From Gordonia sp. UBA7599 (GTDB lineage: Bacteria; Actinomycetota; Actinomycetes; Mycobacteriales; Mycobacteriaceae), in contig DLKD01000043.1 of the NCBI GenBank assembly GCA_002477755.1, forward strand, positions 1-62,708: a DNA stretch of 62,708 bases, written 5' to 3'. Under the pieces are notes generated by a model. It saw only the letters and a list, made by a program, of their open reading frames with translations, had not been told where the DNA came from and made no database searches. Positions 1 to 62,708 of the stretch are shown here, piece by piece (the stretch's first letter is position 1; each line of letters starts with the position of its first letter). The position numbers and the translations under genes are program-made.

Positions 1-2
1 AG

Positions 3-587
<585 letters not shown>

Positions 588-633
588 CCGATCACCGTCG
601 CACCCCACCACTGTCGCCCCTAGGAGTCCGCAC

Positions 634-1848
634 ATGGCCGTGCCCACCCTCGACGAATTGTTGGAGAGCGGGGTAGCCGGGCGCATCGTCCTGGTCCGCT
701 CGGATCTGAACGTCCCGCTCGACGACGACGGCGCCATCACCGATCCGGGCCGGATCGTGGCGTCGGCGCCGACGATCCGCAAGCTCGCCGAGGCGGGTGC
801 GGGCGTCATCGTCACCGCCCATCTGGGTCGTCCCAAGGGCGAGCCCGACCCCAAGCTGTCGCTCGCCCCGGTGGCGGCGCGGCTGGGGGAGGAGTTGGGC
901 CGCAACGTGCAGCTGGCCGGCGATGTCGTCGGCCCGGATGCGCTGGCCCGGGCCGAAGGGCTGACCGACGGCGATGTGCTGCTGCTGGAGAACATCCGAT
1001 TCGATCCGCGCGAGACCAGCAAGGACGATGCGGAGCGCGAAGCGCTGGCGGCGGCGCTGGCCGAGCTCACCGGGCCCGACGGGGCGTTCGTCTCCGACGG
1101 CTTCGGCGTCGTGCACCGCAAGCAAGCCTCGGTGTACGACGTCGCGAAGCTGCTGCCGCATTACGCCGGCGACCTGGTCACCGCGGAGGTGAACGTGCTG
1201 TCGCGCCTCACGCAAGACCCGGCCCGGCCGTACGCGGTGGTGCTCGGCGGCTCCAAGGTGTCCGACAAGCTCGGCGTGATCGAGGCGCTCGCGCCCAAGG
1301 TCGACACCCTGGTAATCGGCGGCGGCATGGCGTTCACGTTCCTGGCAGCACAGGGCCACGGCGTGGGCACCTCGCTGCTGCAAGAGGATCAGATCGACGT
1401 CTGCAAGGACCTGCTCGAGCGCTTCGGAGACGTCATCCGACTGCCCTCCGACGTCGTCGTCGCGGACAAGTTCGCTGCTGACGCACAGGCGCAGACGGTG
1501 GCCGCCGACGCCATCCCCGACGGTTGGATGGGCCTGGACATCGGACCGGAGTCGGTCAAGCGGTTCTCCGCCGTGCTGTCGGGGGCGAAGACGATCTTCT
1601 GGAACGGGCCGTCGGGCGTGTTCGAGTTCGAGAAGTTCGCCGCCGGCACCAAGGGGGTAGCCGAGGCGATCGCCGCCACGACGTCGCAGGGCGCGTTCAC
1701 CGTCGTCGGTGGCGGTGACTCGGCGGCCGCGGTACGCGTGCTGGGAATCCCGGACAGCGATTTCTCGCATATCTCCACCGGCGGCGGCGCCTCACTGGAG
1801 TATTTGGAGGGCAAGGAACTGCCCGGACTGACTGTTTTGGAGGCGTGA
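634..1848 (+). CDS. pgk: Phosphoglycerate kinase
   Basis: Cytoplasmic monomeric enzyme that transfers the acyl phosphate of 1,3-bisphosphoglycerate to ADP. The 404 residues are full length for the family. Visible hallmarks are the N-terminal RSDLNVPLD substrate-binding motif, the HLGRPKGE motif, the GGSKVSDK hinge region, the [10 protein letters not shown] segment and the C-terminal glycine-rich GGGDSAAA and STGGGASLE loops that hold the nucleotide. The ATG start has a GGAG Shine-Dalgarno at good spacing. The stop codon lies only 2 bp before the tpiA ATG, so the two are very likely translationally coupled. Confidence 0.98.
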
Positions 1849-1850
1849 CC

Positions 1851-2642
1851 ATGTCGAGTACCCGCAAGCCGCTCATCGCCGGCAACTGGAAGATGAACAT
1901 GACGCACCTCGAGGCGATCGCCCTGGTGCAGAACATCGACTTCCGCTTGCCCGACAAGTACTACGACAAGGTCGATGTGACGGTGATCCCGCCGTTCACC
2001 GACATCCGCAGCGTGCAGACCATCGTCGACGGTGACAAGCTGCTGCTCACCTACGGTGCGCAAGATCTGTCCGAGCACGACTCGGGTGCCTACACCGGCG
2101 AGATCAGCGGTGCGTTCCTGGCCAAGCTCGGCTGCACCTTCGTCGTCGTCGGGCACTCCGAGCGCCGCACGTACCACAACGAGAGCGACGAGCTGGTCGG
2201 CAACAAGGCACTCGCGGCCCTGCGCCACGAACTGACCCCGATCATCTGCATCGGTGAGGGTCTGGAGATCCGCGAGGCCGGCAACCACATCGCCTACAAC
2301 ACCGAGCAGCTCAAGGGCTCGCTCGCGGCGTTGACGCCCGAACAGATCGCCAAGTCCGTGATCGCCTATGAGCCCGTGTGGGCCATTGGCACCGGGCGCG
2401 TGGCCAGCGCCGACGATGCGCAAGAGGTGTGTGCGGCAGTGCGCGCCACCGTCGCGGAGCTGGCCGGTGACGCGATCGCCGAAAAGGTCCGCGTCCTCTA
2501 CGGCGGCTCGGTGAATGCCAAGAACATCGGCGACCTCATCGCGCAGACCGACATCGACGGCGCGCTCGTCGGCGGTGCCTCGCTCAAGGCCGAGGAGTTC
2601 GCCACGCTGTCCGCGATCGCCGCGGGCGGACCGCTGCCGTAA
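1851..2642 (+). CDS. tpiA: Triosephosphate isomerase
   Basis: Interconverts dihydroxyacetone phosphate and glyceraldehyde 3-phosphate as a TIM-barrel dimer. The sequence shows AGNWKMN with the active-site Asn and Lys near the N terminus, the catalytic His in VVGHSERR, the catalytic Glu in [11 protein letters not shown] followed by flexible loop 6, and the phosphate-binding YGGSVN and GALVGGASL loops at the C terminus. I start at the ATG at 1851 because a GGAGG at 1839-1843 lies 7 nt upstream. The in-frame GTG at 1845 overlaps the pgk stop but is too close to that Shine-Dalgarno. Length, 263 residues, is normal. Confidence 0.97.
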
Positions 2643-2752
2643 CCCCGGCCTGTCGTCGCGTACACTTTCCGGTGGCCGTATAGGCGGCCACCGGTCCTCG
2701 CGCGCGTCTGCCCGAGGAACCGGAGATAGTTGAGAGCAAGGACCTGACCACC

Positions 2753-2989
2753 GTGAAACTCGCACTCGAGATCGGAATCGCCATCACCAGCGTGCTGCTG
2801 GTGGTGTTGGTGCTGCTGCATCGCGGCAAGGGTGGCGGGTTGTCTTCACTCTTCGGCGGCGGTGTGCAGTCGAGCCTGTCGGGGTCGAGTGTCGTGGAGC
2901 GCAACCTGGACCGCATGACGATCGTCGTCGGCCTCGTGTGGGTCATCCTGATCATCGGCATGGAGCTCCACATCAAGCTCGCCAACTAG
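2753..2989 (+). CDS. secG: Preprotein translocase subunit SecG
   Basis: Small inner-membrane subunit of the SecYEG export channel. The 78 residues contain two hydrophobic segments (about residues 4-23 and 53-72) separated by the conserved polar glycine-rich loop GKGGGLSSLFGGG, which is diagnostic for SecG. The start is GTG. Position directly after tpiA is the standard actinobacterial arrangement. The 110 bp between tpiA and secG could hold a separate promoter, but I see no clear terminator hairpin there. Confidence 0.95.
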   Translation: MKLALEIGIAITSVLLVVLVLLHRGKGGGLSSLFGGGVQSSLSGSSVVERNLDRMTIVVGLVWVILIIGMELHIKLAN

Positions 2990-3061
2990 CCGCTCGGGGG
3001 CCACGGTGTGACGCCGTGCGCTCCGGTCGCCGGACCGCTCACCGTCGGGAATACTCGACAC

Positions 3062-5932
3062 ATGGGTGATGCAGACAGCGGTTCCGTCGTTCCCGTCCAT
3101 TCCGCGGCATGGCGGCCGATCAGCACAATCGTCCGCCATTTGGAGGTCGACACCACCGACCGCGCGCTCACCGAGCCGTTGCGCGAAGACATCCGTCTGC
3201 TCGGCGGCATGCTCGGCGACGTCATCCGCGAACACTCTGGAACCACCGTCTTCAACCTGGTGGAGGGGTCGCGCCAGGCGGCGTTCGACATCCGTGAGGA
3301 TCAACTCGACCGCGACGAGTTGGCGGTGAAGTACGCACCCGAGGCCGCCGACGAACTCCTGCCCGTGGCGCGCGCATTCTCGCTGTTTGCGCTGCTCGCC
3401 AACCTTGCCGAGGACCTGCACCGTGAGCGGCGTCGGTCGATCCACCTGCGTGCCGGGGACACTCCGCAGAACAGCAGTTTGGCCGCCACCTACGCCAAAC
3501 TCGCCGCCACCGACCTGACCGACGAGCAGGTGGGCGACATGCTCGCGGACGCGACGGTCGTGCCGGTGATCACCGCGCACCCCACCGAGACCCGCCGGCG
3601 CACGATCTTCGACGCCCAGAACCGCATCACCGAGCTCATGCGCTTGCGCGGACGCACCGAGCTCACCCCGGCAGAAGAGGCAGCAACGCTCGCAGCGATC
3701 CGGCGCCAGATCCTCACCATGTGGCAGACCGCGCTCATCCGCATCGACCGCCTAACCATCGTCGACGAGATCCACGCCGGGTTGCGCTACTACGACGCGA
3801 CCTTCTTCGACGTCGTGCCGCGCATCAACAACGAGACGCGGGCCGCACTGTGCGCCGCCTACCCCGAGGCCGGCCTCGAGGATGCGCCGCTGATCCGCAT
3901 GGGGTCGTGGATCGGTGGCGACCGCGATGGCAACCCGTTCGTCACCGGCGAAGTCGTCGGAATCGCCACCTCGTCGGCTGCGCGACTGGCCTTCGGCCAC
4001 CATCTCGATCAGCTCGATGTCCTCACCCAGGAGCTCAGCATGTCCGCGCGGTTGGTCACCGTTCCCGACGATCTGGCGCAGCTGGCCGCCGAGGCGAGCC
4101 GTGCCTCGGGCGACGAACCGTTCCGCGGAGCACTGGAGACGATCCGCGCCCGGTTGTCGGCCACGGCGATCGACCGGTTGGGACCGTCGGCGACGTCGCT
4201 TGCACACCTGGTGGGCGTCAACCGTGGCGGGCGCGCGTCCGCGGAGCCGTATGCCGACAAGCAGGCCTTTCGCGCCGACCTCGACGTCGTCGACGCCGCG
4301 CTGCGCGCCAATGCCGACGATGAGATCGCCGACGACCGACTGTTGGCAGCGCGAGAATCCGCGCTCTCCTTCGGGTTCAACCTGTCGGGGCTGGACATGC
4401 GTCAGAACTCCGAGGTCCACGAGACCGTCGTCGCGGAACTCCTCGCGTGGGCGGGCGTCCACGACGATTATCTCGCCCTGTCGGAGGACGAGCGCGTGGC
4501 CGTGCTCACCGCGGAGTTGTCGTCGCGACGTCCGTTGACCAGCCCCGACGCGGGCCTGAGCGATTTGGCCGTCAAGGAGCTGACCATCGTGCGGGCGGCC
4601 GCAACCGCCGTCGCGACCTTTGGACCAGAAGCGGTGCCGAACTACGTAATCAGCATGTGTACGTCGGTCAGCGACATGCTCGAGGCGCTGATCCTGCTCA
4701 AGGAGGCCGGGCTCTACGACGCCGGCACGAGCGGCGAGGGCGCCCGGTCACAGCTGCGCGTCGTGCCGTTGTTCGAGACGATCGAAGACCTCCAGCAGGG
4801 CGCCCCGACGATCCTCGCGGCCCTGCGCGTCCCGCTCTACCGGGAGGTGGTGACCGCCCAGCAGAACATGCAGGAGGTCATGCTCGGCTATTCCGACTCC
4901 AACAAGGACGGCGGATACCTCGCCGCCAACTGGGCGCTCTACCGCGCCGAACTCGACCTGGTGGACGCCGCGAAACAGGCGGGCATCCGGTTGCGGTTGT
5001 TCCACGGTCGTGGCGGCACCGTCGGCCGCGGTGGCGGGCCCAGCTACGAGGCCATCCTTGCGCAGCCGCCGGGCGCGGTGCAGGGGTCGCTGCGGATCAC
5101 CGAGCAGGGCGAGATCATCGCCGCCAAGTATGCCGAGCCGGTCTCGGCGCACCGCAACCTCGAAACGATCCTCGCCGCCACGATCGAGTCGTCGCTGCTC
5201 GACGTCGAGGGGCTGGGCGAGGAGTCCGAACGGGCGTACGCGATCCTCGACGACCTCGCCGCCCGCGGTCGTCGTGCCTACAGCGAACTCGTTCACGAGA
5301 CCGACGGCTTCGTCGAATACTTCACCACGTCGACGCCGCTCTCGGAGATCGGCGAGCTCAACATCGGCAGCCGGCCCGCATCGCGTAAGCAGACCCAGCA
5401 GATCTCCGACCTGCGCGCCATCCCGTGGGTGCTGGCGTGGAGCCAGTCACGCGTCATGCTGCCCGGCTGGTACGGGACGGGGTCGGCGTTCGCCGAGTGG
5501 ATCGGCGACGACGATGAGTCGCCCAAACGGCTGGAAGTGCTGCGCGACTACTACAAGCGCTGGCCGTTCTTCTCCAGCGTGCTCTCGAACATGGCGCAGG
5601 TGCTCGCCAAGTCGGATCTGGGTGTGGCGCACCGATATTCGCAATTGGTTCCCGACGAGAAGCTCCGTGAGCGCGTGTTCGGCAAGATCGTCGCCGAACA
5701 CCGGCTCACGATTGCGATGCACACCGCCATCACCGGCGATGCCGACCTCCTCGCCGACAACCCGGCGCTGAAGCGATCGGTGTACAACCGGTACCCGTAT
5801 CTGGAGCCGCTGAATCTGATCCAGGTCGAGCTGCTGCGCCGCTACCGCGCCGGTGACGACAGCCGCGAGGTGCGCCGCGCCATCCTCATCACCATGAACG
5901 GGCTGGCCACCGCGCTGCGCAACAGCGGGTAG
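3062..5932 (+). CDS. ppc: Phosphoenolpyruvate carboxylase
   Basis: Anaplerotic enzyme that carboxylates phosphoenolpyruvate with bicarbonate to oxaloacetate. It spans about 956 residues from the ATG at 3062, and an upstream in-frame extension to 3008 is unlikely because the family starts near HSAAWRPI. Visible signature regions are the [13 protein letters not shown] block with the first catalytic His, the [14 protein letters not shown] motif, the [16 protein letters not shown] segment, the catalytic [13 protein letters not shown] loop and the C-terminal [10 protein letters not shown], whose Asn-Ser-Gly end is typical of the enzyme. It follows secG by 72 bp, as in many mycolata. It is intact. 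Confidence 0.97.
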
Positions 5933-5940
5933 CCCGAACT

Positions 5941-6000
5941 GTGGTCGAGTACTCGCAACGCGGTGACCGCGTACTCGTGGCGCGGTGGTCGAGTACTCGC
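5941..6000. repeat. Short direct repeat pair (GTGGTCGAGTACTCGC) downstream of ppc
   Basis: The 16-mer GTGGTCGAGTACTCGC occurs at 5941-5956 and again at 5985-6000, with the related CGCGTACTCGTGGCG between them. It is followed by GAGTGTATCGAGACC. A related GTGTATCGAGA word occurs near 46010. This has the look of a dispersed intergenic repeat family, but copy number cannot be judged from one window. Confidence 0.5.
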
Positions 6001-6083
6001 GCCGAACGAGCGAGTGTATCGAGACCCTCCGATGTCGGATAAGTTGTAGTTACACACATTCGACCGGCGGGAGGGCAGTGGCG

Positions 6084-6602
6084 ATGGGCGTGGTCCTGCT
6101 GGTCATCGGTCTTGTCGGCCTCACCATGACCGTCCTGTCGCTCATCGGGTTAGACATCGACGCAGCCTTCGACATCAGCTTCGATTTCGCCGATTCTGGC
6201 ATCGGTCTGCTGTCGCTGCTCACCCCGTTCGTCACCGGGTTCGGCCTCATCGCGGGCGGACTCATGACCTTCGGCCATACGTCGACCGCCCTGGCCTTGG
6301 GTGCCGGCGCGGTGACCGGGTTGGTTCTCGCCGCAATCGCCGGGGTGCTGCTCTCCTACCTGCTCCGCGCAGGTGCCGAACTACCCAGCGTCGACCTGGT
6401 CGGCTCGCGAGTGCGCGTCGTCGAGCCGGTCGGCCCGACCCACTTGGGTACCGGGGAGGTCCAGACCGAGACCGGCGCCCGCCAGATCTCGATCACCGCC
6501 GACGAGGACTACGTCCTCGGAGAGCACGTCCGGGTCACCGCCAAGCTCGACGACCGCAACGTCTACCACGTGCAACGCCTGCCTTACGACCAACTCGCCT
6601 GA
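6084..6602 (+). CDS. NfeD-like membrane protein
   Basis: A 172-residue membrane protein with about three hydrophobic segments in the first 110 residues (starting MGVVLLVIGLVG), then a soluble C-terminal OB-fold-like domain of the NfeD family (RVVEPVGPTHLGTGEVQTE ... GEHVRVTAKL). NfeD proteins accompany SPFH/flotillin proteins and are thought to help organise membrane microdomains. That pairing is seen here, with the flotillin gene 38 bp downstream. The open frame extends upstream to 5985, but the ATG at 6084 with the GGGAGGG at 6069-6075 is the better start. Exact physiological role is not established. Confidence 0.75.
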   Translation: MGVVLLVIGLVGLTMTVLSLIGLDIDAAFDISFDFADSGIGLLSLLTPFVTGFGLIAGGLMTFGHTSTALALGAGAVTGLVLAAIAGVLLSYLLRAGAELPSVDLVGSRVRVVEPVGPTHLGTGEVQTETGARQISITADEDYVLGEHVRVTAKLDDRNVYHVQRLPYDQLA

Positions 6603-6640
6603 CCAAACCGCGCCACCGATTTCCAACGAGAGGACCCACC

Positions 6641-7912
6641 ATGTCGTCGACGCTGATCCCCGCGATCGGGGCCGCCGTAGTACTCATCGTGCTGTTCGTC
6701 CTGCTACTGCTGTCGCGCTATCGCGTGCCCGGCGCCGAGGAGGCGTTCATCGTCACCGGCAGCGGCAAAGGCCACCAGGGCAAGGTGTACCGCGGCACCG
6801 GCACCTTCGTCCTGCCGGTCGTCCAGAAGGCCACCCGCGTGCAGCTGTCATCGGTAAAGGCCGACCTGGACACCTCGACGCCGGCCAACGACGGCATCGA
6901 GTTGAAGGTTCGCGGCGTTGCCGTGGTCAAGGTGGGCGACACCCCCGAGGACATCCTCAAGGCCGGCCCGCGTTTCGGCGACGACCTGATGCGCATCAAT
7001 TCCCTTGTCACCGAACAGCTCTCCGGTGAGCTGCGCTCCATCGTCGGCACCATGACGGCCAAGAGCATCCTCGTCGACCGCCAGCAGCTCGTCGACCAGG
7101 TCGCCCAGTCGATCAAGGAGATCCTGGCCAACCAGGGCCTGGTGCTCGACAGCTTCTCGATCAACGACGTACAGGACTCCGACGGTCAGTACTTCAGCGA
7201 CCTCGCCGCCAAGGAGCGCTCCGACCAGGCTGCGATCGCCGCGCAGTCGCGGGCCGTCGCCCACCGTGTCGCCGAGCAGAGCCGCATCGAGAACGAGCAG
7301 GCGATCATCGAGCAACAGCGCGAACTCGACATCCAGCGCGAAACCGCCCGCCAGGCAACCGACCGCGCCTCGGCCGAGGCCGACGCGGTCCGCCCCCTCG
7401 TGGAAGCCGAGCGGCGTCGCGTCCAGGTGGAGAAGGACAACGAGGTCGCCGCCCAGCAGGCCAAGCTGCGCGACACCGAGCTCGACGCCGAGGTCCGCCG
7501 CCCTGCCGAGGCCGAGTTGTACGCCGCCCAGCAGCGTGCCGCGGCGAAGAAGGCGGAGATCACCGCCGAGGCCGAGGCCCGCGCCGCGGGCATCCGCATC
7601 ACCGGTGAGGCCGAGGCGCAGGCTCTGGAGATGCGCGCCGAGGCGCTGGGCAAACTGGACCAGGTCGGTCAGCTCGAGCTGGTGCTGTCCAAGCTGCCCG
7701 ACATCGTCCGGGCAGCGGCCGAGCCGCTGGGGGAGGCAAACATCACGCTGGTCGGCGACTCCGTCGGCCCGCTGACCCGCAGCGCGGGCGCCGGTCTGGC
7801 CGGTGGCCTCGAGGTCATCCGGGGGACCACCGGGATCGACGTCGCCGGGCTCTTGTCCGATCTGAGCGACAAGGTCGTCGGCCAGAAGCCCGCCGACGAC
7901 GAGAAGGCCTGA
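6641..7912 (+). CDS. SPFH domain flotillin-like protein
   Basis: A 423-residue protein with one N-terminal membrane anchor (about residues 5-24, AAVVLIVLFVLLLLS), an SPFH/band-7 domain (about 30-210) and a long Ala/Glu-rich coiled-coil flotillin domain (about 210-350) with repeated AEAxA heptads such as EITAEAEARAAGIRITGEAE. Flotillins oligomerise on the inner face of the membrane and scaffold lipid microdomains. The gene lies directly behind the NfeD-like gene and probably shares its transcript. Length and domain order fit the family, and the ATG start has an AGAGGA upstream. The substrate or client complex cannot be inferred. Confidence 0.88.
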   Translation: MSSTLIPAIGAAVVLIVLFVLLLLSRYRVPGAEEAFIVTGSGKGHQGKVYRGTGTFVLPVVQKATRVQLSSVKADLDTSTPANDGIELKVRGVAVVKVGDTPEDILKAGPRFGDDLMRINSLVTEQLSGELRSIVGTMTAKSILVDRQQLVDQVAQSIKEILANQGLVLDSFSINDVQDSDGQYFSDLAAKERSDQAAIAAQSRAVAHRVAEQSRIENEQAIIEQQRELDIQRETARQATDRASAEADAVRPLVEAERRRVQVEKDNEVAAQQAKLRDTELDAEVRRPAEAELYAAQQRAAAKKAEITAEAEARAAGIRITGEAEAQALEMRAEALGKLDQVGQLELVLSKLPDIVRAAAEPLGEANITLVGDSVGPLTRSAGAGLAGGLEVIRGTTGIDVAGLLSDLSDKVVGQKPADDEKA

Positions 7913-7921
7913 ACGAGCGCG

Positions 7922-8740
7922 CTACCGCTTGAGCCCGTGACGGCGGGCAACCATCGTCGTGACCACGCTGCGCGGCACGAGGCGCTTGAGGGTGAACACC
8001 AGCGGCGCGTTCGACCCGACGGCGTAGAACTCCTTGGGCTTGTCGGCCTCGATGGCCTTCACCACGGTCTTCGCGACCTTGGCGGGGGTGATGCCGCCCT
8101 TCTCATTGGCGTCGAGGTGGGCGATCATCGTGTCGTAGTCGTGCCGGTAGGGCGAGTCGTCGGCGATGTAGTGGGTGCGCCGTTCGCCGATCCCCGTCGC
8201 GATCGACCCGGGTTCCACGTGGGCGACCCACACCCCGAACGGCGAAAGCTCCTGACGAGCCGACATGGCGAACCCCTTGAGCGCCGCTTTCGCCGCACAG
8301 TAAGAACCGCGATGGGCCAGTGGGAAACTCGCGAGCATTGATCCGACGGTGATCACGCGACCGTAGTGCTGTTCGCGCATGTGCGGCAGCAGCCGCTGCG
8401 TGAGCTGCACCGGGCCGAAGACGTTGGTCTGGAAGAGCCGGTCGACGGCCTCGTCGGGGAGTTCCTCCACCGGCCCGGACTGGCTCTCACCCGCGTTGTG
8501 CACGACGACGTCGACGTCGCCGACCGCGTCGGCGCAGGCCTGGATCGAATCCCGGTCGGCCAGGTCGAGGGCGACGTACTCGACGCCGGGCAGCCGCTTG
8601 TCGTCGGGAATCGTGTCCGGGTTGCGGCTCGTGCCGAGTACTCGGTAGCCAAGGACGGCGAGTTCGCGCGCCACTTCCAGCCCGATTCCCGACGATGCTC
8701 CGGTGACCAGTGCGGTCCTGGTCGGCCTTGTCTGCGTCAT
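7922..8740 (-). CDS. Short-chain dehydrogenase/reductase
   Basis: A 272-residue classical SDR with the N-terminal Rossmann motif TGASSGIG (about residues 14-21), the NAG motif in VVHNAGES (about 82-86), a catalytic Ser in VITVGSML and the YxxxK pair in SYCAAKAALKG (about 147-151). The following VEPGSIATGI is the usual conserved turn after the catalytic helix. The family reduces or oxidises carbonyl/alcohol substrates with NAD(P); nothing here fixes the substrate. The gene is convergent with the flotillin gene (9 bp apart). It stands alone, not obviously part of an operon. Confidence 0.85.
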   Translation of the reverse strand: MTQTRPTRTALVTGASSGIGLEVARELAVLGYRVLGTSRNPDTIPDDKRLPGVEYVALDLADRDSIQACADAVGDVDVVVHNAGESQSGPVEELPDEAVDRLFQTNVFGPVQLTQRLLPHMREQHYGRVITVGSMLASFPLAHRGSYCAAKAALKGFAMSARQELSPFGVWVAHVEPGSIATGIGERRTHYIADDSPYRHDYDTMIAHLDANEKGGITPAKVAKTVVKAIEADKPKEFYAVGSNAPLVFTLKRLVPRSVVTTMVARRHGLKR

Positions 8741-8819
8741 ACAGCGAGCCTATCCCCGCACCGTTTCGTCAATGTCGCATCGATCGGTGATGGTTTGACG
8801 AAACCGCGGGGAGCGGGCG

Positions 8820-11186
<2,367 letters not shown>

Positions 11187-11195
11187 TCTTCGAAC

Positions 11196-11933
11196 CTAAT
11201 CGTCGGTGGCGGGTGAGGGGACTGCGAGCAATCGGGCGGCGACACCGTCGAGGATCACCTGGAGGCCGAAGCGGTAGGCGGTCTCCGCGTCACGGGCAGC
11301 ACCCTGCGCTTCGCCGGAGGCGGCACCGACCCGGCTGGCCAGTGGGAAGCGGACGTCCAGACCGAGCACGGCGAGCTTGGCTCCCTCGCGCTCCCACCAG
11401 ACCTGTGGATCCTCCTCCGCACGCTCGGTTGCCGCGTGGGCCATCGACCGTGCGTTGGCACGCGCAAAGTCGTGGATGAGAGTGAGGATCCCGTCCATCT
11501 CGATGTCGGTGAGGCCGAGCGGTTCGACGACGCCGAGTTCGTGCTCGTATTTGGCGAGAGTCCCAGGTCCGAGGGTTGCGCGCTCGGACTCGACGTCGGT
11601 GAGCCACGGGTGCTCGGCGAACAGTCGCAGGTTGTCATCGGCGAGGGTGGTGAGCTGCGCCCGCCAATCACCGGTCAACCGATCGTGGGCCATCGTCGCC
11701 CGCGCGTCGTCGGCCATCAACTCGAGGAGTTGCTCCCTGCTGTCGACGTAGGAGTACAGCGACATCACGGGAGTGCCGATCTGCGTCGCAACATCGCGCA
11801 GGGAGAACGCCGACCCTTTAGCGTCGGCGACCGCGATTGCCGCCTCGACGACCTGCTCGGTGGAGAACTTGGGGGGACGGCCTCGTTGCTTGCTGGGAAC
11901 CTCGTTGCGCCAGAGCAGGTCGATCGTGTCCAT
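11196..11933 (-). CDS. TetR/AcrR-family regulator (tetracycline-repressor-like C-terminal domain)
   Basis: A 245-residue repressor with an N-terminal HTH domain (about residues 18-65: FSTEQVVEAAIAVADAKG, then FSLRDVATQIG and SLYSYVDSREQLLELM) and a ligand-binding domain of the TetR_C tetracyclin type. It is the first gene of a two-gene minus-strand operon with the UvrA-like gene. A 13-bp perfect inverted repeat lies 33 bp upstream of its start in the divergent promoter. The simplest reading is autorepression relieved by a DNA-binding drug or other toxic ligand. The operon context, not the sequence alone, supports this. Confidence 0.85.
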   Translation of the reverse strand: MDTIDLLWRNEVPSKQRGRPPKFSTEQVVEAAIAVADAKGSAFSLRDVATQIGTPVMSLYSYVDSREQLLELMADDARATMAHDRLTGDWRAQLTTLADDNLRLFAEHPWLTDVESERATLGPGTLAKYEHELGVVEPLGLTDIEMDGILTLIHDFARANARSMAHAATERAEEDPQVWWEREGAKLAVLGLDVRFPLASRVGAASGEAQGAARDAETAYRFGLQVILDGVAARLLAVPSPATDD

Positions 11934-11965
11934 CGGTGCTCCTCGCTCGACTGCCGACGATTATC

Positions 11966-12003
11966 CGTATAGCGTACGGGTAGTACTTCACGTACGCTAT
12001 ACG
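11966..12003. promoter_or_regulatory. Palindromic operator in divergent promoter
   Basis: Perfect inverted repeat CGTATAGCGTACG (11966-11978) and CGTACGCTATACG (11991-12003), separated by 12 bp. Each arm contains the self-complementary hexamer CGTACG, and another TCGTACGCG occurs near 12022-12030. It sits between the divergent TetR gene (start 11933) and the PPOX gene (start 12076). I infer it is the TetR binding site, possibly two TetR dimers side by side. Confidence 0.75.
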
Positions 12004-12075
12004 ACTAATGATTCAAGTACATCGTACGCGAAAGGACCTCGGAATGCCGGGTTGGCCGCGGGCGTTGTCCTTGGC

Positions 12076-12507
12076 ATGTCCCCGAATGAATTCGACCCGC
12101 GCACACTTATCGCTGAGAGCCGGATCGGGATCCTGGCGACGATCAAGTCGAACGGGGTTCCACAGCTGTCACCGGTCACGGCCGTCTACGACAGCGAAGC
12201 AGACATCATCTATGTGTCGATGACGGATGGTCGGGCCAAGACGGCCAATCTGCGGCGCGACCCGCGGGCGGCGATCGAGTTCACCAGCCCCGACGGATAC
12301 ACCTGGGCGACCGCGGAAGGCGAAGTATCTCTCATCGGGCCCGGCGACGATCCCGACGGCCCGGAGGCCGACGCCCTCGTCGACTATTACCGACGAGGGG
12401 CCGGCGAACACCCGGACTGGCAGGAGTACCGCCAGGTCATGGTCGACGACAGGCGCGTGCTGATGGTGCTACACGTCACCCGCGTCTACGGCGCCAAACT
12501 GCGGTAG
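12076..12507 (+). CDS. PPOX-class (pyridoxamine 5'-phosphate oxidase fold, F420-type) oxidoreductase
   Basis: A 143-residue split-barrel flavin/F420-binding protein: ESRIGILATIKSNGVPQLSPV near the N terminus, then SMTDGRAKTANLRRDPRAAI, the part that contacts the cofactor phosphate in this family. Actinobacterial members commonly reduce quinones or other small molecules with F420, but the substrate here is unknown. I use the ATG at 12076, where homology begins. The frame is open much further upstream, but that part overlaps the TetR gene and its operator. No strong Shine-Dalgarno is visible. Being divergent from the TetR gene, it may be co-controlled through the operator at 11966-12003. Confidence 0.82.
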   Translation: MSPNEFDPRTLIAESRIGILATIKSNGVPQLSPVTAVYDSEADIIYVSMTDGRAKTANLRRDPRAAIEFTSPDGYTWATAEGEVSLIGPGDDPDGPEADALVDYYRRGAGEHPDWQEYRQVMVDDRRVLMVLHVTRVYGAKLR

Positions 12508-12511
12508 GGGA

Positions 12512-12820
12512 CTAGCCCTTTTTCCCGGTCACAAAGCTCAGCAGCCACAGCAGGATCACCGAGCCGAAGATGGCGGTGAAGAAGGTGAACCACCAGCCGC
12601 CGCTGGCAGTGTCGAAGGCGAAGCTGAGCAGCCAGCCGCCCAACAGGGCGCCGACGACACCGGTCACGATGTTCAGCAGGATCCCCGAACCCTTGCCCTT
12701 GACGATCTTGCCCGCGATCCAGCCCGCGAGCGCGCCGATGATGATGTAGCCGATCCAGCCCACGGTGGTCGTCGTGGTCGAGCGGGCGAGCATCTCGGTG
12801 GACGCCTCAAGAATGGTCAC
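12512..12820 (-). CDS. GlsB/YeaQ/YmgE-family stress-associated membrane protein
   Basis: A 102-residue protein made almost wholly of three hydrophobic, glycine-rich segments (WIGYIIIGALAGWIAGKIVKG, then ILLNIVTGVVGALLGGWLLS and a C-terminal helix ending in FVTGKKG). This is the transglycosylase-associated/GlsB family pattern; despite the name no enzyme activity is established. The N-terminal 18 residues are polar, so a start at an internal Met cannot be ruled out. It converges with the PPOX gene with 4 bp between stops. Confidence 0.85.
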   Translation of the reverse strand: MTILEASTEMLARSTTTTTVGWIGYIIIGALAGWIAGKIVKGKGSGILLNIVTGVVGALLGGWLLSFAFDTASGGWWFTFFTAIFGSVILLWLLSFVTGKKG

Positions 12821-12933
12821 GATGTTCTCCGTTCACAATCACACCCGACGATCGGGCTACTTCCACCGTGGCACACCGGGACGATGTTGTCTCGGATAAA
12901 GATCGGCGTTGTTGGATTGAATCGGGCGGAGGG

Positions 12934-13743
12934 TCAGCGCGCCTGCCACACCGGTGCACGCTTCTCCGCAAAGGCCCGCGGGCCCTCCATCGCGTCCTGA
13001 CTGCTGAAGACCGTGCCGAGTTCGGTCAGGTTGGCAGACCACAAAGCGGCGTCGCCGACGACCTCGCCATCGACGATGCGTTGGGCCAACCGCTTCGACG
13101 CCTGCACCGCCAGGGGAGCATTGCCGGCGATCTCGGTGGCCAGTGCCATGACGGCAGCGCGCAGGCCCTGGTCGGGCACCACGTCGTTGATCAGGCCGTA
13201 CTCCTTGGCCTTGGCTGCGGTGATGGGGCGACCGGTGAGCAGCAGTTCCATCGCCACCTTCTTGGGCACCGCGTCGACGATCCGGAACGCGCCGCCCGCT
13301 GCTGCGAAAAGTCCGCGCTTGACTTCCGGAAGGCCGAACGACGCGGATTCCGCCGCGACGGCCAGGTCGGCGGAGAGGACGAGTTCGGTTCCGCCGCCAA
13401 GTGCCGTGCCGTTGACGGCTGCGATCACCGGTGTGCAGACCGGGTGGCTGACGACGCCGGCAAAGCCCCACTTCTGACGCTCAGGATCAGACGGTCCGAT
13501 GTTCTCGCCACGCGACAGTGCCTTGAGGTCGGCACCCGCACAGAACGATTGGTGTCCGGAGCCAGTGAGGACGATGACCCTGACCTCGGGGTCGTCGTCG
13601 GCAGCCTGCAGGGCCAGCCCCAGGGCGTCGGTCACCGCGGTGTTGATCGCGTTGCGTGCGTCGGGTCGATTGATCGTAAGGACGCACACATGTCCGGTGT
13701 GTTCGACGAGGACGGCGGGGTCGGCGTCGTCGGTTTGGCTCAC
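12934..13743 (-). CDS. Enoyl-CoA hydratase/isomerase (crotonase family)
   Basis: A 269-residue crotonase. The N-terminal CVLTINRPDARNAIN block leads the fold, and the first oxyanion-hole region reads FCAGADLKALS. The second is GTALGGGTELVLSADL, with SASFGLPEVKRGLFAAAGG after it, in which a Glu occupies the usual catalytic site (PEVKRGL). The family hydrates or isomerises enoyl-CoA thioesters. The GTG start at 13743 is preceded by GAGGTGGA; an ATG 15 nt further upstream has no Shine-Dalgarno. It lies 104 bp downstream of the acyl-CoA synthetase gene on the same strand, consistent with a fatty-acid or CoA-thioester degradation unit. Confidence 0.88.
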   Translation of the reverse strand: MSQTDDADPAVLVEHTGHVCVLTINRPDARNAINTAVTDALGLALQAADDDPEVRVIVLTGSGHQSFCAGADLKALSRGENIGPSDPERQKWGFAGVVSHPVCTPVIAAVNGTALGGGTELVLSADLAVAAESASFGLPEVKRGLFAAAGGAFRIVDAVPKKVAMELLLTGRPITAAKAKEYGLINDVVPDQGLRAAVMALATEIAGNAPLAVQASKRLAQRIVDGEVVGDAALWSANLTELGTVFSSQDAMEGPRAFAEKRAPVWQAR

Positions 13744-13847
13744 TGCTCCACCTCTCATAGGAGAGGGGACGACGTGCCTGATGCCGCGACGACCCTCTCC
13801 CAGCCACCATGACACAGCACCGCCGAGGGCGACTGAGGTATCCGCAC

Positions 13848-15560
13848 TCAGGTCACGTCGACGACTTCGTAGTCGGTCGCAATCGCATCGTCGTAGAGCG
13901 CCTCGATCGCGCTGCCGTAGCGGTCGTGCACGACGTTGCGGCGCATCTTCATCGTCGGGGTCAACTCTGCGGCCGGGGACCACACGTCGTCGACGATGAG
14001 AAACTTCTTGATCTGTTCGACCCTCGCCAGGTTCTTGTTGGCCGCGGAGACCTGCGAGCGGAGTCCTTCCCGCAGTTCGTCCCGCGACAGACAGTCGGTG
14101 GTCGCGGGATCGACGACGGCGAGCGCCGTGACGAACCGCCGGGCGTCGCCGATCACGCACACGTTGGCGATCAACCGGCCCGCAGACATCACCGCCCCCT
14201 CGATGTTGGCCGGCGACATGTTCTTACCCGCCGAATTGATCATGATGTCCTTCTTGCGATCGACGACGGTGATAAAGCCGTCGGCGTCGATCGTCGCGAT
14301 GTCGCCGGTGTGCAACCAGCCATCACCGTCGATGACCTCCGCGGTCCGGACCGGGTCGGCCCGATAGCCCCGCATCACCTGTGGGCCTCGCAGAAGGAGT
14401 TCGCCGTCGGGCGCGGTCGCGACCTCGACCTCGCGCAGCGGCCGGCCGACGCTGCCGGGCCTGATCTCAGTCGGAGTGTTCGCGGTGACGCAGCAGGATC
14501 CTTCCGACATCCCCAACACCTCGCACAGGGGTAGGCGCAGAGCCCCGAAGAACTCGATTACCGCAAGAGGAGTCGGGGCAGCACCGGTGATCGCCCACTG
14601 GACTTGATCGAGGCCCAGGCGCTGCCGGATTGCGGCGGCCAACCCGTCGTCGGCGGCCGCATCCGTCGCGAGGTCTCCCGGATAGGCGCTCTCCGCACCG
14701 GCTTTGAGCTTCTCCCAGACCCGGGGTACCGCGCCGCAGACGGTCGGCCGAACCGATGCCAGCGCAGCCGGGACGTCGGCCATGTCTGCCACGCACGTCA
14801 AGGTGTTCGCGTAGGTGAACAGCGCAGAGTAGTGCGAGGTCCAGCGATCGGCGACATGGGCGGCCGGCAAGAAACCGACCTGCCTGCCACCGCCGTCGAG
14901 GGGCAGGTACTCATGAATACCTCGCAGTTGGGCGAGCATGCCCGCGTGCGTCAGCTCCACACCCTTGGGCGGACCGGTGGTGCCTGACGTGTAGATCAAG
15001 GTCAACAGGTCGTCACCGCCGACTGCGGACGCCGCGGCGGTGAAGTCGAAGTCGGTCGACTCTGCGGCCAGCTCGGAACTCAGGTCGAGCTGACCGTCGA
15101 CAGATGCTTCCACGGTCAAAACGTGGGTGACCGACACCCCAAGGGCGCGTGCCTCCTCGATCACGGGGACGAAAGCGGCCTCGGCGATCACGACCTGCGC
15201 CGACGAGTTCGCGAGGACGTAGTGGATCTGGCCGGCACTGAAGCTGTTGTAGATGCTGAACGGCACCGCGCCGAGCATCATGGCTGCCGCATCGACGACG
15301 TGGAACTCGGGGATGTTGCGCATCATCAAAGCGACGGTGTCGCCGCGGCCGACGCCGACCCCCTGCAGCCGCTGAGCCACCGAGCCGATACGGGCCATCA
15401 GTTCGTCGTAGGTCCAGACCTGGCCCGTCGTGAATGACCTGACCGCATCATCGTCGGGATGCGTGCGGGCAGTCGCGAGCAGGACGTCGCACATCGAGGT
15501 GCTTCGATCCAATAGGTCGGCGATCTGGGCTGCCGTGGTCCGGGTCTGCGCTTCGGTCAC
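13848..15560 (-). CDS. AMP-forming acyl-CoA synthetase (FadD-like)
   Basis: A 570-residue adenylate-forming enzyme of the long-chain fatty-acid CoA ligase type. It shows the phosphate-binding loop IYTSGTTGPPKGVELTH, the LGMSEGSC region of the A5 motif, TGDIATIDADGF (A7), DRKKDIMINSAGKNMSP (A8) and a late lysine region near the C terminus. It activates a carboxylic acid with ATP and CoA. The GTG at 15560 has an AGGAG six nt upstream and is preferred over the longer frame starting at 15605. It precedes the crotonase gene and is divergent from the PAS-LuxR regulator. Chain-length preference cannot be read from the sequence. Confidence 0.88.
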   Translation of the reverse strand: MTEAQTRTTAAQIADLLDRSTSMCDVLLATARTHPDDDAVRSFTTGQVWTYDELMARIGSVAQRLQGVGVGRGDTVALMMRNIPEFHVVDAAAMMLGAVPFSIYNSFSAGQIHYVLANSSAQVVIAEAAFVPVIEEARALGVSVTHVLTVEASVDGQLDLSSELAAESTDFDFTAAASAVGGDDLLTLIYTSGTTGPPKGVELTHAGMLAQLRGIHEYLPLDGGGRQVGFLPAAHVADRWTSHYSALFTYANTLTCVADMADVPAALASVRPTVCGAVPRVWEKLKAGAESAYPGDLATDAAADDGLAAAIRQRLGLDQVQWAITGAAPTPLAVIEFFGALRLPLCEVLGMSEGSCCVTANTPTEIRPGSVGRPLREVEVATAPDGELLLRGPQVMRGYRADPVRTAEVIDGDGWLHTGDIATIDADGFITVVDRKKDIMINSAGKNMSPANIEGAVMSAGRLIANVCVIGDARRFVTALAVVDPATTDCLSRDELREGLRSQVSAANKNLARVEQIKKFLIVDDVWSPAAELTPTMKMRRNVVHDRYGSAIEALYDDAIATDYEVVDVT

Positions 15561-15733
15561 GTGGTGCTCCTGGGTGGTTGGTGGTTCCACCATCGACGTG
15601 CGCAACGCCGACTAGTACCGCCTGGCGGCAATCACCCCCGATTGTCGGTCTGACGGCCCTCCATCGGGTGTCCGTACGGGTCGATGTGCTGCTCTGGCCG
15701 TCGAGGGATTCGACGTGCCGTAGGTTCGCAGGC

Positions 15734-16540
15734 GTGAGTACCGGCGGAGATGACCTCGAGCTCGACTACGCGGCACTGGTCGACATGATCGCCGATGTCG
15801 TCTACGCGATCGACCTGCGCGGATGCTTCATCTACGTCAACACCGCCGGTGAGGACGTGTTCGGATGGCGCGCGCAGGATCTGATGGGGGAACACATGAC
15901 AGCTGTGCTCGCACCCGACTCCGTGGCCGCCACCGTCGAACACTTCCGACGCGGCGTGATGGACCCCGCCAGGACGCCCTACTTCGAGACGACCATCCTC
16001 CGTCCCGACGGCACCACCCGCGAGTTGGAGATCCACGCCGGTGCGCTGTACCGGGACGGCCGCCAGGTCGCCCGACAGGGTGTCGGCCGCGACATCACCG
16101 AGTTGAAGAGGCTGCAATCCGAACTCGCCAATAAGACGGCACGACTGGCGATGGTCGAGGAGCAACAGCGGGCGGCCATGGAGCTGTACCGCAAGTTCAG
16201 CCTCGTCGCGACACATATGTCGCGCGACCCCCAGGCGTCGAGCGGGGCGCTCGATGCCGTCGACGAGGTGCTGTCGAGCACGATGGTCAAGGCCTTCGGG
16301 CTCGACGAGCAGGACATGCCGATCATCGAGCTGGTGGCGCAGGGCTACTCCAATCAGGAGATCGCCGACAAGGTGCATCTCAGCGTCCACACGGTCAAGG
16401 ACCGGGTCAGCCGTATCGTCGCCAAACTCGACGCGCGCAGCCGGGCCGGGGTTGCCCTGCGCGCGTCCGATGCCGGCCTGCTCCGCGTGGCCAAGCCCGT
16501 CGCGGGGGACGGGCGCGACACCCATTCGGGTGGCATCTGA
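15734..16540 (+). CDS. PAS-domain LuxR-type transcriptional regulator
   Basis: A 268-residue regulator. Residues about 12-125 form a PAS domain (DMIADVVYAIDLRGCFIYVN, a GWRAQDLMG loop and a PAC-like tail VARQGVGRDITELKR). A short coiled coil (about 125-155) follows. The C-terminal third is a LuxR HTH (LVAQGYSNQEIADKVHLSVH, then TVKDRVSRIVAKLDARSR). No REC domain or kinase is present, so the PAS domain probably senses a small molecule, redox state or haem directly. I choose the GTG at 15734 because the upstream part of the frame is low-complexity and overlaps the promoter shared with the FadD gene. That divergent arrangement suggests it may regulate fadD, which is inference. Confidence 0.85.
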   Translation: MSTGGDDLELDYAALVDMIADVVYAIDLRGCFIYVNTAGEDVFGWRAQDLMGEHMTAVLAPDSVAATVEHFRRGVMDPARTPYFETTILRPDGTTRELEIHAGALYRDGRQVARQGVGRDITELKRLQSELANKTARLAMVEEQQRAAMELYRKFSLVATHMSRDPQASSGALDAVDEVLSSTMVKAFGLDEQDMPIIELVAQGYSNQEIADKVHLSVHTVKDRVSRIVAKLDARSRAGVALRASDAGLLRVAKPVAGDGRDTHSGGI

Positions 16541-16648
16541 CCGTTCTTCAGGGGACGGTGAACCGTTCCGCGAACACAGGCCCGTCGCGGTCGGAATGCT
16601 TCGGACCGAATGACCCCCGTGGTCAAGCCAGACGAAGGAGTTTGATTT

Positions 16649-17773
16649 ATGTCCTCTGCCCGATCTCGACGTCCACTGGTATCTGCCACCCGTGCCCTGT
16701 TCGTTGCCGGAGCCGCCGTCGTCGTCTCGCTCAGCTCATTGTTGCCGGCCGCACACGCCAGCGGTCCAGTTGCCGGGCCTGCTCAGCCCGCGTCCGGATT
16801 GGGCTCGAAGGGGCCGTGTGGGGCGGACGTGCGGGTGCACACCAATCCCGAGGATCCGTTCCAGCGGATCTCGATCCACAATCCGACGGGAACCGGACAG
16901 ACACCGATCACCGGTGGTCGATGCAACGATCCCAAGCGTCCCGTCGTGGTCGTCGTCCACGGCGTCATGGCCGGTATCGACGCCCAGCTGGTGGGGAGCA
17001 GCCTGCTCTACAGCGACATCATCAACCATTTCGTGAGCACCGGAAACACGGTGATATTCGCCAGCTGGCCGACGATGGCGTACGACTTCGCCGGGTCGGT
17101 CACCCGCGAGGACCGCGCTCTCGTATTGGCGAAGAAACTCGCACCCCGCGGCGACTTCAGCCGCCTGGGCATCGTCGGGCACTCGATGGGCGGCGGTGCG
17201 ACGCCGTACCTGGCGCAACAGGCCGCCGCGCGCGGGTGGGGATCGGAGGCGCTGTGGTTGTTCCAGCTCGCGCCGGTGTTCACTACGAGGGTCGGATCCG
17301 GTCCCATCAAGGTTCCCGGGCACACCCGGGTCGTCGTGGAGACCTACGACAATGACTTCATCGTGGACGCCCGAAGCGGAATCCAGCAGTACCGCGACTA
17401 TGCGATTCCTTCGTCGCAGAAGAAGTACGTGATGGTACGGACCGACGATCACGGCGGGCCTGCAGCGACTCTGCTCGCCACCCACACCTCGCCGAACTCG
17501 CTGCTCGCGCCCGAGGATGCCATTCGGTTCTACGGGATCTATCGAGTCGGCGATGCCTTGGAGTCGTGCGCGCTGTGGGGCAAGAACTGCGATGCCGATC
17601 TGACGTACATGGGCAAGTGGAGTGATGGCCGCGAGGTCCGGCGCTCGATATCCTCGGCCAACCCCGTCGACGCCGGGCCGCCAGCGATCATTTTCAGCCT
17701 GTTCGGCATTGCACTCGAATGCGAATCAAGTTTCAACCCCCGAGCGCACACGTGTCCTCCGTCGCGACCATGA
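16649..17773 (+). CDS. Secreted alpha/beta-hydrolase (lipase/esterase-like)
   Basis: A 374-residue exported protein. A basic, then hydrophobic N terminus (about residues 1-37, ending around AAHASG) is a Sec-type signal peptide. The mature part shows an oxyanion segment VVVVHGVMAG, a nucleophile elbow GHSMGGG (Ser about residue 180) and a later Asp/His region (DNDFIVD, DDHGG) expected for a Ser-Asp-His triad. Paired cysteines (ESCALWGKNCDADL, ALECESS...HTCPPS) suggest disulphides, as expected outside the cell. The ATG has a clear GAAGGAG 8 nt upstream. Substrate is unknown; a cutinase/lipase-like esterase is plausible. Confidence 0.78.
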   Translation: MSSARSRRPLVSATRALFVAGAAVVVSLSSLLPAAHASGPVAGPAQPASGLGSKGPCGADVRVHTNPEDPFQRISIHNPTGTGQTPITGGRCNDPKRPVVVVVHGVMAGIDAQLVGSSLLYSDIINHFVSTGNTVIFASWPTMAYDFAGSVTREDRALVLAKKLAPRGDFSRLGIVGHSMGGGATPYLAQQAAARGWGSEALWLFQLAPVFTTRVGSGPIKVPGHTRVVVETYDNDFIVDARSGIQQYRDYAIPSSQKKYVMVRTDDHGGPAATLLATHTSPNSLLAPEDAIRFYGIYRVGDALESCALWGKNCDADLTYMGKWSDGREVRRSISSANPVDAGPPAIIFSLFGIALECESSFNPRAHTCPPSRP

Positions 17774-17848
17774 GCGCCTAGCGGCCTACTCATCCGCCTC
17801 GGGTCGGGGCCTGCGCGTTCACCGCGCCGGATCGGTGGAGGACCGGTA

Positions 17849-19495
17849 GTGTCCGTTTTACTCACAGACGGCCACGACGGGGGGACAGGGTTGACCACCA
17901 CCGTCGCCATCTATCTGGTGATCACGTTCGGTCTGGGCGGCCTTGCCATGGCGATTCGACTGCCACCCCTCGTCGGCTTCCTCGCCGCCGGTTTCGTGAT
18001 CAACGCACTCCACGTCGATCACGTGCCCCAGCTCGAGCTCATCGCCGATCTGGGTGTGACCCTGCTGTTGTTCGCGATCGGGCTCAAACTGAACGTCCGC
18101 ATCCTGTTCCAACGGGAAGTCTGGCTGTCGACGACGGTTCACATGGTGCTCAGCGTCGTGGTGGGCTACGTCCTGCTGTGGTTGGCCGCCCTTGTCGGGG
18201 TGTCGATGCTGGCCGGTGCGAGTGTCAAGACGATCGCGCTGCTGGCCTTCGCCCTCTCGTTCTCCAGCACGGTGTTCGTTGTGAAGGTGCTCGAGGAGCG
18301 CGGCGAGTCGAATTCGCTCTACGGCCGCGTCGCCGTCGGCATCCTGGTCATGCAGGACATCGTCGCGGTGGTCTTCCTGACCGCGACCGGTGGCCACCTG
18401 CCCAGTTGGTGGGCGTTGACGCTGGTCTTCCTCTGGCCGTTGACGCTGGTCATGCGGCGCATCTGGAGCCGGTTGGGCCACGGTGAGATGCAGGCGCTGT
18501 TCGGTATCACGATGGCACTCGTCGCCGGGTACGCGTGGTTCTCCGCCGTCGGGCTCAAAGGCGACCTCGGCGCGCTCATCGTCGGCGTGCTGTTGGCATC
18601 GCACCCGGCCTCATCGGAGCTCGCCCGCTCGCTGTTCCACCTCAAAGAGCTGCTGCTGGTCGGCTTCTTCGTCTCGATCGGGCTCACCGGACTGCCCGAC
18701 CTCCCGACGGTCGGCGTCGCGCTGTTGATGTTGTTGCTGCTCCCGGTGAAGGCCGGTCTCTGGATCGCGCTGTTGTCGGTGTTGAGGATGCGCTACCGGT
18801 CGGCGATCCTGGCCGGGCTGAGCCTGATGAACTACTCGGAGTTCGGGCTGATCGTCGTGTCGGTGGGAGTCACCGCCAAGATCCTCGACAAGGCGTGGCT
18901 GGTGGAGATGTCCATCGCGGTGGCTCTGAGTTTCGTGGTATCTGCGCTGGTCAACGGGCGCGGCCACCTGATGGTCGAGAAGATCGCCGCACGACTGCCG
19001 GCGCAGGACGAGGCCAAGCTGAACCCGGAGGAACGTCCTCGCGACGCCGGTGACGCCGAAGTCGTCATCCTCGGCATGGGCCGGGTCGGCCTGGCTGCCT
19101 ATCAGCGGTTGTCGCAACATCATGGACTCAAAGTCGTCGGGGTCGACTACGACGGGCCGCGGATCAAGACCCTGCAGGGGGAGGGGTTCAACGCGATCGA
19201 GGGCGACGCCACCGACCTGGACTTCTGGAACCGGTTGCGACACTCCGATTCCGTCCACACGGCGATCCTGGCCATGCACCGCCACGGCGCCAACGTCACA
19301 GCGCTGGAGTGCCTGCGGGAGTCGGGCTTCGGGGGACAAGTAGCCACTGTCGCGCGCTACGACGACGAGGTTGAGTGGGCCAAGAAGCACGGCGTCGACA
19401 CGGCCTTCAACATCTACGCCGGTGCCGGGTCGGAGTTGGCTGATCAGGCGGCCGGTTTGAGCGAGCCCCTTCCGGAGACCGACCCAAAGTCCTGA
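17849..19495 (+). CDS. CPA2-family monovalent cation/proton antiporter with TrkA-N domain
   Basis: A 548-residue Kef-type transporter. The first about 385 residues are strongly hydrophobic with roughly 12 membrane segments and the family motif LGVTLLLFAIGLKLNVRILF. Residues about 400-530 form a cytosolic RCK/TrkA-N domain with the nucleotide-binding sequence VVILGMGRVGLAAYQRL and a downstream acidic VGVDYD. This architecture matches K+/H+ antiporters gated by NAD(H) or glutathione adducts. The GTG start at 17849 has a GGAGGA 6 nt upstream. It stands alone between the secreted hydrolase and the coiled-coil gene that hosts the transposon. Confidence 0.88.
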   Translation: MSVLLTDGHDGGTGLTTTVAIYLVITFGLGGLAMAIRLPPLVGFLAAGFVINALHVDHVPQLELIADLGVTLLLFAIGLKLNVRILFQREVWLSTTVHMVLSVVVGYVLLWLAALVGVSMLAGASVKTIALLAFALSFSSTVFVVKVLEERGESNSLYGRVAVGILVMQDIVAVVFLTATGGHLPSWWALTLVFLWPLTLVMRRIWSRLGHGEMQALFGITMALVAGYAWFSAVGLKGDLGALIVGVLLASHPASSELARSLFHLKELLLVGFFVSIGLTGLPDLPTVGVALLMLLLLPVKAGLWIALLSVLRMRYRSAILAGLSLMNYSEFGLIVVSVGVTAKILDKAWLVEMSIAVALSFVVSALVNGRGHLMVEKIAARLPAQDEAKLNPEERPRDAGDAEVVILGMGRVGLAAYQRLSQHHGLKVVGVDYDGPRIKTLQGEGFNAIEGDATDLDFWNRLRHSDSVHTAILAMHRHGANVTALECLRESGFGGQVATVARYDDEVEWAKKHGVDTAFNIYAGAGSELADQAAGLSEPLPETDPKS

Positions 19496-19585
19496 CGCCG
19501 GCTGATCCGGCGTTGTCAATGCATCCCCCTACTCTTCGAGCACGAGCGTGAAGGAAGCTCACATCTACGAATGCAGGGGAGTGCA

Positions 19586-20362
19586 ATGGCCAAGGGTGGC
19601 GAGACGAACAGCGGGTGTGTCGGGGTCTTCGGGATCCTGCTCGTCATCGGGCTGATCGCATCGATTCCCATGGAGGTGTGGATCGGCCTCAGCGGCTTGA
19701 TCGTCACCGGCGTACTGGTCTGGGCCGTCTTGAAGGCGTTGCCCGTGCTCGAAGCTAAGCGGGCTCGGCGCACCGCGGCGGCTGCGCAACGCCGACGTGA
19801 CGAAGAAGCCGCGCGCCAACGCCAGCGCGTCGTCGACCTCGGTGAGATGAACGTCGGTCGAATCGATTCGGCACTTGCGGCAGTACAACAGGTGGCCGAC
19901 TCACGGGCGGCGCGCGAAGGCTGGCTCGGCGACGTCGACTTCTCCGTCGACATCCAGGGGATCACCGACACGTACGCACGTGCGCAGCAGATGCGTCGGG
20001 TGACCTGGGAATTGCAGGCGCTGAGTAGTCCCACCGCTGACGACCGTCGCCTTCTCTCCGAGGCACATGCGACGGCGACGCAGCTGGAGGCCGCGGCGAC
20101 CGCACGTGTGGACTTGATCCTCCGGTGTGCGCTCGAAGCACAGTCGATCGACGAGTCCCTTCGACGCGAAGACGAACAGGCGCAGACCGCCGCTGCTCGG
20201 GAAGCGCTTCACCGGGAACTGAGCACCTTGCTGTACGGGGTCGGTGCGGCACCGTCTGCTGAGGCTGCGGATTCCGCGGCCGACCGGGTGATGGCGCGGG
20301 TCGCCGGCTACCGGGAGATCAAACAGCAGATCACCCTGGCACGTGGACTTCCTGTCGGTTGA
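19586..20362 (+). CDS. Membrane-anchored coiled-coil protein; 3' end altered by transposon insertion
   Basis: An unrecognised protein of about 258 residues with two adjacent hydrophobic segments (about 14-50) followed by a highly charged helical region rich in Arg, Glu and Ala (AKRARRTAAAAQRRRDEEAA and on), probably coiled coil. ATG at 19586 has an AGGGGA upstream. Its last codons run into the transposon: the reading is ...RGL-P then V-G-stop, where the final 10 bp belong to the left transposon end. Joining 20352 to 45716 removes the element and gives ...RGL-P-E-stop, so the original protein was probably one residue shorter at a slightly different C terminus. The insertion therefore spared almost the whole protein. 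Function unknown. Confidence 0.72.
   Translation: MAKGGETNSGCVGVFGILLVIGLIASIPMEVWIGLSGLIVTGVLVWAVLKALPVLEAKRARRTAAAAQRRRDEEAARQRQRVVDLGEMNVGRIDSALAAVQQVADSRAAREGWLGDVDFSVDIQGITDTYARAQQMRRVTWELQALSSPTADDRRLLSEAHATATQLEAAATARVDLILRCALEAQSIDESLRREDEQAQTAAAREALHRELSTLLYGVGAAPSAEAADSAADRVMARVAGYREIKQQITLARGLPVG
20348..20352. repeat. Target-site duplication, left copy (CTTCC)
   Basis: CTTCC immediately precedes the TGTCG terminus at 20353 and is repeated exactly after the opposite terminus (45711-45715). Five base pairs is the duplication length made by Tn7/Tn5053-type transposases. Confidence 0.9.
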
Positions 20363-20508
20363 CAGGATAATCGGGAGCAACGGCGCCCAATTGGGAGTCG
20401 GCGACCTGCAACAACGCTCCGCTTGCAAGCGTCGACGCTGACACCGAACTTTGGAGCGACTCAAATCGCCTCTGAGTTCCGGAAGCGGTGACAAGAGACT
20501 TGGGAGTC
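20353..20508 (+). repeat. Left transposon end with spaced TnsB-type binding repeats
   Basis: Three 20-bp repeats align without gaps: TGACAGGATAATCGGGAGCA (20360-20379), TGACACCGAACTTTGGAGCG (20439-20458) and TGACAAGAGACTTGGGAGTC (20489-20508). A partial fourth lacks the TGACA but keeps TTGGGAGTC (20391-20399). The (G/T)GGAG cores start at 20373, 20393, 20452 and 20502, so they are dispersed like the sites in the left end of Tn7. All point the same way, inward from the TGT terminus. Confidence 0.82.
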
Positions 20509-20562
20509 CGACACGCCAGGTCGGTCGTTGATCACGGCGATGGTTGAGGCATTGTTGCTGCC

Positions 20563-21426
20563 ATGCCTTTGAACATGACCGGAATCCTCGTTGTGATCGC
20601 TTCCCCTGGCGACACCGCTGACGAGCGAGCGGCAGTTCGCGATCAGATGAACGATTGGAACATCAACAACGGTCGCCGGCAGGGGATCGCGTTGCTTCCT
20701 TGGCTCTACGAGCGTAGCGCCGTACCGGCTCTGGGTTCGCGGCCCCAGAGCGTGATCAACTCCCAGGCCGTCGACAGAGCCGACGTAGTCGTGGCCTTCT
20801 TCGACAGTCGACTTGGAAGCTCGACAGGTGTCGATGTGTCGGGCACCGCAGAGGAGATCCGTCGCGCCCATTCCCTTGGGAAGCCGGTCCATGTCTACTT
20901 CTCGAACGAGCCGATTCCGCGCGATGCCGACCTTGAGCAGGCTGCAGCCCTCAGTGAGTTCCGGAGAGAACTCGAGGCAGAGGGACTTCTTGGCGACTAT
21001 GACGACCCTGCGGACCTGGCTGGTCAAGTGATACGCGCACTCGAGCATGACATCGATGAAGCTGGCTGGTCCGGCGTCGACGTTTCAGCTACTTCATCAG
21101 CCGGCGCAAGGCTGAAGTGGGAGCACGATCACCGAACCGAACAGCAGGGTCTCGACAAGAACGGCAAGATGAAGTACCGCACTTTGAGCAATCGTCTGGT
21201 CGTCACCAACTCAGGTGACCGCGCCGCGGAAGATCTAAGATTCAAAGTGACTGGTCTGGATGGCGCTCAGCTCCACTTCGACCCGCCGAGGGAGGCAGTC
21301 ACCATTGAGCCCGACTCGGTGCGCGATTGGGTAGCGATCCCCGTGAAGAGTGGATCGGTTCAGATCGACGCGGAATGGACTGAAGGGGGCGCCCCTCAGG
21401 AGCGTCGATGGACGATTCGTATCTAG
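20563..21426 (+). CDS. TIR-like/DUF4062-type protein, possible defence effector
   Basis: A 287-residue protein whose first about 165 residues match the TIR-like DUF4062-type fold: ILVVIASPGDTADERAAVRD, then PWLYERSAVPALGSRPQSVI, DVVVAFFDSRLGSSTG, SGTAEEIRRAH and GKPVHVYFS. TIR-fold enzymes often cleave NAD in bacterial antiphage systems; the Glu pair in SGTAEE is a candidate for the catalytic acid, which is inference. The C-terminal third (about 185-287) is beta-rich with alternating hydrophobics (RLVVTNSGDRAAEDLRFKV) and may be a sensor or structural module. The gene is transposon cargo between the left end and tniQ and converges with tniQ with 4 bp of overlap. An internal ATG at 20575 is an alternative start. 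Confidence 0.7.
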   Translation: MPLNMTGILVVIASPGDTADERAAVRDQMNDWNINNGRRQGIALLPWLYERSAVPALGSRPQSVINSQAVDRADVVVAFFDSRLGSSTGVDVSGTAEEIRRAHSLGKPVHVYFSNEPIPRDADLEQAAALSEFRRELEAEGLLGDYDDPADLAGQVIRALEHDIDEAGWSGVDVSATSSAGARLKWEHDHRTEQQGLDKNGKMKYRTLSNRLVVTNSGDRAAEDLRFKVTGLDGAQLHFDPPREAVTIEPDSVRDWVAIPVKSGSVQIDAEWTEGGAPQERRWTIRI

Positions 21427-22226
21427 GCCGCTCGCCGGCGATGTTGGTCCTCCAAGAACTTCGTCGCACCTTCGACCAAGAGCCAACTTTCTGGACCGGC
21501 CCACGCGAACCTGTGCGACAGGATCATCCGAGCTGAGCTGGAGTCGAAGTAGGCGTGTGTGACGGGCGGCGACGTCGCCAATTGCGCAATTGCTCTCGCG
21601 ACAGAAACGGACTCGGGAAAGAGCGCTATCTGACGTGCGGTCGAGTCTGCGGTCGAGTAGGTCGTGGATTGAGGCAGCTGAGGCGACCTATAGGTCTCGG
21701 CGGCAATTCCAGCGAAGTTTGAAACCAGTTCGACAGCAGTTGCCCACGCGACGTAGTCGATCGATCGGACGTGCACGAGTCGCCTTAGATGCCATTCGGC
21801 GCGTCGCAGCGTGGGTGTGAACTCGACTGATCGTTGTACATCGCCGAGCCAACGCTTGTGGCGTCTGCAGAAGTGGAATCGAATGTGCGGATACGTGACG
21901 ACCCTTGTGCCCGCCGTGCAAGCTGTGCAAGCGACGCGAGATGACTCTTGCCTGTCCCATGTGCCGCGTGTCGTGGCGTGCCCAAGTCTCGCGTGTGAGT
22001 GCGCCCGTTCAAAGACTATCGGCGATACACCGCTGAGCTCTTCGATCACGCTACCGAGTTCGGCTGCGCCGGTTCCACGCTGTTGCCGCCGGTGGCCGAC
22101 CATCTTCGTCATCCAGGCGGGGTCAATGGAGTTGGCTACACACACTCGTCTCAGATAAGAGTGCGGTGATTCCAGGTGTGCGAGTCTCACCGGTATGAGC
22201 TGCCTTGGGAGGTGGTCGTCGTTCAC
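21423..22226 (-). CDS. tniQ: TniQ-family transposition targeting protein
   Basis: From GTG 22226, 267 residues. The N-terminal part has the TniQ look (LPRQLIPVRLAHLESPHSYL, reminiscent of the P-x-ESxxS(Y/W)LxR motif). A zinc-binding pattern follows with C100-x2-C103 and C120-x2-H123 (FHFCRRHKRW), characteristic of TniQ/TnsD. TniQ proteins link the AAA+ regulator to the target. At this length it lacks most of the DNA-recognition extension of TnsD, so it resembles the shorter TniQ proteins. The GTG overlaps the tniB stop (GTGA), showing translational coupling. It is the last gene of the transposition operon, which points toward the left end. Confidence 0.85.
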   Translation of the reverse strand: MNDDHLPRQLIPVRLAHLESPHSYLRRVCVANSIDPAWMTKMVGHRRQQRGTGAAELGSVIEELSGVSPIVFERAHSHARLGHATTRGTWDRQESSRVACTACTAGTRVVTYPHIRFHFCRRHKRWLGDVQRSVEFTPTLRRAEWHLRRLVHVRSIDYVAWATAVELVSNFAGIAAETYRSPQLPQSTTYSTADSTARQIALFPESVSVARAIAQLATSPPVTHAYFDSSSARMILSHRFAWAGPESWLLVEGATKFLEDQHRRRAA

Positions 22227-23227
22227 GCCACTCCAATCTGGCTGAACCCGAGGAGCGTGTCCTGGGTGACGACCTCCTGACCGACTTCTTCGCGAAGCTC
22301 GATCGCTTCGGACATCGCCAGGGAAAGGACACTGCGTAGGTCGCCGATCTTGCCGTTGCTCATGCTGAGGAGCAGATCGGCGAAGGGAGCGAGGTGATTG
22401 TCCTCGCAGTCGAGGAGGTTCATCGCGCCGCCGAGAGATTCGATCAGAGCCGCCCATTGCCCTCGAAGTGTTTCGGTGCTGCCACTGAACGGACGCATGC
22501 CGATGACAGTGCAGCGCGCGATGATCTGTTCTGCGGCGCGGCTGGACAGTCCGGTTTGGAGGTCGACGCCAGCGAATACGCAGATTGCTCCGGAGTCGTT
22601 CATGATCGTCTTGAGTGAGTTGATCGCGTCGTCTCCGCTCTTGCCATCGAGTTTAAGCATCTGCAGTTCGTCGATGATCAGCATTCTGGTGCGATGACGA
22701 CGGAGAGCGTCGAGCGCGAGGTTGGTCAGCTGGTGCTGGGTGGCGCTTCGGAAGGCGTGCGGGATGCCGTAGAAGTTCAGGATCGAGCTGGCGATGGACT
22801 TTGGTGTCGCCTTCGGTTCCATCTCGATGTAGGCGACGGGTGCCTGGCCTTGTTGCTTGAACGCGGGGTCACGCTTGCCAACCCATTGCTCAGTCTTGGC
22901 TGCGAGATGGACGAGTGCCGTCGTCTTGCCAACGTGTGCGGGACCTGTCAGCACGATCCCGCGTTCGCCGACTGCAGCCGGGTTGTACCGCTGGAGCAGT
23001 GACATACCGACCCGGACGAGACTGCGAAGTTCGGGGGTCTGGACCATAAGCCCGTTGCTGAACCATTGCATGCGTTCGTCGTCGTAGGACGCCTGGGCCA
23101 CTTCGTCGAGCGCGTCGAATTCATTCCGGGTCAGCTGTGCTGGGCGCGGAACTTCCAACGCAAGTCGCTGGCGAAGGCCCTCGAGGGTCGTCTTGCGGCC
23201 GATAGAGCGGGGCAAAACATCATCCAT
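22223..23227 (-). CDS. tniB: TniB/TnsC-type AAA+ ATPase transposition regulator
   Basis: 334 residues with a Walker A sequence GPAHVGKTT (about 95-103), Walker B MLIIDELQML (about 182-191) and a later sensor region (GAICVFAGVDLQTGL). This is the TniB/TnsC ATPase that polymerises on target DNA and activates the transposase. The N-terminal about 60 residues are a helical segment that in TniB contacts the transposase. It lies 13 bp downstream of tniA. An ATG start is used. Both nucleotide motifs are intact. Confidence 0.9.
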   Translation of the reverse strand: MDDVLPRSIGRKTTLEGLRQRLALEVPRPAQLTRNEFDALDEVAQASYDDERMQWFSNGLMVQTPELRSLVRVGMSLLQRYNPAAVGERGIVLTGPAHVGKTTALVHLAAKTEQWVGKRDPAFKQQGQAPVAYIEMEPKATPKSIASSILNFYGIPHAFRSATQHQLTNLALDALRRHRTRMLIIDELQMLKLDGKSGDDAINSLKTIMNDSGAICVFAGVDLQTGLSSRAAEQIIARCTVIGMRPFSGSTETLRGQWAALIESLGGAMNLLDCEDNHLAPFADLLLSMSNGKIGDLRSVLSLAMSEAIELREEVGQEVVTQDTLLGFSQIGVA

Positions 23228-23240
23228 GGTTCACTCCTTC

Positions 23241-25277
23241 TCAAACGACCTTGTAGTCGTCTGGGTGATTTCGGATTGGCGAGACTGGGGCCAGGGGTGC
23301 TGGTTCGACTGCAGCGGGGCGGGGGAGTTCGTCACGCCTGCGGTTCGCTTTCTCAGTCGCAGCTTTGGTCCGCTTCCGGCTCGTGGACTTGGCCTCCTTT
23401 GGGGACTGTTTCCGCCGGTCGCGGTTCGTCGTCGAGGTGTGCCGCTTGGTGATCTTTTCGGCTTTGACGCGGCGTGTTTCCGAGTCGAGGAATGTCTGCG
23501 CCCATTCGGCATGTGGATCGTCGGCCGGCGCAGTTGCAGCGAGCCGCTGGGAGACCGTTGACCCAAATGGGAGCGCGGAGAGGCGGACACTGCGTGCAGT
23601 GCAGTCGATCCATACGTCGTTCTGCGGGTGTCGGACCCAGGCTCGGTCAGTGTCGTAGGGGTCTTGTCGAACTTCGACTTTCCCGCTGTGGGTTCGGATC
23701 TGGTCGAGTGCGGGCGAATCGTAGGTCTCGTTCTGAAGGTGAATGCCGTCAGAACGAAGTGTCCTTGAGAACGCCGGCATCAGACCGACGTAATCGGCTT
23801 CGGTGAGGGGAAGCGGGATGCCCGCACTGGCTTCGAATGCGGCCGCATACATCTGGTTCGGAGTGAACGTACGACCAGGGTGTTCACGTCGCACCAGGCC
23901 TCGGTGCGGGCGGTTCTGATACACCGAGATGACAAACTTCCACATCTGATCAACCAGTTCAGTGAAGGGGATCGGTACACGTGCGTTTCGCCCTCGGTGT
24001 TCGGGTGATCGGCCGACGTAGCTATCGAAACGAGCGAGAAGCTGGCTGTTCACACTGTTGAAGAAGCGTTCGACGTGAGGCTTGGCCGTCGGTGAGTGGG
24101 GAGGTGCATCGATGACGCTCCATCCGAGGACCTCGGCGGCGGCACGGCTCGCTAGGAAGTCCTTTCCTCGGTCCATCGTCAGGGTCTCGACCGCAATGAA
24201 CGGCATGGCGGGAGCGTCGGGGGTAGCTTGCCCCATCGCGATCATCGATTCGGAAGGAAGGGTCTTTGATCGACCGAGGGTCAACGACGGGTCCAGGCGG
24301 TCGACCGCACGGCGGGGACTGACAATGCGTGCGAACAGCACAGCGTGGTCGGTTGAGGATGGCGCTCCACCGTGGATATGGAATCCCACGACGCTTCCGC
24401 TGAACACGTCTACAGCGGCAGTCATGTAGGGGCGGATCACCTGTCCATCGGGCATAGCGGTCTCGACATCAAGCGTGTTGGAGTCGATTTCCACATACTG
24501 GCCGGGATACATAGCTTCGATTGGCCTGAAGGTCCGTTGGGGACGGTTTGATTCACTGCGCCGGTGTGCGGCGCTCTTCATGAGGCCGGCAGCGTCGAGC
24601 AGCGGATTGAGCCAGCGTCGTAGCGTCCGGTCGCTCGGCCATTCAATGATGTGATCGGAATGGTCATTGCGTACGCGTTGCTTGATCTTGTCGAGAAAGT
24701 ACTTGGTGTCTCGGCTTGTGGATCCGAGGTGCTCGGCGATTACCTGGTGCGCCGCTGTTTCCACTTCTTTCGGAACGCGCGGACCGGTGGAGTGCCGTGC
24801 CTTTCGACCATCGAGGAGACCCATCACCCCGTGTGCCCGGTATTCGGAGTCTTTCCGGAACAGGCTTGTACGCGAGGTCTTGATTCCCGCTGCGCGAAGC
24901 TCCTGCGCTTTGAGCTCCATGCGGCCCTCGATTGTGGTTCCGGCACCGTACCCGTCGCGGGGTACAGCGTCGGGATCGTCAGGATCCGCAACTCCAAACC
25001 TTGCCTCGTTGAGATGATTACGCCAGAACAGAACATCTTGATGGGTGTCCTGATCGAGCCGGGCGAGGTCGATCCGCTCTCGAACTTCCTGTGACGCGTC
25101 GCTCTTCTGGTGGTGCTCAAAGGACGCCTCGAGCGCGACGGTTGCCAAGTCAACCCACACAGGTGATCCTTCGACTACTGGATTCAGCCGAGTTCCCTGA
25201 ATGCCGTGGGCGTCGACGATCCAGTCGCGCCCATCCCATGTGACGATGTCCCCGAGGTTCACGCGCCGCAATCGCAT
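23241..25277 (-). CDS. tniA: TniA/TnsB-type DDE transposase
   Basis: A 678-residue Mu/Tn7-family transposase with an rve catalytic core. Catalytic residues, numbered from the ATG at 25277, are Asp about 265 (QYVEIDSNTL), Asp about 369 (LTMDRGKDF) and Glu about 403 (KPHVERFF). Helical DNA-binding domains precede them. A Mu-transposase C-terminal domain and a Lys/Arg-rich tail, probably the ATPase-interacting and DNA-binding end, follow. The ATG at 25277 has an AAAGGAG just upstream and overlaps the end of tnsA by 19 nt, so it is better than the in-frame start at 25298. It binds the end repeats and joins 3' ends to the target. The DDE triad is complete. Confidence 0.93.
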   Translation of the reverse strand: MRLRRVNLGDIVTWDGRDWIVDAHGIQGTRLNPVVEGSPVWVDLATVALEASFEHHQKSDASQEVRERIDLARLDQDTHQDVLFWRNHLNEARFGVADPDDPDAVPRDGYGAGTTIEGRMELKAQELRAAGIKTSRTSLFRKDSEYRAHGVMGLLDGRKARHSTGPRVPKEVETAAHQVIAEHLGSTSRDTKYFLDKIKQRVRNDHSDHIIEWPSDRTLRRWLNPLLDAAGLMKSAAHRRSESNRPQRTFRPIEAMYPGQYVEIDSNTLDVETAMPDGQVIRPYMTAAVDVFSGSVVGFHIHGGAPSSTDHAVLFARIVSPRRAVDRLDPSLTLGRSKTLPSESMIAMGQATPDAPAMPFIAVETLTMDRGKDFLASRAAAEVLGWSVIDAPPHSPTAKPHVERFFNSVNSQLLARFDSYVGRSPEHRGRNARVPIPFTELVDQMWKFVISVYQNRPHRGLVRREHPGRTFTPNQMYAAAFEASAGIPLPLTEADYVGLMPAFSRTLRSDGIHLQNETYDSPALDQIRTHSGKVEVRQDPYDTDRAWVRHPQNDVWIDCTARSVRLSALPFGSTVSQRLAATAPADDPHAEWAQTFLDSETRRVKAEKITKRHTSTTNRDRRKQSPKEAKSTSRKRTKAATEKANRRRDELPRPAAVEPAPLAPVSPIRNHPDDYKVV

Positions 25278-26035
25278 TGCGACTCCTTTCGTATCCATCG
25301 AAGGAATGTTTCAGTTGACAACGGCACATCCAGGTCCGCTGACAAGTGGTGATGCCAGATCAGGTGGCGCACGTGGGCGGCGGCGAGGTACGGATGCCGA
25401 AGGTTCACCATCGTCGCCCCGTCCTGAAAACAACGACCATCCACAAAAGCGTCTCGTAGGCGTTCAAGGTCATGTGGGGGCGGGTGATACTGGCGGTGCC
25501 GCGCCGCCCTGAGTAGCTGGAGGTTTCGGAGCTTCGCGACTGGAGTCTCGTTCAGAACTGCGTGTCTCCATCCAATCTGGCTGCACACGACGGCTGTCAG
25601 CTCAAACTGCTCATTCACCCCACCGGCCATCCGGTCTGCCGGCTTAACGTCGTAGACGATCTGGTCGCCGTTCTTGAGCTCCGCGAAGAAGTCCGGAATG
25701 TGCTTCCGTCCGTCACTGAACTCGATCAGCATGGGCTGCGCCGCAATTCTTGCGATCCGCCCTTCGAACTCGAGGGTGAGTAGGGCATCAGCCTCCAGGG
25801 CGGATTCGCACCAGACATGCGCCTTCTGCGTTGCCATGAAGTGACGCGAATGTCGATTCAGGCGATTCTGGTACTGGACGCCCTGTCGGTAGGGACGAGC
25901 GGCCGAGATCGCTTCTTCCAACAGCAGAGGAGAAGCACTCTCGGTACGCACCTGTCCGTCCTTAACGATCCAGGTCACCGTCGGAGCGATCCTCGCAGGA
26001 CGATCGGCGACAGACCTCTGATCTGCGCGTGTCAT
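25259..26035 (-). CDS. tnsA: TnsA-like endonuclease subunit of Tn7-type transposase
   Basis: 258 residues from ATG 26035, which has a strong GAGGAGGAG just upstream. The N-terminal half carries a restriction-enzyme-like nuclease core: Glu77 in WCESALEAD, Asp115 in KHIPDFFAEL and Lys131 in YDVKP, the E-D-xK pattern of TnsA. Together with a TnsB-type transposase it cuts the 5' strands, freeing the element completely (cut-and-paste). The C-terminal part is His-rich (HVRHLIWHHHLSADLDVPL), as in TnsA domains that meet TnsB and TnsC. First gene of the four-gene operon and therefore likely under the promoter in 26050-26270. Confidence 0.86.
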   Translation of the reverse strand: MTRADQRSVADRPARIAPTVTWIVKDGQVRTESASPLLLEEAISAARPYRQGVQYQNRLNRHSRHFMATQKAHVWCESALEADALLTLEFEGRIARIAAQPMLIEFSDGRKHIPDFFAELKNGDQIVYDVKPADRMAGGVNEQFELTAVVCSQIGWRHAVLNETPVAKLRNLQLLRAARHRQYHPPPHDLERLRDAFVDGRCFQDGATMVNLRHPYLAAAHVRHLIWHHHLSADLDVPLSTETFLRWIRKESQCDCGA

Positions 26036-26240
26036 TGCTCCTCCTCGCATGTCGCCACTGGTTAGTGATGTCCAACACTAGGAGTGGGGTACGACAAGTC
26101 CGGTCGTTCCAGGGCGCGAGCCCTCGTTCGCACGGCGCGCCTCTGTCCGAGGATCGGAAACTCAAAGATCTGGCAGCCGGCTGGCAACGAGCGCAGAGCG
26201 GAGCTTCTGGGGCGACTCGCCGAGATTTCAATAGGCTGGA

Positions 26241-26267
26241 GAATATTCCACCGGTGCAATAATATTC
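26241..26267. promoter_or_regulatory. Paired palindromic AT-rich operator upstream of 26272
   Basis: GAATATTC (26241-26248, self-complementary) and TAATATTC (26260-26267) lie 19 bp apart, almost two helical turns, directly before the ATG at 26272. In GC-rich surroundings they stand out. I infer binding by the HTH-ImmA/IrrE protein encoded downstream (autoregulation). The site ends 4 bp before the start codon, so there is no room for a Shine-Dalgarno downstream of it and the mRNA may be leaderless or have a very short leader. Confidence 0.5.
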
Positions 26268-26271
26268 ACGC

Positions 26272-26889
26272 ATGAGAAACATCCCAGACGTGCTGGTCGA
26301 CCGCATCGGCCCCCTCGTGGAGCCACTTCATGAAGCATTTGAGGCCGCGCGCTATCGCCTCGACACTGCGTTTCCGGGCCTCATCGGTCCCGATCAGGAT
26401 TGGCTTCGCACGCATACGTTGCGGGGGTTGCTGTATCAGGACCTCAATCGGACAGGTCTATCTGAGGGTTGGACGCTGGGAGGAGGTCACAACAAGAACG
26501 GTGCAGTGCACCTCGTCTACGGCAGTGCGGAGATCGCGGTTCGCGTTGTGCACAAGGTCTTCGGGGACACGCCGCCGGCAGGGAGCAATCGGCTTCGGCG
26601 GGCCTTCTACACAAACGCGGCAATCCGGGAACTGTCGGATGAGAAGGACCTACCTGTTCAGAACTTGTTGGCTACTTGGGCGGAGAACGGTGCTGATGAG
26701 CCGTTTGAGATCGATGTAGTGCGCCCAATCGAACCCGGAAGGGTCGGCAAGGGTGTTCGTGCAGACCTAGCATTCCCGCTGCCTCGGAACCGTACGGCCT
26801 TCGAGGACCTGGAGTTCGATACGCGCGACGAGGATGAGACTCTGAACTTCAGTTGGGACGACGAGGATCAGAAGGACGGCGATGGGTAG
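26272..26889 (+). CDS. Unknown protein paired with HTH-ImmA/IrrE gene
   Basis: 205 residues, no family recognised. The central part is the most structured (GWTLGGGHNKNGAVHLVYGS, then AEIAVRVVHKVFG). The tail is strongly acidic (FEDLEFDTRDEDETLNFSWD onward). No signal peptide or membrane segment is seen. It overlaps the following gene by 8 bp and shares its promoter, which is typical of toxin-antitoxin or two-part defence modules. It could be the toxin or the substrate of the peptidase. Transposon cargo. No Shine-Dalgarno is visible before the ATG. Confidence 0.6.
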   Translation: MRNIPDVLVDRIGPLVEPLHEAFEAARYRLDTAFPGLIGPDQDWLRTHTLRGLLYQDLNRTGLSEGWTLGGGHNKNGAVHLVYGSAEIAVRVVHKVFGDTPPAGSNRLRRAFYTNAAIRELSDEKDLPVQNLLATWAENGADEPFEIDVVRPIEPGRVGKGVRADLAFPLPRNRTAFEDLEFDTRDEDETLNFSWDDEDQKDGDG

Positions 26890-28015
26890 CTCCGACCCTG
26901 GAGCACGGGTTGTGCAACTGCGTGCGCTGTTGGCGATCACGCAGAAGGATCTAGCGACGATGACGGGAATCGCACAGGGCACGATATCCAAAGTGGAGAG
27001 AGGGGACGTCGGTCTGACCGAGGTTAACGCGCATCGAATCGCGGCAGCCACGGAGACACCGGTCGAGTTCTTTCAAACACCTGCCGATGAGTTGCCGAAG
27101 GAAGCGATCAACTATCGGAAGTCGAGTGCGGTCAGTGCAAAGGGTGAGAAGTTTCTCAAGCAAACGCTCAACGAGATCAATCGAGTCGCCGGAGATCTTC
27201 AATATGCCCCCAGCGGCCTCAAGCATCCATCGCTGCCGATTGCCCCTGCCGCTGCCGCGATCACTCCAGTCACGATCGAAGAATGGGCTCAACGTTTTCG
27301 AGAAGCTGCCGGTTTAGGGCCGACAGACCCAATCAGGAACGTGATCCGAACGGCAGAACGGATGGGGATCGCCGTTGCCTCCATTGAGCCGCCAGAGCGT
27401 GACCACACGATCTTGAAAGGCCACATGGGTCTGTCAACGATGGCTGACAGGCCGGTGGTGGGGTTTGTCGTAGGTGAGTCCGGAGATCGCCAGCGGTTCA
27501 CTGTTGCCCACGAGATCGGTCACATCGTGCTTCACACGAACCGCAGTCTGCCGATTGAGCTTAGGGAATCTGAAGCCCACGACTTTGGTGGTGCTCTACT
27601 TCTGCCAGAGAGCGTTGCGCGACAGGAGCTCTCTGAGTCGTTGACCTTGCAGGGCTACTTGAAGTTGAAGTCTCGCTACGGAATCTCTGTACAGGCCGCG
27701 ATCATGCGCGCCCGGAAGCTCGGCTTGATAACTCGCGATCGCCAACGGTCTCTCATGATTCAGTTGTCCAGTCGCGGCTGGCGGGTGAACGAGCCAGTGA
27801 AGGTGACGAACGAGCGACCATTGCTTCTTTGGACGGAGCTCGCCTCGAAGTTCGGGGCCTCGCCCTACTTGCCGGCTGTCACCGCCTACGGTGTTCGAGC
27901 CCATGACCTTCAGTCATGGATTCCCGATAGATCCCGGAAGGCGCCAGCGAAGCGCGTTGCGCCGCCCGCTGGTGACGATGGTGCCACTGTTGTGAGTCTC
28001 TTTGATCGGACATAA
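26882..28015 (+). CDS. HTH (Xre) - ImmA/IrrE metallopeptidase fusion regulator
   Basis: 377 residues. Residues about 8-65 form an Xre HTH (LRALLAITQKDLATMTGIAQ, then GTISKVERGD). Residues about 170-330 form an ImmA/IrrE zinc peptidase with the motif VAHEIGHIVLH (HExxH, about 206-216) and a downstream Glu in LRESEAHDFGGALLLP. ImmA proteins cleave repressors in mobile elements, and fused versions act as antitoxins or regulators. The last about 100 residues, including a Pro/Arg-rich tail, are outside both domains. It overlaps the preceding unknown gene by 8 bp. It may control transposon maintenance, a toxin, or a defence response; sequence alone cannot decide. Confidence 0.82.
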   Translation: MGSSDPGARVVQLRALLAITQKDLATMTGIAQGTISKVERGDVGLTEVNAHRIAAATETPVEFFQTPADELPKEAINYRKSSAVSAKGEKFLKQTLNEINRVAGDLQYAPSGLKHPSLPIAPAAAAITPVTIEEWAQRFREAAGLGPTDPIRNVIRTAERMGIAVASIEPPERDHTILKGHMGLSTMADRPVVGFVVGESGDRQRFTVAHEIGHIVLHTNRSLPIELRESEAHDFGGALLLPESVARQELSESLTLQGYLKLKSRYGISVQAAIMRARKLGLITRDRQRSLMIQLSSRGWRVNEPVKVTNERPLLLWTELASKFGASPYLPAVTAYGVRAHDLQSWIPDRSRKAPAKRVAPPAGDDGATVVSLFDRT

Positions 28016-28066
28016 GACCGAACGCTGAGCTAGCAACTGCGACCGCCTTACGAGATCGGCAGGCAG

Positions 28067-29164
28067 TTAGATCGCTGACTTCAGCCTTGGGAGTTGCCGC
28101 AGGGGGTTGATGTGCTCGATTTCGTACCTCTGTCGCGCGTTGAAGACCGTGCCGAGACCGGGCGCCGGATCTCCACTGCCGGTGTACACCATCTGGCTGA
28201 AGGGCCAGTCGGAACCAAACACGATGTGTGATCGGTCAGTGACGGACAGGACCGCCCGCATGGCCGGTTCGGAGGCGCTCAGCGCAGTGTCGTAGTAGAA
28301 GGATCGGATCCACCGCTGAACGTCGAGGGGAGCGGGCCGTGGTGCGCCGGCGGGCCAGAGGTCACCGACAGGCGTGGCCGACAGAACTCCGAGTCGCCAT
28401 GCCAGGAACGGCACTGTGCCTCCCGCGTGGGAAAGCTGGAATCGGATTCCCGGATAGCGCTGTAGCGTGCCACCGGCCATCATCAGCGTTGCAGCGCGTG
28501 TGGTGTCGAAGGTGAATTCTTCGAGGAAGTCCGGAAGCGGAAGCTCTGGCTTTGCGTTCGCCGGAATTGCCGCGGGATGGACAAAGACGAAGGCCCGTCG
28601 CCGGTTGAGGGCTTCCATGACGGGCTCGAATCGAGGATCGCCGAGGTACACACCGTTGTAAGCGCTCAGGAGGGTCACGCCGTCGAGTTTCAGGACGTCA
28701 AGCGCGTACTCGATCTCTCGAATCGTCGAAGCTACATCTGGCATGGGGAGGGTCGCGAAAGCACCGAAGCGCTTCCCGTGCTTCCGGAAGAGGCGGGCGG
28801 CAAATGTGTTGCAGTATCTGGCGAGGTCTCGTGCGTCCTGGCCCTTCAGGAAGCCCACGCCCGGATCGGATACCGACAGGGCTTGGGCCTGGATTCCCCA
28901 ACGGTCCATGAAGTCGATTGCCGATTCGGGAGACCAGTCGGGAGTGGGGTACCCGCCAATGGTGAAGTGACCGTGCTCAAGGAGTGCTTTTCGGTACTCG
29001 GGCGGTAGAAAGTGTGCGTGAAGATCGATGCGGTACCGGCCGCGTGGTGACGGCGTGGCCGTAGCCGATGGCGCTGTCACTCCCGCAGCGACTCCTGCTG
29101 CGATCGCGCCTGCGCCCGTGAGGAAGGTTCGCCGTTCGATTTTCGGGGTGATCGGTTCAGTCAT
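28067..29164 (-). CDS. Amidohydrolase-2 (ACMSD-like) family protein with Tat-type leader
   Basis: 365 residues. The N terminus reads IERRTFLTGAGAIAAGVAAG, an RR-x-F-L twin-arginine leader, with a likely cleavage near ATATPS. The mature part begins with the metal-binding HxH in RIDLHAHFLPPEY, has HPAAIPANA with a further metal-ligand His, LSHAGG, and a late Asp in VFGSDWPFSQM, the usual ACMSD/amidohydrolase-2 metal site. This superfamily contains nonoxidative decarboxylases and hydrolases of aromatic acids. It ends the minus-strand catabolic operon, 21 bp after the aldolase gene. If exported, it would act before uptake, unlike the other enzymes. Substrate unknown. Confidence 0.8.
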   Translation of the reverse strand: MTEPITPKIERRTFLTGAGAIAAGVAAGVTAPSATATPSPRGRYRIDLHAHFLPPEYRKALLEHGHFTIGGYPTPDWSPESAIDFMDRWGIQAQALSVSDPGVGFLKGQDARDLARYCNTFAARLFRKHGKRFGAFATLPMPDVASTIREIEYALDVLKLDGVTLLSAYNGVYLGDPRFEPVMEALNRRRAFVFVHPAAIPANAKPELPLPDFLEEFTFDTTRAATLMMAGGTLQRYPGIRFQLSHAGGTVPFLAWRLGVLSATPVGDLWPAGAPRPAPLDVQRWIRSFYYDTALSASEPAMRAVLSVTDRSHIVFGSDWPFSQMVYTGSGDPAPGLGTVFNARQRYEIEHINPLRQLPRLKSAI

Positions 29165-29185
29165 GATTCTGCCTGTTCTTTGGGT

Positions 29186-30205
29186 CTATCCGGCGCTAGC
29201 AAGGTCGAGGGCGATGTCGACGATCATGTCTTCTTGGCCGCCGATGAGGCCCCGCCGTCCGACCTCGAGCAGAATTCGGCGAGCGTCGAGGCCGTACGTC
29301 TCAGCTGCCGCTTCTGCATGACGTAGGAAGCTGGAGTAGACGCCCGCATAGCCGAGGGTGAGGGTCTCTCGGTCAACTTGCGCGGGGCGATCCATCAGAG
29401 GCCGCACGAGGTCGTCCGCGGCATCCTGAAGCGCGAACAGGTCCGCCTTTGTTCCCCAACCAGATGTCTCGGCGACAGCGACAAAAGACTCGAGTTGACA
29501 GTTGCCTGCTCCGGCGCCGAGCCCGGCCAGGGATGCGTCCACGCGAGTCGCGCCTTCCTCCACTGCCACGATGCTGTTGGCTACCGCGAGGGACAAGTTC
29601 TCGTGTGCGTGAATGCCGATCTCCACGTCCTGGTCGATTGCCTCGCGGTAGGCGCGTACCCGGTCCCGGACGCCGTCCATTGTCAGGCGTCCGCCTGAAT
29701 CAACGACGTACACGCAGTTGGCGCCGTAGGAGGCCATGAGCTGTGCTTGAGCGGCTAGGTCCGGTGGCGTGCTCAGGTGACTCATCATCAAGAAGCCGGA
29801 GACATCCATATCGAGTTCGCGCGCGGTTTCGATCAGTTGCTGTGACACGTCGGCTTCGGTGCAATGAGTGGCGACCCGTACTGAGGACACCCCGAGTTCG
29901 TGGGCGCGTCGAAGGTCAGCTGCAGTCCCGATGCCGGGTAGGACCAGGGTCGTGAGTCGTGCGTTCGTGATGTTGGCGGCGGCTGCCTCCAGCCATTCCC
30001 AATCAGTGTTGCTGCCAGGACCATAGGTCAGGCTCCCCCCGCCGAGACCATCGCCGTGCGCAACCTCTAAGGCATCGATCCCAGCGGCGTCCAAAGCGGC
30101 CACGATCGTGCCGAGGACGTGTGGGCTGATCCGGTGGCGTAGTGCGTGCATGCCGTCTCGGAGGGTCACGTCTTGGAGGTAGAGAGCCGGGGAAGGGCGG
30201 TTCAT
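29186..30205 (-). CDS. 4-hydroxy-2-oxovalerate aldolase
   Basis: 339-residue HMGL-like class II aldolase that splits 4-hydroxy-2-oxovalerate into pyruvate and acetaldehyde. Seen are [15 protein letters not shown] with the metal-binding Asp and the conserved Arg, [31 protein letters not shown] and [15 protein letters not shown], with the two metal-ligand His. It matches DmpG/BphI/HsaF. Partner proteins form a tunnel complex with the acylating aldehyde dehydrogenase, and that gene lies immediately upstream with a 4-nt overlap. Complete and unremarkable in length. Confidence 0.94.
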
Positions 30206-31134
30206 CGGGCCAGTTCCTCTCCGGCGCGCAGTGCCGCCGACGTCATGATGTCGAGGTTGCCGGCATAGGCCGGCAGGTAGTGGGCGGCTCCTTCGACTTC
30301 GAGGAAGACCGTGACCTTGTGCGTCGCCGGTGCTCCATTCGTCAGGGTGCGCACCGGCGCGTCTGGTGGGATCGGGGAGATCTGGATCTCTTGCTTGAGC
30401 CGGTATCCGGGGACGTAGGCGGCAACGGTCGAGATCATCGTCGTGATCGATTCGATGAGCTGGTCGCGGTGAGCTTCGTCGTGGTCGTCGATGAGACAGA
30501 GAACCGTGTCGCGCATGATCACCGGCGGATCTGCCGGATTCAGGATGATGATGGCCTTGCCGTGCTCTGCGCCCCCGACAGTCTCGATTGCACGAGACGT
30601 GGTTTCAGTGAACTCGTCGATGTTGGCGCGCGTCCCTGGTCCAGCTGACATAGACGAGATCGAGGCCACGATTTCGGCGTAGCGGACGGGGACGACCCGG
30701 CTGATCGATGCAACTACCGGGATCGTCGCCTGTCCGCCGCACGTCACCATGTTGATATTGATTGCGTCGAGGTGTTCGTCGAGGTTCACTGCTGGCACGA
30801 CGAACGGACCGATCGCCGCAGGGGTCAGATCGACGAGCTTCTTTCCGGCGGCTTGGAGGGTGGCCGCGGTCGCTTTGTGAGCGGCCGCGGACGTGGCGTC
30901 GAAAACGATGGCAATATCGCTGAACCGCTCGTGTTCAACGATTCCCTTCAGGCCCTCGTGGGTAGTAGAGATGCCCAACCTTCTAGCTCTGGCGAGTCCG
31001 TCCGACAGTGGATCGATTCCTGCTACGAGAACTACCTCGAGGGTGTCGGACAGTCGCTGGATCTTGATCATGAGATCGGTGCCGATATTCCCAGAGCCGA
31101 TGATCGCGACGGCGGTGCGCTGGTCGGTGCTCAT
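30202..31134 (-). CDS. Acetaldehyde dehydrogenase (acetylating)
   Basis: 310 residues. Converts acetaldehyde from the aldolase to acetyl-CoA with NAD and CoA (DmpF/BphJ/HsaG type). The N-terminal NAD-binding motif is [13 protein letters not shown]; the catalytic Cys is in [15 protein letters not shown] (about residue 130). The sequence [16 protein letters not shown] is the conserved region that follows. It overlaps the hydratase and aldolase genes by 4 nt on either side, so the three enzymes that finish meta-cleavage are made together. Confidence 0.93.
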
Positions 31135-31937
31135 TCGGAGTCCTCTGCTTCCACTTGGGTCATGACGGTCGCGACGGGCTCGCCCGCGAGATAGAGGCCG
31201 GCTTCGACGCGATCACCGGTGGCTAGCGATGCCATTGGCCCCAGGGCGCCTGACAAGATCACCTGGCCGGCAGTCAGTGGTTGGCCGAGGTCTCTGGCGG
31301 TCTGGGCCAACCAGAGAAGGGCTTTGAGCGGGTCTCCGAGACATGCGGCACCGTTGCCTGTCGATACGACGTCGCCGTTGATGGTCATGCTCATGGAAAC
31401 GTCGACGGGTGCGACATCGTCGGGCAGGCGGTCGCCGATGACGAAGAGAGCTGCGCTTCCGTTGTCGGCGACGGTGTCGGCGAATCGGATGTCCCAGTCG
31501 ACAATCCGGCTGTCCACGATTTCAAGGGCTGCCCAGGATGATTCGACGGCGCCCTTCACCCGCGTTAGGTCGAGTGTCGGGGAGTCGAGATCCTCTCCGA
31601 GTATGAACGCGACTTCAGCCTCGACTTTTGGCTGCAACAGGAGCGCTGGATTGATACCACTTGTGCTGGCGTCCATATCGGCGAAGAGGACTCCGAAGTC
31701 AGGCTGATCGACGCCCAGCTGCTGTTGAACTGCGGAACTTGTGAGACCGATCTTCCTGCCGACGACGTGCCCGCCGGCGGCGAGTCGATCGGCGGTGAGC
31801 AACTGCTGAACCGCATAGGCCGAATGAACATCGTTCGCATCGATCAACTCTCGGACTGGGGCGCACGGGGTGTGGCTGAGGCGGGCAGATCGGAGGCGCT
31901 CGGCCGCACCTGCAATCGCCTGGTTGGTGGTGGTCAT
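31131..31937 (-). CDS. 2-keto-4-pentenoate (2-hydroxypenta-2,4-dienoate) hydratase
   Basis: 268 residues of the MhpD/DmpE family, which shares the FAH-like fold. It adds water to 2-hydroxypenta-2,4-dienoate giving 4-hydroxy-2-oxovalerate. Visible conserved blocks are [44 protein letters not shown] with metal-binding Glu residues, and the late [15 protein letters not shown]. It overlaps the genes on both sides by 4 nt, giving tight coupling within the operon. Confidence 0.92.
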
Positions 31938-33649
31938 GCGGGGATGTCTGCTTCTGTTGAGTGAGGGAGGGTAGTGGGCAGCGATTGTCGGCGTCCTGGC
32001 CGGAACAGCTGGGTCAGCGCGTGCGTCAGCTTCTGTCCGTCGGTTTCAGCGCCGAAGACGTACCTATCGGGACGAAGCACGACGAGGGTGCCTGGCTGGT
32101 GTCCGGCCTTGGTCAACCACCGCGTCAGAATGCCTTCTGTGTCTTCGAGGTCGACCAATCCTGTGCGGCCGCTGCTGTCGCCGGTCGGTCCTTGTGGACG
32201 ATGGCCTGCGCGGTAAACCGTGGCGTAGGTCGCCTCGATCGATGACCAGGCGTCAACGTCGTCGCCGAGGGTGTCTCGCGGGTCGATCTCGAACCCGATC
32301 ACGGTCCACCCGATGCCCAGAGCATCGTCGAGCCGGATCTGCTTTCCGTCGTAGGTTCGCATTGTCGGTTGCGGCGGGAGGGTGCCTTCGATTCCGCGCA
32401 GGGGTTTGCGGGGGAGCCCGAAGTAGGCGCCACGTTTGAACCGGGGCTTCGGCTTCATGCCGGCACGGCGCACCCATCCGGCCAGGCCCGGGATGTGCAG
32501 TGCCGATTTCAGGCCGATGTCACGACACTTCGCGCGCACCTTGCTCTTCTCGGACACCAGTGATTTGTTCAGGACTGAGAGGTCGATCATGGCCTTCGCG
32601 TGGGGTCGGCGTTCACTCTCGTAGGTATCGAGGAGAGCTGGATCTGCACCCTGCTGGAGTACGGCGGCGAGCTTCCAAGACAGATTGTCAGCGTCTCGGA
32701 TGCCGGCGTTCATTCCTTGCCCGATAAATTGCGGAGTCATGTGTGCGGCGTCACCGGCCAGCAGAATCCGGCCCTGGCGCCAACGATCTGCGACGACAGC
32801 GTTGAACGTGTACACGAGCCGCCGCTTCACCTCCACTTGATCTGTGTCGACAAACCGGGAGATGAGCCTTTGCACGGTGGCATCGGATTCGAAGTGTTGT
32901 TTGTCGTCGTCGTCGGTGAGGGCGAACTCGAATCGGTGGTGTCCGCCTGGCTGGGGACAGCTGACCGTCGGCATCGACGGATCACATACGAAGTCGAAAT
33001 AGGGGAGGTGTCTGAACGCATCGACTCCTTGTTTCGCCTTCAAGTCGACCACCAGCCATCGTTCGGGGTAGCTCTTTCCGGTCATATCGATCCCGAGCGC
33101 AGTCCGCACGACACTGCGGCCGCCGTCGGCTCCGATGAGGTACGACGCCGTGACCTGTTCGGTCTTGGTTGTATCGACAAGTCCGTGAGCAGTGCCGTAG
33201 CCGCCGCCCGAAGTCGGTGCGTGATCGACGGCCACATGGGTTCCCGTGTCCGTGAAACCGGTGACTTCGCGTGAGCGGCGGACGGTGACGTTCTGGTATC
33301 GGCTTAGGAGTTGTTCCAGTGTGGTCTCAAGGTAGGGCTGATAGAGGAAGTTGGTGATGGGCCACCACATGCGGCGGCTCGGTTCACGGAACTGGACCAG
33401 GACTGTGCCGTCGGCGGTTATCCACTGCACCGCTGAGTCAACGTTCATGTCCCGATGGATCTCGTCGGCCACCCCTGCGGTCTGGAAGACGCGTAGTGCT
33501 TCGTCGTCTGTGTAGACGGCACGGGCGTTGCCGTAGAACTCGGGTTCGCGTTCCAGAACAAGGACCTGCAAACCATGGCGACCCAAAAGATGGGCCAAAG
33601 TGAGGCCCGTCGGTCCCAGGCCGACGATGGCAATGTCGTAGTCGGTCAT
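31934..33649 (-). CDS. FAD-dependent aromatic monooxygenase, MhpA-like
   Basis: 571-residue class A flavoprotein hydroxylase. It shows the FAD dinucleotide motif IAIVGLGPTGLTLAHLLG, the DG-type motif LIGADGGRSVVR and the second FAD motif ILLAGDAAHMTPQFIGQGMN. A thioredoxin-like C-terminal domain lacking obvious redox cysteines follows. It resembles 3-(3-hydroxyphenyl)propionate hydroxylase, which inserts an ortho hydroxyl with NAD(P)H and O2 to make a catechol. The next enzyme gene upstream is an extradiol dioxygenase with a 4-nt overlap, so the product is probably a catechol opened by that enzyme. The true phenol substrate is unproven. Confidence 0.88.
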   Translation of the reverse strand: MTDYDIAIVGLGPTGLTLAHLLGRHGLQVLVLEREPEFYGNARAVYTDDEALRVFQTAGVADEIHRDMNVDSAVQWITADGTVLVQFREPSRRMWWPITNFLYQPYLETTLEQLLSRYQNVTVRRSREVTGFTDTGTHVAVDHAPTSGGGYGTAHGLVDTTKTEQVTASYLIGADGGRSVVRTALGIDMTGKSYPERWLVVDLKAKQGVDAFRHLPYFDFVCDPSMPTVSCPQPGGHHRFEFALTDDDDKQHFESDATVQRLISRFVDTDQVEVKRRLVYTFNAVVADRWRQGRILLAGDAAHMTPQFIGQGMNAGIRDADNLSWKLAAVLQQGADPALLDTYESERRPHAKAMIDLSVLNKSLVSEKSKVRAKCRDIGLKSALHIPGLAGWVRRAGMKPKPRFKRGAYFGLPRKPLRGIEGTLPPQPTMRTYDGKQIRLDDALGIGWTVIGFEIDPRDTLGDDVDAWSSIEATYATVYRAGHRPQGPTGDSSGRTGLVDLEDTEGILTRWLTKAGHQPGTLVVLRPDRYVFGAETDGQKLTHALTQLFRPGRRQSLPTTLPHSTEADIPA

Positions 33650-34674
33650 GGTATGAGTCCTCCTGGGGTACTGGTACTGAGTTCCTGGACGGTGACCTCA
33701 GGGGTGCGCGCGTGCAGCACGGCCTGTCGTAGCTGGCCGAGGCGGTCGAAGGCCCGAAGGCCGACGTCATCGTGGCCCCAAATGCTGATTCCCTTGTATG
33801 TGCTGACGGTCCAGGCCGCTTCGAGCTCGGGTGTGACAACGACCGGATTCCAGCCCACCTCAAGTTCGAAACCCGAGGGGGTCACGCAGTAGAAGGAGAG
33901 TTCACGGTCGTTGGTGTGTTGACCGACTGACCACGCCATCCGAAATCCGAGCTCCTGGACGCGGTGATAAGCGGCGAGCATGTCCTCGAGATCGGCGACC
34001 TGAATATTCACGTGCTGCACGCTTGTTCGAATCGGGTCGAGTCTGACTCCGCGGGTGCCAGCGACTGCGATCGAGTGGTGACGCTCGTTGACGCGCAGGA
34101 ACCTGATTCTGAGGGTCAGGCCGGCGATGTTCTCGTCGATGAAGTCAGATAGGCGCGAGTCGAAGACGGTGCCGAAGTAGCGGTGGATACCGGCTGGATC
34201 CGTGGATGTGATTGCCACGTGCCCCATGCCCGCCCGGCCGGTGACATACCCGGATGTGATCATGCGCAACGGCTCCGGGGCTGTGCACGCCGTCGTAAAG
34301 AGCTCTTGAACCACGCCTTTGGGGCCGGGGAACCTCCAGAGGCGCTCGACGCCGCGCAGCGCGGCCTCTTCGTCGGTGCCCTCCTCGATGGGGACTCCGC
34401 GGTCGACTACACGCTTGAGAACCTGGTCGAAGGAACTGTGGTCTGCAATCTGCCAACCGATGGCGGTGAGGTCTTCTGCCGGTCCGCGTCGAATCAAGAA
34501 CCGACACTGGTGCTCGTCGAGCCGGAACCGCAGTGCGTCGCGCGAGAGTTCGTCGACATGAAGGCCGATCGCGTCGGCTCCGAATCGGTGCCAATCCAGC
34601 ATCCGATTCGATTCGACCACCAGGTAGCCGAGCTGAACTTGCCCGAAAACGGAGTCGGCGCCGGAGTCACTCAT
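33646..34674 (-). CDS. Extradiol ring-cleavage dioxygenase, two-domain VOC (BphC/MhpB-analogue type)
   Basis: 342 residues from ATG 34674, preceded by GGAGG. Two VOC repeats are visible. The second holds the Fe/Mn triad, a His in GMGHVAIT, a His in VQHVNIQV and a Glu in FELEVGW, as in type I extradiol dioxygenases. A late YCVTPSGFELEVG matches the family signature. It cleaves catechols next to one hydroxyl with O2. The start overlaps the stop of the C-C hydrolase gene by 8 nt. Upstream in-frame Met at 34761 lies inside the hydrolase gene and is unlikely. The exact catechol substrate is not evident. Confidence 0.85.
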   Translation of the reverse strand: MSDSGADSVFGQVQLGYLVVESNRMLDWHRFGADAIGLHVDELSRDALRFRLDEHQCRFLIRRGPAEDLTAIGWQIADHSSFDQVLKRVVDRGVPIEEGTDEEAALRGVERLWRFPGPKGVVQELFTTACTAPEPLRMITSGYVTGRAGMGHVAITSTDPAGIHRYFGTVFDSRLSDFIDENIAGLTLRIRFLRVNERHHSIAVAGTRGVRLDPIRTSVQHVNIQVADLEDMLAAYHRVQELGFRMAWSVGQHTNDRELSFYCVTPSGFELEVGWNPVVVTPELEAAWTVSTYKGISIWGHDDVGLRAFDRLGQLRQAVLHARTPEVTVQELSTSTPGGLIP

Positions 34675-35536
34675 TTGAATTGCCTCCGAGGAATCGGATA
34701 GCCATTTCGTTGAAGAGGTCTGCGCGTTCCCATTGGACCCAATGCCCAGTATTTGCGGCAACGTAGAGGTCGCAGTCCGGCATGGCGTCCACGAGAAGTG
34801 GACCGCCAGACGGGCGATTCACCTTGTCGTTTGCTCCCCAAATGACAAGGGTCCGCGCCTTGACTTTCGCGAGGCGACTGTCACGGGTGAGGTCCATGCG
34901 AAGGAGCGTGCGAGGAGCCTTCGGGCCGGACGGTCGACGTAGTGGCGGATTTGCGACGACTTCCGGGTCGATACTCGCCTGATACCGGAGGTCGATGAGG
35001 CTGTCCGGCACGGAAGGTCCATCAAACACTAAATATTCGCGAATGAAGGTTTCGAGCTTTTCACGACTTGGACCCCCACCGGAGTAGTAGCTGAGCAGAG
35101 TGTTCAGGCCTTTGGTGGGCAGAGCCCTCGTGGTTCCGATCCCGCCTGGTCCCATCAGAAGGAGTCGACCGACCCGATCGGGGCGGTCCATCGCAAGGCG
35201 AAGCGCGGCCGCTCCGCCATACGAGTTTCCGACGAGATGTGCTCGATCGACGTCGAGTGCATCGAGGAGGCCGCGGATGGCTGTAGCAAGATCGCCGAAC
35301 GGGTCGTCTTGGTCGATGTCTTTCGTTGACTGGCCGTACCCGGGCATGTCCGGGACGATCACCCGAAAGTGTTTCGCGAGGGCATCGATGTTTCTCACGT
35401 AGTTCGAGGCTCCGGTCGCTCCCGCACCACCACCGTGCAACAGGACGACTGGTGTGCCCGAGCCGACCTCCGTCACGAGCAAGGTCCGCCGCCCAACAGG
35501 TATGAGCTTGGTGGTGCGGTGGGAGGTGACGGACAT
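34667..35536 (-). CDS. Alpha/beta-hydrolase, meta-cleavage product (MCP) C-C hydrolase
   Basis: 289 residues from ATG 35536. It shows the oxyanion motif VVLLHGGGAGATG, the nucleophile elbow VGNSYGGAAALRL (Ser about residue 106), a late Asp in VIWGANDKVNRP and the His in AANTGHWVQWERAD. These are typical of BphD/MhpC/HsaD enzymes that split the ring-opened dienoate into 2-hydroxypentadienoate and a carboxylic acid. First gene of the minus-strand operon. The candidate operator at 35558-35571 lies just upstream, so the operon is probably TetR-controlled from there. Confidence 0.9.
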   Translation of the reverse strand: MSVTSHRTTKLIPVGRRTLLVTEVGSGTPVVLLHGGGAGATGASNYVRNIDALAKHFRVIVPDMPGYGQSTKDIDQDDPFGDLATAIRGLLDALDVDRAHLVGNSYGGAAALRLAMDRPDRVGRLLLMGPGGIGTTRALPTKGLNTLLSYYSGGGPSREKLETFIREYLVFDGPSVPDSLIDLRYQASIDPEVVANPPLRRPSGPKAPRTLLRMDLTRDSRLAKVKARTLVIWGANDKVNRPSGGPLLVDAMPDCDLYVAANTGHWVQWERADLFNEMAIRFLGGNSNE

Positions 35537-35557
35537 CAGAGACCTTTCTTTCGTTTC

Positions 35558-35571
35558 TGATGAAATCATCA
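35558..35571. promoter_or_regulatory. Operator-like inverted repeat TGATGA-AA-TCATCA
   Basis: Perfect 6-bp arms with a 2-bp spacer, 22 bp upstream of the MCP hydrolase start and upstream of the divergent cocE-like gene. The nearly identical TGATGA-TT-TCATCG stands in the promoter of the second catabolic operon (39912-39925). Shared site in two promoters supports a common regulator, probably one of the two paralogous TetR proteins. Confidence 0.65.
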
Positions 35572-35696
35572 ACTACTTACCCTACGGAGTCAACCAGCCG
35601 GCACCAGACGGTGCGATCGCCACGCACAGGCGGCACGCGAAGCCACCAACACAGGAGGTAGTCGTCGGCTCGACCAAACTCAACAAGGGGGTCACA

Positions 35697-37664
35697 ATGA
35701 ACAACCAGAACAGCCAATCTCTACTACGGAGACGAAGTTGGCGACGACGGCTCATCCGCGTGACCTGTGCGATCACGCTCTCAGCAGCGATGGCCACAAG
35801 CGGAGTTCCTACTCCACAAGCACACGCGGCACCGACATCCAATCCTTGGCTCGGCTTCAAGGCGCCAGTGAAGACACATCCGCGGACGGCAATCGAACAG
35901 AACATCCCAGTGAAGATGGACGACGGAGTCACTCTCCGGGTTGACGTCAGATACCCCGCAGATCGAAACGGACGCAAGGCGAAGGGCAAGTTTCCCGTAG
36001 TTCTGACCAGCCACGTCTATGGCAAGGCACTGGCCGCCGCCATGGTCGACTACAGCAAATATGGCTACATCGTTGTCACAGCCGACGTACGGGGGACTGG
36101 CGCCTCAGAAGGCAAACTGGGAATCCTCGACGATCGGGAAGCCAAAGACGCCTACAACCTGGTCGAATGGGCAGGAACGCAGCCCTTCTCAACCGGCAAA
36201 GTCGGCGTTGAAGGATTCTCCCACCTCGGAGCGACGGCGGCAATGACAGCGGCAATGCGACCTCCCCACCTCGCTGCGGTGAGCTTCGGCGGGGCGCCGA
36301 CTGACCTGTACCGCACCTTCACAACCCAAGGCGGAAACTGGACCTCAAGCTCAGCACTGTGGTTCGCACTGCAAATGATGGGAGTCGCACCGCTGCCAAT
36401 GGCCCTCGACGGGAGTGAACCGGCAATCCACCCGAGGTATCCGACGACCGATATCGGAACCTTCATCGCGCGTCTGCAAGCCGACGGCTCTAGCGTCCCA
36501 TTTCGCTTCCAGGAGCTGCGACGAATGATGGATGAAAGCAACAACTGGGACAACGCGTTTTGGCGTGAACGGGCAACCGACGTCACTCGCATCAACGTCC
36601 CGACCTTGGTCTACAGCGGCTGGGCGGACCTGTTTCTGCGCGACACTCCGCGAGATTTCCGCTCCCTCAATCTTCCTTCGAATCAGAAGAAGATGATGAT
36701 CGGTCCTTGGACCCACTACTCACTACCGAAGAGCATTGGTCCCCGCAACAACCAGCCAGTGGACGACATGCTCGTCGCATGGTTCGACAAGTGGCTGAAG
36801 GGAATCGACAACGGCGTTGACCGGTTAGATCCGGCCCTGCTTTGGAACTACGGGACTGAGCGCTGGGTCGGCCGCGAAGCGTGGCCGCCCTCCGGAACGC
36901 GCTATCAGCGCCTTTACTTGAACGGAAAGCGCAGTGGAACGTCGCGATCGATAAACGACGGGACGATGAGCCCGGCAGCACCGACCAAGCGAGGACGGGC
37001 AACCGAACGAATCGACCCTCTAGCCGGAATCTGCTCGCGACAGACAGTCCAATACCTTGGAGGTCTACCCGTGTACCTACCGCTGTCGTTTTTTATCGAA
37101 AGCTTCCCGCTCAAGCGGACACCACTGGTCGACAAAGCTGCACCTTGCTTTGAGTCGGACGATCGAATCAACGAAGTCGGCAAGCTCACCTTCACCACCT
37201 CGCCGGCCAAGCGAAAGGTGGACATGACTGGCCCAATAGCAATGACCCTACGAGGATCGACTACAGCGAAGGATCCAACATGGGTGATCCGGGTGGCCGA
37301 CGTTGCCCCCAATGGCACCGCGCGGCCGATCAGCGAGGGCGCTCTGGTATCCAGCCGCCGCAAGCTCGACCCGGACCGCACCGGCTACTTCAACGGCGAT
37401 GCGGTCGAACCGTTTCAATTCCATACGAAAGCAGCAAAGCTGCCCGTCAAGCGAGGCGCTATCGAGACGTACAACATCGAGATCTGGCCAACAAGCTGGA
37501 CGATCCGACCCGGACACCGCCTTCGCATCACAGTCGACGGCGCAGAACTGCCGCACCTGATGCCGACAGCGGCGTCACCCAAACGGCTGGGAGACTTGTC
37601 TGTCCACTACGGACCGGAGCAGCTGAGCTTCCTCAGCATTCCTGTCCAGGAGGGCTCGTTCTGA
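35697..37664 (+). CDS. Secreted CocE/NonD-family serine hydrolase
   Basis: 655 residues from ATG 35697, which has an AGGGGG upstream. Residues about 1-45 form an Arg-rich then hydrophobic signal peptide ending near PQAHAAP. The catalytic alpha/beta domain shows TADVRGTGASEG and the nucleophile segment VGVEGFSHLGATAAMTA (Ser in GFSHLG), then GWADLF and GPWTHYS, the Asp/His region. A C-terminal X-Pro-dipeptidase-like jelly roll (about 430-650, GRPGHRLRIT-like repeats) completes the CocE architecture. The family includes X-Pro dipeptidases, cocaine esterase and glutaryl-7-ACA acylases. Being secreted and embedded in an aromatic cluster, it may release the aromatic acid from an ester or amide outside the cell; this is inference. 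Confidence 0.82.
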   Translation: MNNQNSQSLLRRRSWRRRLIRVTCAITLSAAMATSGVPTPQAHAAPTSNPWLGFKAPVKTHPRTAIEQNIPVKMDDGVTLRVDVRYPADRNGRKAKGKFPVVLTSHVYGKALAAAMVDYSKYGYIVVTADVRGTGASEGKLGILDDREAKDAYNLVEWAGTQPFSTGKVGVEGFSHLGATAAMTAAMRPPHLAAVSFGGAPTDLYRTFTTQGGNWTSSSALWFALQMMGVAPLPMALDGSEPAIHPRYPTTDIGTFIARLQADGSSVPFRFQELRRMMDESNNWDNAFWRERATDVTRINVPTLVYSGWADLFLRDTPRDFRSLNLPSNQKKMMIGPWTHYSLPKSIGPRNNQPVDDMLVAWFDKWLKGIDNGVDRLDPALLWNYGTERWVGREAWPPSGTRYQRLYLNGKRSGTSRSINDGTMSPAAPTKRGRATERIDPLAGICSRQTVQYLGGLPVYLPLSFFIESFPLKRTPLVDKAAPCFESDDRINEVGKLTFTTSPAKRKVDMTGPIAMTLRGSTTAKDPTWVIRVADVAPNGTARPISEGALVSSRRKLDPDRTGYFNGDAVEPFQFHTKAAKLPVKRGAIETYNIEIWPTSWTIRPGHRLRITVDGAELPHLMPTAASPKRLGDLSVHYGPEQLSFLSIPVQEGSF

Positions 37665-37675
37665 GCCCGCGAACT

Positions 37676-37711
37676 GCGCAGCGCTGCCGAACACTCGGCG
37701 GCGCTGCGCAA
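37676..37711. terminator. Hairpin downstream of the CocE-like gene
   Basis: A 16-bp stem (37676-37691 with 37696-37711, one mismatch) and a 4-nt loop begin 11 bp after the stop codon. It is GC-rich and followed by only AATTT, a form that fits actinobacterial terminators lacking a long U-run. Confidence 0.65.
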
Positions 37712-37763
37712 ATTTGCAGCATCAACGGCGGGGAAGTGGTTGACCACCGAGTCGAGACAACGG

Positions 37764-38453
37764 ATGATCTGCGAGAATGCACAGGTGTCCACCGAATCCG
37801 ACCAACGCAGCACACGAATCGACCCCCGACGAGCGCGCACCCGCGCCGCACTTGTTGCCGCTGGACGAAGGCTCCTGGCTGAGCACAGAACCTCAGCGAG
37901 CATCCAAGAGATCACAGACGCGGCAGGGGTCGGGTTCGGCAGCTTCTACAACCATTTCGAGAGCAAGGACGAGCTGTTCGATGAAGCCGTCGCCAGCGCG
38001 CTCGATGCCTGGGGTGCACTACGTGACGTAGTGGTGGCCGGGATTGACGATCCGGCTGAAGTGTTTGCCACCAGCTTCCGCATGATCGGACGCGTGCAGC
38101 GTCACGTACCAGAGTTCGTCAAGACGATCCTCAACCGAGGAATGTCAGTGCTCCTGACAGACCGCGGCCTACGCCCACGTGCGCTTGCCGACCTCGAGCG
38201 AGGAATCCAGACCGGACGTTTCACGGTCCCATCTGCAGAGGCAGGACTCATGATGTCCGGTGGGGTTCTCCTCGGGCTGGTTCAACAGCTCGACAGCAAC
38301 CCGGACCTCGACGCAGAATCGGTCTCAGACTTTTATGCCGAACATGTCCTTCTGATGCTCGGCGTCGACGCCACTGAAGCATCTCGACTAGTCGAGTTGC
38401 GCCTGCCGGAGATATCGGTCGCAGATTGGGCAGTACCGGGGACCGAGAACTGA
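37764..38453 (+). CDS. TetR-family regulator 1 of the catabolic island
   Basis: About 229 residues. HTH at the N terminus: ARTRAALVAAGRRLL, then SIQEITDAAGVGFGSFYNHF. The C-terminal sensing half includes GLRPRALADLERGIQTGRFT. It is clearly paralogous to the TetR at 39172-39810 across its length. Start is uncertain: ATG 37764 is used, TTG 37740 is possible, and GTG 37785 would give a length closer to the paralogue. It follows the secreted hydrolase gene after a hairpin and is a candidate repressor of the catabolic promoters. Ligand unknown, probably a pathway intermediate. Confidence 0.85.
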   Translation: MICENAQVSTESDQRSTRIDPRRARTRAALVAAGRRLLAEHRTSASIQEITDAAGVGFGSFYNHFESKDELFDEAVASALDAWGALRDVVVAGIDDPAEVFATSFRMIGRVQRHVPEFVKTILNRGMSVLLTDRGLRPRALADLERGIQTGRFTVPSAEAGLMMSGGVLLGLVQQLDSNPDLDAESVSDFYAEHVLLMLGVDATEASRLVELRLPEISVADWAVPGTEN

Positions 38454-38462
38454 TCCGATTCG

Positions 38463-38690
38463 CTATGCTCCGGGCCCTGTGCGGACTGCGGCTTTCTCTG
38501 TAGTGCCCAGGACACGGCATACGGCCTCGACCCCGAATCGATCGCGGCAGGTGTCGATGATGCGATCATTCGTCGTGGGCGGTTGAGTTTCGATGCAAGA
38601 ACGCTGACACAGCCTTCAAGATCTCGTTGGCGCGTCTGGACTCGGCAGGTCACGGCGCAGGAGGCGGTTCTCCTGTAGCGCAGTCGGTAG
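38463..38690 (-). pseudogene. IS3-family transposase remnant (orfA end and orfB start)
   Basis: Reading the minus strand, broken frames give LQENRLLRRD, then after a frameshift ANEILKAVSAFLHR, the typical end of IS3 OrfA. Next comes IIDTCRDRFGVEAVCRVLG, the typical start of IS3 OrfB, running into a stop at 38463-38465. Only about 230 bp survive, in more than one frame, so no transposase is made. It shows past IS activity in this part of the transposon. Confidence 0.7.
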
Positions 38691-38736
38691 ACCCAGGGCG
38701 CACTTCCACCCACTGAATCCTATCTCGACCGGGTCA

Positions 38737-38946
38737 TCAAACCGTCGGCAAGACGACCTTGTCCGATGGGGTTAGCGGTACAGAGCCAGGCACGATGTGA
38801 GACTCAATTGTGCCAAGTGATTGGCTGAACTCTGCTGGCGAGTCTTTCTCGCGCCAGTGGCCCCAGACTGTGATGATCTCCACCGGCCCGCCGGACACAC
38901 TGAATGCTTGGTGTTTCGGGACAAACGTGAGGGTTTCCCCCCGAAA
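38737..38946 (-). pseudogene. C-terminal fragment of a cupin-like protein
   Basis: A minus-strand open stretch of 69 codons, bounded by a stop just upstream (38947-38949) and without a start codon of its own, reads GETLTFVPKHQAFSVSGGP then VEIITVWGHW and ends LPTV-stop. The GE-x-L-x-F-V-P...H pattern resembles the second cupin motif. Probably the end of a lost gene. Assignment is tentative. Confidence 0.35.
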
Positions 38947-38949
38947 CTA

Positions 38950-39171
38950 AATCTCGCCCAGGCGGGCAGGATCTGTTTTGGGTTGGCCGGATTCTGGATG
39001 TACTTTTCTCCGCGGTCGTCAATTGCGGAAAGCTCAGTTGACCTTGCGGCACGTAGGCGAGCCGATCAAGGTGAGCGCTACACCGGCGACGCCCGCCAGG
39101 CCGGACCCGATGGAGAGGTGCCGAGGGGGGTAGGCGGCTACAACCGCGACAACGCGAGTCGGATTCCGACG
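38950..39171. other. Gap with no intact gene, possible gene debris
   Basis: Part of the 718-bp stretch between the two TetR genes. On the minus strand, codons down to a stop at 39034-39036 spell a hydrophobic IGSGLAGVAGVALTLIGSP, possibly the end of a lost transporter. I see no Shine-Dalgarno, start or complete reading frame here. Confidence 0.4.
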
Positions 39172-39810
39172 TCAGAGCTTGAGGGTGACCTCGGGCAGAT
39201 CGCGATTGCAGATGTCGTGCGCTTCAGCGGCGTCCACGCCGAGCACAATCAACGCACGTTCCGCAAAGAGGTCGGCAGTCGGGCCGGCTGGCACATCTCG
39301 AGACTCCAGCATTTGCAGGAGAGCGAGGAGTAGACCTCCGACCATCATCACGCCTGCTTCGGGATCGGGCACCGTGAACCGACCAGAAGCGATTCCGCGC
39401 TCGATGTCTTCAACTGCACCTGGCCGCAGGCCGCGGTCTGTCACGAGGACCTGGGCGCCCGCGTTCAGGACCAACTGAGCCATCGTCGGATTCGACTGCT
39501 GAAGACGGCCGGCCAGCCGGAAGCTGCGGGCGAAGATCTCGGCCGGGTCGGTAAGACCGGCGGTTGCCTGCTGCCGAAGTGCGGACCATCCATCCAGCGT
39601 CTCTGCTATCGCGGCAGCGAAGAGCTCCTCCTTGGTTGAGAAGTGGTTGTAAAAGGTCCCGAAGCCGACGTCTGCGAGGTCGGTGATGTCTTGGATGCTC
39701 GCGTTCGTACGTCCGCTCGACAGCAAGTCGGTCGCGGCCGACACCAAAGCAGCGCGCGTGCGCGCTTTCCGTCGATCGGCGCGGCTGGACGGTTCTGCCT
39801 TCGCAGTCAT
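39172..39810 (-). CDS. TetR-family regulator 2 of the catabolic island
   Basis: 212 residues with an N-terminal HTH (ARTRAALVSAATDLL, then SIQDITDLADVGFGTFYNHF) and a C-terminal domain that aligns with TetR regulator 1 (TDRGLRPGAVEDIERGIASGRF versus the matching TDRGLRPRALADLERGIQTGRF). The two are products of a duplication. It is divergent from the second catabolic operon, whose promoter holds two copies of a TGATGA inverted repeat. The natural reading is a repressor of that operon and possibly of the first one. A GAGAGG precedes its ATG. Confidence 0.87.
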   Translation of the reverse strand: MTAKAEPSSRADRRKARTRAALVSAATDLLSSGRTNASIQDITDLADVGFGTFYNHFSTKEELFAAAIAETLDGWSALRQQATAGLTDPAEIFARSFRLAGRLQQSNPTMAQLVLNAGAQVLVTDRGLRPGAVEDIERGIASGRFTVPDPEAGVMMVGGLLLALLQMLESRDVPAGPTADLFAERALIVLGVDAAEAHDICNRDLPEVTLKL

Positions 39811-39911
39811 CGATGCCTCTCTCGAATCTCAATCAGAACTGATGATACGTGCCACCTGCTGGTCGAGTGCACTCTCGGGGAGCGCGCGGTTTTCGGGAAG
39901 CCCTTGCAAAG

Positions 39912-39943
39912 TGATGATTTCATCGGTAATGATGATCATATCA
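39912..39943. promoter_or_regulatory. Two operator-like repeats before the second catabolic operon
   Basis: TGATGA-TT-TCATCG at 39912-39925 and a weaker TGATGA-TC-ATATCA at 39930-39943, starts 18 bp apart, lie between TetR regulator 2 (start 39810) and the dioxygenase gene (start 39971). The first matches the perfect repeat at 35558-35571 apart from one arm base and the spacer. Confidence 0.62.
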
Positions 39944-39970
39944 GTCAGACATCAGTCGGAGGAGGCAACG

Positions 39971-41116
39971 GTGACTGCGGAAGCCCAGGCGCGCGACCCA
40001 CACAGCGACATACATAGCGAGGAGGGTGCTCTGCGTGGGGAGCACGCCGGACGAAGTGCCAATCCGCTGGTCAAGGTGCGTGGCTTGGCGTGGCTTGAGT
40101 TCGCCAAGCCCGACTTGGTCCGCGCTGAAGCCTTTGCGAGGGCTTTCGGCTTTGAGACCGCCTGTCGCACCACAGACACGCTGTACCTGAGGGGGGCAGA
40201 TGCTGGCTCACCCTGCGTTGTGATCCGCAAGGGCAGGCGAACGCGCTTTCTTGGACCTGCATTCCAGGCTGCCGACGGCGCCGATGTGGTCAAGGTCGCG
40301 AACAGCATGGGCGTACGCGCCACGCCCATTGGCGAACCCCTGGGTGGCGTCGGAGTCTCGGTGCTCGACCCCAGCGGAATGCCTCTACGTGTCGTCGCAG
40401 ACGTCGACCAGTTGCCGGCGATCGGAGCTCCTGCCGAGCCTGTCTTCAATTTCGGTTCCAATCGCCCTCGGACGAACACCCCGGTCCGGCCACCTCGAAC
40501 ACCTGCCCGGGTCCAGAGGCTCGGCCACGTCGTATTGATGACCAGCCGCTACCGCGAGTCGCTCCAGTGGTACCTCGACACCCTCGGGTTGATCGTCAGC
40601 GACTTTCTCTTCTACGAAGGCCAACGTGATCGAGGACCAGTGATGAGCTTCATCCGGTGCGATCGCGGCAGCGAACCGGCTGATCATCACACCCTCGCAA
40701 TGACGCTCGGCCCATCCAACAAGTACGTCCATTCCGCCTACGAAGTCTCCGACTTGGACACCATTGCTGCAGGCGGCGAATACCTCAACGACCTGGGCTA
40801 CCACCGATCATGGGGAATCGGCCGGCACATCCAGGGAAGTCAGATCTTCGACTATTGGCGCGATCCCGACGGCTTTCTCGTCGAGCACTACGCCGATGGC
40901 GACCTATTCGACTCTTCTCTCGAACCAGGGTGGGCGCCGATGACCGCCTCTGGCCTTGCCCAATGGGGACCACCAGCGACGCCTGACTTCCTCGGGACGA
41001 CGCTGGGCCGTGAAGCGCTGGAAACACTGCGCGACAGCGTCACTTCGCTTCACAACCGCGACAACGAATTCGATCTCCGCCGACTGCGCGGCCTACTGAA
41101 AGTACCGACATCATGA
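39971..41116 (+). CDS. VOC-family extradiol-type dioxygenase
   Basis: 381 residues from GTG 39971, preceded by GGAGG. Two VOC modules: the first (about 35-145) degenerate, the second (about 175-330) holding the metal triad, a His in RLGHVVLMTS, a His in KYVHSAYEVSD and a Glu in GFLVEHYADGD. The N-terminal about 35 residues and the C-terminal about 50 are additional. The family cleaves catechol-like rings. It is the first gene of a four-gene plus-strand operon with 4-nt overlaps. Pairing with an FAH-type enzyme suggests the product is hydrolysed by a different chemistry from the first operon's alpha/beta-hydrolase. Confidence 0.82.
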   Translation: MTAEAQARDPHSDIHSEEGALRGEHAGRSANPLVKVRGLAWLEFAKPDLVRAEAFARAFGFETACRTTDTLYLRGADAGSPCVVIRKGRRTRFLGPAFQAADGADVVKVANSMGVRATPIGEPLGGVGVSVLDPSGMPLRVVADVDQLPAIGAPAEPVFNFGSNRPRTNTPVRPPRTPARVQRLGHVVLMTSRYRESLQWYLDTLGLIVSDFLFYEGQRDRGPVMSFIRCDRGSEPADHHTLAMTLGPSNKYVHSAYEVSDLDTIAAGGEYLNDLGYHRSWGIGRHIQGSQIFDYWRDPDGFLVEHYADGDLFDSSLEPGWAPMTASGLAQWGPPATPDFLGTTLGREALETLRDSVTSLHNRDNEFDLRRLRGLLKVPTS

Positions 41117-42060
41117 GCATTGCCGTCCTCCGCACCGTCGACTCCTGGTGGGTCCGCCTCGACGAACACCGAGCCCGCAAGATTGGCACCACGGCCCAAA
41201 CGACCACAGACCTCCTCGCGGACCGTACGGCTATCGAAGCCGCCCTTGACAGTGATGGGGCAACGGCCGAGGTCGAAGAACTCTCCCTGGTGTCACCGGT
41301 CACCACGCCCTGCCGGGTCGTCGCCCAGATGACCAATTACGCGACCCACGTACGAGACTCTGGAATGGATCCCGCCACCGTTCCACTCACGTTCTTCCGC
41401 AAAGCGTCAGGGTCGATCACCGGGCCACAGGACGAAGTCATCAAGCCCGCCCACGTCGGCCTGCTCGACTACGAAGTCGAAATCGGACTGGTGATCGGTG
41501 AAACGATCCCTCTAGGGACTAGCTTCGGCCAGGGTCCCGGGCTGCCATCACAAGTCGCTGCGCTGGTGATCACGAACGATGTCTCTGCGCGCGACGTACA
41601 GCTACCGAAGACGCAATTCTACGAAGCTAAGTCCTATCCCACGTTCACGCCGGTAGGTCCGGTTCTTCTCATTCTCGAAGACGGCGACGGCGAGCGATTC
41701 GTCGATCTTCGCCTTCAGCTCCATGTCAACGGCGAAGTACGTCAGGACAGCACGGTCGCCGACATGATCTACCGCCCTCACGAGGCCTTGGCGTGTCTCA
41801 CCCGATTCCAGCACCTCGACGTCGGCGATCTCGTCCTGACCGGTACACCGGGAGGTACCGCCCTCAAAGCTCCCGCAAAGCCGCTCGAGATTATCGGCAA
41901 TCTGATGCCGCCGGCGTTGAAGTGGAAGACCTTCTTCAAACGGCAGGCGTCAAATCCGAAGTACCTCCATAACGGTGACATCATCGAAGCGTCGATCGGC
42001 ACCGCCGACAAGGTCCTGGACCTGGGTGTCCAGCGCAATCCGGTGAGGTACGCGAAATGA
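41113..42060 (+). CDS. Fumarylacetoacetate hydrolase (FAH) family protein
   Basis: 315 residues. The FAH catalytic fold appears from about residue 75: TNYATHVRDSG, LTFFRKASGSITGP, then the metal ligands in LLDYEVEIGLVIGE (two Glu) and a following VITNDVSARDVQ (Asp). The late GDLVLTGTPGGTALKAP is a family hallmark. Members cleave C-C bonds of ring-opened products, decarboxylate or isomerise them. The ATG overlaps the dioxygenase stop by 4 nt. Probably acts on the dioxygenase product; exact reaction undetermined. Confidence 0.87.
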   Translation: MSIAVLRTVDSWWVRLDEHRARKIGTTAQTTTDLLADRTAIEAALDSDGATAEVEELSLVSPVTTPCRVVAQMTNYATHVRDSGMDPATVPLTFFRKASGSITGPQDEVIKPAHVGLLDYEVEIGLVIGETIPLGTSFGQGPGLPSQVAALVITNDVSARDVQLPKTQFYEAKSYPTFTPVGPVLLILEDGDGERFVDLRLQLHVNGEVRQDSTVADMIYRPHEALACLTRFQHLDVGDLVLTGTPGGTALKAPAKPLEIIGNLMPPALKWKTFFKRQASNPKYLHNGDIIEASIGTADKVLDLGVQRNPVRYAK

Positions 42061-43997
42061 CCACGGCCGATTCCAGCGGCCTCCTCTGGCCGACATACGA
42101 GAAGCCCGCCGACCTACCTTTGATCGAAGCGGTGCCGCTGGAGGAGCGAGGAGTGCCGAGCACGACCTACGACCTTCTCGAGCGTGCAGCTCAGACCTGG
42201 CCCGATCGACCGGCCATCACTTCCATTCCTGACGCGGCGCGCTGGCGGGACGGGGTGACCCGCACATTCGCCGAAGTGCATGCTGATGTCGTCGCGGCGG
42301 CGAACCTGCTACACCACCTCGGTATCCGACGCGGAGATCCTGTCACCATTCTGGCCCCCAACTGCGATGAACTGATCACCTCAATTCTGGCCGCACAGTT
42401 GGCCGGAATCGCTGCTCCCGTCAATCCAAGCCTGGCCGCCGATCATGTCATCGACCTGATGGCCAGAAGTGGATCCCGCACCGTTATCGCCGCAAGTGCC
42501 GACCTGAGTCCCGACACATACGGCCTTGTTGAATCCCTCGCTCGCGCCGGAGTCCTCGACAACGTTCTGCTGCTCATGCCGACTGGGGAGCAACCTGGCC
42601 TCGACGTCCCTGAGATGGCAGGGGTCAATGTCGACTTTCTTGCGAGCGCGTCTGTAGCTCACCGGGCGCCTGCATTTGTCGGCGCTGTCCCGTCCGCCGG
42701 CGACTTGGCCGCGTTGTTCCACACCGGCGGTACTACAGGACTCCCGAAACTCGCGGCCCATACCCATCGCAACGAAGTGGCCGACGCATGGTCCTTGGCG
42801 GCCAACTCTGTTCTCGACGAAGATTCAGTTCTCTTCGCGGCGCTTCCCCTGTTTCATGTGAACGCCCTTATCGTCACTCTCCTGACGCCGTTGTTCCGCG
42901 GCCAGTCCGCGATCTGGGCTGGACCGGCCGGATACCGGGACTTCACGCTGTATGCCGAAATCTGGAACATCGTCGAGCACTACAGAATCTCAACGATGAG
43001 CGCAGTTCCCACCGTGTATGCAGTGCTTGCCAACTGCCCGGTCAACGCAGACATCTCGTCGATGAAGTTCGCGATGGTCGGCGCGTCGGCCCTGCCGTCC
43101 GGTGTCCGGACTGCATTTGAGGGTGCCACCGGTATCCGCCTCATCGAGGGATACGGGCTAACCGAAGCAGCGTGTGCCACCGCCCGTGGGTTCCTCAAAG
43201 ACCACCAGGACGACGCGTTGGGGCAACGCATGCCCTATCAAGGCGTCAAGGCCGTGCGCGTGAACGCTGACGGCAGCTGGGATGACTTACCATCTGGCGA
43301 TGTCGGTGTACTTGCAATCGGTGGCCCCACCGTCTTCCCCGGGTACGTGATGGGTCGGGACTCCTCGGGCGTCCTCCAACTCGATGGACTCGGCAAGCTC
43401 CACCAAGGCTGGCTAGACACCGGCGACCTGGGCTCAGTCGACGAGAACGGTTGGATCAGGTTGGTCGGACGAGTGAAGGATCTCATTATCCGGGGCGGTC
43501 ACAATATCGACCCTGCCGTCATCGAAGACGTGCTCACTAGCCACCCGTCTGTGACGGGGGCAAGTGCCGTTGGTCGACCCGACCGACATGCAGGAGAAGT
43601 GCCAGTAGCCTATGTGACTCTCTCCGCAGACACCGATCCTTCGATCAGCACGGACGACCTGATCGACTTTGCCCGGTCTCAGCTCGCCGAATCGGCTGCC
43701 GTACCCAAGGACGTACTCGTGATCGACGCCCTCCCGGTCACCGATGTCGGAAAGCCGAACAAGCTGCCGTTGCGGGCCGATGCTGCGCGCCGGGAGGCCA
43801 CCAGTGCTCTCGCCGGCATCGTCGGCGTCGAAGACATCAGTGCCTCGACCGTCGATGGGGCAGTGCGAGTAACCGTGCACCTGGCGCAAAACGCACCCTC
43901 GACAGTCACCGAAGACCTTGACTCGATCCTCAATCGATACGCTCTCGACTGGGAGCTCGACGAGCCGAACGGAAACGTATCCGGTAACCCGTCATGA
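42057..43997 (+). CDS. AMP-forming acyl-CoA ligase
   Basis: 646 residues. The phosphate loop reads FHTGGTTGLPKLAAHTH, the A5 region is EGYGLTEAACATARG, the A7 region is TGDLGSVDENGWIRLVGR and the following VKDLIIRGGHNIDPAVIE is A8. A lysine near GKPNKLPLRAD is in the A10 position. The last about 80 residues (after the adenylation C-domain) are extra and unassigned. It probably activates an aromatic or alkanoic side-chain acid as a CoA thioester. The ATG overlaps the FAH gene stop by 4 nt. The upstream MhpA-like operon has no such ligase, so side-chain processing may be split between operons. Confidence 0.88.
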   Translation: MTTADSSGLLWPTYEKPADLPLIEAVPLEERGVPSTTYDLLERAAQTWPDRPAITSIPDAARWRDGVTRTFAEVHADVVAAANLLHHLGIRRGDPVTILAPNCDELITSILAAQLAGIAAPVNPSLAADHVIDLMARSGSRTVIAASADLSPDTYGLVESLARAGVLDNVLLLMPTGEQPGLDVPEMAGVNVDFLASASVAHRAPAFVGAVPSAGDLAALFHTGGTTGLPKLAAHTHRNEVADAWSLAANSVLDEDSVLFAALPLFHVNALIVTLLTPLFRGQSAIWAGPAGYRDFTLYAEIWNIVEHYRISTMSAVPTVYAVLANCPVNADISSMKFAMVGASALPSGVRTAFEGATGIRLIEGYGLTEAACATARGFLKDHQDDALGQRMPYQGVKAVRVNADGSWDDLPSGDVGVLAIGGPTVFPGYVMGRDSSGVLQLDGLGKLHQGWLDTGDLGSVDENGWIRLVGRVKDLIIRGGHNIDPAVIEDVLTSHPSVTGASAVGRPDRHAGEVPVAYVTLSADTDPSISTDDLIDFARSQLAESAAVPKDVLVIDALPVTDVGKPNKLPLRADAARREATSALAGIVGVEDISASTVDGAVRVTVHLAQNAPSTVTEDLDSILNRYALDWELDEPNGNVSGNPS

Positions 43998-45493
43998 CCG
44001 CTTCACCGTCAACTCCAGTGGTCATCGTCGGGGGAGGGCCGACCGGAATCACAGCGGCAATCCTCCTGGCCCTTCAAGGAGTACCCAGTCTGGTCATCGA
44101 ACGGTGGGAGGACATCTACCCGCAACCTCGAGCAGTCCATCTAGACGACGAGGTCTATCGAATCCTCGGAAAGCTCGGCGTAGCGGACGAGTTCGCAGCC
44201 ATCTCACGCCCGGCACTAGGCCTTCAAATCATTGACTCCGATCATCAGGTTCTCGCTCGATTCCAACGCGATCCGAACAATGAGCCCAACGGCTACCCAC
44301 AAGCCAATCTGTTCGACCAACCCGATCTCGAACGAATCCTCCGGAACCGACTCGCCGAGCTTCCACTGGCCACCCTCCGGTCTGGCGCCGAAGTGATCAG
44401 TCTGACTCGACAACCCGACACCGATGAGATCACCGTCGACGTCCGCGACATGAGTACCGGTGCTGTCGACCAGATCAACACCTGTTTCGTGCTCGGCTGC
44501 GATGGAGCGAACAGCCTAGTACGGACCGCTATTGGTTCGACGATGGAGGACCTGCACTTCGAACAACACTGGCTGGTCATCGACGTCGACACAGAGGCTG
44601 AACTCGAGCAATGGGGAGGAGTCCACCAACTCTCCGACAAGCGCGCCGGCACGTACATGCGAATCGGCCCGACACGACACCGCTGGGAGTTCCAGCTCCT
44701 CCCGGGCGAGGACGCCACAGACTTCGAAAACCTCGACCAGTTACTGCCGCTCATCAAACCGTGGACCGGGTCGGTAGACGGCAGCCAACTCAACATCGTC
44801 AGGTGCGCCGGGTACACATTCCGGGCACAGATAGCCGACAGCTGGCGGAGCGGCGGAGTCTTCCTGCTCGGCGATGCCGCTCATCTAACCCCTCCGTTCA
44901 TCGGACAAGGAATGGGCGCCGGCCTCCGCGACGCATACAACCTGGCATGGAAACTCAGTGCCGTTCTACACGGCTGCCGCAGGCCAGAAGAGGTCCTCGA
45001 CTCCTATCAAGCCGAACGCCGCCCACATGCATTGGCCCTGATCCGTAACGCTGTCTTGATCGGGTTCGCCATGACGGGTGGCGGCATCGCCGGACAGCTA
45101 TTCCGCGCTGCCGCGTTGCCCCGCGTATCGCGGATGCCAGGATTAGGACGAGCTGCGACGACAAGCGAGACACCGCGACTGCACAAGTCCGAGCTCATCT
45201 CGCGCCGACGTCATCCACGGGCGCTCGAAGGCCGCCTATGCCCAAACGCGCGAATTGATCAACAGTTACGGGTAGACGACGTAGGCACGTTGTATGCAGT
45301 CATTACAGTTGACGACCTCGAACCAGATGACCTTCAATACTGGACAGCCTTTCCAGCCAGAATAGTTCGCGTTGACATCGATTCAACGTTGGGACGCTGG
45401 CTCAAGAGAGGACGAAGTCGAGCTGCCCTGATTCGCCCCGACAGTATCGTCCGCACTACGGCAGAGAACGCGGCCCAACTCAGGCCATCGTGA
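43994..45493 (+). CDS. FAD-dependent aromatic monooxygenase 2
   Basis: 499 residues. FAD motif VVIVGGGPTGITAAILLALQ, then VLGCDGANSLVRTAIG and VFLLGDAAHLTPPFIGQGMG. It is related to, but clearly distinct from, the monooxygenase at 31934-33649 and about 70 residues shorter at the C terminus. Class A hydroxylases add a ring hydroxyl using NAD(P)H and O2. Last gene of the operon, ATG overlapping the ligase stop by 4 nt. After its stop, the transposon's right end follows within about 150 bp. Confidence 0.87.
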   Translation: MTASPSTPVVIVGGGPTGITAAILLALQGVPSLVIERWEDIYPQPRAVHLDDEVYRILGKLGVADEFAAISRPALGLQIIDSDHQVLARFQRDPNNEPNGYPQANLFDQPDLERILRNRLAELPLATLRSGAEVISLTRQPDTDEITVDVRDMSTGAVDQINTCFVLGCDGANSLVRTAIGSTMEDLHFEQHWLVIDVDTEAELEQWGGVHQLSDKRAGTYMRIGPTRHRWEFQLLPGEDATDFENLDQLLPLIKPWTGSVDGSQLNIVRCAGYTFRAQIADSWRSGGVFLLGDAAHLTPPFIGQGMGAGLRDAYNLAWKLSAVLHGCRRPEEVLDSYQAERRPHALALIRNAVLIGFAMTGGGIAGQLFRAAALPRVSRMPGLGRAATTSETPRLHKSELISRRRHPRALEGRLCPNARIDQQLRVDDVGTLYAVITVDDLEPDDLQYWTAFPARIVRVDIDSTLGRWLKRGRSRAALIRPDSIVRTTAENAAQLRPS

Positions 45494-45644
45494 CCTGCTG
45501 CACCAAATCTCGTTCCTGGTTCGCGGGGCACTGTTCAAAGCACTTCAACGTGGGGGAGCGATCGTCGGCCTCCGCCACGACCGAAGTGACCGAGGATCGC
45601 AGCGCCGCTGCGGCCGCGGTTCAGCCTGCCGACGCCACAGTGTT

Positions 45645-45710
45645 CCTCCCACGTAGCTGTCAAGACCTCCCATATATCCGTCGCTACTCCCACCTTTCGT
45701 GCAATCGACA
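45645..45710 (-). repeat. Right transposon end with tightly packed TnsB-type repeats
   Basis: Reading from the terminus inward (minus strand): TGTCGATTGCACGAAAGG...GGGAG, then two more TGGGAG cores. On the plus strand the CTCCCA words start at 45687, 45667 and 45646, 20-21 bp apart, and the innermost is followed by CTGTCA. The close phasing is like the right end of Tn7, whereas the other end (20353-20508) is dispersed. The terminal TGTCG(G/A)TTG matches the left terminus. The 151 bp between the last cargo gene and the innermost repeat hold nothing I recognise. Confidence 0.82.
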
Positions 45711-45715
45711 CTTCC
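45711..45715. repeat. Target-site duplication, right copy (CTTCC)
   Basis: Exact repeat of 20348-20352, directly after the ACA terminus. The next bases, GGAGTAG, complete the host gene as P-E-stop when joined to the left copy. Confidence 0.9.
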
Positions 45716-45829
45716 GGAGTAGACGTATCACCCGCGATACACCGACTCGAGCGTCCTAGTCATTACTTAACATAATGTATCTTATCGGCACTAAATCTGC
45801 CTGCGCAGGTAAGCCGCATTGGGCATGAG

Positions 45830-45870
45830 CGCCGACGCTGGTGACCACATAGTGGTCACCAGCGTCGGCG
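45830..45870. terminator. 19-bp perfect hairpin
   Basis: Arms CGCCGACGCTGGTGACCAC (45830-45848) and its exact complement (45852-45870) with an ATA loop. It lies outside the transposon, between the end of the host coiled-coil gene's original locus and the phosphotransferase gene. A U-tract is absent. Before insertion it would have lain about 110 bp after the host gene's stop, so it is probably a terminator for that gene. The 115 bp before it (45716-45829) are AT-richer with no gene. Confidence 0.6.
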
Positions 45871-46063
45871 TAAGTGTCGTTCCGTTCCCGTGGTGCGCGG
45901 TCGCTCATTCCTCGCGGTCGCACACGACCACCAGATGCTGCTCACATCACGATTCGCAGCTTGCGGTGATCGAGTGGCGACGAGGCGCTAACCGAGCCGG
46001 GTGTATCGAGATCACGAAATCCGGTGTGAGACAACCCGTTTCGAGACTCTCCCCACGTCCAGC

Positions 46064-46106
46064 CACCCTCCATCAATACGTCACTGTGACGTATTGATGG
46101 AGGGTG
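46064..46106. terminator. 20-bp perfect hairpin after the phosphotransferase gene
   Basis: Arms CACCCTCCATCAATACGTCA (46064-46083) and complement (46087-46106) with loop CTG. It begins 4 bp beyond the stop codon of the minus-strand phosphotransferase gene and fits a U-less actinobacterial terminator. It could act in both directions. Between it and the previous hairpin (45871-46063) I see no gene. Confidence 0.68.
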
Positions 46107-46110
46107 CAGT

Positions 46111-47181
46111 TCATTCGGCGGCGATCAGGTCAAGCGTCCCGAGTTCACGAATCGCCGCGCACGCACGTTCGAGCATGACGACGACGATGTCGTCTCCCCG
46201 GCTGGAGCCCGCCGCGAACGCAGCGCCCAGCGTGGTGATCAGCGGTATTTGAAGCATCGCGAGCCGGTAGTCGTTCCAGCAGGTGTCGAGGTCGTAATCC
46301 GTGACCCCGGCGTCAACGAGTGCCGCGTGGTAGGTCTCGACCAACCGGCGTTCATACGCGCGCCGATCGTCGTGCGTCAGGCTGGTGCCGATGAAGTAGG
46401 CCAGATCCCTCGCGGGCAGGCCGATCGTGATCGTCTGCCAGTCGACCACGGTGACCTGCGAACTGTCGCCGTCGAACAACAGGTTGTCGGCGCGGAAGTC
46501 GCCGTGCAGGAGCGCGAAAACGTCGCCGCGCATGGTCAGCCAGCGAGCCACCATCGATGCCGACGTGCGCAGTACCTCCCGGTCCGATGTGGAGAGACGG
46601 TCTCCGATCATGCGCAGGGTCGTGTCCAGTGCCATCTCCGCCAGCGTCTGCATTCCTGCAGCGAATTCCGGGCTGGCCAGAGGCATGGTGACCCCATCGA
46701 ATTCCAGCCAGGCGGGGTCACACCACCGGGGACCGTGCAGACCTGCCAGCGCGCGCACTGCCAACGCGGCTTCCGCCGGCGAGCACCCACGGATCTGGTC
46801 GGCCTGCTCGGCTGGCGCGCAATCGCTCATCACCATCACGAAGTCCTGCGCATCCTCAGATATATCGAAGTAGACACACTGCGGAACCGGCACATCGAGC
46901 GTTTCCGCCGCCCGGGTGTAGAACGCGTGCTCGGCCCGGTAGCCGAGTGCCACCCGTTCACGCACCTGGATGTCCTGTGCGCCGAGTTTGACGATGTAGG
47001 TCCCCGACGTCGATTCCGCATGGTCGAAAACTGTGATCCGGTACGTGGCGCCCGTCTGGCCCGTCCCGACCGGCTCCACGCCGACTCGGGTGGCGTGCAC
47101 CCCCGCCGCCCGACCCAGCCATTCAGCGGTCAGGTCATCGGGCCCACGAGGGATCTCAATGTCTTTCACGGATTCAGTCAT
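46111..47181 (-). CDS. APH-type phosphotransferase family protein
   Basis: 356 residues with the kinase-like fold of aminoglycoside/choline/ecdysteroid phosphotransferases: a small ATP-binding lobe (VGTGQTGATYRITV, then YIVKLG with the likely Lys), the catalytic loop FALLHGDFRADNLLFD (Asp about residue 228) and VTVVDWQTITIG with the metal-binding Asp. Members phosphorylate small molecules and in mycolata often lie next to acyl-CoA or F420 genes. Diverges from the SnoaL-LLM operon across a possible operator. An antibiotic target is not implied by the sequence alone. Confidence 0.82.
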   Translation of the reverse strand: MTESVKDIEIPRGPDDLTAEWLGRAAGVHATRVGVEPVGTGQTGATYRITVFDHAESTSGTYIVKLGAQDIQVRERVALGYRAEHAFYTRAAETLDVPVPQCVYFDISEDAQDFVMVMSDCAPAEQADQIRGCSPAEAALAVRALAGLHGPRWCDPAWLEFDGVTMPLASPEFAAGMQTLAEMALDTTLRMIGDRLSTSDREVLRTSASMVARWLTMRGDVFALLHGDFRADNLLFDGDSSQVTVVDWQTITIGLPARDLAYFIGTSLTHDDRRAYERRLVETYHAALVDAGVTDYDLDTCWNDYRLAMLQIPLITTLGAAFAAGSSRGDDIVVVMLERACAAIRELGTLDLIAAE

Positions 47182-47194
47182 ACCCCGCCAGCGG

Positions 47195-47217
47195 TTAGAG
47201 TATCAACGTTATTCTAA
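47195..47217. promoter_or_regulatory. Operator-like repeat between phosphotransferase and SnoaL genes
   Basis: TTAGAGTA (47195-47202) and TATTCTAA (47210-47217), complementary except for one pair, with a 7-bp spacer. It lies 13 bp before the phosphotransferase start and 61 bp before the SnoaL start. Likely target of the TetR encoded at 48793, as TetR genes often control such divergent clusters. Confidence 0.5.
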
Positions 47218-47278
47218 ATCTCAAGCTCAGCCGCGGAAGGTGGCATCAGCTCCTTCACCGCCACACGAACGGAATCCG

Positions 47279-47662
47279 ATGAACGCACGTATCCGGTCGC
47301 CACGCGAAGTCGTGGAGGACTACAACTTCAGTGTCTGGAACACCCGCGATCTCGACCTGGCCGACGAGTTGCTCGGCGACCAGGTGATCCGGCACGACGT
47401 CGGAGAGTCACGGACGTTGACCCATACGGAGGCCGTTCAGCGCGTCGCCGACACGTGGACGCTGTTCTCCGAATTGCGCTTCGAGCTGATTCTGCTCATC
47501 GAAGGCAACGATTCCGAGCACGTCACCATCGCCTACGAGGCCCATATGACGCTGACCGACGGCAAGTCGCTGGTGATCGGAAGCATGGAGATCTTCCGAG
47601 TGGTCGGCGGACGCATCGTCGAGGTCTACAACTGCGGCCACAAGGAAGGGGTCTGGCAATGA
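47279..47662 (+). CDS. SnoaL/NTF2-like protein
   Basis: 127 residues with the cystatin/NTF2-like fold pattern: an N-terminal helix (SPREVVEDYNFSVWNTRDLD), ADELLGDQVIRHDVG and a C-terminal beta sheet (SMEIFRVVGGRIVEVYNCG). SnoaL-like proteins are small binding or isomerase domains. It overlaps the LLM oxidoreductase gene by 4 nt and probably supports that enzyme. ATG 47279 is chosen because upstream codons overlap the promoter; catalytic role unproven. Confidence 0.8.
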   Translation: MNARIRSPREVVEDYNFSVWNTRDLDLADELLGDQVIRHDVGESRTLTHTEAVQRVADTWTLFSELRFELILLIEGNDSEHVTIAYEAHMTLTDGKSLVIGSMEIFRVVGGRIVEVYNCGHKEGVWQ

Positions 47663-48783
47663 CGCGCAATCCCGAGCAGGTCGCGGCACCGGTCAATGAG
47701 GAACTCGGCTTCTACATGCTCGCCGGGGCCGGTGGCGCTGGGCCCGCCGACTTCGTCGCCGAGGCTCAGGAAGGTGAGCGCCTGGGTTTCGGTACCGGCT
47801 TCATCTCCGAGCGGTGGAATGTCAAAGAGGCGTCATCGCTGGTGGGTGCAGCGTGTGCGGTGACCGACAGAATGCAGATCGCCACCGCCGCAACGAATTG
47901 CAATACCCGCCATCCGCTCGTCACCGCTTCCTGGGCCACCACTATGCACCGCCTCTCACACGGACGGTTCACCCTTGGAATCGGACGCGGCGTCGCCGCC
48001 ATGTACGGCGCCTTCGGCATCCCAAGTGTCACCACAGCTCATCTCGAAGACTGGGCGCTGGTCACCCGAAGGCTGTGGCACGGCGAGACCGTCATCAACC
48101 ATCAAGGCCCCATGGGCTCGTATCCGGTGCTCTACCTCGACAGTGACTTCGACGAAGACATCCCTCTCGGGCTGGTCGCGTTCGGTCCCAAGAGCCTCGA
48201 ACTCGGAGGGCGCGTCTTCGACGACGTCATCCTGCACACCTTCTTCACCCCGGACACGCTCGAACGGAGTGTGCGAATCGTCAAGACCGCAGCAGAGAAG
48301 GCCGGTCGCGACCCGGACTCGGTACGTGTCTGGTCCTGCCTGGCGACTATCGGCGATCACCTGCCCGAAGAAGTACGCCAGAAAAAGCTCGCAGGGCGCC
48401 TGGGCACCTACCTCCAGGGGTACGGCGACCTGCTCGTCGCGACGAACGATTGGGATCCGGCTCAGCTGCAGCGCTTTCGTGAGGACCCGGTCGTCCAGTC
48501 AATCGCGGGCGCGATCGATCAGGTCGCCACACCCGACCAACTCGAGCACCTCACGTCGATATTGCCGCCGGAGTGGTTGGCCGACGCTGCCGTCGGTAGC
48601 GCTGACGAGTGCGCCGCCCGGGTGCGTGAGGAATTCACCTACGGCGCCGATCGGGTGATCATGCACGGCGCCTCACCAACCGAACTGGCACCCATCGTCA
48701 CCGCGTACAACGCGGCCAAGGGCGCCCAGAACACACTCGCAGCCCGTAGCGGCGGACTAACGCCGCTTCCCCTGACCTCTTAG
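47659..48783 (+). CDS. LLM-class (luciferase-like) F420- or flavin-dependent oxidoreductase
   Basis: 374 residues, TIM-barrel bacterial luciferase family: LGFYMLAGAG at the N terminus, LGFGTGFISERW, TAATNCNTRHPLVTASWATT, RFTLGIGRGV and a late GADRVIMHGASP. These are typical of actinobacterial F420-dependent enzymes, though FMN use is possible. The ATG overlaps the SnoaL gene stop by 4 nt; a TetR gene follows 9 bp later and then an SDR gene. The likely role is oxidation of an organic compound in the cluster; the substrate is not evident. Confidence 0.85.
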   Translation: MTRNPEQVAAPVNEELGFYMLAGAGGAGPADFVAEAQEGERLGFGTGFISERWNVKEASSLVGAACAVTDRMQIATAATNCNTRHPLVTASWATTMHRLSHGRFTLGIGRGVAAMYGAFGIPSVTTAHLEDWALVTRRLWHGETVINHQGPMGSYPVLYLDSDFDEDIPLGLVAFGPKSLELGGRVFDDVILHTFFTPDTLERSVRIVKTAAEKAGRDPDSVRVWSCLATIGDHLPEEVRQKKLAGRLGTYLQGYGDLLVATNDWDPAQLQRFREDPVVQSIAGAIDQVATPDQLEHLTSILPPEWLADAAVGSADECAARVREEFTYGADRVIMHGASPTELAPIVTAYNAAKGAQNTLAARSGGLTPLPLTS

Positions 48784-48792
48784 AATCGTCCC

Positions 48793-49362
48793 GTGGCCAA
48801 GGCACTGATCCCAGCCGACGACATCCTTCGGCGAGCCCTCGAACTGCTCGACCAGCAGGGGTCGAGCGCGCTGAACATCCGCCGGTTGTCCGCCGATCTC
48901 GGTATATCGCCCCGGACCCTCTACAAGCAGGTCGGCAATCAGGAGGATCTCACCCGTGCACTGGTGAACCGACATTTCATGGAGCTTGAACTGACCTTCA
49001 CCGAGTGCCCGCGGTGGGCCGACACCGCGCGGAACTGGTGTATCGAGCTCTATTCGGCGCTCACCGCGCACCCGCACCTCACCGATTTGATGACGATCGA
49101 CGACCGAGCCGTGGTCACGCAGTATGTGATGGCGCTCCTGACTTCCGCAACCAAAGCGGGCATCCCCGAACCACTGGCGATCCGCTGCTGCCGGGGGTTG
49201 ACGAACATCACCGTCAACCAGGCGATCGTGCAGGTGCGTTCACTGGCAGACTCGCGCTTGTCGGCGGAAGCGATCCACCAAGCGGCCAAACTCGAGAGCA
49301 GCTTCTTCGACGTCGTCGATTGGGTGATTTCCTCGGTCGAACGTGAGACAGCCCTGACCTAG
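48793..49362 (+). CDS. TetR-family regulator
   Basis: 189 residues from GTG 48793. HTH near the N terminus (DDILRRALELLDQQG, then LNIRRLSADLGISPRTLYKQ). The remainder is a helical ligand-binding domain. It sits 9 bp after the LLM gene and is probably co-transcribed, so it likely controls this SnoaL-LLM cluster and the divergent phosphotransferase via the repeat at 47195-47217. The inducer is unknown. Confidence 0.85.
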   Translation: MAKALIPADDILRRALELLDQQGSSALNIRRLSADLGISPRTLYKQVGNQEDLTRALVNRHFMELELTFTECPRWADTARNWCIELYSALTAHPHLTDLMTIDDRAVVTQYVMALLTSATKAGIPEPLAIRCCRGLTNITVNQAIVQVRSLADSRLSAEAIHQAAKLESSFFDVVDWVISSVERETALT

Positions 49363-49443
49363 TCATCGCTGCGCAGGTCTGGGCGTTGGTACGCCTACTA
49401 TTCAGTGGATCAGCGAGAGCGTTTCCGAAAGGACCGAGACACG

Positions 49444-50202
49444 GTGGAATCGACGTCATTGAACGGCTCAGTAGCAATCGTCACCGGTGCGAGCCGAGGC
49501 ATTGGGCTCGGCGTAGCCAAGCAGCTAATCGCTGAAGGCGCACGCGTGGGCATCACCGCACGCAAGGCCGACGAACTGGAACGAGCCGTCGCGGAGCTTG
49601 GCGGGCCCGACCACGCGATCGGCTTGGCCGGCAACGCCACTGACACCGCCCACCAGATCGAGGCAATCGAGCAGGTGACCGAAACGTTCGGTCCCGTCGA
49701 CATCCTGGTGAACAACACCGGGATGAACCCGGTCTACGGCCCGTTGAGCGGTCTCGACGCCGCTGCCGCCCGCAAGATCGTCGAGGTCAACTGCCTTGCC
49801 GCCCTGTCATGGACCAACCACGTGGTCGCGACTGGTCTCCGCGAGCGCGGTGGAGCGATCGTGAATGTCAGCAGTACCGCCGCGCTGAAGCCTGCGGCCA
49901 ACATCGGGTTCTACGGCGCGAGCAAAGCGATGCTCTCCCACCTCACTCAGCAGCTCGCCGTCGAACTCGCGCCCACGATCCGCGTCAACGCCGTCGCCCC
50001 CGCGGTGGTGAAGACCAAGTTCGCCGCCGCGCTCTACGAGGGCCGCGAATCCGACGTCGCCAGCGTCTACCCATTGCGACGGTTGGGCGAGCCTGCCGAC
50101 ATCGGTCACCTCGTCGCATTCCTGGCATCACCGCGTGCCTCTTGGATCACCGGGCAAACCATCGTTATCGACGGTGGGCTCACCCTCACCGGAGGAGCCT
50201 GA
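49444..50202 (+). CDS. Short-chain dehydrogenase/reductase
   Basis: 252 residues from GTG 49444 (AAAGGA upstream). Rossmann motif VTGASRGIGLG, VNNTGM in place of the usual NNAG, Ser in VNVSSTAALK, YGASKAMLSH (YxxxK) and a C-terminal TGQTIVIDGGLTL, which is typical of the FabG-like SDR family. Last gene of the plus-strand cluster that starts with SnoaL. It likely oxidises or reduces a hydroxy/keto intermediate of that cluster. Substrate not determined. Confidence 0.88.
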   Translation: MESTSLNGSVAIVTGASRGIGLGVAKQLIAEGARVGITARKADELERAVAELGGPDHAIGLAGNATDTAHQIEAIEQVTETFGPVDILVNNTGMNPVYGPLSGLDAAAARKIVEVNCLAALSWTNHVVATGLRERGGAIVNVSSTAALKPAANIGFYGASKAMLSHLTQQLAVELAPTIRVNAVAPAVVKTKFAAALYEGRESDVASVYPLRRLGEPADIGHLVAFLASPRASWITGQTIVIDGGLTLTGGA

Positions 50203-50239
50203 GGCTCGCCGCTGACCCGACCGGCGGTGCGCGAACCAG

Positions 50240-51931
50240 CTAGGACCGACTGACCGCTACTCGCAGGTCATCGAGGCGCCGCTGGATCCGGTCGACCTGC
50301 AGATGCGGATCCTCGGTCTGGCCGACTGCGGCGATGTCGGTGATTCCATCGACGATCTCCTCCAACTCCTCCGCGTACGGCAGCATTGCGCGGGCCTTGG
50401 CCGGAACGGGTGGCGGTTCGGCAAATGCGGCAAGACATGCCGATCGAGCGTCGTGCGCGAGCCGGTACGCATCGTCTCGCCGCCGCTCGAACGCGGTACG
50501 CGACTCCCGCGGCATCGCGGCCTCGCGCAGATAGGCCTCGGCCGCCGCCACACCGTCGTCGAGGTGCGCCTGCTGAGGCAATCGACGCGCACCAGGCCAC
50601 AGCACGTAGCCGATCACGACGGCGATTGCCGCGCCGGCAACGGTGTCAAGCAGTCGGATCTGCGGCGCGACGAGGTCCGGGCCGCCGACAGACGCTGACA
50701 ACAACGCAGACACCGTCACTCCGATGACGCTGAGGCCGTACAGTTTGGGCGCCGTCAACGCAGCGAACCCCAAGCCCAGTGACGCTGCCAGCGCTACAAC
50801 GATCCCGCTGGGCCAGATGGAGATCACGGCAGCGGCAACTGAGGCGCCGACGATGGTGCCCGCCACGCGATTGATTGTCCGCACGACTATCGATGCGTAC
50901 TCCGGCCGCACTATGACGCTGACGGTCATCGGTAGCCAGAACGAGTGGTGCGGGTCGTGCACTGCCACGGTGACCGCTGTCGCGGTACCGAGACACAGGG
51001 CCGTACGCGCGGCGTTGAGGCCGGCTGTCGGCGTCCGCATCCGGGCAAGAATCTCCCCGATGCGGCGGCCATTGCGTGCAGATTCGTCTGCGCCGCTACC
51101 GTCCAACGCTGCCGCCAACGCCCGCAGACCCGCGGTCGGAGTGGGCCAGGCGATCGGCACCGCCACCGCCTGGCCGCACATGATCTGTTCGGCCGCAGCG
51201 CGCAGCGAGTTGACGACTTCGCGTGGCACGGGTCGCTGTTCGGCGTAGATCGCCGCAGCGGAGTAGGAGACGCCCGCAGTCATCGGGGACCAGCCCACTC
51301 GTTGCGCCGCCGTGGACGCGGCCATCAGGCGTAGCCGGGCCTCCCGTGCGTCGGGCTGACCAACTTTGGCGCACACGTCCGCAGCCGCGGCGAATACGTC
51401 TGAAGCGGTGCGTTGTTGCAATACGCCCCGCCGAAAAGGCCAGTCCACGACTTGGGCGAGTCCGACTGCAGCCACCCCGACGAGATACCACGCCGCCTGC
51501 GTCACCGGTGTCAGATCGGATCCGCCGAACTGCCCAAACGCCACACCGATACTGAGCATCATTCCGAACGCCGGACCGTGTGGTCCTGCTGCGCCGACAA
51601 GTCCAGAGATCGCGGCGGCCACCATCGCCACGGCGACTATCAGGAGCGAACCATGATCGGTCGATCCGCCAACAATGATGCCGACGGCAGCGCCGGCCGA
51701 CGCCGCGGCGAGTGCCATCACACGGCCCCGATAGCTCTCATCAATAGCGAACGCAACCGAACAGGCCGCACCGAGATAGGCGACGCCCAATGTCTTCCAG
51801 TCCCCCAGCGCTGCACCGAGCACCAGGAGTATTCCGCCGGCCCCGAGTGCTCGGACCGCGGCGGCCACGGCGAGCGGTGCACCCGACATCCGGACTGCGG
51901 CAAGCGCCGACCCCGCCACGTTTGCTCGCAT
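50240..51931 (-). CDS. FUSC-family membrane protein
   Basis: 563 residues with two blocks of hydrophobic helices (about residues 10-155 and 310-440) and soluble parts between and after, the layout of fusaric-acid-resistance/aromatic-efflux FUSC proteins. The second block includes HDPHHSFWLPMTVSVIVRPE, a conserved FUSC-type sequence. Proteins of this family may export aromatic acids, but this one lies outside the catabolic transposon. Downstream of, and 2 bp from, the LGFP lipoprotein gene, hence probably in one transcript with it. Confidence 0.8.
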   Translation of the reverse strand: MRANVAGSALAAVRMSGAPLAVAAAVRALGAGGILLVLGAALGDWKTLGVAYLGAACSVAFAIDESYRGRVMALAAASAGAAVGIIVGGSTDHGSLLIVAVAMVAAAISGLVGAAGPHGPAFGMMLSIGVAFGQFGGSDLTPVTQAAWYLVGVAAVGLAQVVDWPFRRGVLQQRTASDVFAAAADVCAKVGQPDAREARLRLMAASTAAQRVGWSPMTAGVSYSAAAIYAEQRPVPREVVNSLRAAAEQIMCGQAVAVPIAWPTPTAGLRALAAALDGSGADESARNGRRIGEILARMRTPTAGLNAARTALCLGTATAVTVAVHDPHHSFWLPMTVSVIVRPEYASIVVRTINRVAGTIVGASVAAAVISIWPSGIVVALAASLGLGFAALTAPKLYGLSVIGVTVSALLSASVGGPDLVAPQIRLLDTVAGAAIAVVIGYVLWPGARRLPQQAHLDDGVAAAEAYLREAAMPRESRTAFERRRDDAYRLAHDARSACLAAFAEPPPVPAKARAMLPYAEELEEIVDGITDIAAVGQTEDPHLQVDRIQRRLDDLRVAVSRS

Positions 51932-51933
51932 GG

Positions 51934-52545
51934 CTAAAAGGCCGGAACAACCTTTCCGTTGACCGTCACCTTCAGCTTGCCGGTCTTCGTGTTGAAGGTG
52001 ATCGAACCGTGCTCGAAGGTGGTCTCTTTCAGGTCGCCCTTGGTGATCTCGTCACTCGTGACAGCGCCGAGTGGGCCGGCCGAACCGTTCTTGCCCATGA
52101 CGTCCGGGGTGCCGTCGGGAGCGCGCTCGACGTTCCAGGCCTTGCGGATCTTGCCCCACGTTATGTAGGCCGGCGTTCCCGGATGGCCGTTCTTCGCGCT
52201 GATCACACCACCCTTGAACTGCTGGAACACCACGCCGCTGGCGCGGGTGCCCGCATTGCGGTCGCCGGTGAGCGCAACGCCCAGTGACTTCTTCTCCGTG
52301 TGGGTAGCCGCGGCGTACCGGGCCGCGATGGGCCCGGTCAGCGTCACCATCGAGCCGTCAGCGCCCTTGACCTTCACCGGTTTGGCCGGTCGTGCAGGCA
52401 CGCTCGACGAGACCGATGCGGCCGAACTGTAGGCCGACGAAGATGCGACACCCTTGCCGTCAGTGGCGCAGCCCGCGGCAATGAGCGCGACCGCTGCCAA
52501 TCCGGCGATGGTGGCCGCAGTGCGACGCCTCGTGGTGTTCCTCAT
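51934..52545 (-). CDS. LGFP-repeat lipoprotein
   Basis: 203 residues. N terminus RRRTAATIAGLAAVALIAAGCATD carries a type II signal with lipobox LIAAGC, so a surface lipoprotein. After a Ser/Ala-rich linker (SSSAYSSAASVSSSVPARPA) comes an LGFP-type repeat (SLGVALTGDRNAGTRASGVV, then FQQFKGGVISA). LGFP repeats occur mostly in mycolic-acid bacteria and probably bind the cell wall. It helps place the organism in Corynebacteriales. It is followed by the FUSC gene. Confidence 0.83.
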   Translation of the reverse strand: MRNTTRRRTAATIAGLAAVALIAAGCATDGKGVASSSAYSSAASVSSSVPARPAKPVKVKGADGSMVTLTGPIAARYAAATHTEKKSLGVALTGDRNAGTRASGVVFQQFKGGVISAKNGHPGTPAYITWGKIRKAWNVERAPDGTPDVMGKNGSAGPLGAVTSDEITKGDLKETTFEHGSITFNTKTGKLKVTVNGKVVPAF

Positions 52546-52656
52546 AGGTTTCCTCTCGGGTCCGGGTACGACGTCGATCTTTCCAGTCGCGCCCGAGCAA
52601 CGTCGAGGTTCTCCGTCACTGGCAAAACGGAGTCACCGCAAAGCGGTCAGAACGGA

Positions 52657-54123
52657 TCAGTTGGGCGGAAGTGCGATGTACTTGGTGTCGAGGTACTCCT
52701 CGATACCCTCGCTGCCACCCTCGGATCCGAAGCCGGAGTGCTTGATACCGCCGAAGGGCGCGGCCGCGTCCGAGATGACGCCACGGTTGACGCCGACCAT
52801 CCCGGCTTGGATGCGGCTGGCCACGCGCTGGGTCCGTGCCAAGGACTGCGTGTAGAAGTACGCCGCGAGTCCGTACGGCGTGCTGTTGGCCAACTCGATC
52901 GCCTCGTCCTCGGTATCGAAGCCGACGATCGCGGCGACTGGCCCGAAGATCTCGGTGGTGCGGATCTTCGCTTGCTCAGGGATCTCGTCGAGGACGGTGG
53001 GGGCGTAGAAGAAGCCGTCGCCGTGCGACCGCGCTCCCCCGGTGCGTACCCGCGCGCCGTGATCGATGGCGTCTGCGACGAGATCCGCGACCGACGACAG
53101 CTGCTGCTCGTTGATGATCGCCCCAAGGGATACCCCGTCGCGCCACCCCGGTCCGACGGTCATCGCGGCCACACGTTCGGTCAGCCGCGCGGTGAACTCC
53201 TCGCGCACCGAGTTCTGCACGTAGATGCGATTGGCCGCGGTGCACGCCTCGCCACCGTTGCGCATCTTCGCCGCCATCGCGCCGTCGAGTGCCGCGTCGA
53301 GATCGGCGTCCTCGAAGACGATGAACGGCGCATTTCCGCCCAGCTCCATCGAGGTGCGAAGCAGCTGCTCGGAAGATTGCGCGACCAGCGCCTTGCCGAC
53401 GCCGGTGGATCCGGTGAACGACACCTTCCGCAACCGCGGATCAGCCATGATCGCGGCGACGATGCCCTTCGAGTCGGTCGTCGGCAGCACCGACAGCACA
53501 CCCGGCGGCAGCCCCGCGTCGGCGAAGACCTGCGCCAGCAGCAGCATCGTCAGCGGAGTGTCCTCGGACGGTTTGACGATCATCGTGCAGCCAGCCGCCA
53601 GGGCGGGCCCGATCTTGCGAGTGCCCATCGCCAGCGGGAAGTTCCACGGCGTGACCGCCAGGCACATGCCGACCGGCTCCTTGGTCACGATGATCTCGCC
53701 GGTCCCCGCCGGCGCCGTGGTGGTACGACCGCCGATCCGCACGGCCTCCTCGGCGAACCACCGCAGGAATTCGGCACCGTAAGCCACTTCCCCACGGGCC
53801 TCGGCCAGGATCTTCCCCATCTCCAGGGTCATCACCAGGGCGAAGTCGTCGGCGCGCTCGGTCAGGAGCTCGAACGCCCGCCGCAGGATCTCCGAACGTT
53901 GTCGCGGCGGGGTGGCCGCCCACTCCCCCGCCGCTGCTTGTGCGGAGTCCATCGCCAGCGCGGCGTCGGCGAGCGTCGCATTGGCGACCGACGCCAAGAC
54001 GGCCCCGTTCGCCGGATTGACGACGGTGAACTCGGCGCCGGCGGCACCTCGGGATTTCCCGTCGATCCACAGGCCGGTGGGCACACCGGCGGGCAATGCG
54101 GGGGCGTCGGATTCGGTGGACAC
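52657..54123 (-). CDS. gabD: Succinate-semialdehyde dehydrogenase
   Basis: 488 residues from GTG 54123, placed 8 nt after a CAGGAG; a GTG at 54132 overlaps that Shine-Dalgarno. ALDH superfamily: EPVGMCLAVTPWNFPLAMGT, SFTGSTGVGK, MELGGNAPFIVFEDAD with the general-base Glu, and GGEACTAANRIYV with the catalytic Cys. Last enzyme of the putrescine/GABA route, making succinate for the TCA cycle. Final gene of the six-gene minus-strand operon. Confidence 0.92.
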   Translation of the reverse strand: MSTESDAPALPAGVPTGLWIDGKSRGAAGAEFTVVNPANGAVLASVANATLADAALAMDSAQAAAGEWAATPPRQRSEILRRAFELLTERADDFALVMTLEMGKILAEARGEVAYGAEFLRWFAEEAVRIGGRTTTAPAGTGEIIVTKEPVGMCLAVTPWNFPLAMGTRKIGPALAAGCTMIVKPSEDTPLTMLLLAQVFADAGLPPGVLSVLPTTDSKGIVAAIMADPRLRKVSFTGSTGVGKALVAQSSEQLLRTSMELGGNAPFIVFEDADLDAALDGAMAAKMRNGGEACTAANRIYVQNSVREEFTARLTERVAAMTVGPGWRDGVSLGAIINEQQLSSVADLVADAIDHGARVRTGGARSHGDGFFYAPTVLDEIPEQAKIRTTEIFGPVAAIVGFDTEDEAIELANSTPYGLAAYFYTQSLARTQRVASRIQAGMVGVNRGVISDAAAPFGGIKHSGFGSEGGSEGIEEYLDTKYIALPPN

Positions 54124-54181
54124 GGTGGTCACTCCTGTTCGGCGGTAGTGGAACTGCGTTCGACGGTGAGCAGCGGACGGG

Positions 54182-55531
54182 TCAGGCCGCGGCGGCGCGG
54201 ATGGCGTCCTCGAGGACGGTCAGACCCTCGTCCAACAACTCGTCGCCGATGACCAGCGGCGGCAGCAGTCGGATCACGTTGCCGTGGGTGCCGCAGGTCA
54301 AGATCACGACGCCCTGCGCGAGTGCCGCGGCCGCAATCGCCTTGGTGAGCACCGGATCGGGTTCGGTAGTGCCCGGCTTCACCAGTTCGACGGCGATCAT
54401 CGCGCCACGACCACGGATCTCACCGATGACGCCGACCTCGTCGGCCAACGCCGACAGCCGGGTGGTCACCCGGTCGTTGATGGCCCGGGCGCGACCGGAC
54501 AGGTCGTCGCGCTCCATCACGTCCAGTGCCGCCAGGGCTGCCGCACAGGCCACCGGGTTGCCGCCGTAGGTACCGCCGAGGCCACCGGTGTGGACGGAGT
54601 CCAGCAGCTCCGCGCGACCGGTCACCGCGGCCAGTGGCATGCCGCCAGCGATGCCCTTGGCCATGGTGATGAGGTCGGGGACGATCCCCTCGTGATCGCA
54701 GGCGAACCACGAGCCAGTGCGGGCGAACCCGGTCTGCACCTCATCGGCGATGAACACCACGCCGTTCTCTCGCGCCCAGTCGACGAGGGTCTGCAGGAAG
54801 CCCGGCGCGGGGACGATGAACCCGCCCTCGCCCTGGATCGGTTCGATGATGATCGCGGCCAACGACTTCGCGCCGATCTGGTTCTCGATCTGCGTAATCG
54901 CGCGGCGGGCGGCGGCCACACCGTCGTCGCCGAGCGGGTCGCGGTACGGGTACGACATCGGCATGCGGTACACCTCGGGCGCGAAGGGCCCGAATCCGGC
55001 CTTGTACGGCATCGTCTTGGCCGTCAGCGCCATGGTGAGCAGCGTGCGCCCGTGGTAGGCGTTGTCGAAAGCGACGACGGCGTCGCGTCCGGTGGCCGTG
55101 CGGGCGATCTTGACGGCGTTCTCCACCGCCTCGGCACCGGAGTTGAACAGCACCGAGCGCTTCTCATGGTCGCCCGGCGTCAATGCGTTGAGCTTCTCGG
55201 CCACGGCGACGTAGTCCTCATACGGCGTGACCATGAAGCACGTGTGCGTGAACCGAGCGGCCTGCGCGGCGACCGCCGCGGCCACGTCGGGATCACTGGC
55301 CCCGACGGTGGTCACGGCGATTCCGGCACCGAAATCGATCAGCGAATTGCCGTCGACGTCGACGATGACGCCACCGTCGGCGTCGACGGCATAGACCGGT
55401 ACCGACGACCCGACACCCGCGGCGACCGCGGCCCGCCGTCGGGCGGCCAATTCCTCTGAGCGCGGGCCGGGCAACGCGGTCCGTAGCGTGCGCTCCTGCG
55501 GGAGTCGGAACTTGGACGCGAGAGAGGTCAT
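54182..55531 (-). CDS. gabT: 4-aminobutyrate--2-oxoglutarate transaminase
   Basis: 449 residues, class III PLP aminotransferase. NSGAEAVENAVKIARTATG and FDNAYHGRTLLTMALTAKTM near the middle, EPIQGEGGFIVP and FIADEVQTGFARTG with the PLP-contacting Asp, and the Lys-containing TMAKGIAGGMPLAAV. It turns GABA and 2-oxoglutarate into succinate semialdehyde and glutamate. Located 58 bp before gabD and 19 bp after the permease gene. Matches GabT in length and motif order. Confidence 0.93.
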   Translation of the reverse strand: MTSLASKFRLPQERTLRTALPGPRSEELAARRRAAVAAGVGSSVPVYAVDADGGVIVDVDGNSLIDFGAGIAVTTVGASDPDVAAAVAAQAARFTHTCFMVTPYEDYVAVAEKLNALTPGDHEKRSVLFNSGAEAVENAVKIARTATGRDAVVAFDNAYHGRTLLTMALTAKTMPYKAGFGPFAPEVYRMPMSYPYRDPLGDDGVAAARRAITQIENQIGAKSLAAIIIEPIQGEGGFIVPAPGFLQTLVDWARENGVVFIADEVQTGFARTGSWFACDHEGIVPDLITMAKGIAGGMPLAAVTGRAELLDSVHTGGLGGTYGGNPVACAAALAALDVMERDDLSGRARAINDRVTTRLSALADEVGVIGEIRGRGAMIAVELVKPGTTEPDPVLTKAIAAAALAQGVVILTCGTHGNVIRLLPPLVIGDELLDEGLTVLEDAIRAAAA

Positions 55532-55550
55532 GGTGTCGGATCCTTCGGTC

Positions 55551-57086
55551 TCAGGTCATCGGTGGAGTGTCGCGGCTGAGGGTCTCACCGCGGAAGAAGG
55601 CGGGCTCCTTTGTCCGCCAGATCAACATGAGTATGGCACCCAACACCAACAGACCGATGCCCATGACGAAGACCAGGCCCATGCCGAATACCGAGGTGCC
55701 GCTTCCGCTTTCGGGATCGAGGCTCTCCTTGACCGAGATCACGAACACGGTCGCCAGCATGATGCCGCCGAGCAGCGGGAACACCAGCTTGTAGACGATG
55801 TTGTGCACCGAGGTGAACAACTCGCGGCGGAAGAACCACACACAGGCGAACGCGGTGATGCCGTAGTACCAGCAGATCATGATGCCCAGCGCCGCGATGG
55901 TGTCCCACAGCGCATGTTCGGAGACCAGTTTCACCGCGACGTAGAAGACGCTGGTAACGACGGCCGCGACGACCGTCGCGTACGTCGGCACCATGTAGCG
56001 CGGGTTGATCGCCGCGAGCTTCTTCGGGAACGCGCCGTAGGCGCCCATCGCCAGCATGGTGCGCGCCGCCGGCAAGAACGTGGTCTGCAGGCTGGCGATC
56101 GACGACGCGAAGATCGCCAGGAAGAGGAGCAATCCGCCCACGCTGCCCAACACCGGGGTGGCCAGGGGCTTGAACACGTTCTCCGAATTGTCCGGCGACC
56201 CCAGACCGACGCCCTCGGTGCCGACGCCGGCGTACATCATCACCGCGACGGCCACGAGCAGGTAGGTCAGCAGGATCGTGATCACTGCGAGCAGTCCGGC
56301 GCGGCCGGGCGTCTTCTCCGGATCCTTCGACTCCTCACCGAGCGTGAGGCAGGTGTCCCAGCCCCAGAAGGCGAAGATCGAGCCGGTGACGCCGACGACG
56401 AAAGCACCCAGTGCGAGTCCGCTGAACGGGTTGAACCAATCGAGCGAGAAGGACACGTGGAACTCCGACGAGCTCGCCCGCACGATCGCGCTGATGGCGA
56501 ACACCACCAGGACGACCATCTGGAAGCCGACCAAGCCGTACTGGACCGCCTTGCTGGTGGTGATGCCGCGCCCGGCCACCCACGCCGCCAGGGCGATGAA
56601 TATGAGTGTGGTCACGATGTTGATCAGCCTGTTCCCGGCTAAATCGGCTATCGAGTCCTTGTTGGCCACTTGCGCGATGAACAGATAGAAGAAGTCGACG
56701 GCGATGGCTGCAAGGTTCGACAGCACGATGATCGTCGCCAGCACCATCCCCCAGCCACACATCCACCCGACATACGGCCCGAAAGCCTTCGTCGACCAGG
56801 TGAACGACGCGCCACAGTCGGGTGCGCGCGAGTTCAGTTCGCGGTAGGCGTACGCGGTCAGGAACATCGGGATGAACCCGGCGATGAAGATGGCCGGCAT
56901 CTTCAACCCGACCGCGGCGACGATGACGCCGATACTCGCAGTAAGGGTGTATCCGGGGGCGACGCAGGAGACGCCGAGCACGGCGCCGGCGAACGTGCCG
57001 ACCGAACCCTCCGCCAAGCCCTTGTCGACGAGGTCGGAGCCCTTGGCCGTAGTGGTCACTTCAGGCGTTGGATCGGGAGCGCTCAT
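55551..57086 (-). CDS. APC-superfamily amino acid/polyamine permease
   Basis: 511 residues from ATG 57086, with AAGGAGGA 6 nt upstream. About 12 hydrophobic segments; family sequence DCGASFTWSTKAFGPYVGWM near the N terminus. Member of the APC family, likely to import the amine or GABA handled by the operon. The start codon shares one base with the stop of the stress-protein gene. Exact substrate (putrescine, GABA, or another amine) is inferred from context. Confidence 0.87.
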   Translation of the reverse strand: MSAPDPTPEVTTTAKGSDLVDKGLAEGSVGTFAGAVLGVSCVAPGYTLTASIGVIVAAVGLKMPAIFIAGFIPMFLTAYAYRELNSRAPDCGASFTWSTKAFGPYVGWMCGWGMVLATIIVLSNLAAIAVDFFYLFIAQVANKDSIADLAGNRLINIVTTLIFIALAAWVAGRGITTSKAVQYGLVGFQMVVLVVFAISAIVRASSSEFHVSFSLDWFNPFSGLALGAFVVGVTGSIFAFWGWDTCLTLGEESKDPEKTPGRAGLLAVITILLTYLLVAVAVMMYAGVGTEGVGLGSPDNSENVFKPLATPVLGSVGGLLLFLAIFASSIASLQTTFLPAARTMLAMGAYGAFPKKLAAINPRYMVPTYATVVAAVVTSVFYVAVKLVSEHALWDTIAALGIMICWYYGITAFACVWFFRRELFTSVHNIVYKLVFPLLGGIMLATVFVISVKESLDPESGSGTSVFGMGLVFVMGIGLLVLGAILMLIWRTKEPAFFRGETLSRDTPPMT

Positions 57087-57973
57087 CACGCGTCCTCCTT
57101 CGGGATGACGACCATCGGAACGTCCAACACGCGCAACATCTTTGCGGCGGTGGACCCGAGGAACAACCGGCGGCGCGCAGCGAGCCGGCTCGACCCGACG
57201 ACCACGATGTCGCCGTCATTCCAATCGAGCTTGTTGACCGCATCCTCGATGGTGGGACCGGTCACGATCGCCCAGTCGACATCCACACCCTCGGGCAGCC
57301 GTCCGCGCGCCTCCTCGAATGCCGCCTCGGCATGCGCGGTCGCCGCAGCGACCACCTCCTCGTCGGGTCGGCGTCGCCGCCCGCCTTCGCTGTCGAGGGC
57401 GATGAGGGACACGACCCGCAGCGGGATGTGCGCCTCTGTCGCCCCGGTGATGGCGGTGTCGAAGAGGCGCTGGGCACCCGGACGGCGGCCCAGCGCGCAG
57501 GTGATCTCCCTGATCCGCGCGACCTTGGACCGGCGCACTCCGCGGGGCGAGAGGACCAGCGGCAGCGGCGAGGAGTGCACCAGTTCGTTGACCGTTGAGC
57601 CCAACGAGTGGCCCCCGATCAATCCCCCACCAGCTCCGCCGACGACGATGGCCGCAGCTCCCACGCGCTGCGCCTCGGAGATGATCCCCTCGGCGGCCGA
57701 CTCGTAGAACGCGATGTGGGTGGCCGTCTCGATGTCGTCGGGCACCAGTTGTTTGGCCTCGGCCAGCCAGTCGTCGGCCTGCTCACCGAGGACGGCGTCG
57801 AAGTCACCGGCGTGCAGTGCGCCCTGGTCATCCGGCGGTAGGACGATGCCGATGTCGATGGCCGCATCGAGCGACTGCGCTATGCGAACTCCGACGGCGA
57901 CGGCGTCGGCGCCGCCCGGTGTGGCCAGATAGGCGACGTAGATCCGTCGCTTCGGGGTGACGGCCTGATTCAT
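57086..57973 (-). CDS. Universal stress protein (UspA domain pair)
   Basis: 295 residues from ATG 57973, preceded by GAGGAG. Two UspA-like halves: IYVAYLATPGGADAVAVGVR, then AAAIVVGGAGGGLIGGHSLG (G-2x-G-9x-G-type nucleotide-binding pattern) in the first, and GDIVVVGSSRLAARRRLFLG in the second. Universal stress proteins bind ATP or small ligands. Lying in the amine operon between the amine oxidase and permease genes, it could sense the stress of H2O2 made by the oxidase; this is inference. Confidence 0.82.
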   Translation of the reverse strand: MNQAVTPKRRIYVAYLATPGGADAVAVGVRIAQSLDAAIDIGIVLPPDDQGALHAGDFDAVLGEQADDWLAEAKQLVPDDIETATHIAFYESAAEGIISEAQRVGAAAIVVGGAGGGLIGGHSLGSTVNELVHSSPLPLVLSPRGVRRSKVARIREITCALGRRPGAQRLFDTAITGATEAHIPLRVVSLIALDSEGGRRRRPDEEVVAAATAHAEAAFEEARGRLPEGVDVDWAIVTGPTIEDAVNKLDWNDGDIVVVGSSRLAARRRLFLGSTAAKMLRVLDVPMVVIPKEDA

Positions 57974-57983
57974 GTGGGTCTCC

Positions 57984-59978
57984 TCAGTGCCCGCAGCCAC
58001 ACCCGCAGCCGCCGGCTTCGTTGCCGTCGGCGAGCGGGAGCTCGGTGGGCTCGGTGGAACAACAGGACGACTTCGACTGCGTCGGTGCGACATCGAGCGC
58101 GGGGTTCCGCACGAAGAAGCCGAACGGTTTGAGCCAGAAGCTGACGATGTCCGACGACATCATCGGCCAGTCCTCCGGCCGGGTGATGTGGTGGATACCG
58201 AAGGTGTACCAGAGCACGACGTCGGTGTTCTCGATGTTCCGGTTGGCCTTGGTCCACTCCGGCAGGCCCATCCCGGAACCGCCCTGATTGACGAACTCCC
58301 CTGCCGGCCACCGCTCGTCGCGCGCGTTCGGCGTGACCCAGAGCGTGTGCTTGATGACCTCGGCACGCCCCAGGATGGGCGAATCGTCGACGAACATCGG
58401 CGGGAACGCGGCTGACGGGCCGAGCTTGTACGCCGGGTGCAGACCGATCTCGGTGGTGACGTTGTCGTTGGAGATCTTCCACGCCTTCTGCGTCGCGTAG
58501 TTCGGGTTCTGCTTGGCCTCTTCCTCGGTGCGCAGCGGCGTGTTCACCTGGCGAAGGGAAAGCCCGTACGGGTTGTCGGGACCCATCGGCTCCGGCACGG
58601 ACTCGCTCGCGTAGACGGTGTTGTCGGTGCCGTCGATGTCGAGGTCCATGCGCGTGGTGATGAAGTGCTGGTGGAACGGCGCATAGGTGCTCTGGTCGAC
58701 GACGGTGCCGTGTGCGGGCACCTGCCCCGGCTCGAGGTAGGTGATCATCATGATGCCGGTGGCGCGCACCTCGCACTCGATGTTGCCGTCCTCGTAGAAG
58801 CGCCAGTACACGAGGTATTCGTAGTTGGCGACGGTGGTGTGGAACGACACCGTCAGGCGCCGCTGCCGTCGGACTTCGACACCGCCGTTGGCGTCGACGT
58901 GCTTCCAGCCGACGGCGTTGTCCTCCTCGTGGATGCAGATCGCATTGGTGATCGTGTACGGCGCACCCTTGCTGTCGTGCAGGGTCTGATCCAGGTAGCG
59001 GATCTCCCCGAGACAGTCACATCCCAGCGAGAGGGAGGTGGTCATGAAGCCCAGACCCCACTCACCGACGTCGAAGGCGGTGCGACGCCAGTGATCGGGA
59101 GCGTGGTCGCGGTAGGGCACTACCATCTCGGCAAACGAAATCCGGTGTGCGATCTTGCGGACGTTTCCGTTGTCGTTGTAGGTGATCTGGTGCAGGGTCA
59201 TGCCCTCGCGGTGGTTGAAGCCGACACGCACCGACCAGTTCTGCCAGTCCAGCCGATTGCCGGTCAGCGTGAATGACGGTCCCTCGGGCTGGATGATCTC
59301 CAGTGGCTTCAGCGGTGGCCGCGTCGAGGCCTCCCGGATCCGCTCGGGGATGAGACGAGGGATGTACTCCCCCATGATGTCCGGGCGCTCGGTGCCGGGG
59401 GTCTCGTCGATTTCCAGCAGTTCCATCGAGTTCAGATCGATCAGGCAGTGGAAGCCCTTGACCGGGCCGGCGTACGGGTTGGCGTCGGTGGAGCCGCGCA
59501 CCCACGTGTCCGACCAGCCGACGCGCCGGTCGCGGTACTTCTCCGGGATCAGCACCTCACCGAAGGTCCAGGTATCCATGAACACCAGGTCGAAGTCGGT
59601 GACGCCGCGCGCCTTCAGTGCAGCGATGACGTCCGGATGGGCCCGCAGCGCCTCGTCGGCCTCATGCCATTCGTCGACGGTGAGATTGGTCTGCACGCCC
59701 GGGAAGTGATTCCACTCCAGAAGGGTGCCCTCGTCGAGTGAGACCAGACCCTTGTAGACGGCGTTGGCCGCACGCTCGACCAGGACCGCTTCGGCCAGGC
59801 GCGGCGGGCGCGTCCCGTCGTCGTCGAACGCAGCCAACTCGGCCTTGCTGGGTTCGACCATCTCCATCGAGGTGTACCGCCAGCCTTCGCCGACCCCCCT
59901 CTCGGCGGTCAGGATCTCGGTGATGCGGACGAACTCTTCGCCCGACAGCGGGTCGAGCGGGTGGCGGTTGTCGGACAT
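57984..59978 (-). CDS. Primary-amine (copper) oxidase
   Basis: 664 residues, copper/topaquinone amine oxidase. The TPQ precursor is Tyr386 in VANYEYLVYW (NYE/D motif), the catalytic base is Asp about 303 in FDVGEWGLGF, and copper ligands are His436 and His438 in FHQHFITTRM plus a His near 596 in FGIHHITRPE. It oxidises a primary amine, such as putrescine, with O2 to the aldehyde, ammonia and H2O2. The C terminus is unusual: a Cys-rich tail SSCCST...GGCGCGCGH that may help copper capture. No signal peptide, so cytoplasmic. It follows the aminobutyraldehyde dehydrogenase gene by 49 bp. Confidence 0.93.
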   Translation of the reverse strand: MSDNRHPLDPLSGEEFVRITEILTAERGVGEGWRYTSMEMVEPSKAELAAFDDDGTRPPRLAEAVLVERAANAVYKGLVSLDEGTLLEWNHFPGVQTNLTVDEWHEADEALRAHPDVIAALKARGVTDFDLVFMDTWTFGEVLIPEKYRDRRVGWSDTWVRGSTDANPYAGPVKGFHCLIDLNSMELLEIDETPGTERPDIMGEYIPRLIPERIREASTRPPLKPLEIIQPEGPSFTLTGNRLDWQNWSVRVGFNHREGMTLHQITYNDNGNVRKIAHRISFAEMVVPYRDHAPDHWRRTAFDVGEWGLGFMTTSLSLGCDCLGEIRYLDQTLHDSKGAPYTITNAICIHEEDNAVGWKHVDANGGVEVRRQRRLTVSFHTTVANYEYLVYWRFYEDGNIECEVRATGIMMITYLEPGQVPAHGTVVDQSTYAPFHQHFITTRMDLDIDGTDNTVYASESVPEPMGPDNPYGLSLRQVNTPLRTEEEAKQNPNYATQKAWKISNDNVTTEIGLHPAYKLGPSAAFPPMFVDDSPILGRAEVIKHTLWVTPNARDERWPAGEFVNQGGSGMGLPEWTKANRNIENTDVVLWYTFGIHHITRPEDWPMMSSDIVSFWLKPFGFFVRNPALDVAPTQSKSSCCSTEPTELPLADGNEAGGCGCGCGH

Positions 59979-60027
59979 GGGCGGTTGTGCTCCTTCTCGT
60001 CAGGTCTGCTGGGGTGGCTGGTGCGGC

Positions 60028-61452
60028 TCAGTGAGCACTCATCACGTGCTTGATCCGCGTGTAGTCCTCCAGCCCGTAAATCGACAGGTCCTTGCCGTAA
60101 CCCGAGAACTTGAACCCGCCATGCGGCATCTCCGCGACAAGCGGGATGTGGCAGTTCACCCACACGCAGCCGCTGTCCATGCGCGCCGTCATCCGCAGCG
60201 CCGTGCCGTTGTCGGTGGTCCACACACTCCCGGCCAGCGCGTAGTCGACGCCGTTGGCCAGTTCGACGGCTTCGTCCTCGGTGGAGAACCGCTGCACGGT
60301 GAGGATCGGGGCGAACGTCTCCTCCTGGACGATCGGATCGTCCTGGGCCACACCGCTGATGATCGTCGGCTCCACGTAGAAGCCACTGTCGCCCAGCCGC
60401 TTGCCGCCCGTCTCGACCTTTGCGTGGGCCGGCAGCGCATCGAGCTTGCCCAGCACCGCGTTGAAGTGGTTGATGTTGTTCATCGAGCCGTAGAAGGCGT
60501 CCTCGTCGTCGGGAGCGCCGGGCCGCAGTTTGCCGGCCTGTTCGACGAGGGCCGCGACGAATTCGTCGTGAATCGACTCGTGGACGATGGCGCGCGTCGC
60601 GGCGGTGCAGTCCTGACCGGCGTTGAAGAACGCCGCCTGAGCGATGCCCTCTGCGGTCTTGGCGATGTCGACGTCGGCGAAGACGACGGCCGGGGCCTTG
60701 CCGCCGAGTTCGAGGTGGGCTCGTCGGACGTCCTTGGCGGCGGCCTGCGCGACGGCGATGCCGGCTCGCACCGAGCCGGTGATGGAGACGAGGCCGAACG
60801 CCGGATTCCCGACGAGGGTCGCGCCGGTGCCGCCGTTGCCCAGGACGACGTTGAACACGCCGTCAGGAAGGATCCCCTTGGTCAGGTCGGCGAGGACCAG
60901 CGTGCTCTCCGGGGTGGTGTCGCTGGGCTTGAGAACGATCGAATTGCCGGCGGCCAGCGCGGGCGCGATCTTCCAGATCGCCATCATGAACGGGTAGTTC
61001 CACGGCGTCACCTGGCCCACCAGGCCGATTGGCTCGCGGCGCACGTAGCTGGTGAAGCCCTCCATGTACTCCCCTCCGGCTCGGCCCTCGAGCAGTCGGG
61101 CGGCGCCGGCGAAGAAGCGGACCTGGTCCGCGCTGACCAGCACCTCCTCGGACTTGACCAAGTGGGCGATCTGCCCGGTGTTGCGGACCTGCGCGGCGAC
61201 GATCTCGTCGGCGCGCTCCTCGATGGCGTCGGCCAGGGCGAGCAGTGCCTTCTGCCGCTGGCCCGGGGTGGTTCGGCCCCAGCTGACCTGGGCGCGCTGC
61301 GCGGCGGCCACTGCGGCGGCCACTTCGTCGGCGGTCGAGACAGGTGAGACTGCGACGACGGATTCGTCGGCGGGGTTCACGATGTCGAGCGAGTCGGTCG
61401 ACGCGGAGTCCACAAATGCGCCGTCGATGTAGTTCTGGAGCCGGTTGGTCAC
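60028..61452 (-). CDS. Aminobutyraldehyde dehydrogenase
   Basis: 474 residues, ALDH family. GLVGQVTPWNYPFMMAIWKI, SITGSVRAGIAVA, ELGGKAPAVVFADVD with the base Glu, and NAGQDCTAATRAIV with the catalytic Cys. Late CHIPLVAEMPHGGFKFSGYG is close to aminobutyraldehyde/betaine-aldehyde dehydrogenases. It would oxidise the 4-aminobutanal made by the amine oxidase to GABA with NAD. First gene of the operon, divergent from the PucR regulator. Symbol not given because other amino-aldehydes are possible. Confidence 0.9.
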   Translation of the reverse strand: MTNRLQNYIDGAFVDSASTDSLDIVNPADESVVAVSPVSTADEVAAAVAAAQRAQVSWGRTTPGQRQKALLALADAIEERADEIVAAQVRNTGQIAHLVKSEEVLVSADQVRFFAGAARLLEGRAGGEYMEGFTSYVRREPIGLVGQVTPWNYPFMMAIWKIAPALAAGNSIVLKPSDTTPESTLVLADLTKGILPDGVFNVVLGNGGTGATLVGNPAFGLVSITGSVRAGIAVAQAAAKDVRRAHLELGGKAPAVVFADVDIAKTAEGIAQAAFFNAGQDCTAATRAIVHESIHDEFVAALVEQAGKLRPGAPDDEDAFYGSMNNINHFNAVLGKLDALPAHAKVETGGKRLGDSGFYVEPTIISGVAQDDPIVQEETFAPILTVQRFSTEDEAVELANGVDYALAGSVWTTDNGTALRMTARMDSGCVWVNCHIPLVAEMPHGGFKFSGYGKDLSIYGLEDYTRIKHVMSAH

Positions 61453-61485
61453 GTCGATTGCCTCTCGTCGTTCTGTTGCCCCCTA

Positions 61486-61501
61486 GATCAGTACTGTGAT
61501 C
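61486..61501. promoter_or_regulatory. Operator-like palindrome before the amine operon
   Basis: GATCA (61486-61490) and TGATC (61497-61501) flank GTACTG, and the centre CAGTACTG is itself self-complementary. It lies between the divergent aminobutyraldehyde dehydrogenase (start 61452) and PucR (start 61573) genes, so it could bind the PucR-type regulator. Short, therefore tentative. Confidence 0.45.
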
Positions 61502-61572
61502 CAGATCATCCCGTCGTGCATCTGCCAGAATGGCCATACAGTGGGTCTCTGGTTCGACGAAATGGAGTGTCG

Positions 61573-62708
61573 ATGAGCGTCTCGCTGCGATGGCTGGTCT
61601 CCCGCCGACACCTGGGCCTGACCGTGCTCGCCGGGGATGACGTACTCGATCGCGATATCGAGTACGTGATCACCACCGAACTCGCCGACCCCACCCCGTG
61701 GCTGACCGGCGGCGAGATGCTCCTCGTCACCGGAATGGGGCTGCCGGACTCCGACGGCGAGCTCGACGCCTACGTCGCCCGTCTCATCGAACGGGGCGTC
61801 GTGGCGGTGGGATTCGGCGTGGGCGTCACGCGCGACGACGTCCCGACCGGGCTCATCGCCGCGTCCCGACGACGAGGACTGCCCCTGGTCGCCATCCCGT
61901 TGCCCACACCCTTCCTCGCCGTGACGAAGGCGGTGTCGCAGCGTGTGGAGACCCTGCGCGATCGTGCTCAGGAGGCCACCGCCCAGGCCCAACCGAGGCT
62001 CACGCGGACCGCGGTCACCGGTGGCCGATCGGCGATGCTGGCCGAACTGGCCAAGGCGTGCGACGGCACGGTGATCCTGCTCGACCCGCACGGGCGCACG
62101 GTCGACACCCGGCCGGCGGGAGCGGCGCCGGAGGTGGTGGAGGCCGTGGGCGTGCTCGCCCGACGGGCGGCGTTCGGGCTGGCCGCGGGCCAGACGCCGA
62201 CCGGGCCGGCCGTCGTGCACACCGTTCGGGTCGGGGACCGCACCCATGGCTACCTCGGCGTAGTCACCTCGCACGAGCCACGCCCGACAGATCACGTGCT
62301 CATCGGCCACGCGACGTCGCTGTTGGCCCTGGACTTCGAGAAGCCCCGCCGGGTCGACCTGGGTGCAGCGCGCGTCAACGGCGCAGCGCTGGGCCTCGCC
62401 CTGGGTGACGGGGTTGGTCCGGACGACCTTGCCGACATCCTCGCCGCCGCTGCTGACCACACCGGTTCAATCCGGGTCCTGGTCCTGCTCGGCTCGGCCG
62501 AGGGGGCAGCCGCTCTCGCTGGTCACGTCGAACAGAGCCTGCTAGCCCTGTCGCACCCGGCATTCGTCAGCGTGCGGCCGGACGCGTCGGTGGCGGTGTT
62601 GGTGCGCGGTGACGACGACGCGGCCTTGGTGCGGCGGCTGCTCGCTGGACTGCCGGTCCCCGTACGCCGGCGCGTGCGGGCGGGGCTGAGCGTGCCCGGC
62701 CCGTCGTC
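61573..62708 (+). CDS. PucR-family transcriptional regulator, N-terminal part
   Basis: Open from ATG 61573 to the window edge, about 378 residues without a stop. The N-terminal ligand domain has the PucR-type sequence (LRWLVSRRHLGLTVLAGDD, then WLTGGEMLLVTGMGL and LPLVAIPLPTPFLAV), the purine-catabolism-regulator-like domain. A GGDEF-like central region follows; the C-terminal HTH lies outside the window. PucR-type regulators often control amine or purine catabolism operons. Divergent from the amine operon, so it is likely its activator, responding to GABA or putrescine (inference). Confidence 0.85.
   Translation, partial: MSVSLRWLVSRRHLGLTVLAGDDVLDRDIEYVITTELADPTPWLTGGEMLLVTGMGLPDSDGELDAYVARLIERGVVAVGFGVGVTRDDVPTGLIAASRRRGLPLVAIPLPTPFLAVTKAVSQRVETLRDRAQEATAQAQPRLTRTAVTGGRSAMLAELAKACDGTVILLDPHGRTVDTRPAGAAPEVVEAVGVLARRAAFGLAAGQTPTGPAVVHTVRVGDRTHGYLGVVTSHEPRPTDHVLIGHATSLLALDFEKPRRVDLGAARVNGAALGLALGDGVGPDDLADILAAAADHTGSIRVLVLLGSAEGAAALAGHVEQSLLALSHPAFVSVRPDASVAVLVRGDDDAALVRRLLAGLPVPVRRRVRAGLSVPGPS

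Follow-up and report, generated by a model that had tools for sequence, protein, structure and literature searches.

A probable Tn7-like transposon carrying an aromatic-degradation island beside the chromosomal dif site of Gordonia sp. UBA7599

The window, a 62,708-nt stretch of the Gordonia sp. UBA7599 genome, contains a predicted Tn7-like element of 25.4 kb (20353-45710) with transposition genes at its left, catabolic cargo at its right and a dif site, where XerCD acts when bacteria separate joined chromosomes, just outside its right end. The features are as follows.

19571-20362, + strand: gene of the dif region, function not predicted (no Pfam hit), interrupted at its last codons
20348-20352: target-site duplication, left copy, CTTCC (direct reading)
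20353-20520, + strand: left end, tniQ side; TGTCGGTTG terminus and four TnsB-type repeats at +20, +40, +99 and +149
20563-21426, + strand: protein with DUF4062-like N-terminal domain (below Pfam cut-off)
21423-22226, - strand: tniQ, candidate target selector (Pfam TniQ E 0.029, below cut-off; located at the tniQ position)
22223-23227, - strand: tniB/TnsC-like AAA+ ATPase (Walker A GPAHVGKTT; Pfam TniB 57.2 bits, cut-off 22.4)
23241-25298, - strand: tnsB/tniA DDE transposase with Mu-C domain (D272, D376 and E410 invariant in a 3-row alignment)
25259-26050, - strand: tnsA endonuclease (NF033179 149 bits, cut-off 110)
26272-26889, + strand: RmrT-like toxin of a RosmerTA-type pair, cargo (E 1.7e-37)
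26882-28015, + strand: RmrA-like antitoxin, HTH and ImmA/IrrE peptidase, cargo (E 3.9e-104)
28067-29164, - strand: amidohydrolase, operon 1
29186-30205, - strand: 4-hydroxy-2-oxovalerate aldolase (TIGR03217, over cut-off)
30202-31134, - strand: acetylating acetaldehyde dehydrogenase (TIGR03215, over cut-off)
31131-31937, - strand: 2-keto-4-pentenoate hydratase-like protein (below equivalog cut-offs)
31934-33649, - strand: MhpA-subfamily FAD aromatic hydroxylase (NF004829 455.5, cut-off 390)
33646-34761, - strand: BphC/HsaC-like extradiol ring-cleavage dioxygenase (below equivalog cut-offs)
34667-35572, - strand: HsaD/BphD-like C-C bond hydrolase (below equivalog cut-offs)
35454-37664, + strand: CocE/NonD family hydrolase (ORF probably opens upstream of the true start codon)
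37740-38453, + strand: TetR-family regulator
39683-41116, + strand: second extradiol-type dioxygenase, operon 2
41113-42060, + strand: fumarylacetoacetate-hydrolase-family protein
42057-43997, + strand: acyl-CoA ligase, operon 2
43994-45493, + strand: second MhpA-subfamily FAD hydroxylase (NF004829 559.4, cut-off 390)
45644-45710, - strand: right end, tnsA side, facing dif; TGTCGATTG terminus and three repeats at +19, +39 and +60
45711-45715: target-site duplication, right copy, CTTCC (direct reading)
45765-45792, + strand: dif (XerCD) site of the chromosome, ACTTAACATAATGTATCTTATCGGCACT, lying 54 bases beyond the right end

Direct reading of the sequence bears out the inverted termini (TGTCG at 20353, CGACA ending at 45710), the CTTCC duplication and the TnsB-type repeats in both ends that a preliminary description had noted, so that TGT...ACA ends, arrays of about 20 bp and a 5-bp target-site duplication (TSD) are all present. 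A scan for end arrays (TGT, then [CT][GT]GGAG at a distance of 15-25 bases and a second time after another 17-24) gave two matches only in the 62.7-kb window, at 20353 (+) and 45710 (-), and the three commonest repeat cores occur across the window at 0.07 per 100 bases on each strand. The TSD alone was rejected as proof of an element, as TGTCG...CGACA with a 5-bp repeat more than 3 kb apart occurs as 14 pairs in the window, 13 of them chance pairs besides the element's own. Because this pattern is weak alone, the boundaries are settled by the repeat arrays. That two termini placed independently should share 5 bp has a chance of about 1 in 1000 (4 to the power 5). The interrupted gene now ends in ...RGLPVG and a stop codon; with the element removed it ends in ...RGLPE, and this restored end, ...GYREIKQQITLARGLPE, resembles the ends of six homologues. 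The predicted empty site is GGACTTCC joined to GGAGTAGACG. The element has a GC content of 61.1%, against 66.5% and 66.4% in its flanks, and a search for its DNA on plasmids matched five records, the best place covering just 2% of the query.

If the two ends belonged to two different elements and shared CTTCC by chance, this could explain the position of the catabolic cargo, which separates tnsA from the right end; in the branch A relatives described below the dif-side end is about 0.9-1.5 kb from tnsA. This is highly improbable, since CTTCC flanks both arrays of the 62.7-kb window, the scan found no third array or internal end, and the interrupted gene reads normally once the insert is taken out. 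The evidence supports the reading of 20353-45710 as a single TnsA-containing Tn7-like element, delimited to the base.

Profile matches recover the tnsA-tniA-tniB-tniQ set that had been placed inside the element, with TniQ below the Pfam cut-off. The TniQ profile stays below cut-off on all four aligned TniQ proteins (E 0.0019-0.23), which share an invariant CxxC...CxxH, and the AlphaFold model of TniQ is of low confidence (pLDDT 49.8). TnsA residues E82/E86, D120 and K136 are invariant in a 4-row alignment, and we take these conserved E, D and K residues to be catalytic. A Pfam scan of the main element ORFs found no resolvase family.

With its likeness to the N-terminal portion of PDC-S60 (PADLOC), the product of 20563-21426 is a candidate defence protein. 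All of the catabolic cargo lies between the two termini, as originally proposed. It forms two predicted aromatic-catabolic operons, one of which is, from its gene content, a full meta-cleavage route; the acyl-CoA ligase of operon 2 was not found in the homologous operon of Gordonia genome G034. The two operons of the preliminary description stand and its several regulators do not, one pathway-type regulator being found (TetR, 37740-38453). A ring-cleavage payload had also been called unusual for a Tn7-like element; metabolic cargo is indeed uncommon, yet it is already known, and the available portion of Benler et al. 2021 lists central-carbon and sugar-catabolism genes with 'few complete pathways' (PMC8649781). 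Carried by such an element, a complete meta-cleavage pathway would offer pollutant degradation a concrete route of spread.

The proximity of dif, absent from the preliminary description, is the most interesting property of the element. The site at 45765-45792 is the sole match to the dif core in the genome, allowing up to 2 mismatches, and its XerD arm faces the right end. Motif, copy number and family resemblance identify it as dif: among 59 Gordonia genomes the core is single-copy in 50, present twice in one (G051) and absent from eight, and the reversed pattern has no match in the 59. Integrative mobile elements exploiting Xer (IMEX) have dif duplicated at both ends and lack a TSD. Position beside dif would suit the integration of an IMEX-like element by the XerCD recombinases of the host, but the 5-bp TSD, the TnsB-type ends, the complete tnsAB-tniBQ set and a lone intact dif match, not duplicated and on one side only, contradict this origin so directly that we can practically dismiss it.

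Related ends were sought in 50 of 51 fetched dif regions (the dif of G024 missed the strict pattern). Ends like those of the window element (type A) adjoin dif on its XerD-arm side in six genomes and one Gordonia plasmid, at 38-60 bp: 54 in the window, 52 in G055 and 43 in G022 by strict scan; 60 in G050, 53 in G032 and 47 in G017 by later inspection; and 38 bases on VH2 plasmid p174. Ends of a sister lineage (type B) adjoin the XerC-arm side in six genomes and one Arthrobacter, at 28-48 bp (G017 28 or 35, G032 28, G026 36, G036 48, G001 37, G054 37). In G017 and G032 dif is flanked by ends of both types, and no reversed end motif lies beside dif in the 50 regions. The spacing varies and there is no strict ruler. 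Arthrobacter ISL-5 contains a complete element of 5051 bp, consisting of tnsA-tnsB-tniB-tniQ and both ends, which is flanked by two copies of the TSD GTCAG and lies 43 bases from dif. The type B ends of G017, G001, G054 and G032 are alike and have no transposase of the dif-associated TnsB clade beside them, and may for these reasons represent one inherited insertion. G026 also has a stray array of type A pattern, on the XerC side of dif at a distance of 1094 bp. Searches for second ends by TSD found none for G022 (GACTC, 80 kb), none for G036, and one unlikely place inside coding sequence for VH2.

With a motif built from ends already known to adjoin dif, ten perfect matches occur genome-wide, nine of them in genomes with a dif match; eight of these nine are within 6 kb of dif and four within about 100 bases. 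The more distant ones include G041 (0.8 kb) and G029 (5.6 kb) on the XerC side and G040 (1.8 kb) on the XerD side, and one in G055 is on a contig other than that of dif. Allowing up to 2 mismatches gives 42 places in 22 of 59 genomes with 3 control matches, and our conclusions rest on the perfect matches. The looser motif also catches sequences ending TGAGAC, apparently another family.

In a TnsB tree, reduced from 61 rows to 44 by removing rows shorter than 470 aa, identical rows and, by hand, L131, L134 and L141, a clade of six (support 100/99) has dif adjoining the element in all five testable members. The dif label needs 5 changes on the tree, a number as low in 12 of 500 shuffles. An alignment-based TnsB search of the genome contigs found 7 loci and a single-sequence search none.

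These comparisons make it very probable that an intact-looking Tn7-like transposon, from a small actinobacterial dif-adjacent lineage, inserted beside dif and that the proximity reflects target choice. Anatomy, TSD, proximity, side and spacing are observed in both Gordonia and Arthrobacter. Were the dif region merely insertion-tolerant, with elements accumulating there and no targeting, one would expect what is seen of its variable neighbourhood between Gordonia genomes, of cargo-like operons near dif in G034 and G009 with no transposon ends detected, and of a few end motifs 0.8-5.6 kb away. Tolerance fails to predict a window of 28-60 bases, a fixed orientation, a fixed dif side per lineage and insertion beside dif on a plasmid, and is very unlikely.

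Under dif targeting, an element bearing a RosmerTA-like pair and an aromatic-degradation island would insert beside chromosomal dif, its tnsA-side end landing 28-60 bases away, on the XerD-arm side in branch A, which includes the window element, and on the XerC-arm side in branch B. The window element's tnsA-side end is within 60 bp of dif on the side fixed for its lineage. TniQ/TniB would recognise either dif itself or the XerC/XerD proteins on it, and TnsA-TnsB would make a cut-and-paste insertion just beside dif that leaves it intact; the element may still be mobile. Nearly every host chromosome has dif, and insertion there would spare essential genes. The fuller proposal, that XerC/XerD on dif serve as the attachment target, with two sister lineages reading opposite arms, so that one dif can host both simultaneously, and the neighbourhood forming a hotspot for large catabolic and defence cargo at the replication terminus, seems to us evenly poised. 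TnsD binds the Tn7 attachment site in glmS, and TniQ might likewise bind the dif arms directly, XerCD playing no part. TniQ is the expected target selector, and in the loci displayed the ends and dif share no other sequence by eye; a spacing range of more than 20 bases in branch A and the use of opposite sides suit a nucleoprotein target better, though not decisively, and leave direct binding a serious possibility that we slightly disfavour.

Tn7 has its tnsA-side end facing the target and a cut-and-paste gene set, both as in the Gordonia element; its TnsD-glmS target is at fixed spacing and its TnsE pathway favours replication termini broadly. Tn5053/Tn402 elements, said to have been called 'res site hunters' by Minakhina and colleagues in 1999, use TniA-TniB-TniQ to insert beside a site-specific recombination (res) site, lack TnsA, are replicative and encode a resolvase, whereas the Gordonia element has TnsA and no resolvase among the main ORFs scanned. 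The best reading of these likenesses is a Tn7-like lineage that would hunt dif as Tn5053 hunts res sites. 'Dif site hunters' are already published in the ISAjo2 group of the IS1202 family, which, in the text available, have a TnsB-related transposase, TGT/ACA ends, a 5-bp TSD and orientation-specific insertion beside dif or pdif, but are about 1.5 kb with a single gene, 5 bp from the XerC site, and without TnsA, TniB, TniQ or cargo (PMC10132070); the Gordonia element has 25.4 kb and four core genes and lies 54 bp from the XerD arm. The open-access literature searched contained no dif-hunting TnsABC-TniQ transposon. The Clade 2 actinobacterial elements of Benler et al. 2021 resemble ours in host phylum, core genes, end arrays of about 20 bp and mixed cargo with toxin-antitoxin and defence-type genes, a likeness of features rather than a clade placement, and a dif/XerC target and a full ring-cleavage pathway are not described in the available portion of that report (PMC8649781). 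Tn7706 of Rhodococcus erythropolis is, from the accessible text, another tnsA-tnsB-tniB-tniQ Tn7-like element of Mycobacteriales (PMC12915292). The TnsB of its pRhX5 plasmid copy (L067) is about 32% identical to ours, no dif was found upstream of its tnsB, and the genes annotated downstream there include universal stress proteins, phosphatases, fluoride efflux, enolase and an integrase.

Work on Tn7-like elements asks how a TnsD/TniQ-type selector settles on a safe site (genes, tRNAs, CRISPR guides). Because almost every circular chromosome has a dif site, as do many plasmids, the target of a TnsABC-TniQ element directed to dif would be portable, and transposition would be linked to chromosome segregation. 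Such targeting could explain the gathering of adaptive cargo near dif in some Gordonia genomes, and the natural 5-kb mini-element makes the res-hunter question, whether DNA or the bound recombinase is sensed, testable.

The operon 1 homologue of G034, 11 kb from dif, was rejected as a sign of a related transposon because the 40 kb fetched hold no type A array; no array of either type is within 1.5 kb of that dif. The same genomes also have TnsA/TnsB families of more distant relationship, and these lie away from dif. An association for the whole TnsA family was rejected, as dif-like arms occur upstream of tnsB in 8 of 61 TnsB loci (reach 0.8-2.3 kb; the window, with dif at its far end, and a G032 fragment not counted). 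Five of the eight are branch A or B relatives; the other three, on the J3.49 plasmid, in M. kyorinense and in G211, are leads only.

The Tn7-like element at 20353-45710, which the preliminary description had delimited by TGTCG/CGACA termini and a flanking 5-bp repeat, CTTCC, is real and complete. Direct reading of the sequence confirmed the termini and repeat, although by themselves they are unconvincing because the window holds 14 TGTCG/CGACA pairs, the element's own included, that lie more than 3 kb apart and have a matching 5-bp flank. The deciding anatomical feature is the repeat array: scanning all 62,708 bases for TGT, a [CT][GT]GGAG core approximately 19 bases in and a second core 20 bases further on gave two matches, at 20353 (+) and 45710 (-). 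The core transposition genes lie inside the element. TnsA matches NF033179 above cut-off, TnsB contains Mu-transpos_C with D272, D376 and E410 invariant in a three-row alignment, and TniB matches Pfam TniB above cut-off and has a Walker A motif. The protein in the tniQ position matches Pfam TniQ weakly (E 0.029, under cut-off) and shares conserved CxxC and CxxH motifs with three relatives; its AlphaFold model was of too low quality for use. GC content is 61.1% in the element and 66.5% and 66.4% in the flanks.

The element is chiefly of interest for its apparent target, the XerCD site dif, which would make it a new variant among Tn7-like transposons. The sequence ACTTAACATAATGTATCTTATCGGCACT (45765-45792, +) is a dif match 54 bases beyond the right (tnsA-side) end, its XerD arm toward the element. 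Compared by eye, its reverse complement matches the actinobacterial dif proposed for Frankia alni (quoted in PMC3025954) at 18 of the 22 arm positions. Across the 59 genomes of the genus set, the 20-base dif core (up to two mismatches) occurs once in 50, twice in one and is absent from eight, and the reversed core, used as a control, occurs in none of the 59. The window's genome (3,796,811 bases, 173 contigs, 93.9% complete) has a single copy, the one beside the element, and encodes XerD (above cut-off) and a second Xer-like protein. The uncharacterised gene at 19571-20352 belongs to a family present in 10 of the 59 genomes, its own included, and homologues in four loci (L045-L048) lie approximately 3-9 kb from dif.

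Dif-hunting has been published for IS1202-family insertion sequences (PMC10132070). The whole words 'dif' and 'XerC' are absent from a survey of Tn7 target selectors (PMC10293859) and from a CAST review (PMC11406308), and in the open library searched, a heteromeric transposase together with dif turned up one paper, which concerns the Rpn (YhgA-like) proteins of E. coli.

The closest named full-length TnsB is that of plasmid p174 of Gordonia polyisoprenivorans VH2 (67.5%); tnsB is broken in the relative G050, and likewise in Gordonia effusa NBRC 100432. The stretch around dif, up to approximately 1.5 kb in either direction, was extracted from the window and 50 other genomes, with several stretches shortened by contig ends. 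G024 fell outside the strict dif pattern and was excluded, so that 50 of the 51 regions were analysed. End arrays of two types lie next to dif. The strict scan placed type A, that of the window's lineage, on the side of the XerD arm in G022, G055 and the window itself, and inspection revealed further type A ends, missed by the strict pattern, in G050, G032 and G017. Type B, that of a sister lineage (TGGCGA core, as in G036), lies on the XerC-arm side in G017, G032, G026, G036, G001 and G054. G026 also has one type A-pattern array on the XerC side, 1094 bp from dif. Reversed end motifs gave no match across the 50 regions. Altogether, 10 of the 50 genomes have at least one type A or type B end at dif; in two of these, G017 and G032, dif lies between an end of each type. 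The relatives' ends at dif are: INDEPENDENCE

Spacing between element end and dif, in bases (ISL-5, Arthrobacter with a complete 5051-bp element)
Type A: window 54; G022 43; G050 60; G055 52; G032 53; G017 47; VH2 plasmid 38
Type B: G036 48; ISL-5 43; G026 36; G001 37; G054 37; G032 28; G017 28 or 35, depending on the TGT chosen

Target-site duplications seen on both sides, CTTCC in the window and GTCAG in ISL-5, differ from one another, and the flanks of G022, VH2 and G050, each seen on one side, are different again. By eye the sequence between end and dif is unrelated among loci. The type B ends of G017, G001, G054 and G032 are alike and may represent one inherited event. Mapping located both tnsA and the dif-side end in the window, G022, G050, VH2, G036 and ISL-5, and in all six the tnsA-side end points toward dif; unlike the five relatives, the window element has cargo between tnsA and that end. 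In G055, facing end motifs 278 bases apart adjoin dif (C45:6187-6477; L186, L204), with the terminal 13 bases tandemly copied on the dif side. The arrangement may be a mini-element sited at dif; searching the G055 genome for TnsA and TnsB gave no match.

A phylogeny of 44 TnsB proteins groups the window with VH2, G022, G036 and two Arthrobacter as a six-member clade (support 100/99), and dif adjoins the element in five of the six. In the sixth, Arthrobacter sp. SO3, both contig ends coincide exactly with the transposon termini. This 5057-base contig (L154), with TGT at its start and ACA at its end, is a complete mini-element, perhaps multi-copy and so the cause of a broken assembly. Mapping the dif label onto the full tree requires five changes (12 of 500 shuffles were as low), so it did not have a single origin in the wider family. 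Dif-like arms lie upstream of tnsB in eight of 61 TnsB loci, five being the window's dif-associated relatives. A genome-wide end-motif search found 42 places in 22 of the 59 genomes, with three control matches. Of the 10 perfect matches, nine fall in genomes where dif was also matched, eight of these within 6 kb of dif and four within approximately 100 bases, but this is a weak test of association because the motif was drawn from ends at dif. The more distant perfect motifs include XerC-side ones in G041 (0.8 kb from dif) and G029 (5.6 kb), which, if true ends, contradict the side rule.

Facing end-motif pairs 255-257 bases apart (G029:C1:3746081-3746337, G055:C16:76566-76822, G010:C2:34246-34500) resemble non-autonomous mini-elements. 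The window's genome has a second, distant TnsA/TnsB locus away from the dif contig (G000:C5:15349-19641, L002; TnsB 26% identical), and loci with the same score are present in several further Gordonia genomes (L013, L014, L016-L018). In five of 14 plasmid loci (L161, L164, L170, L173, L174), a more distant TnsA-type element starts beside a gene for a MobF/relaxase, ParA or recombinase-family protein, as though different segregation or transfer loci were the targets of other TnsA-type branches.

The pair adjoining tnsA matches PADLOC RmrT (E 1.7e-37) and RmrA (E 3.9e-104), labels which we take to denote RosmerTA, and we term it RosmerTA-like. The catabolic cargo is as follows.

35572 to 28067, operon 1: C-C hydrolase, extradiol dioxygenase, MhpA-subfamily hydroxylase, hydratase, acetylating aldehyde dehydrogenase, hydroxy-oxovalerate aldolase, amidohydrolase
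After operon 1: CocE/NonD hydrolase and TetR regulator
39683-45493, operon 2: second extradiol-type dioxygenase, FAH-family protein, acyl-CoA ligase, second MhpA-subfamily hydroxylase

Judged by its enzyme families, operon 1 presumably encodes a complete meta-cleavage pathway yielding pyruvate and acetyl-CoA; its hydroxylase, dioxygenase, hydrolase and hydratase all score under their equivalog cut-offs. Homologues in G034 (70-90% for operon 1 enzymes, 71-81% for operon 2, there without the acyl-CoA ligase) lie on different contigs for the two operons, so the element unites modules that are separate in G034.

Homologues of the operon 1 dioxygenase (E < 1e-80) occur in 11 of the 59 genomes, its own included, and lie approximately 13 kb from dif in G034, 5 kb in G032 and 29 kb in G009. 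Under a uniform model, with the distance picked post hoc, at least three of 10 homologues so close to dif has p ~2e-4. Among these three loci a transposon end was detected nearby in G032 only, and a search for the far boundary of the G032 element did not find it. On the Arthrobacter plasmid pJ349-116 (L068, 18853-41527), a tnsA-tnsB-tniB set adjoins phthalate/protocatechuate-type degradation genes, and a dif-like site lies directly upstream of its tnsA.
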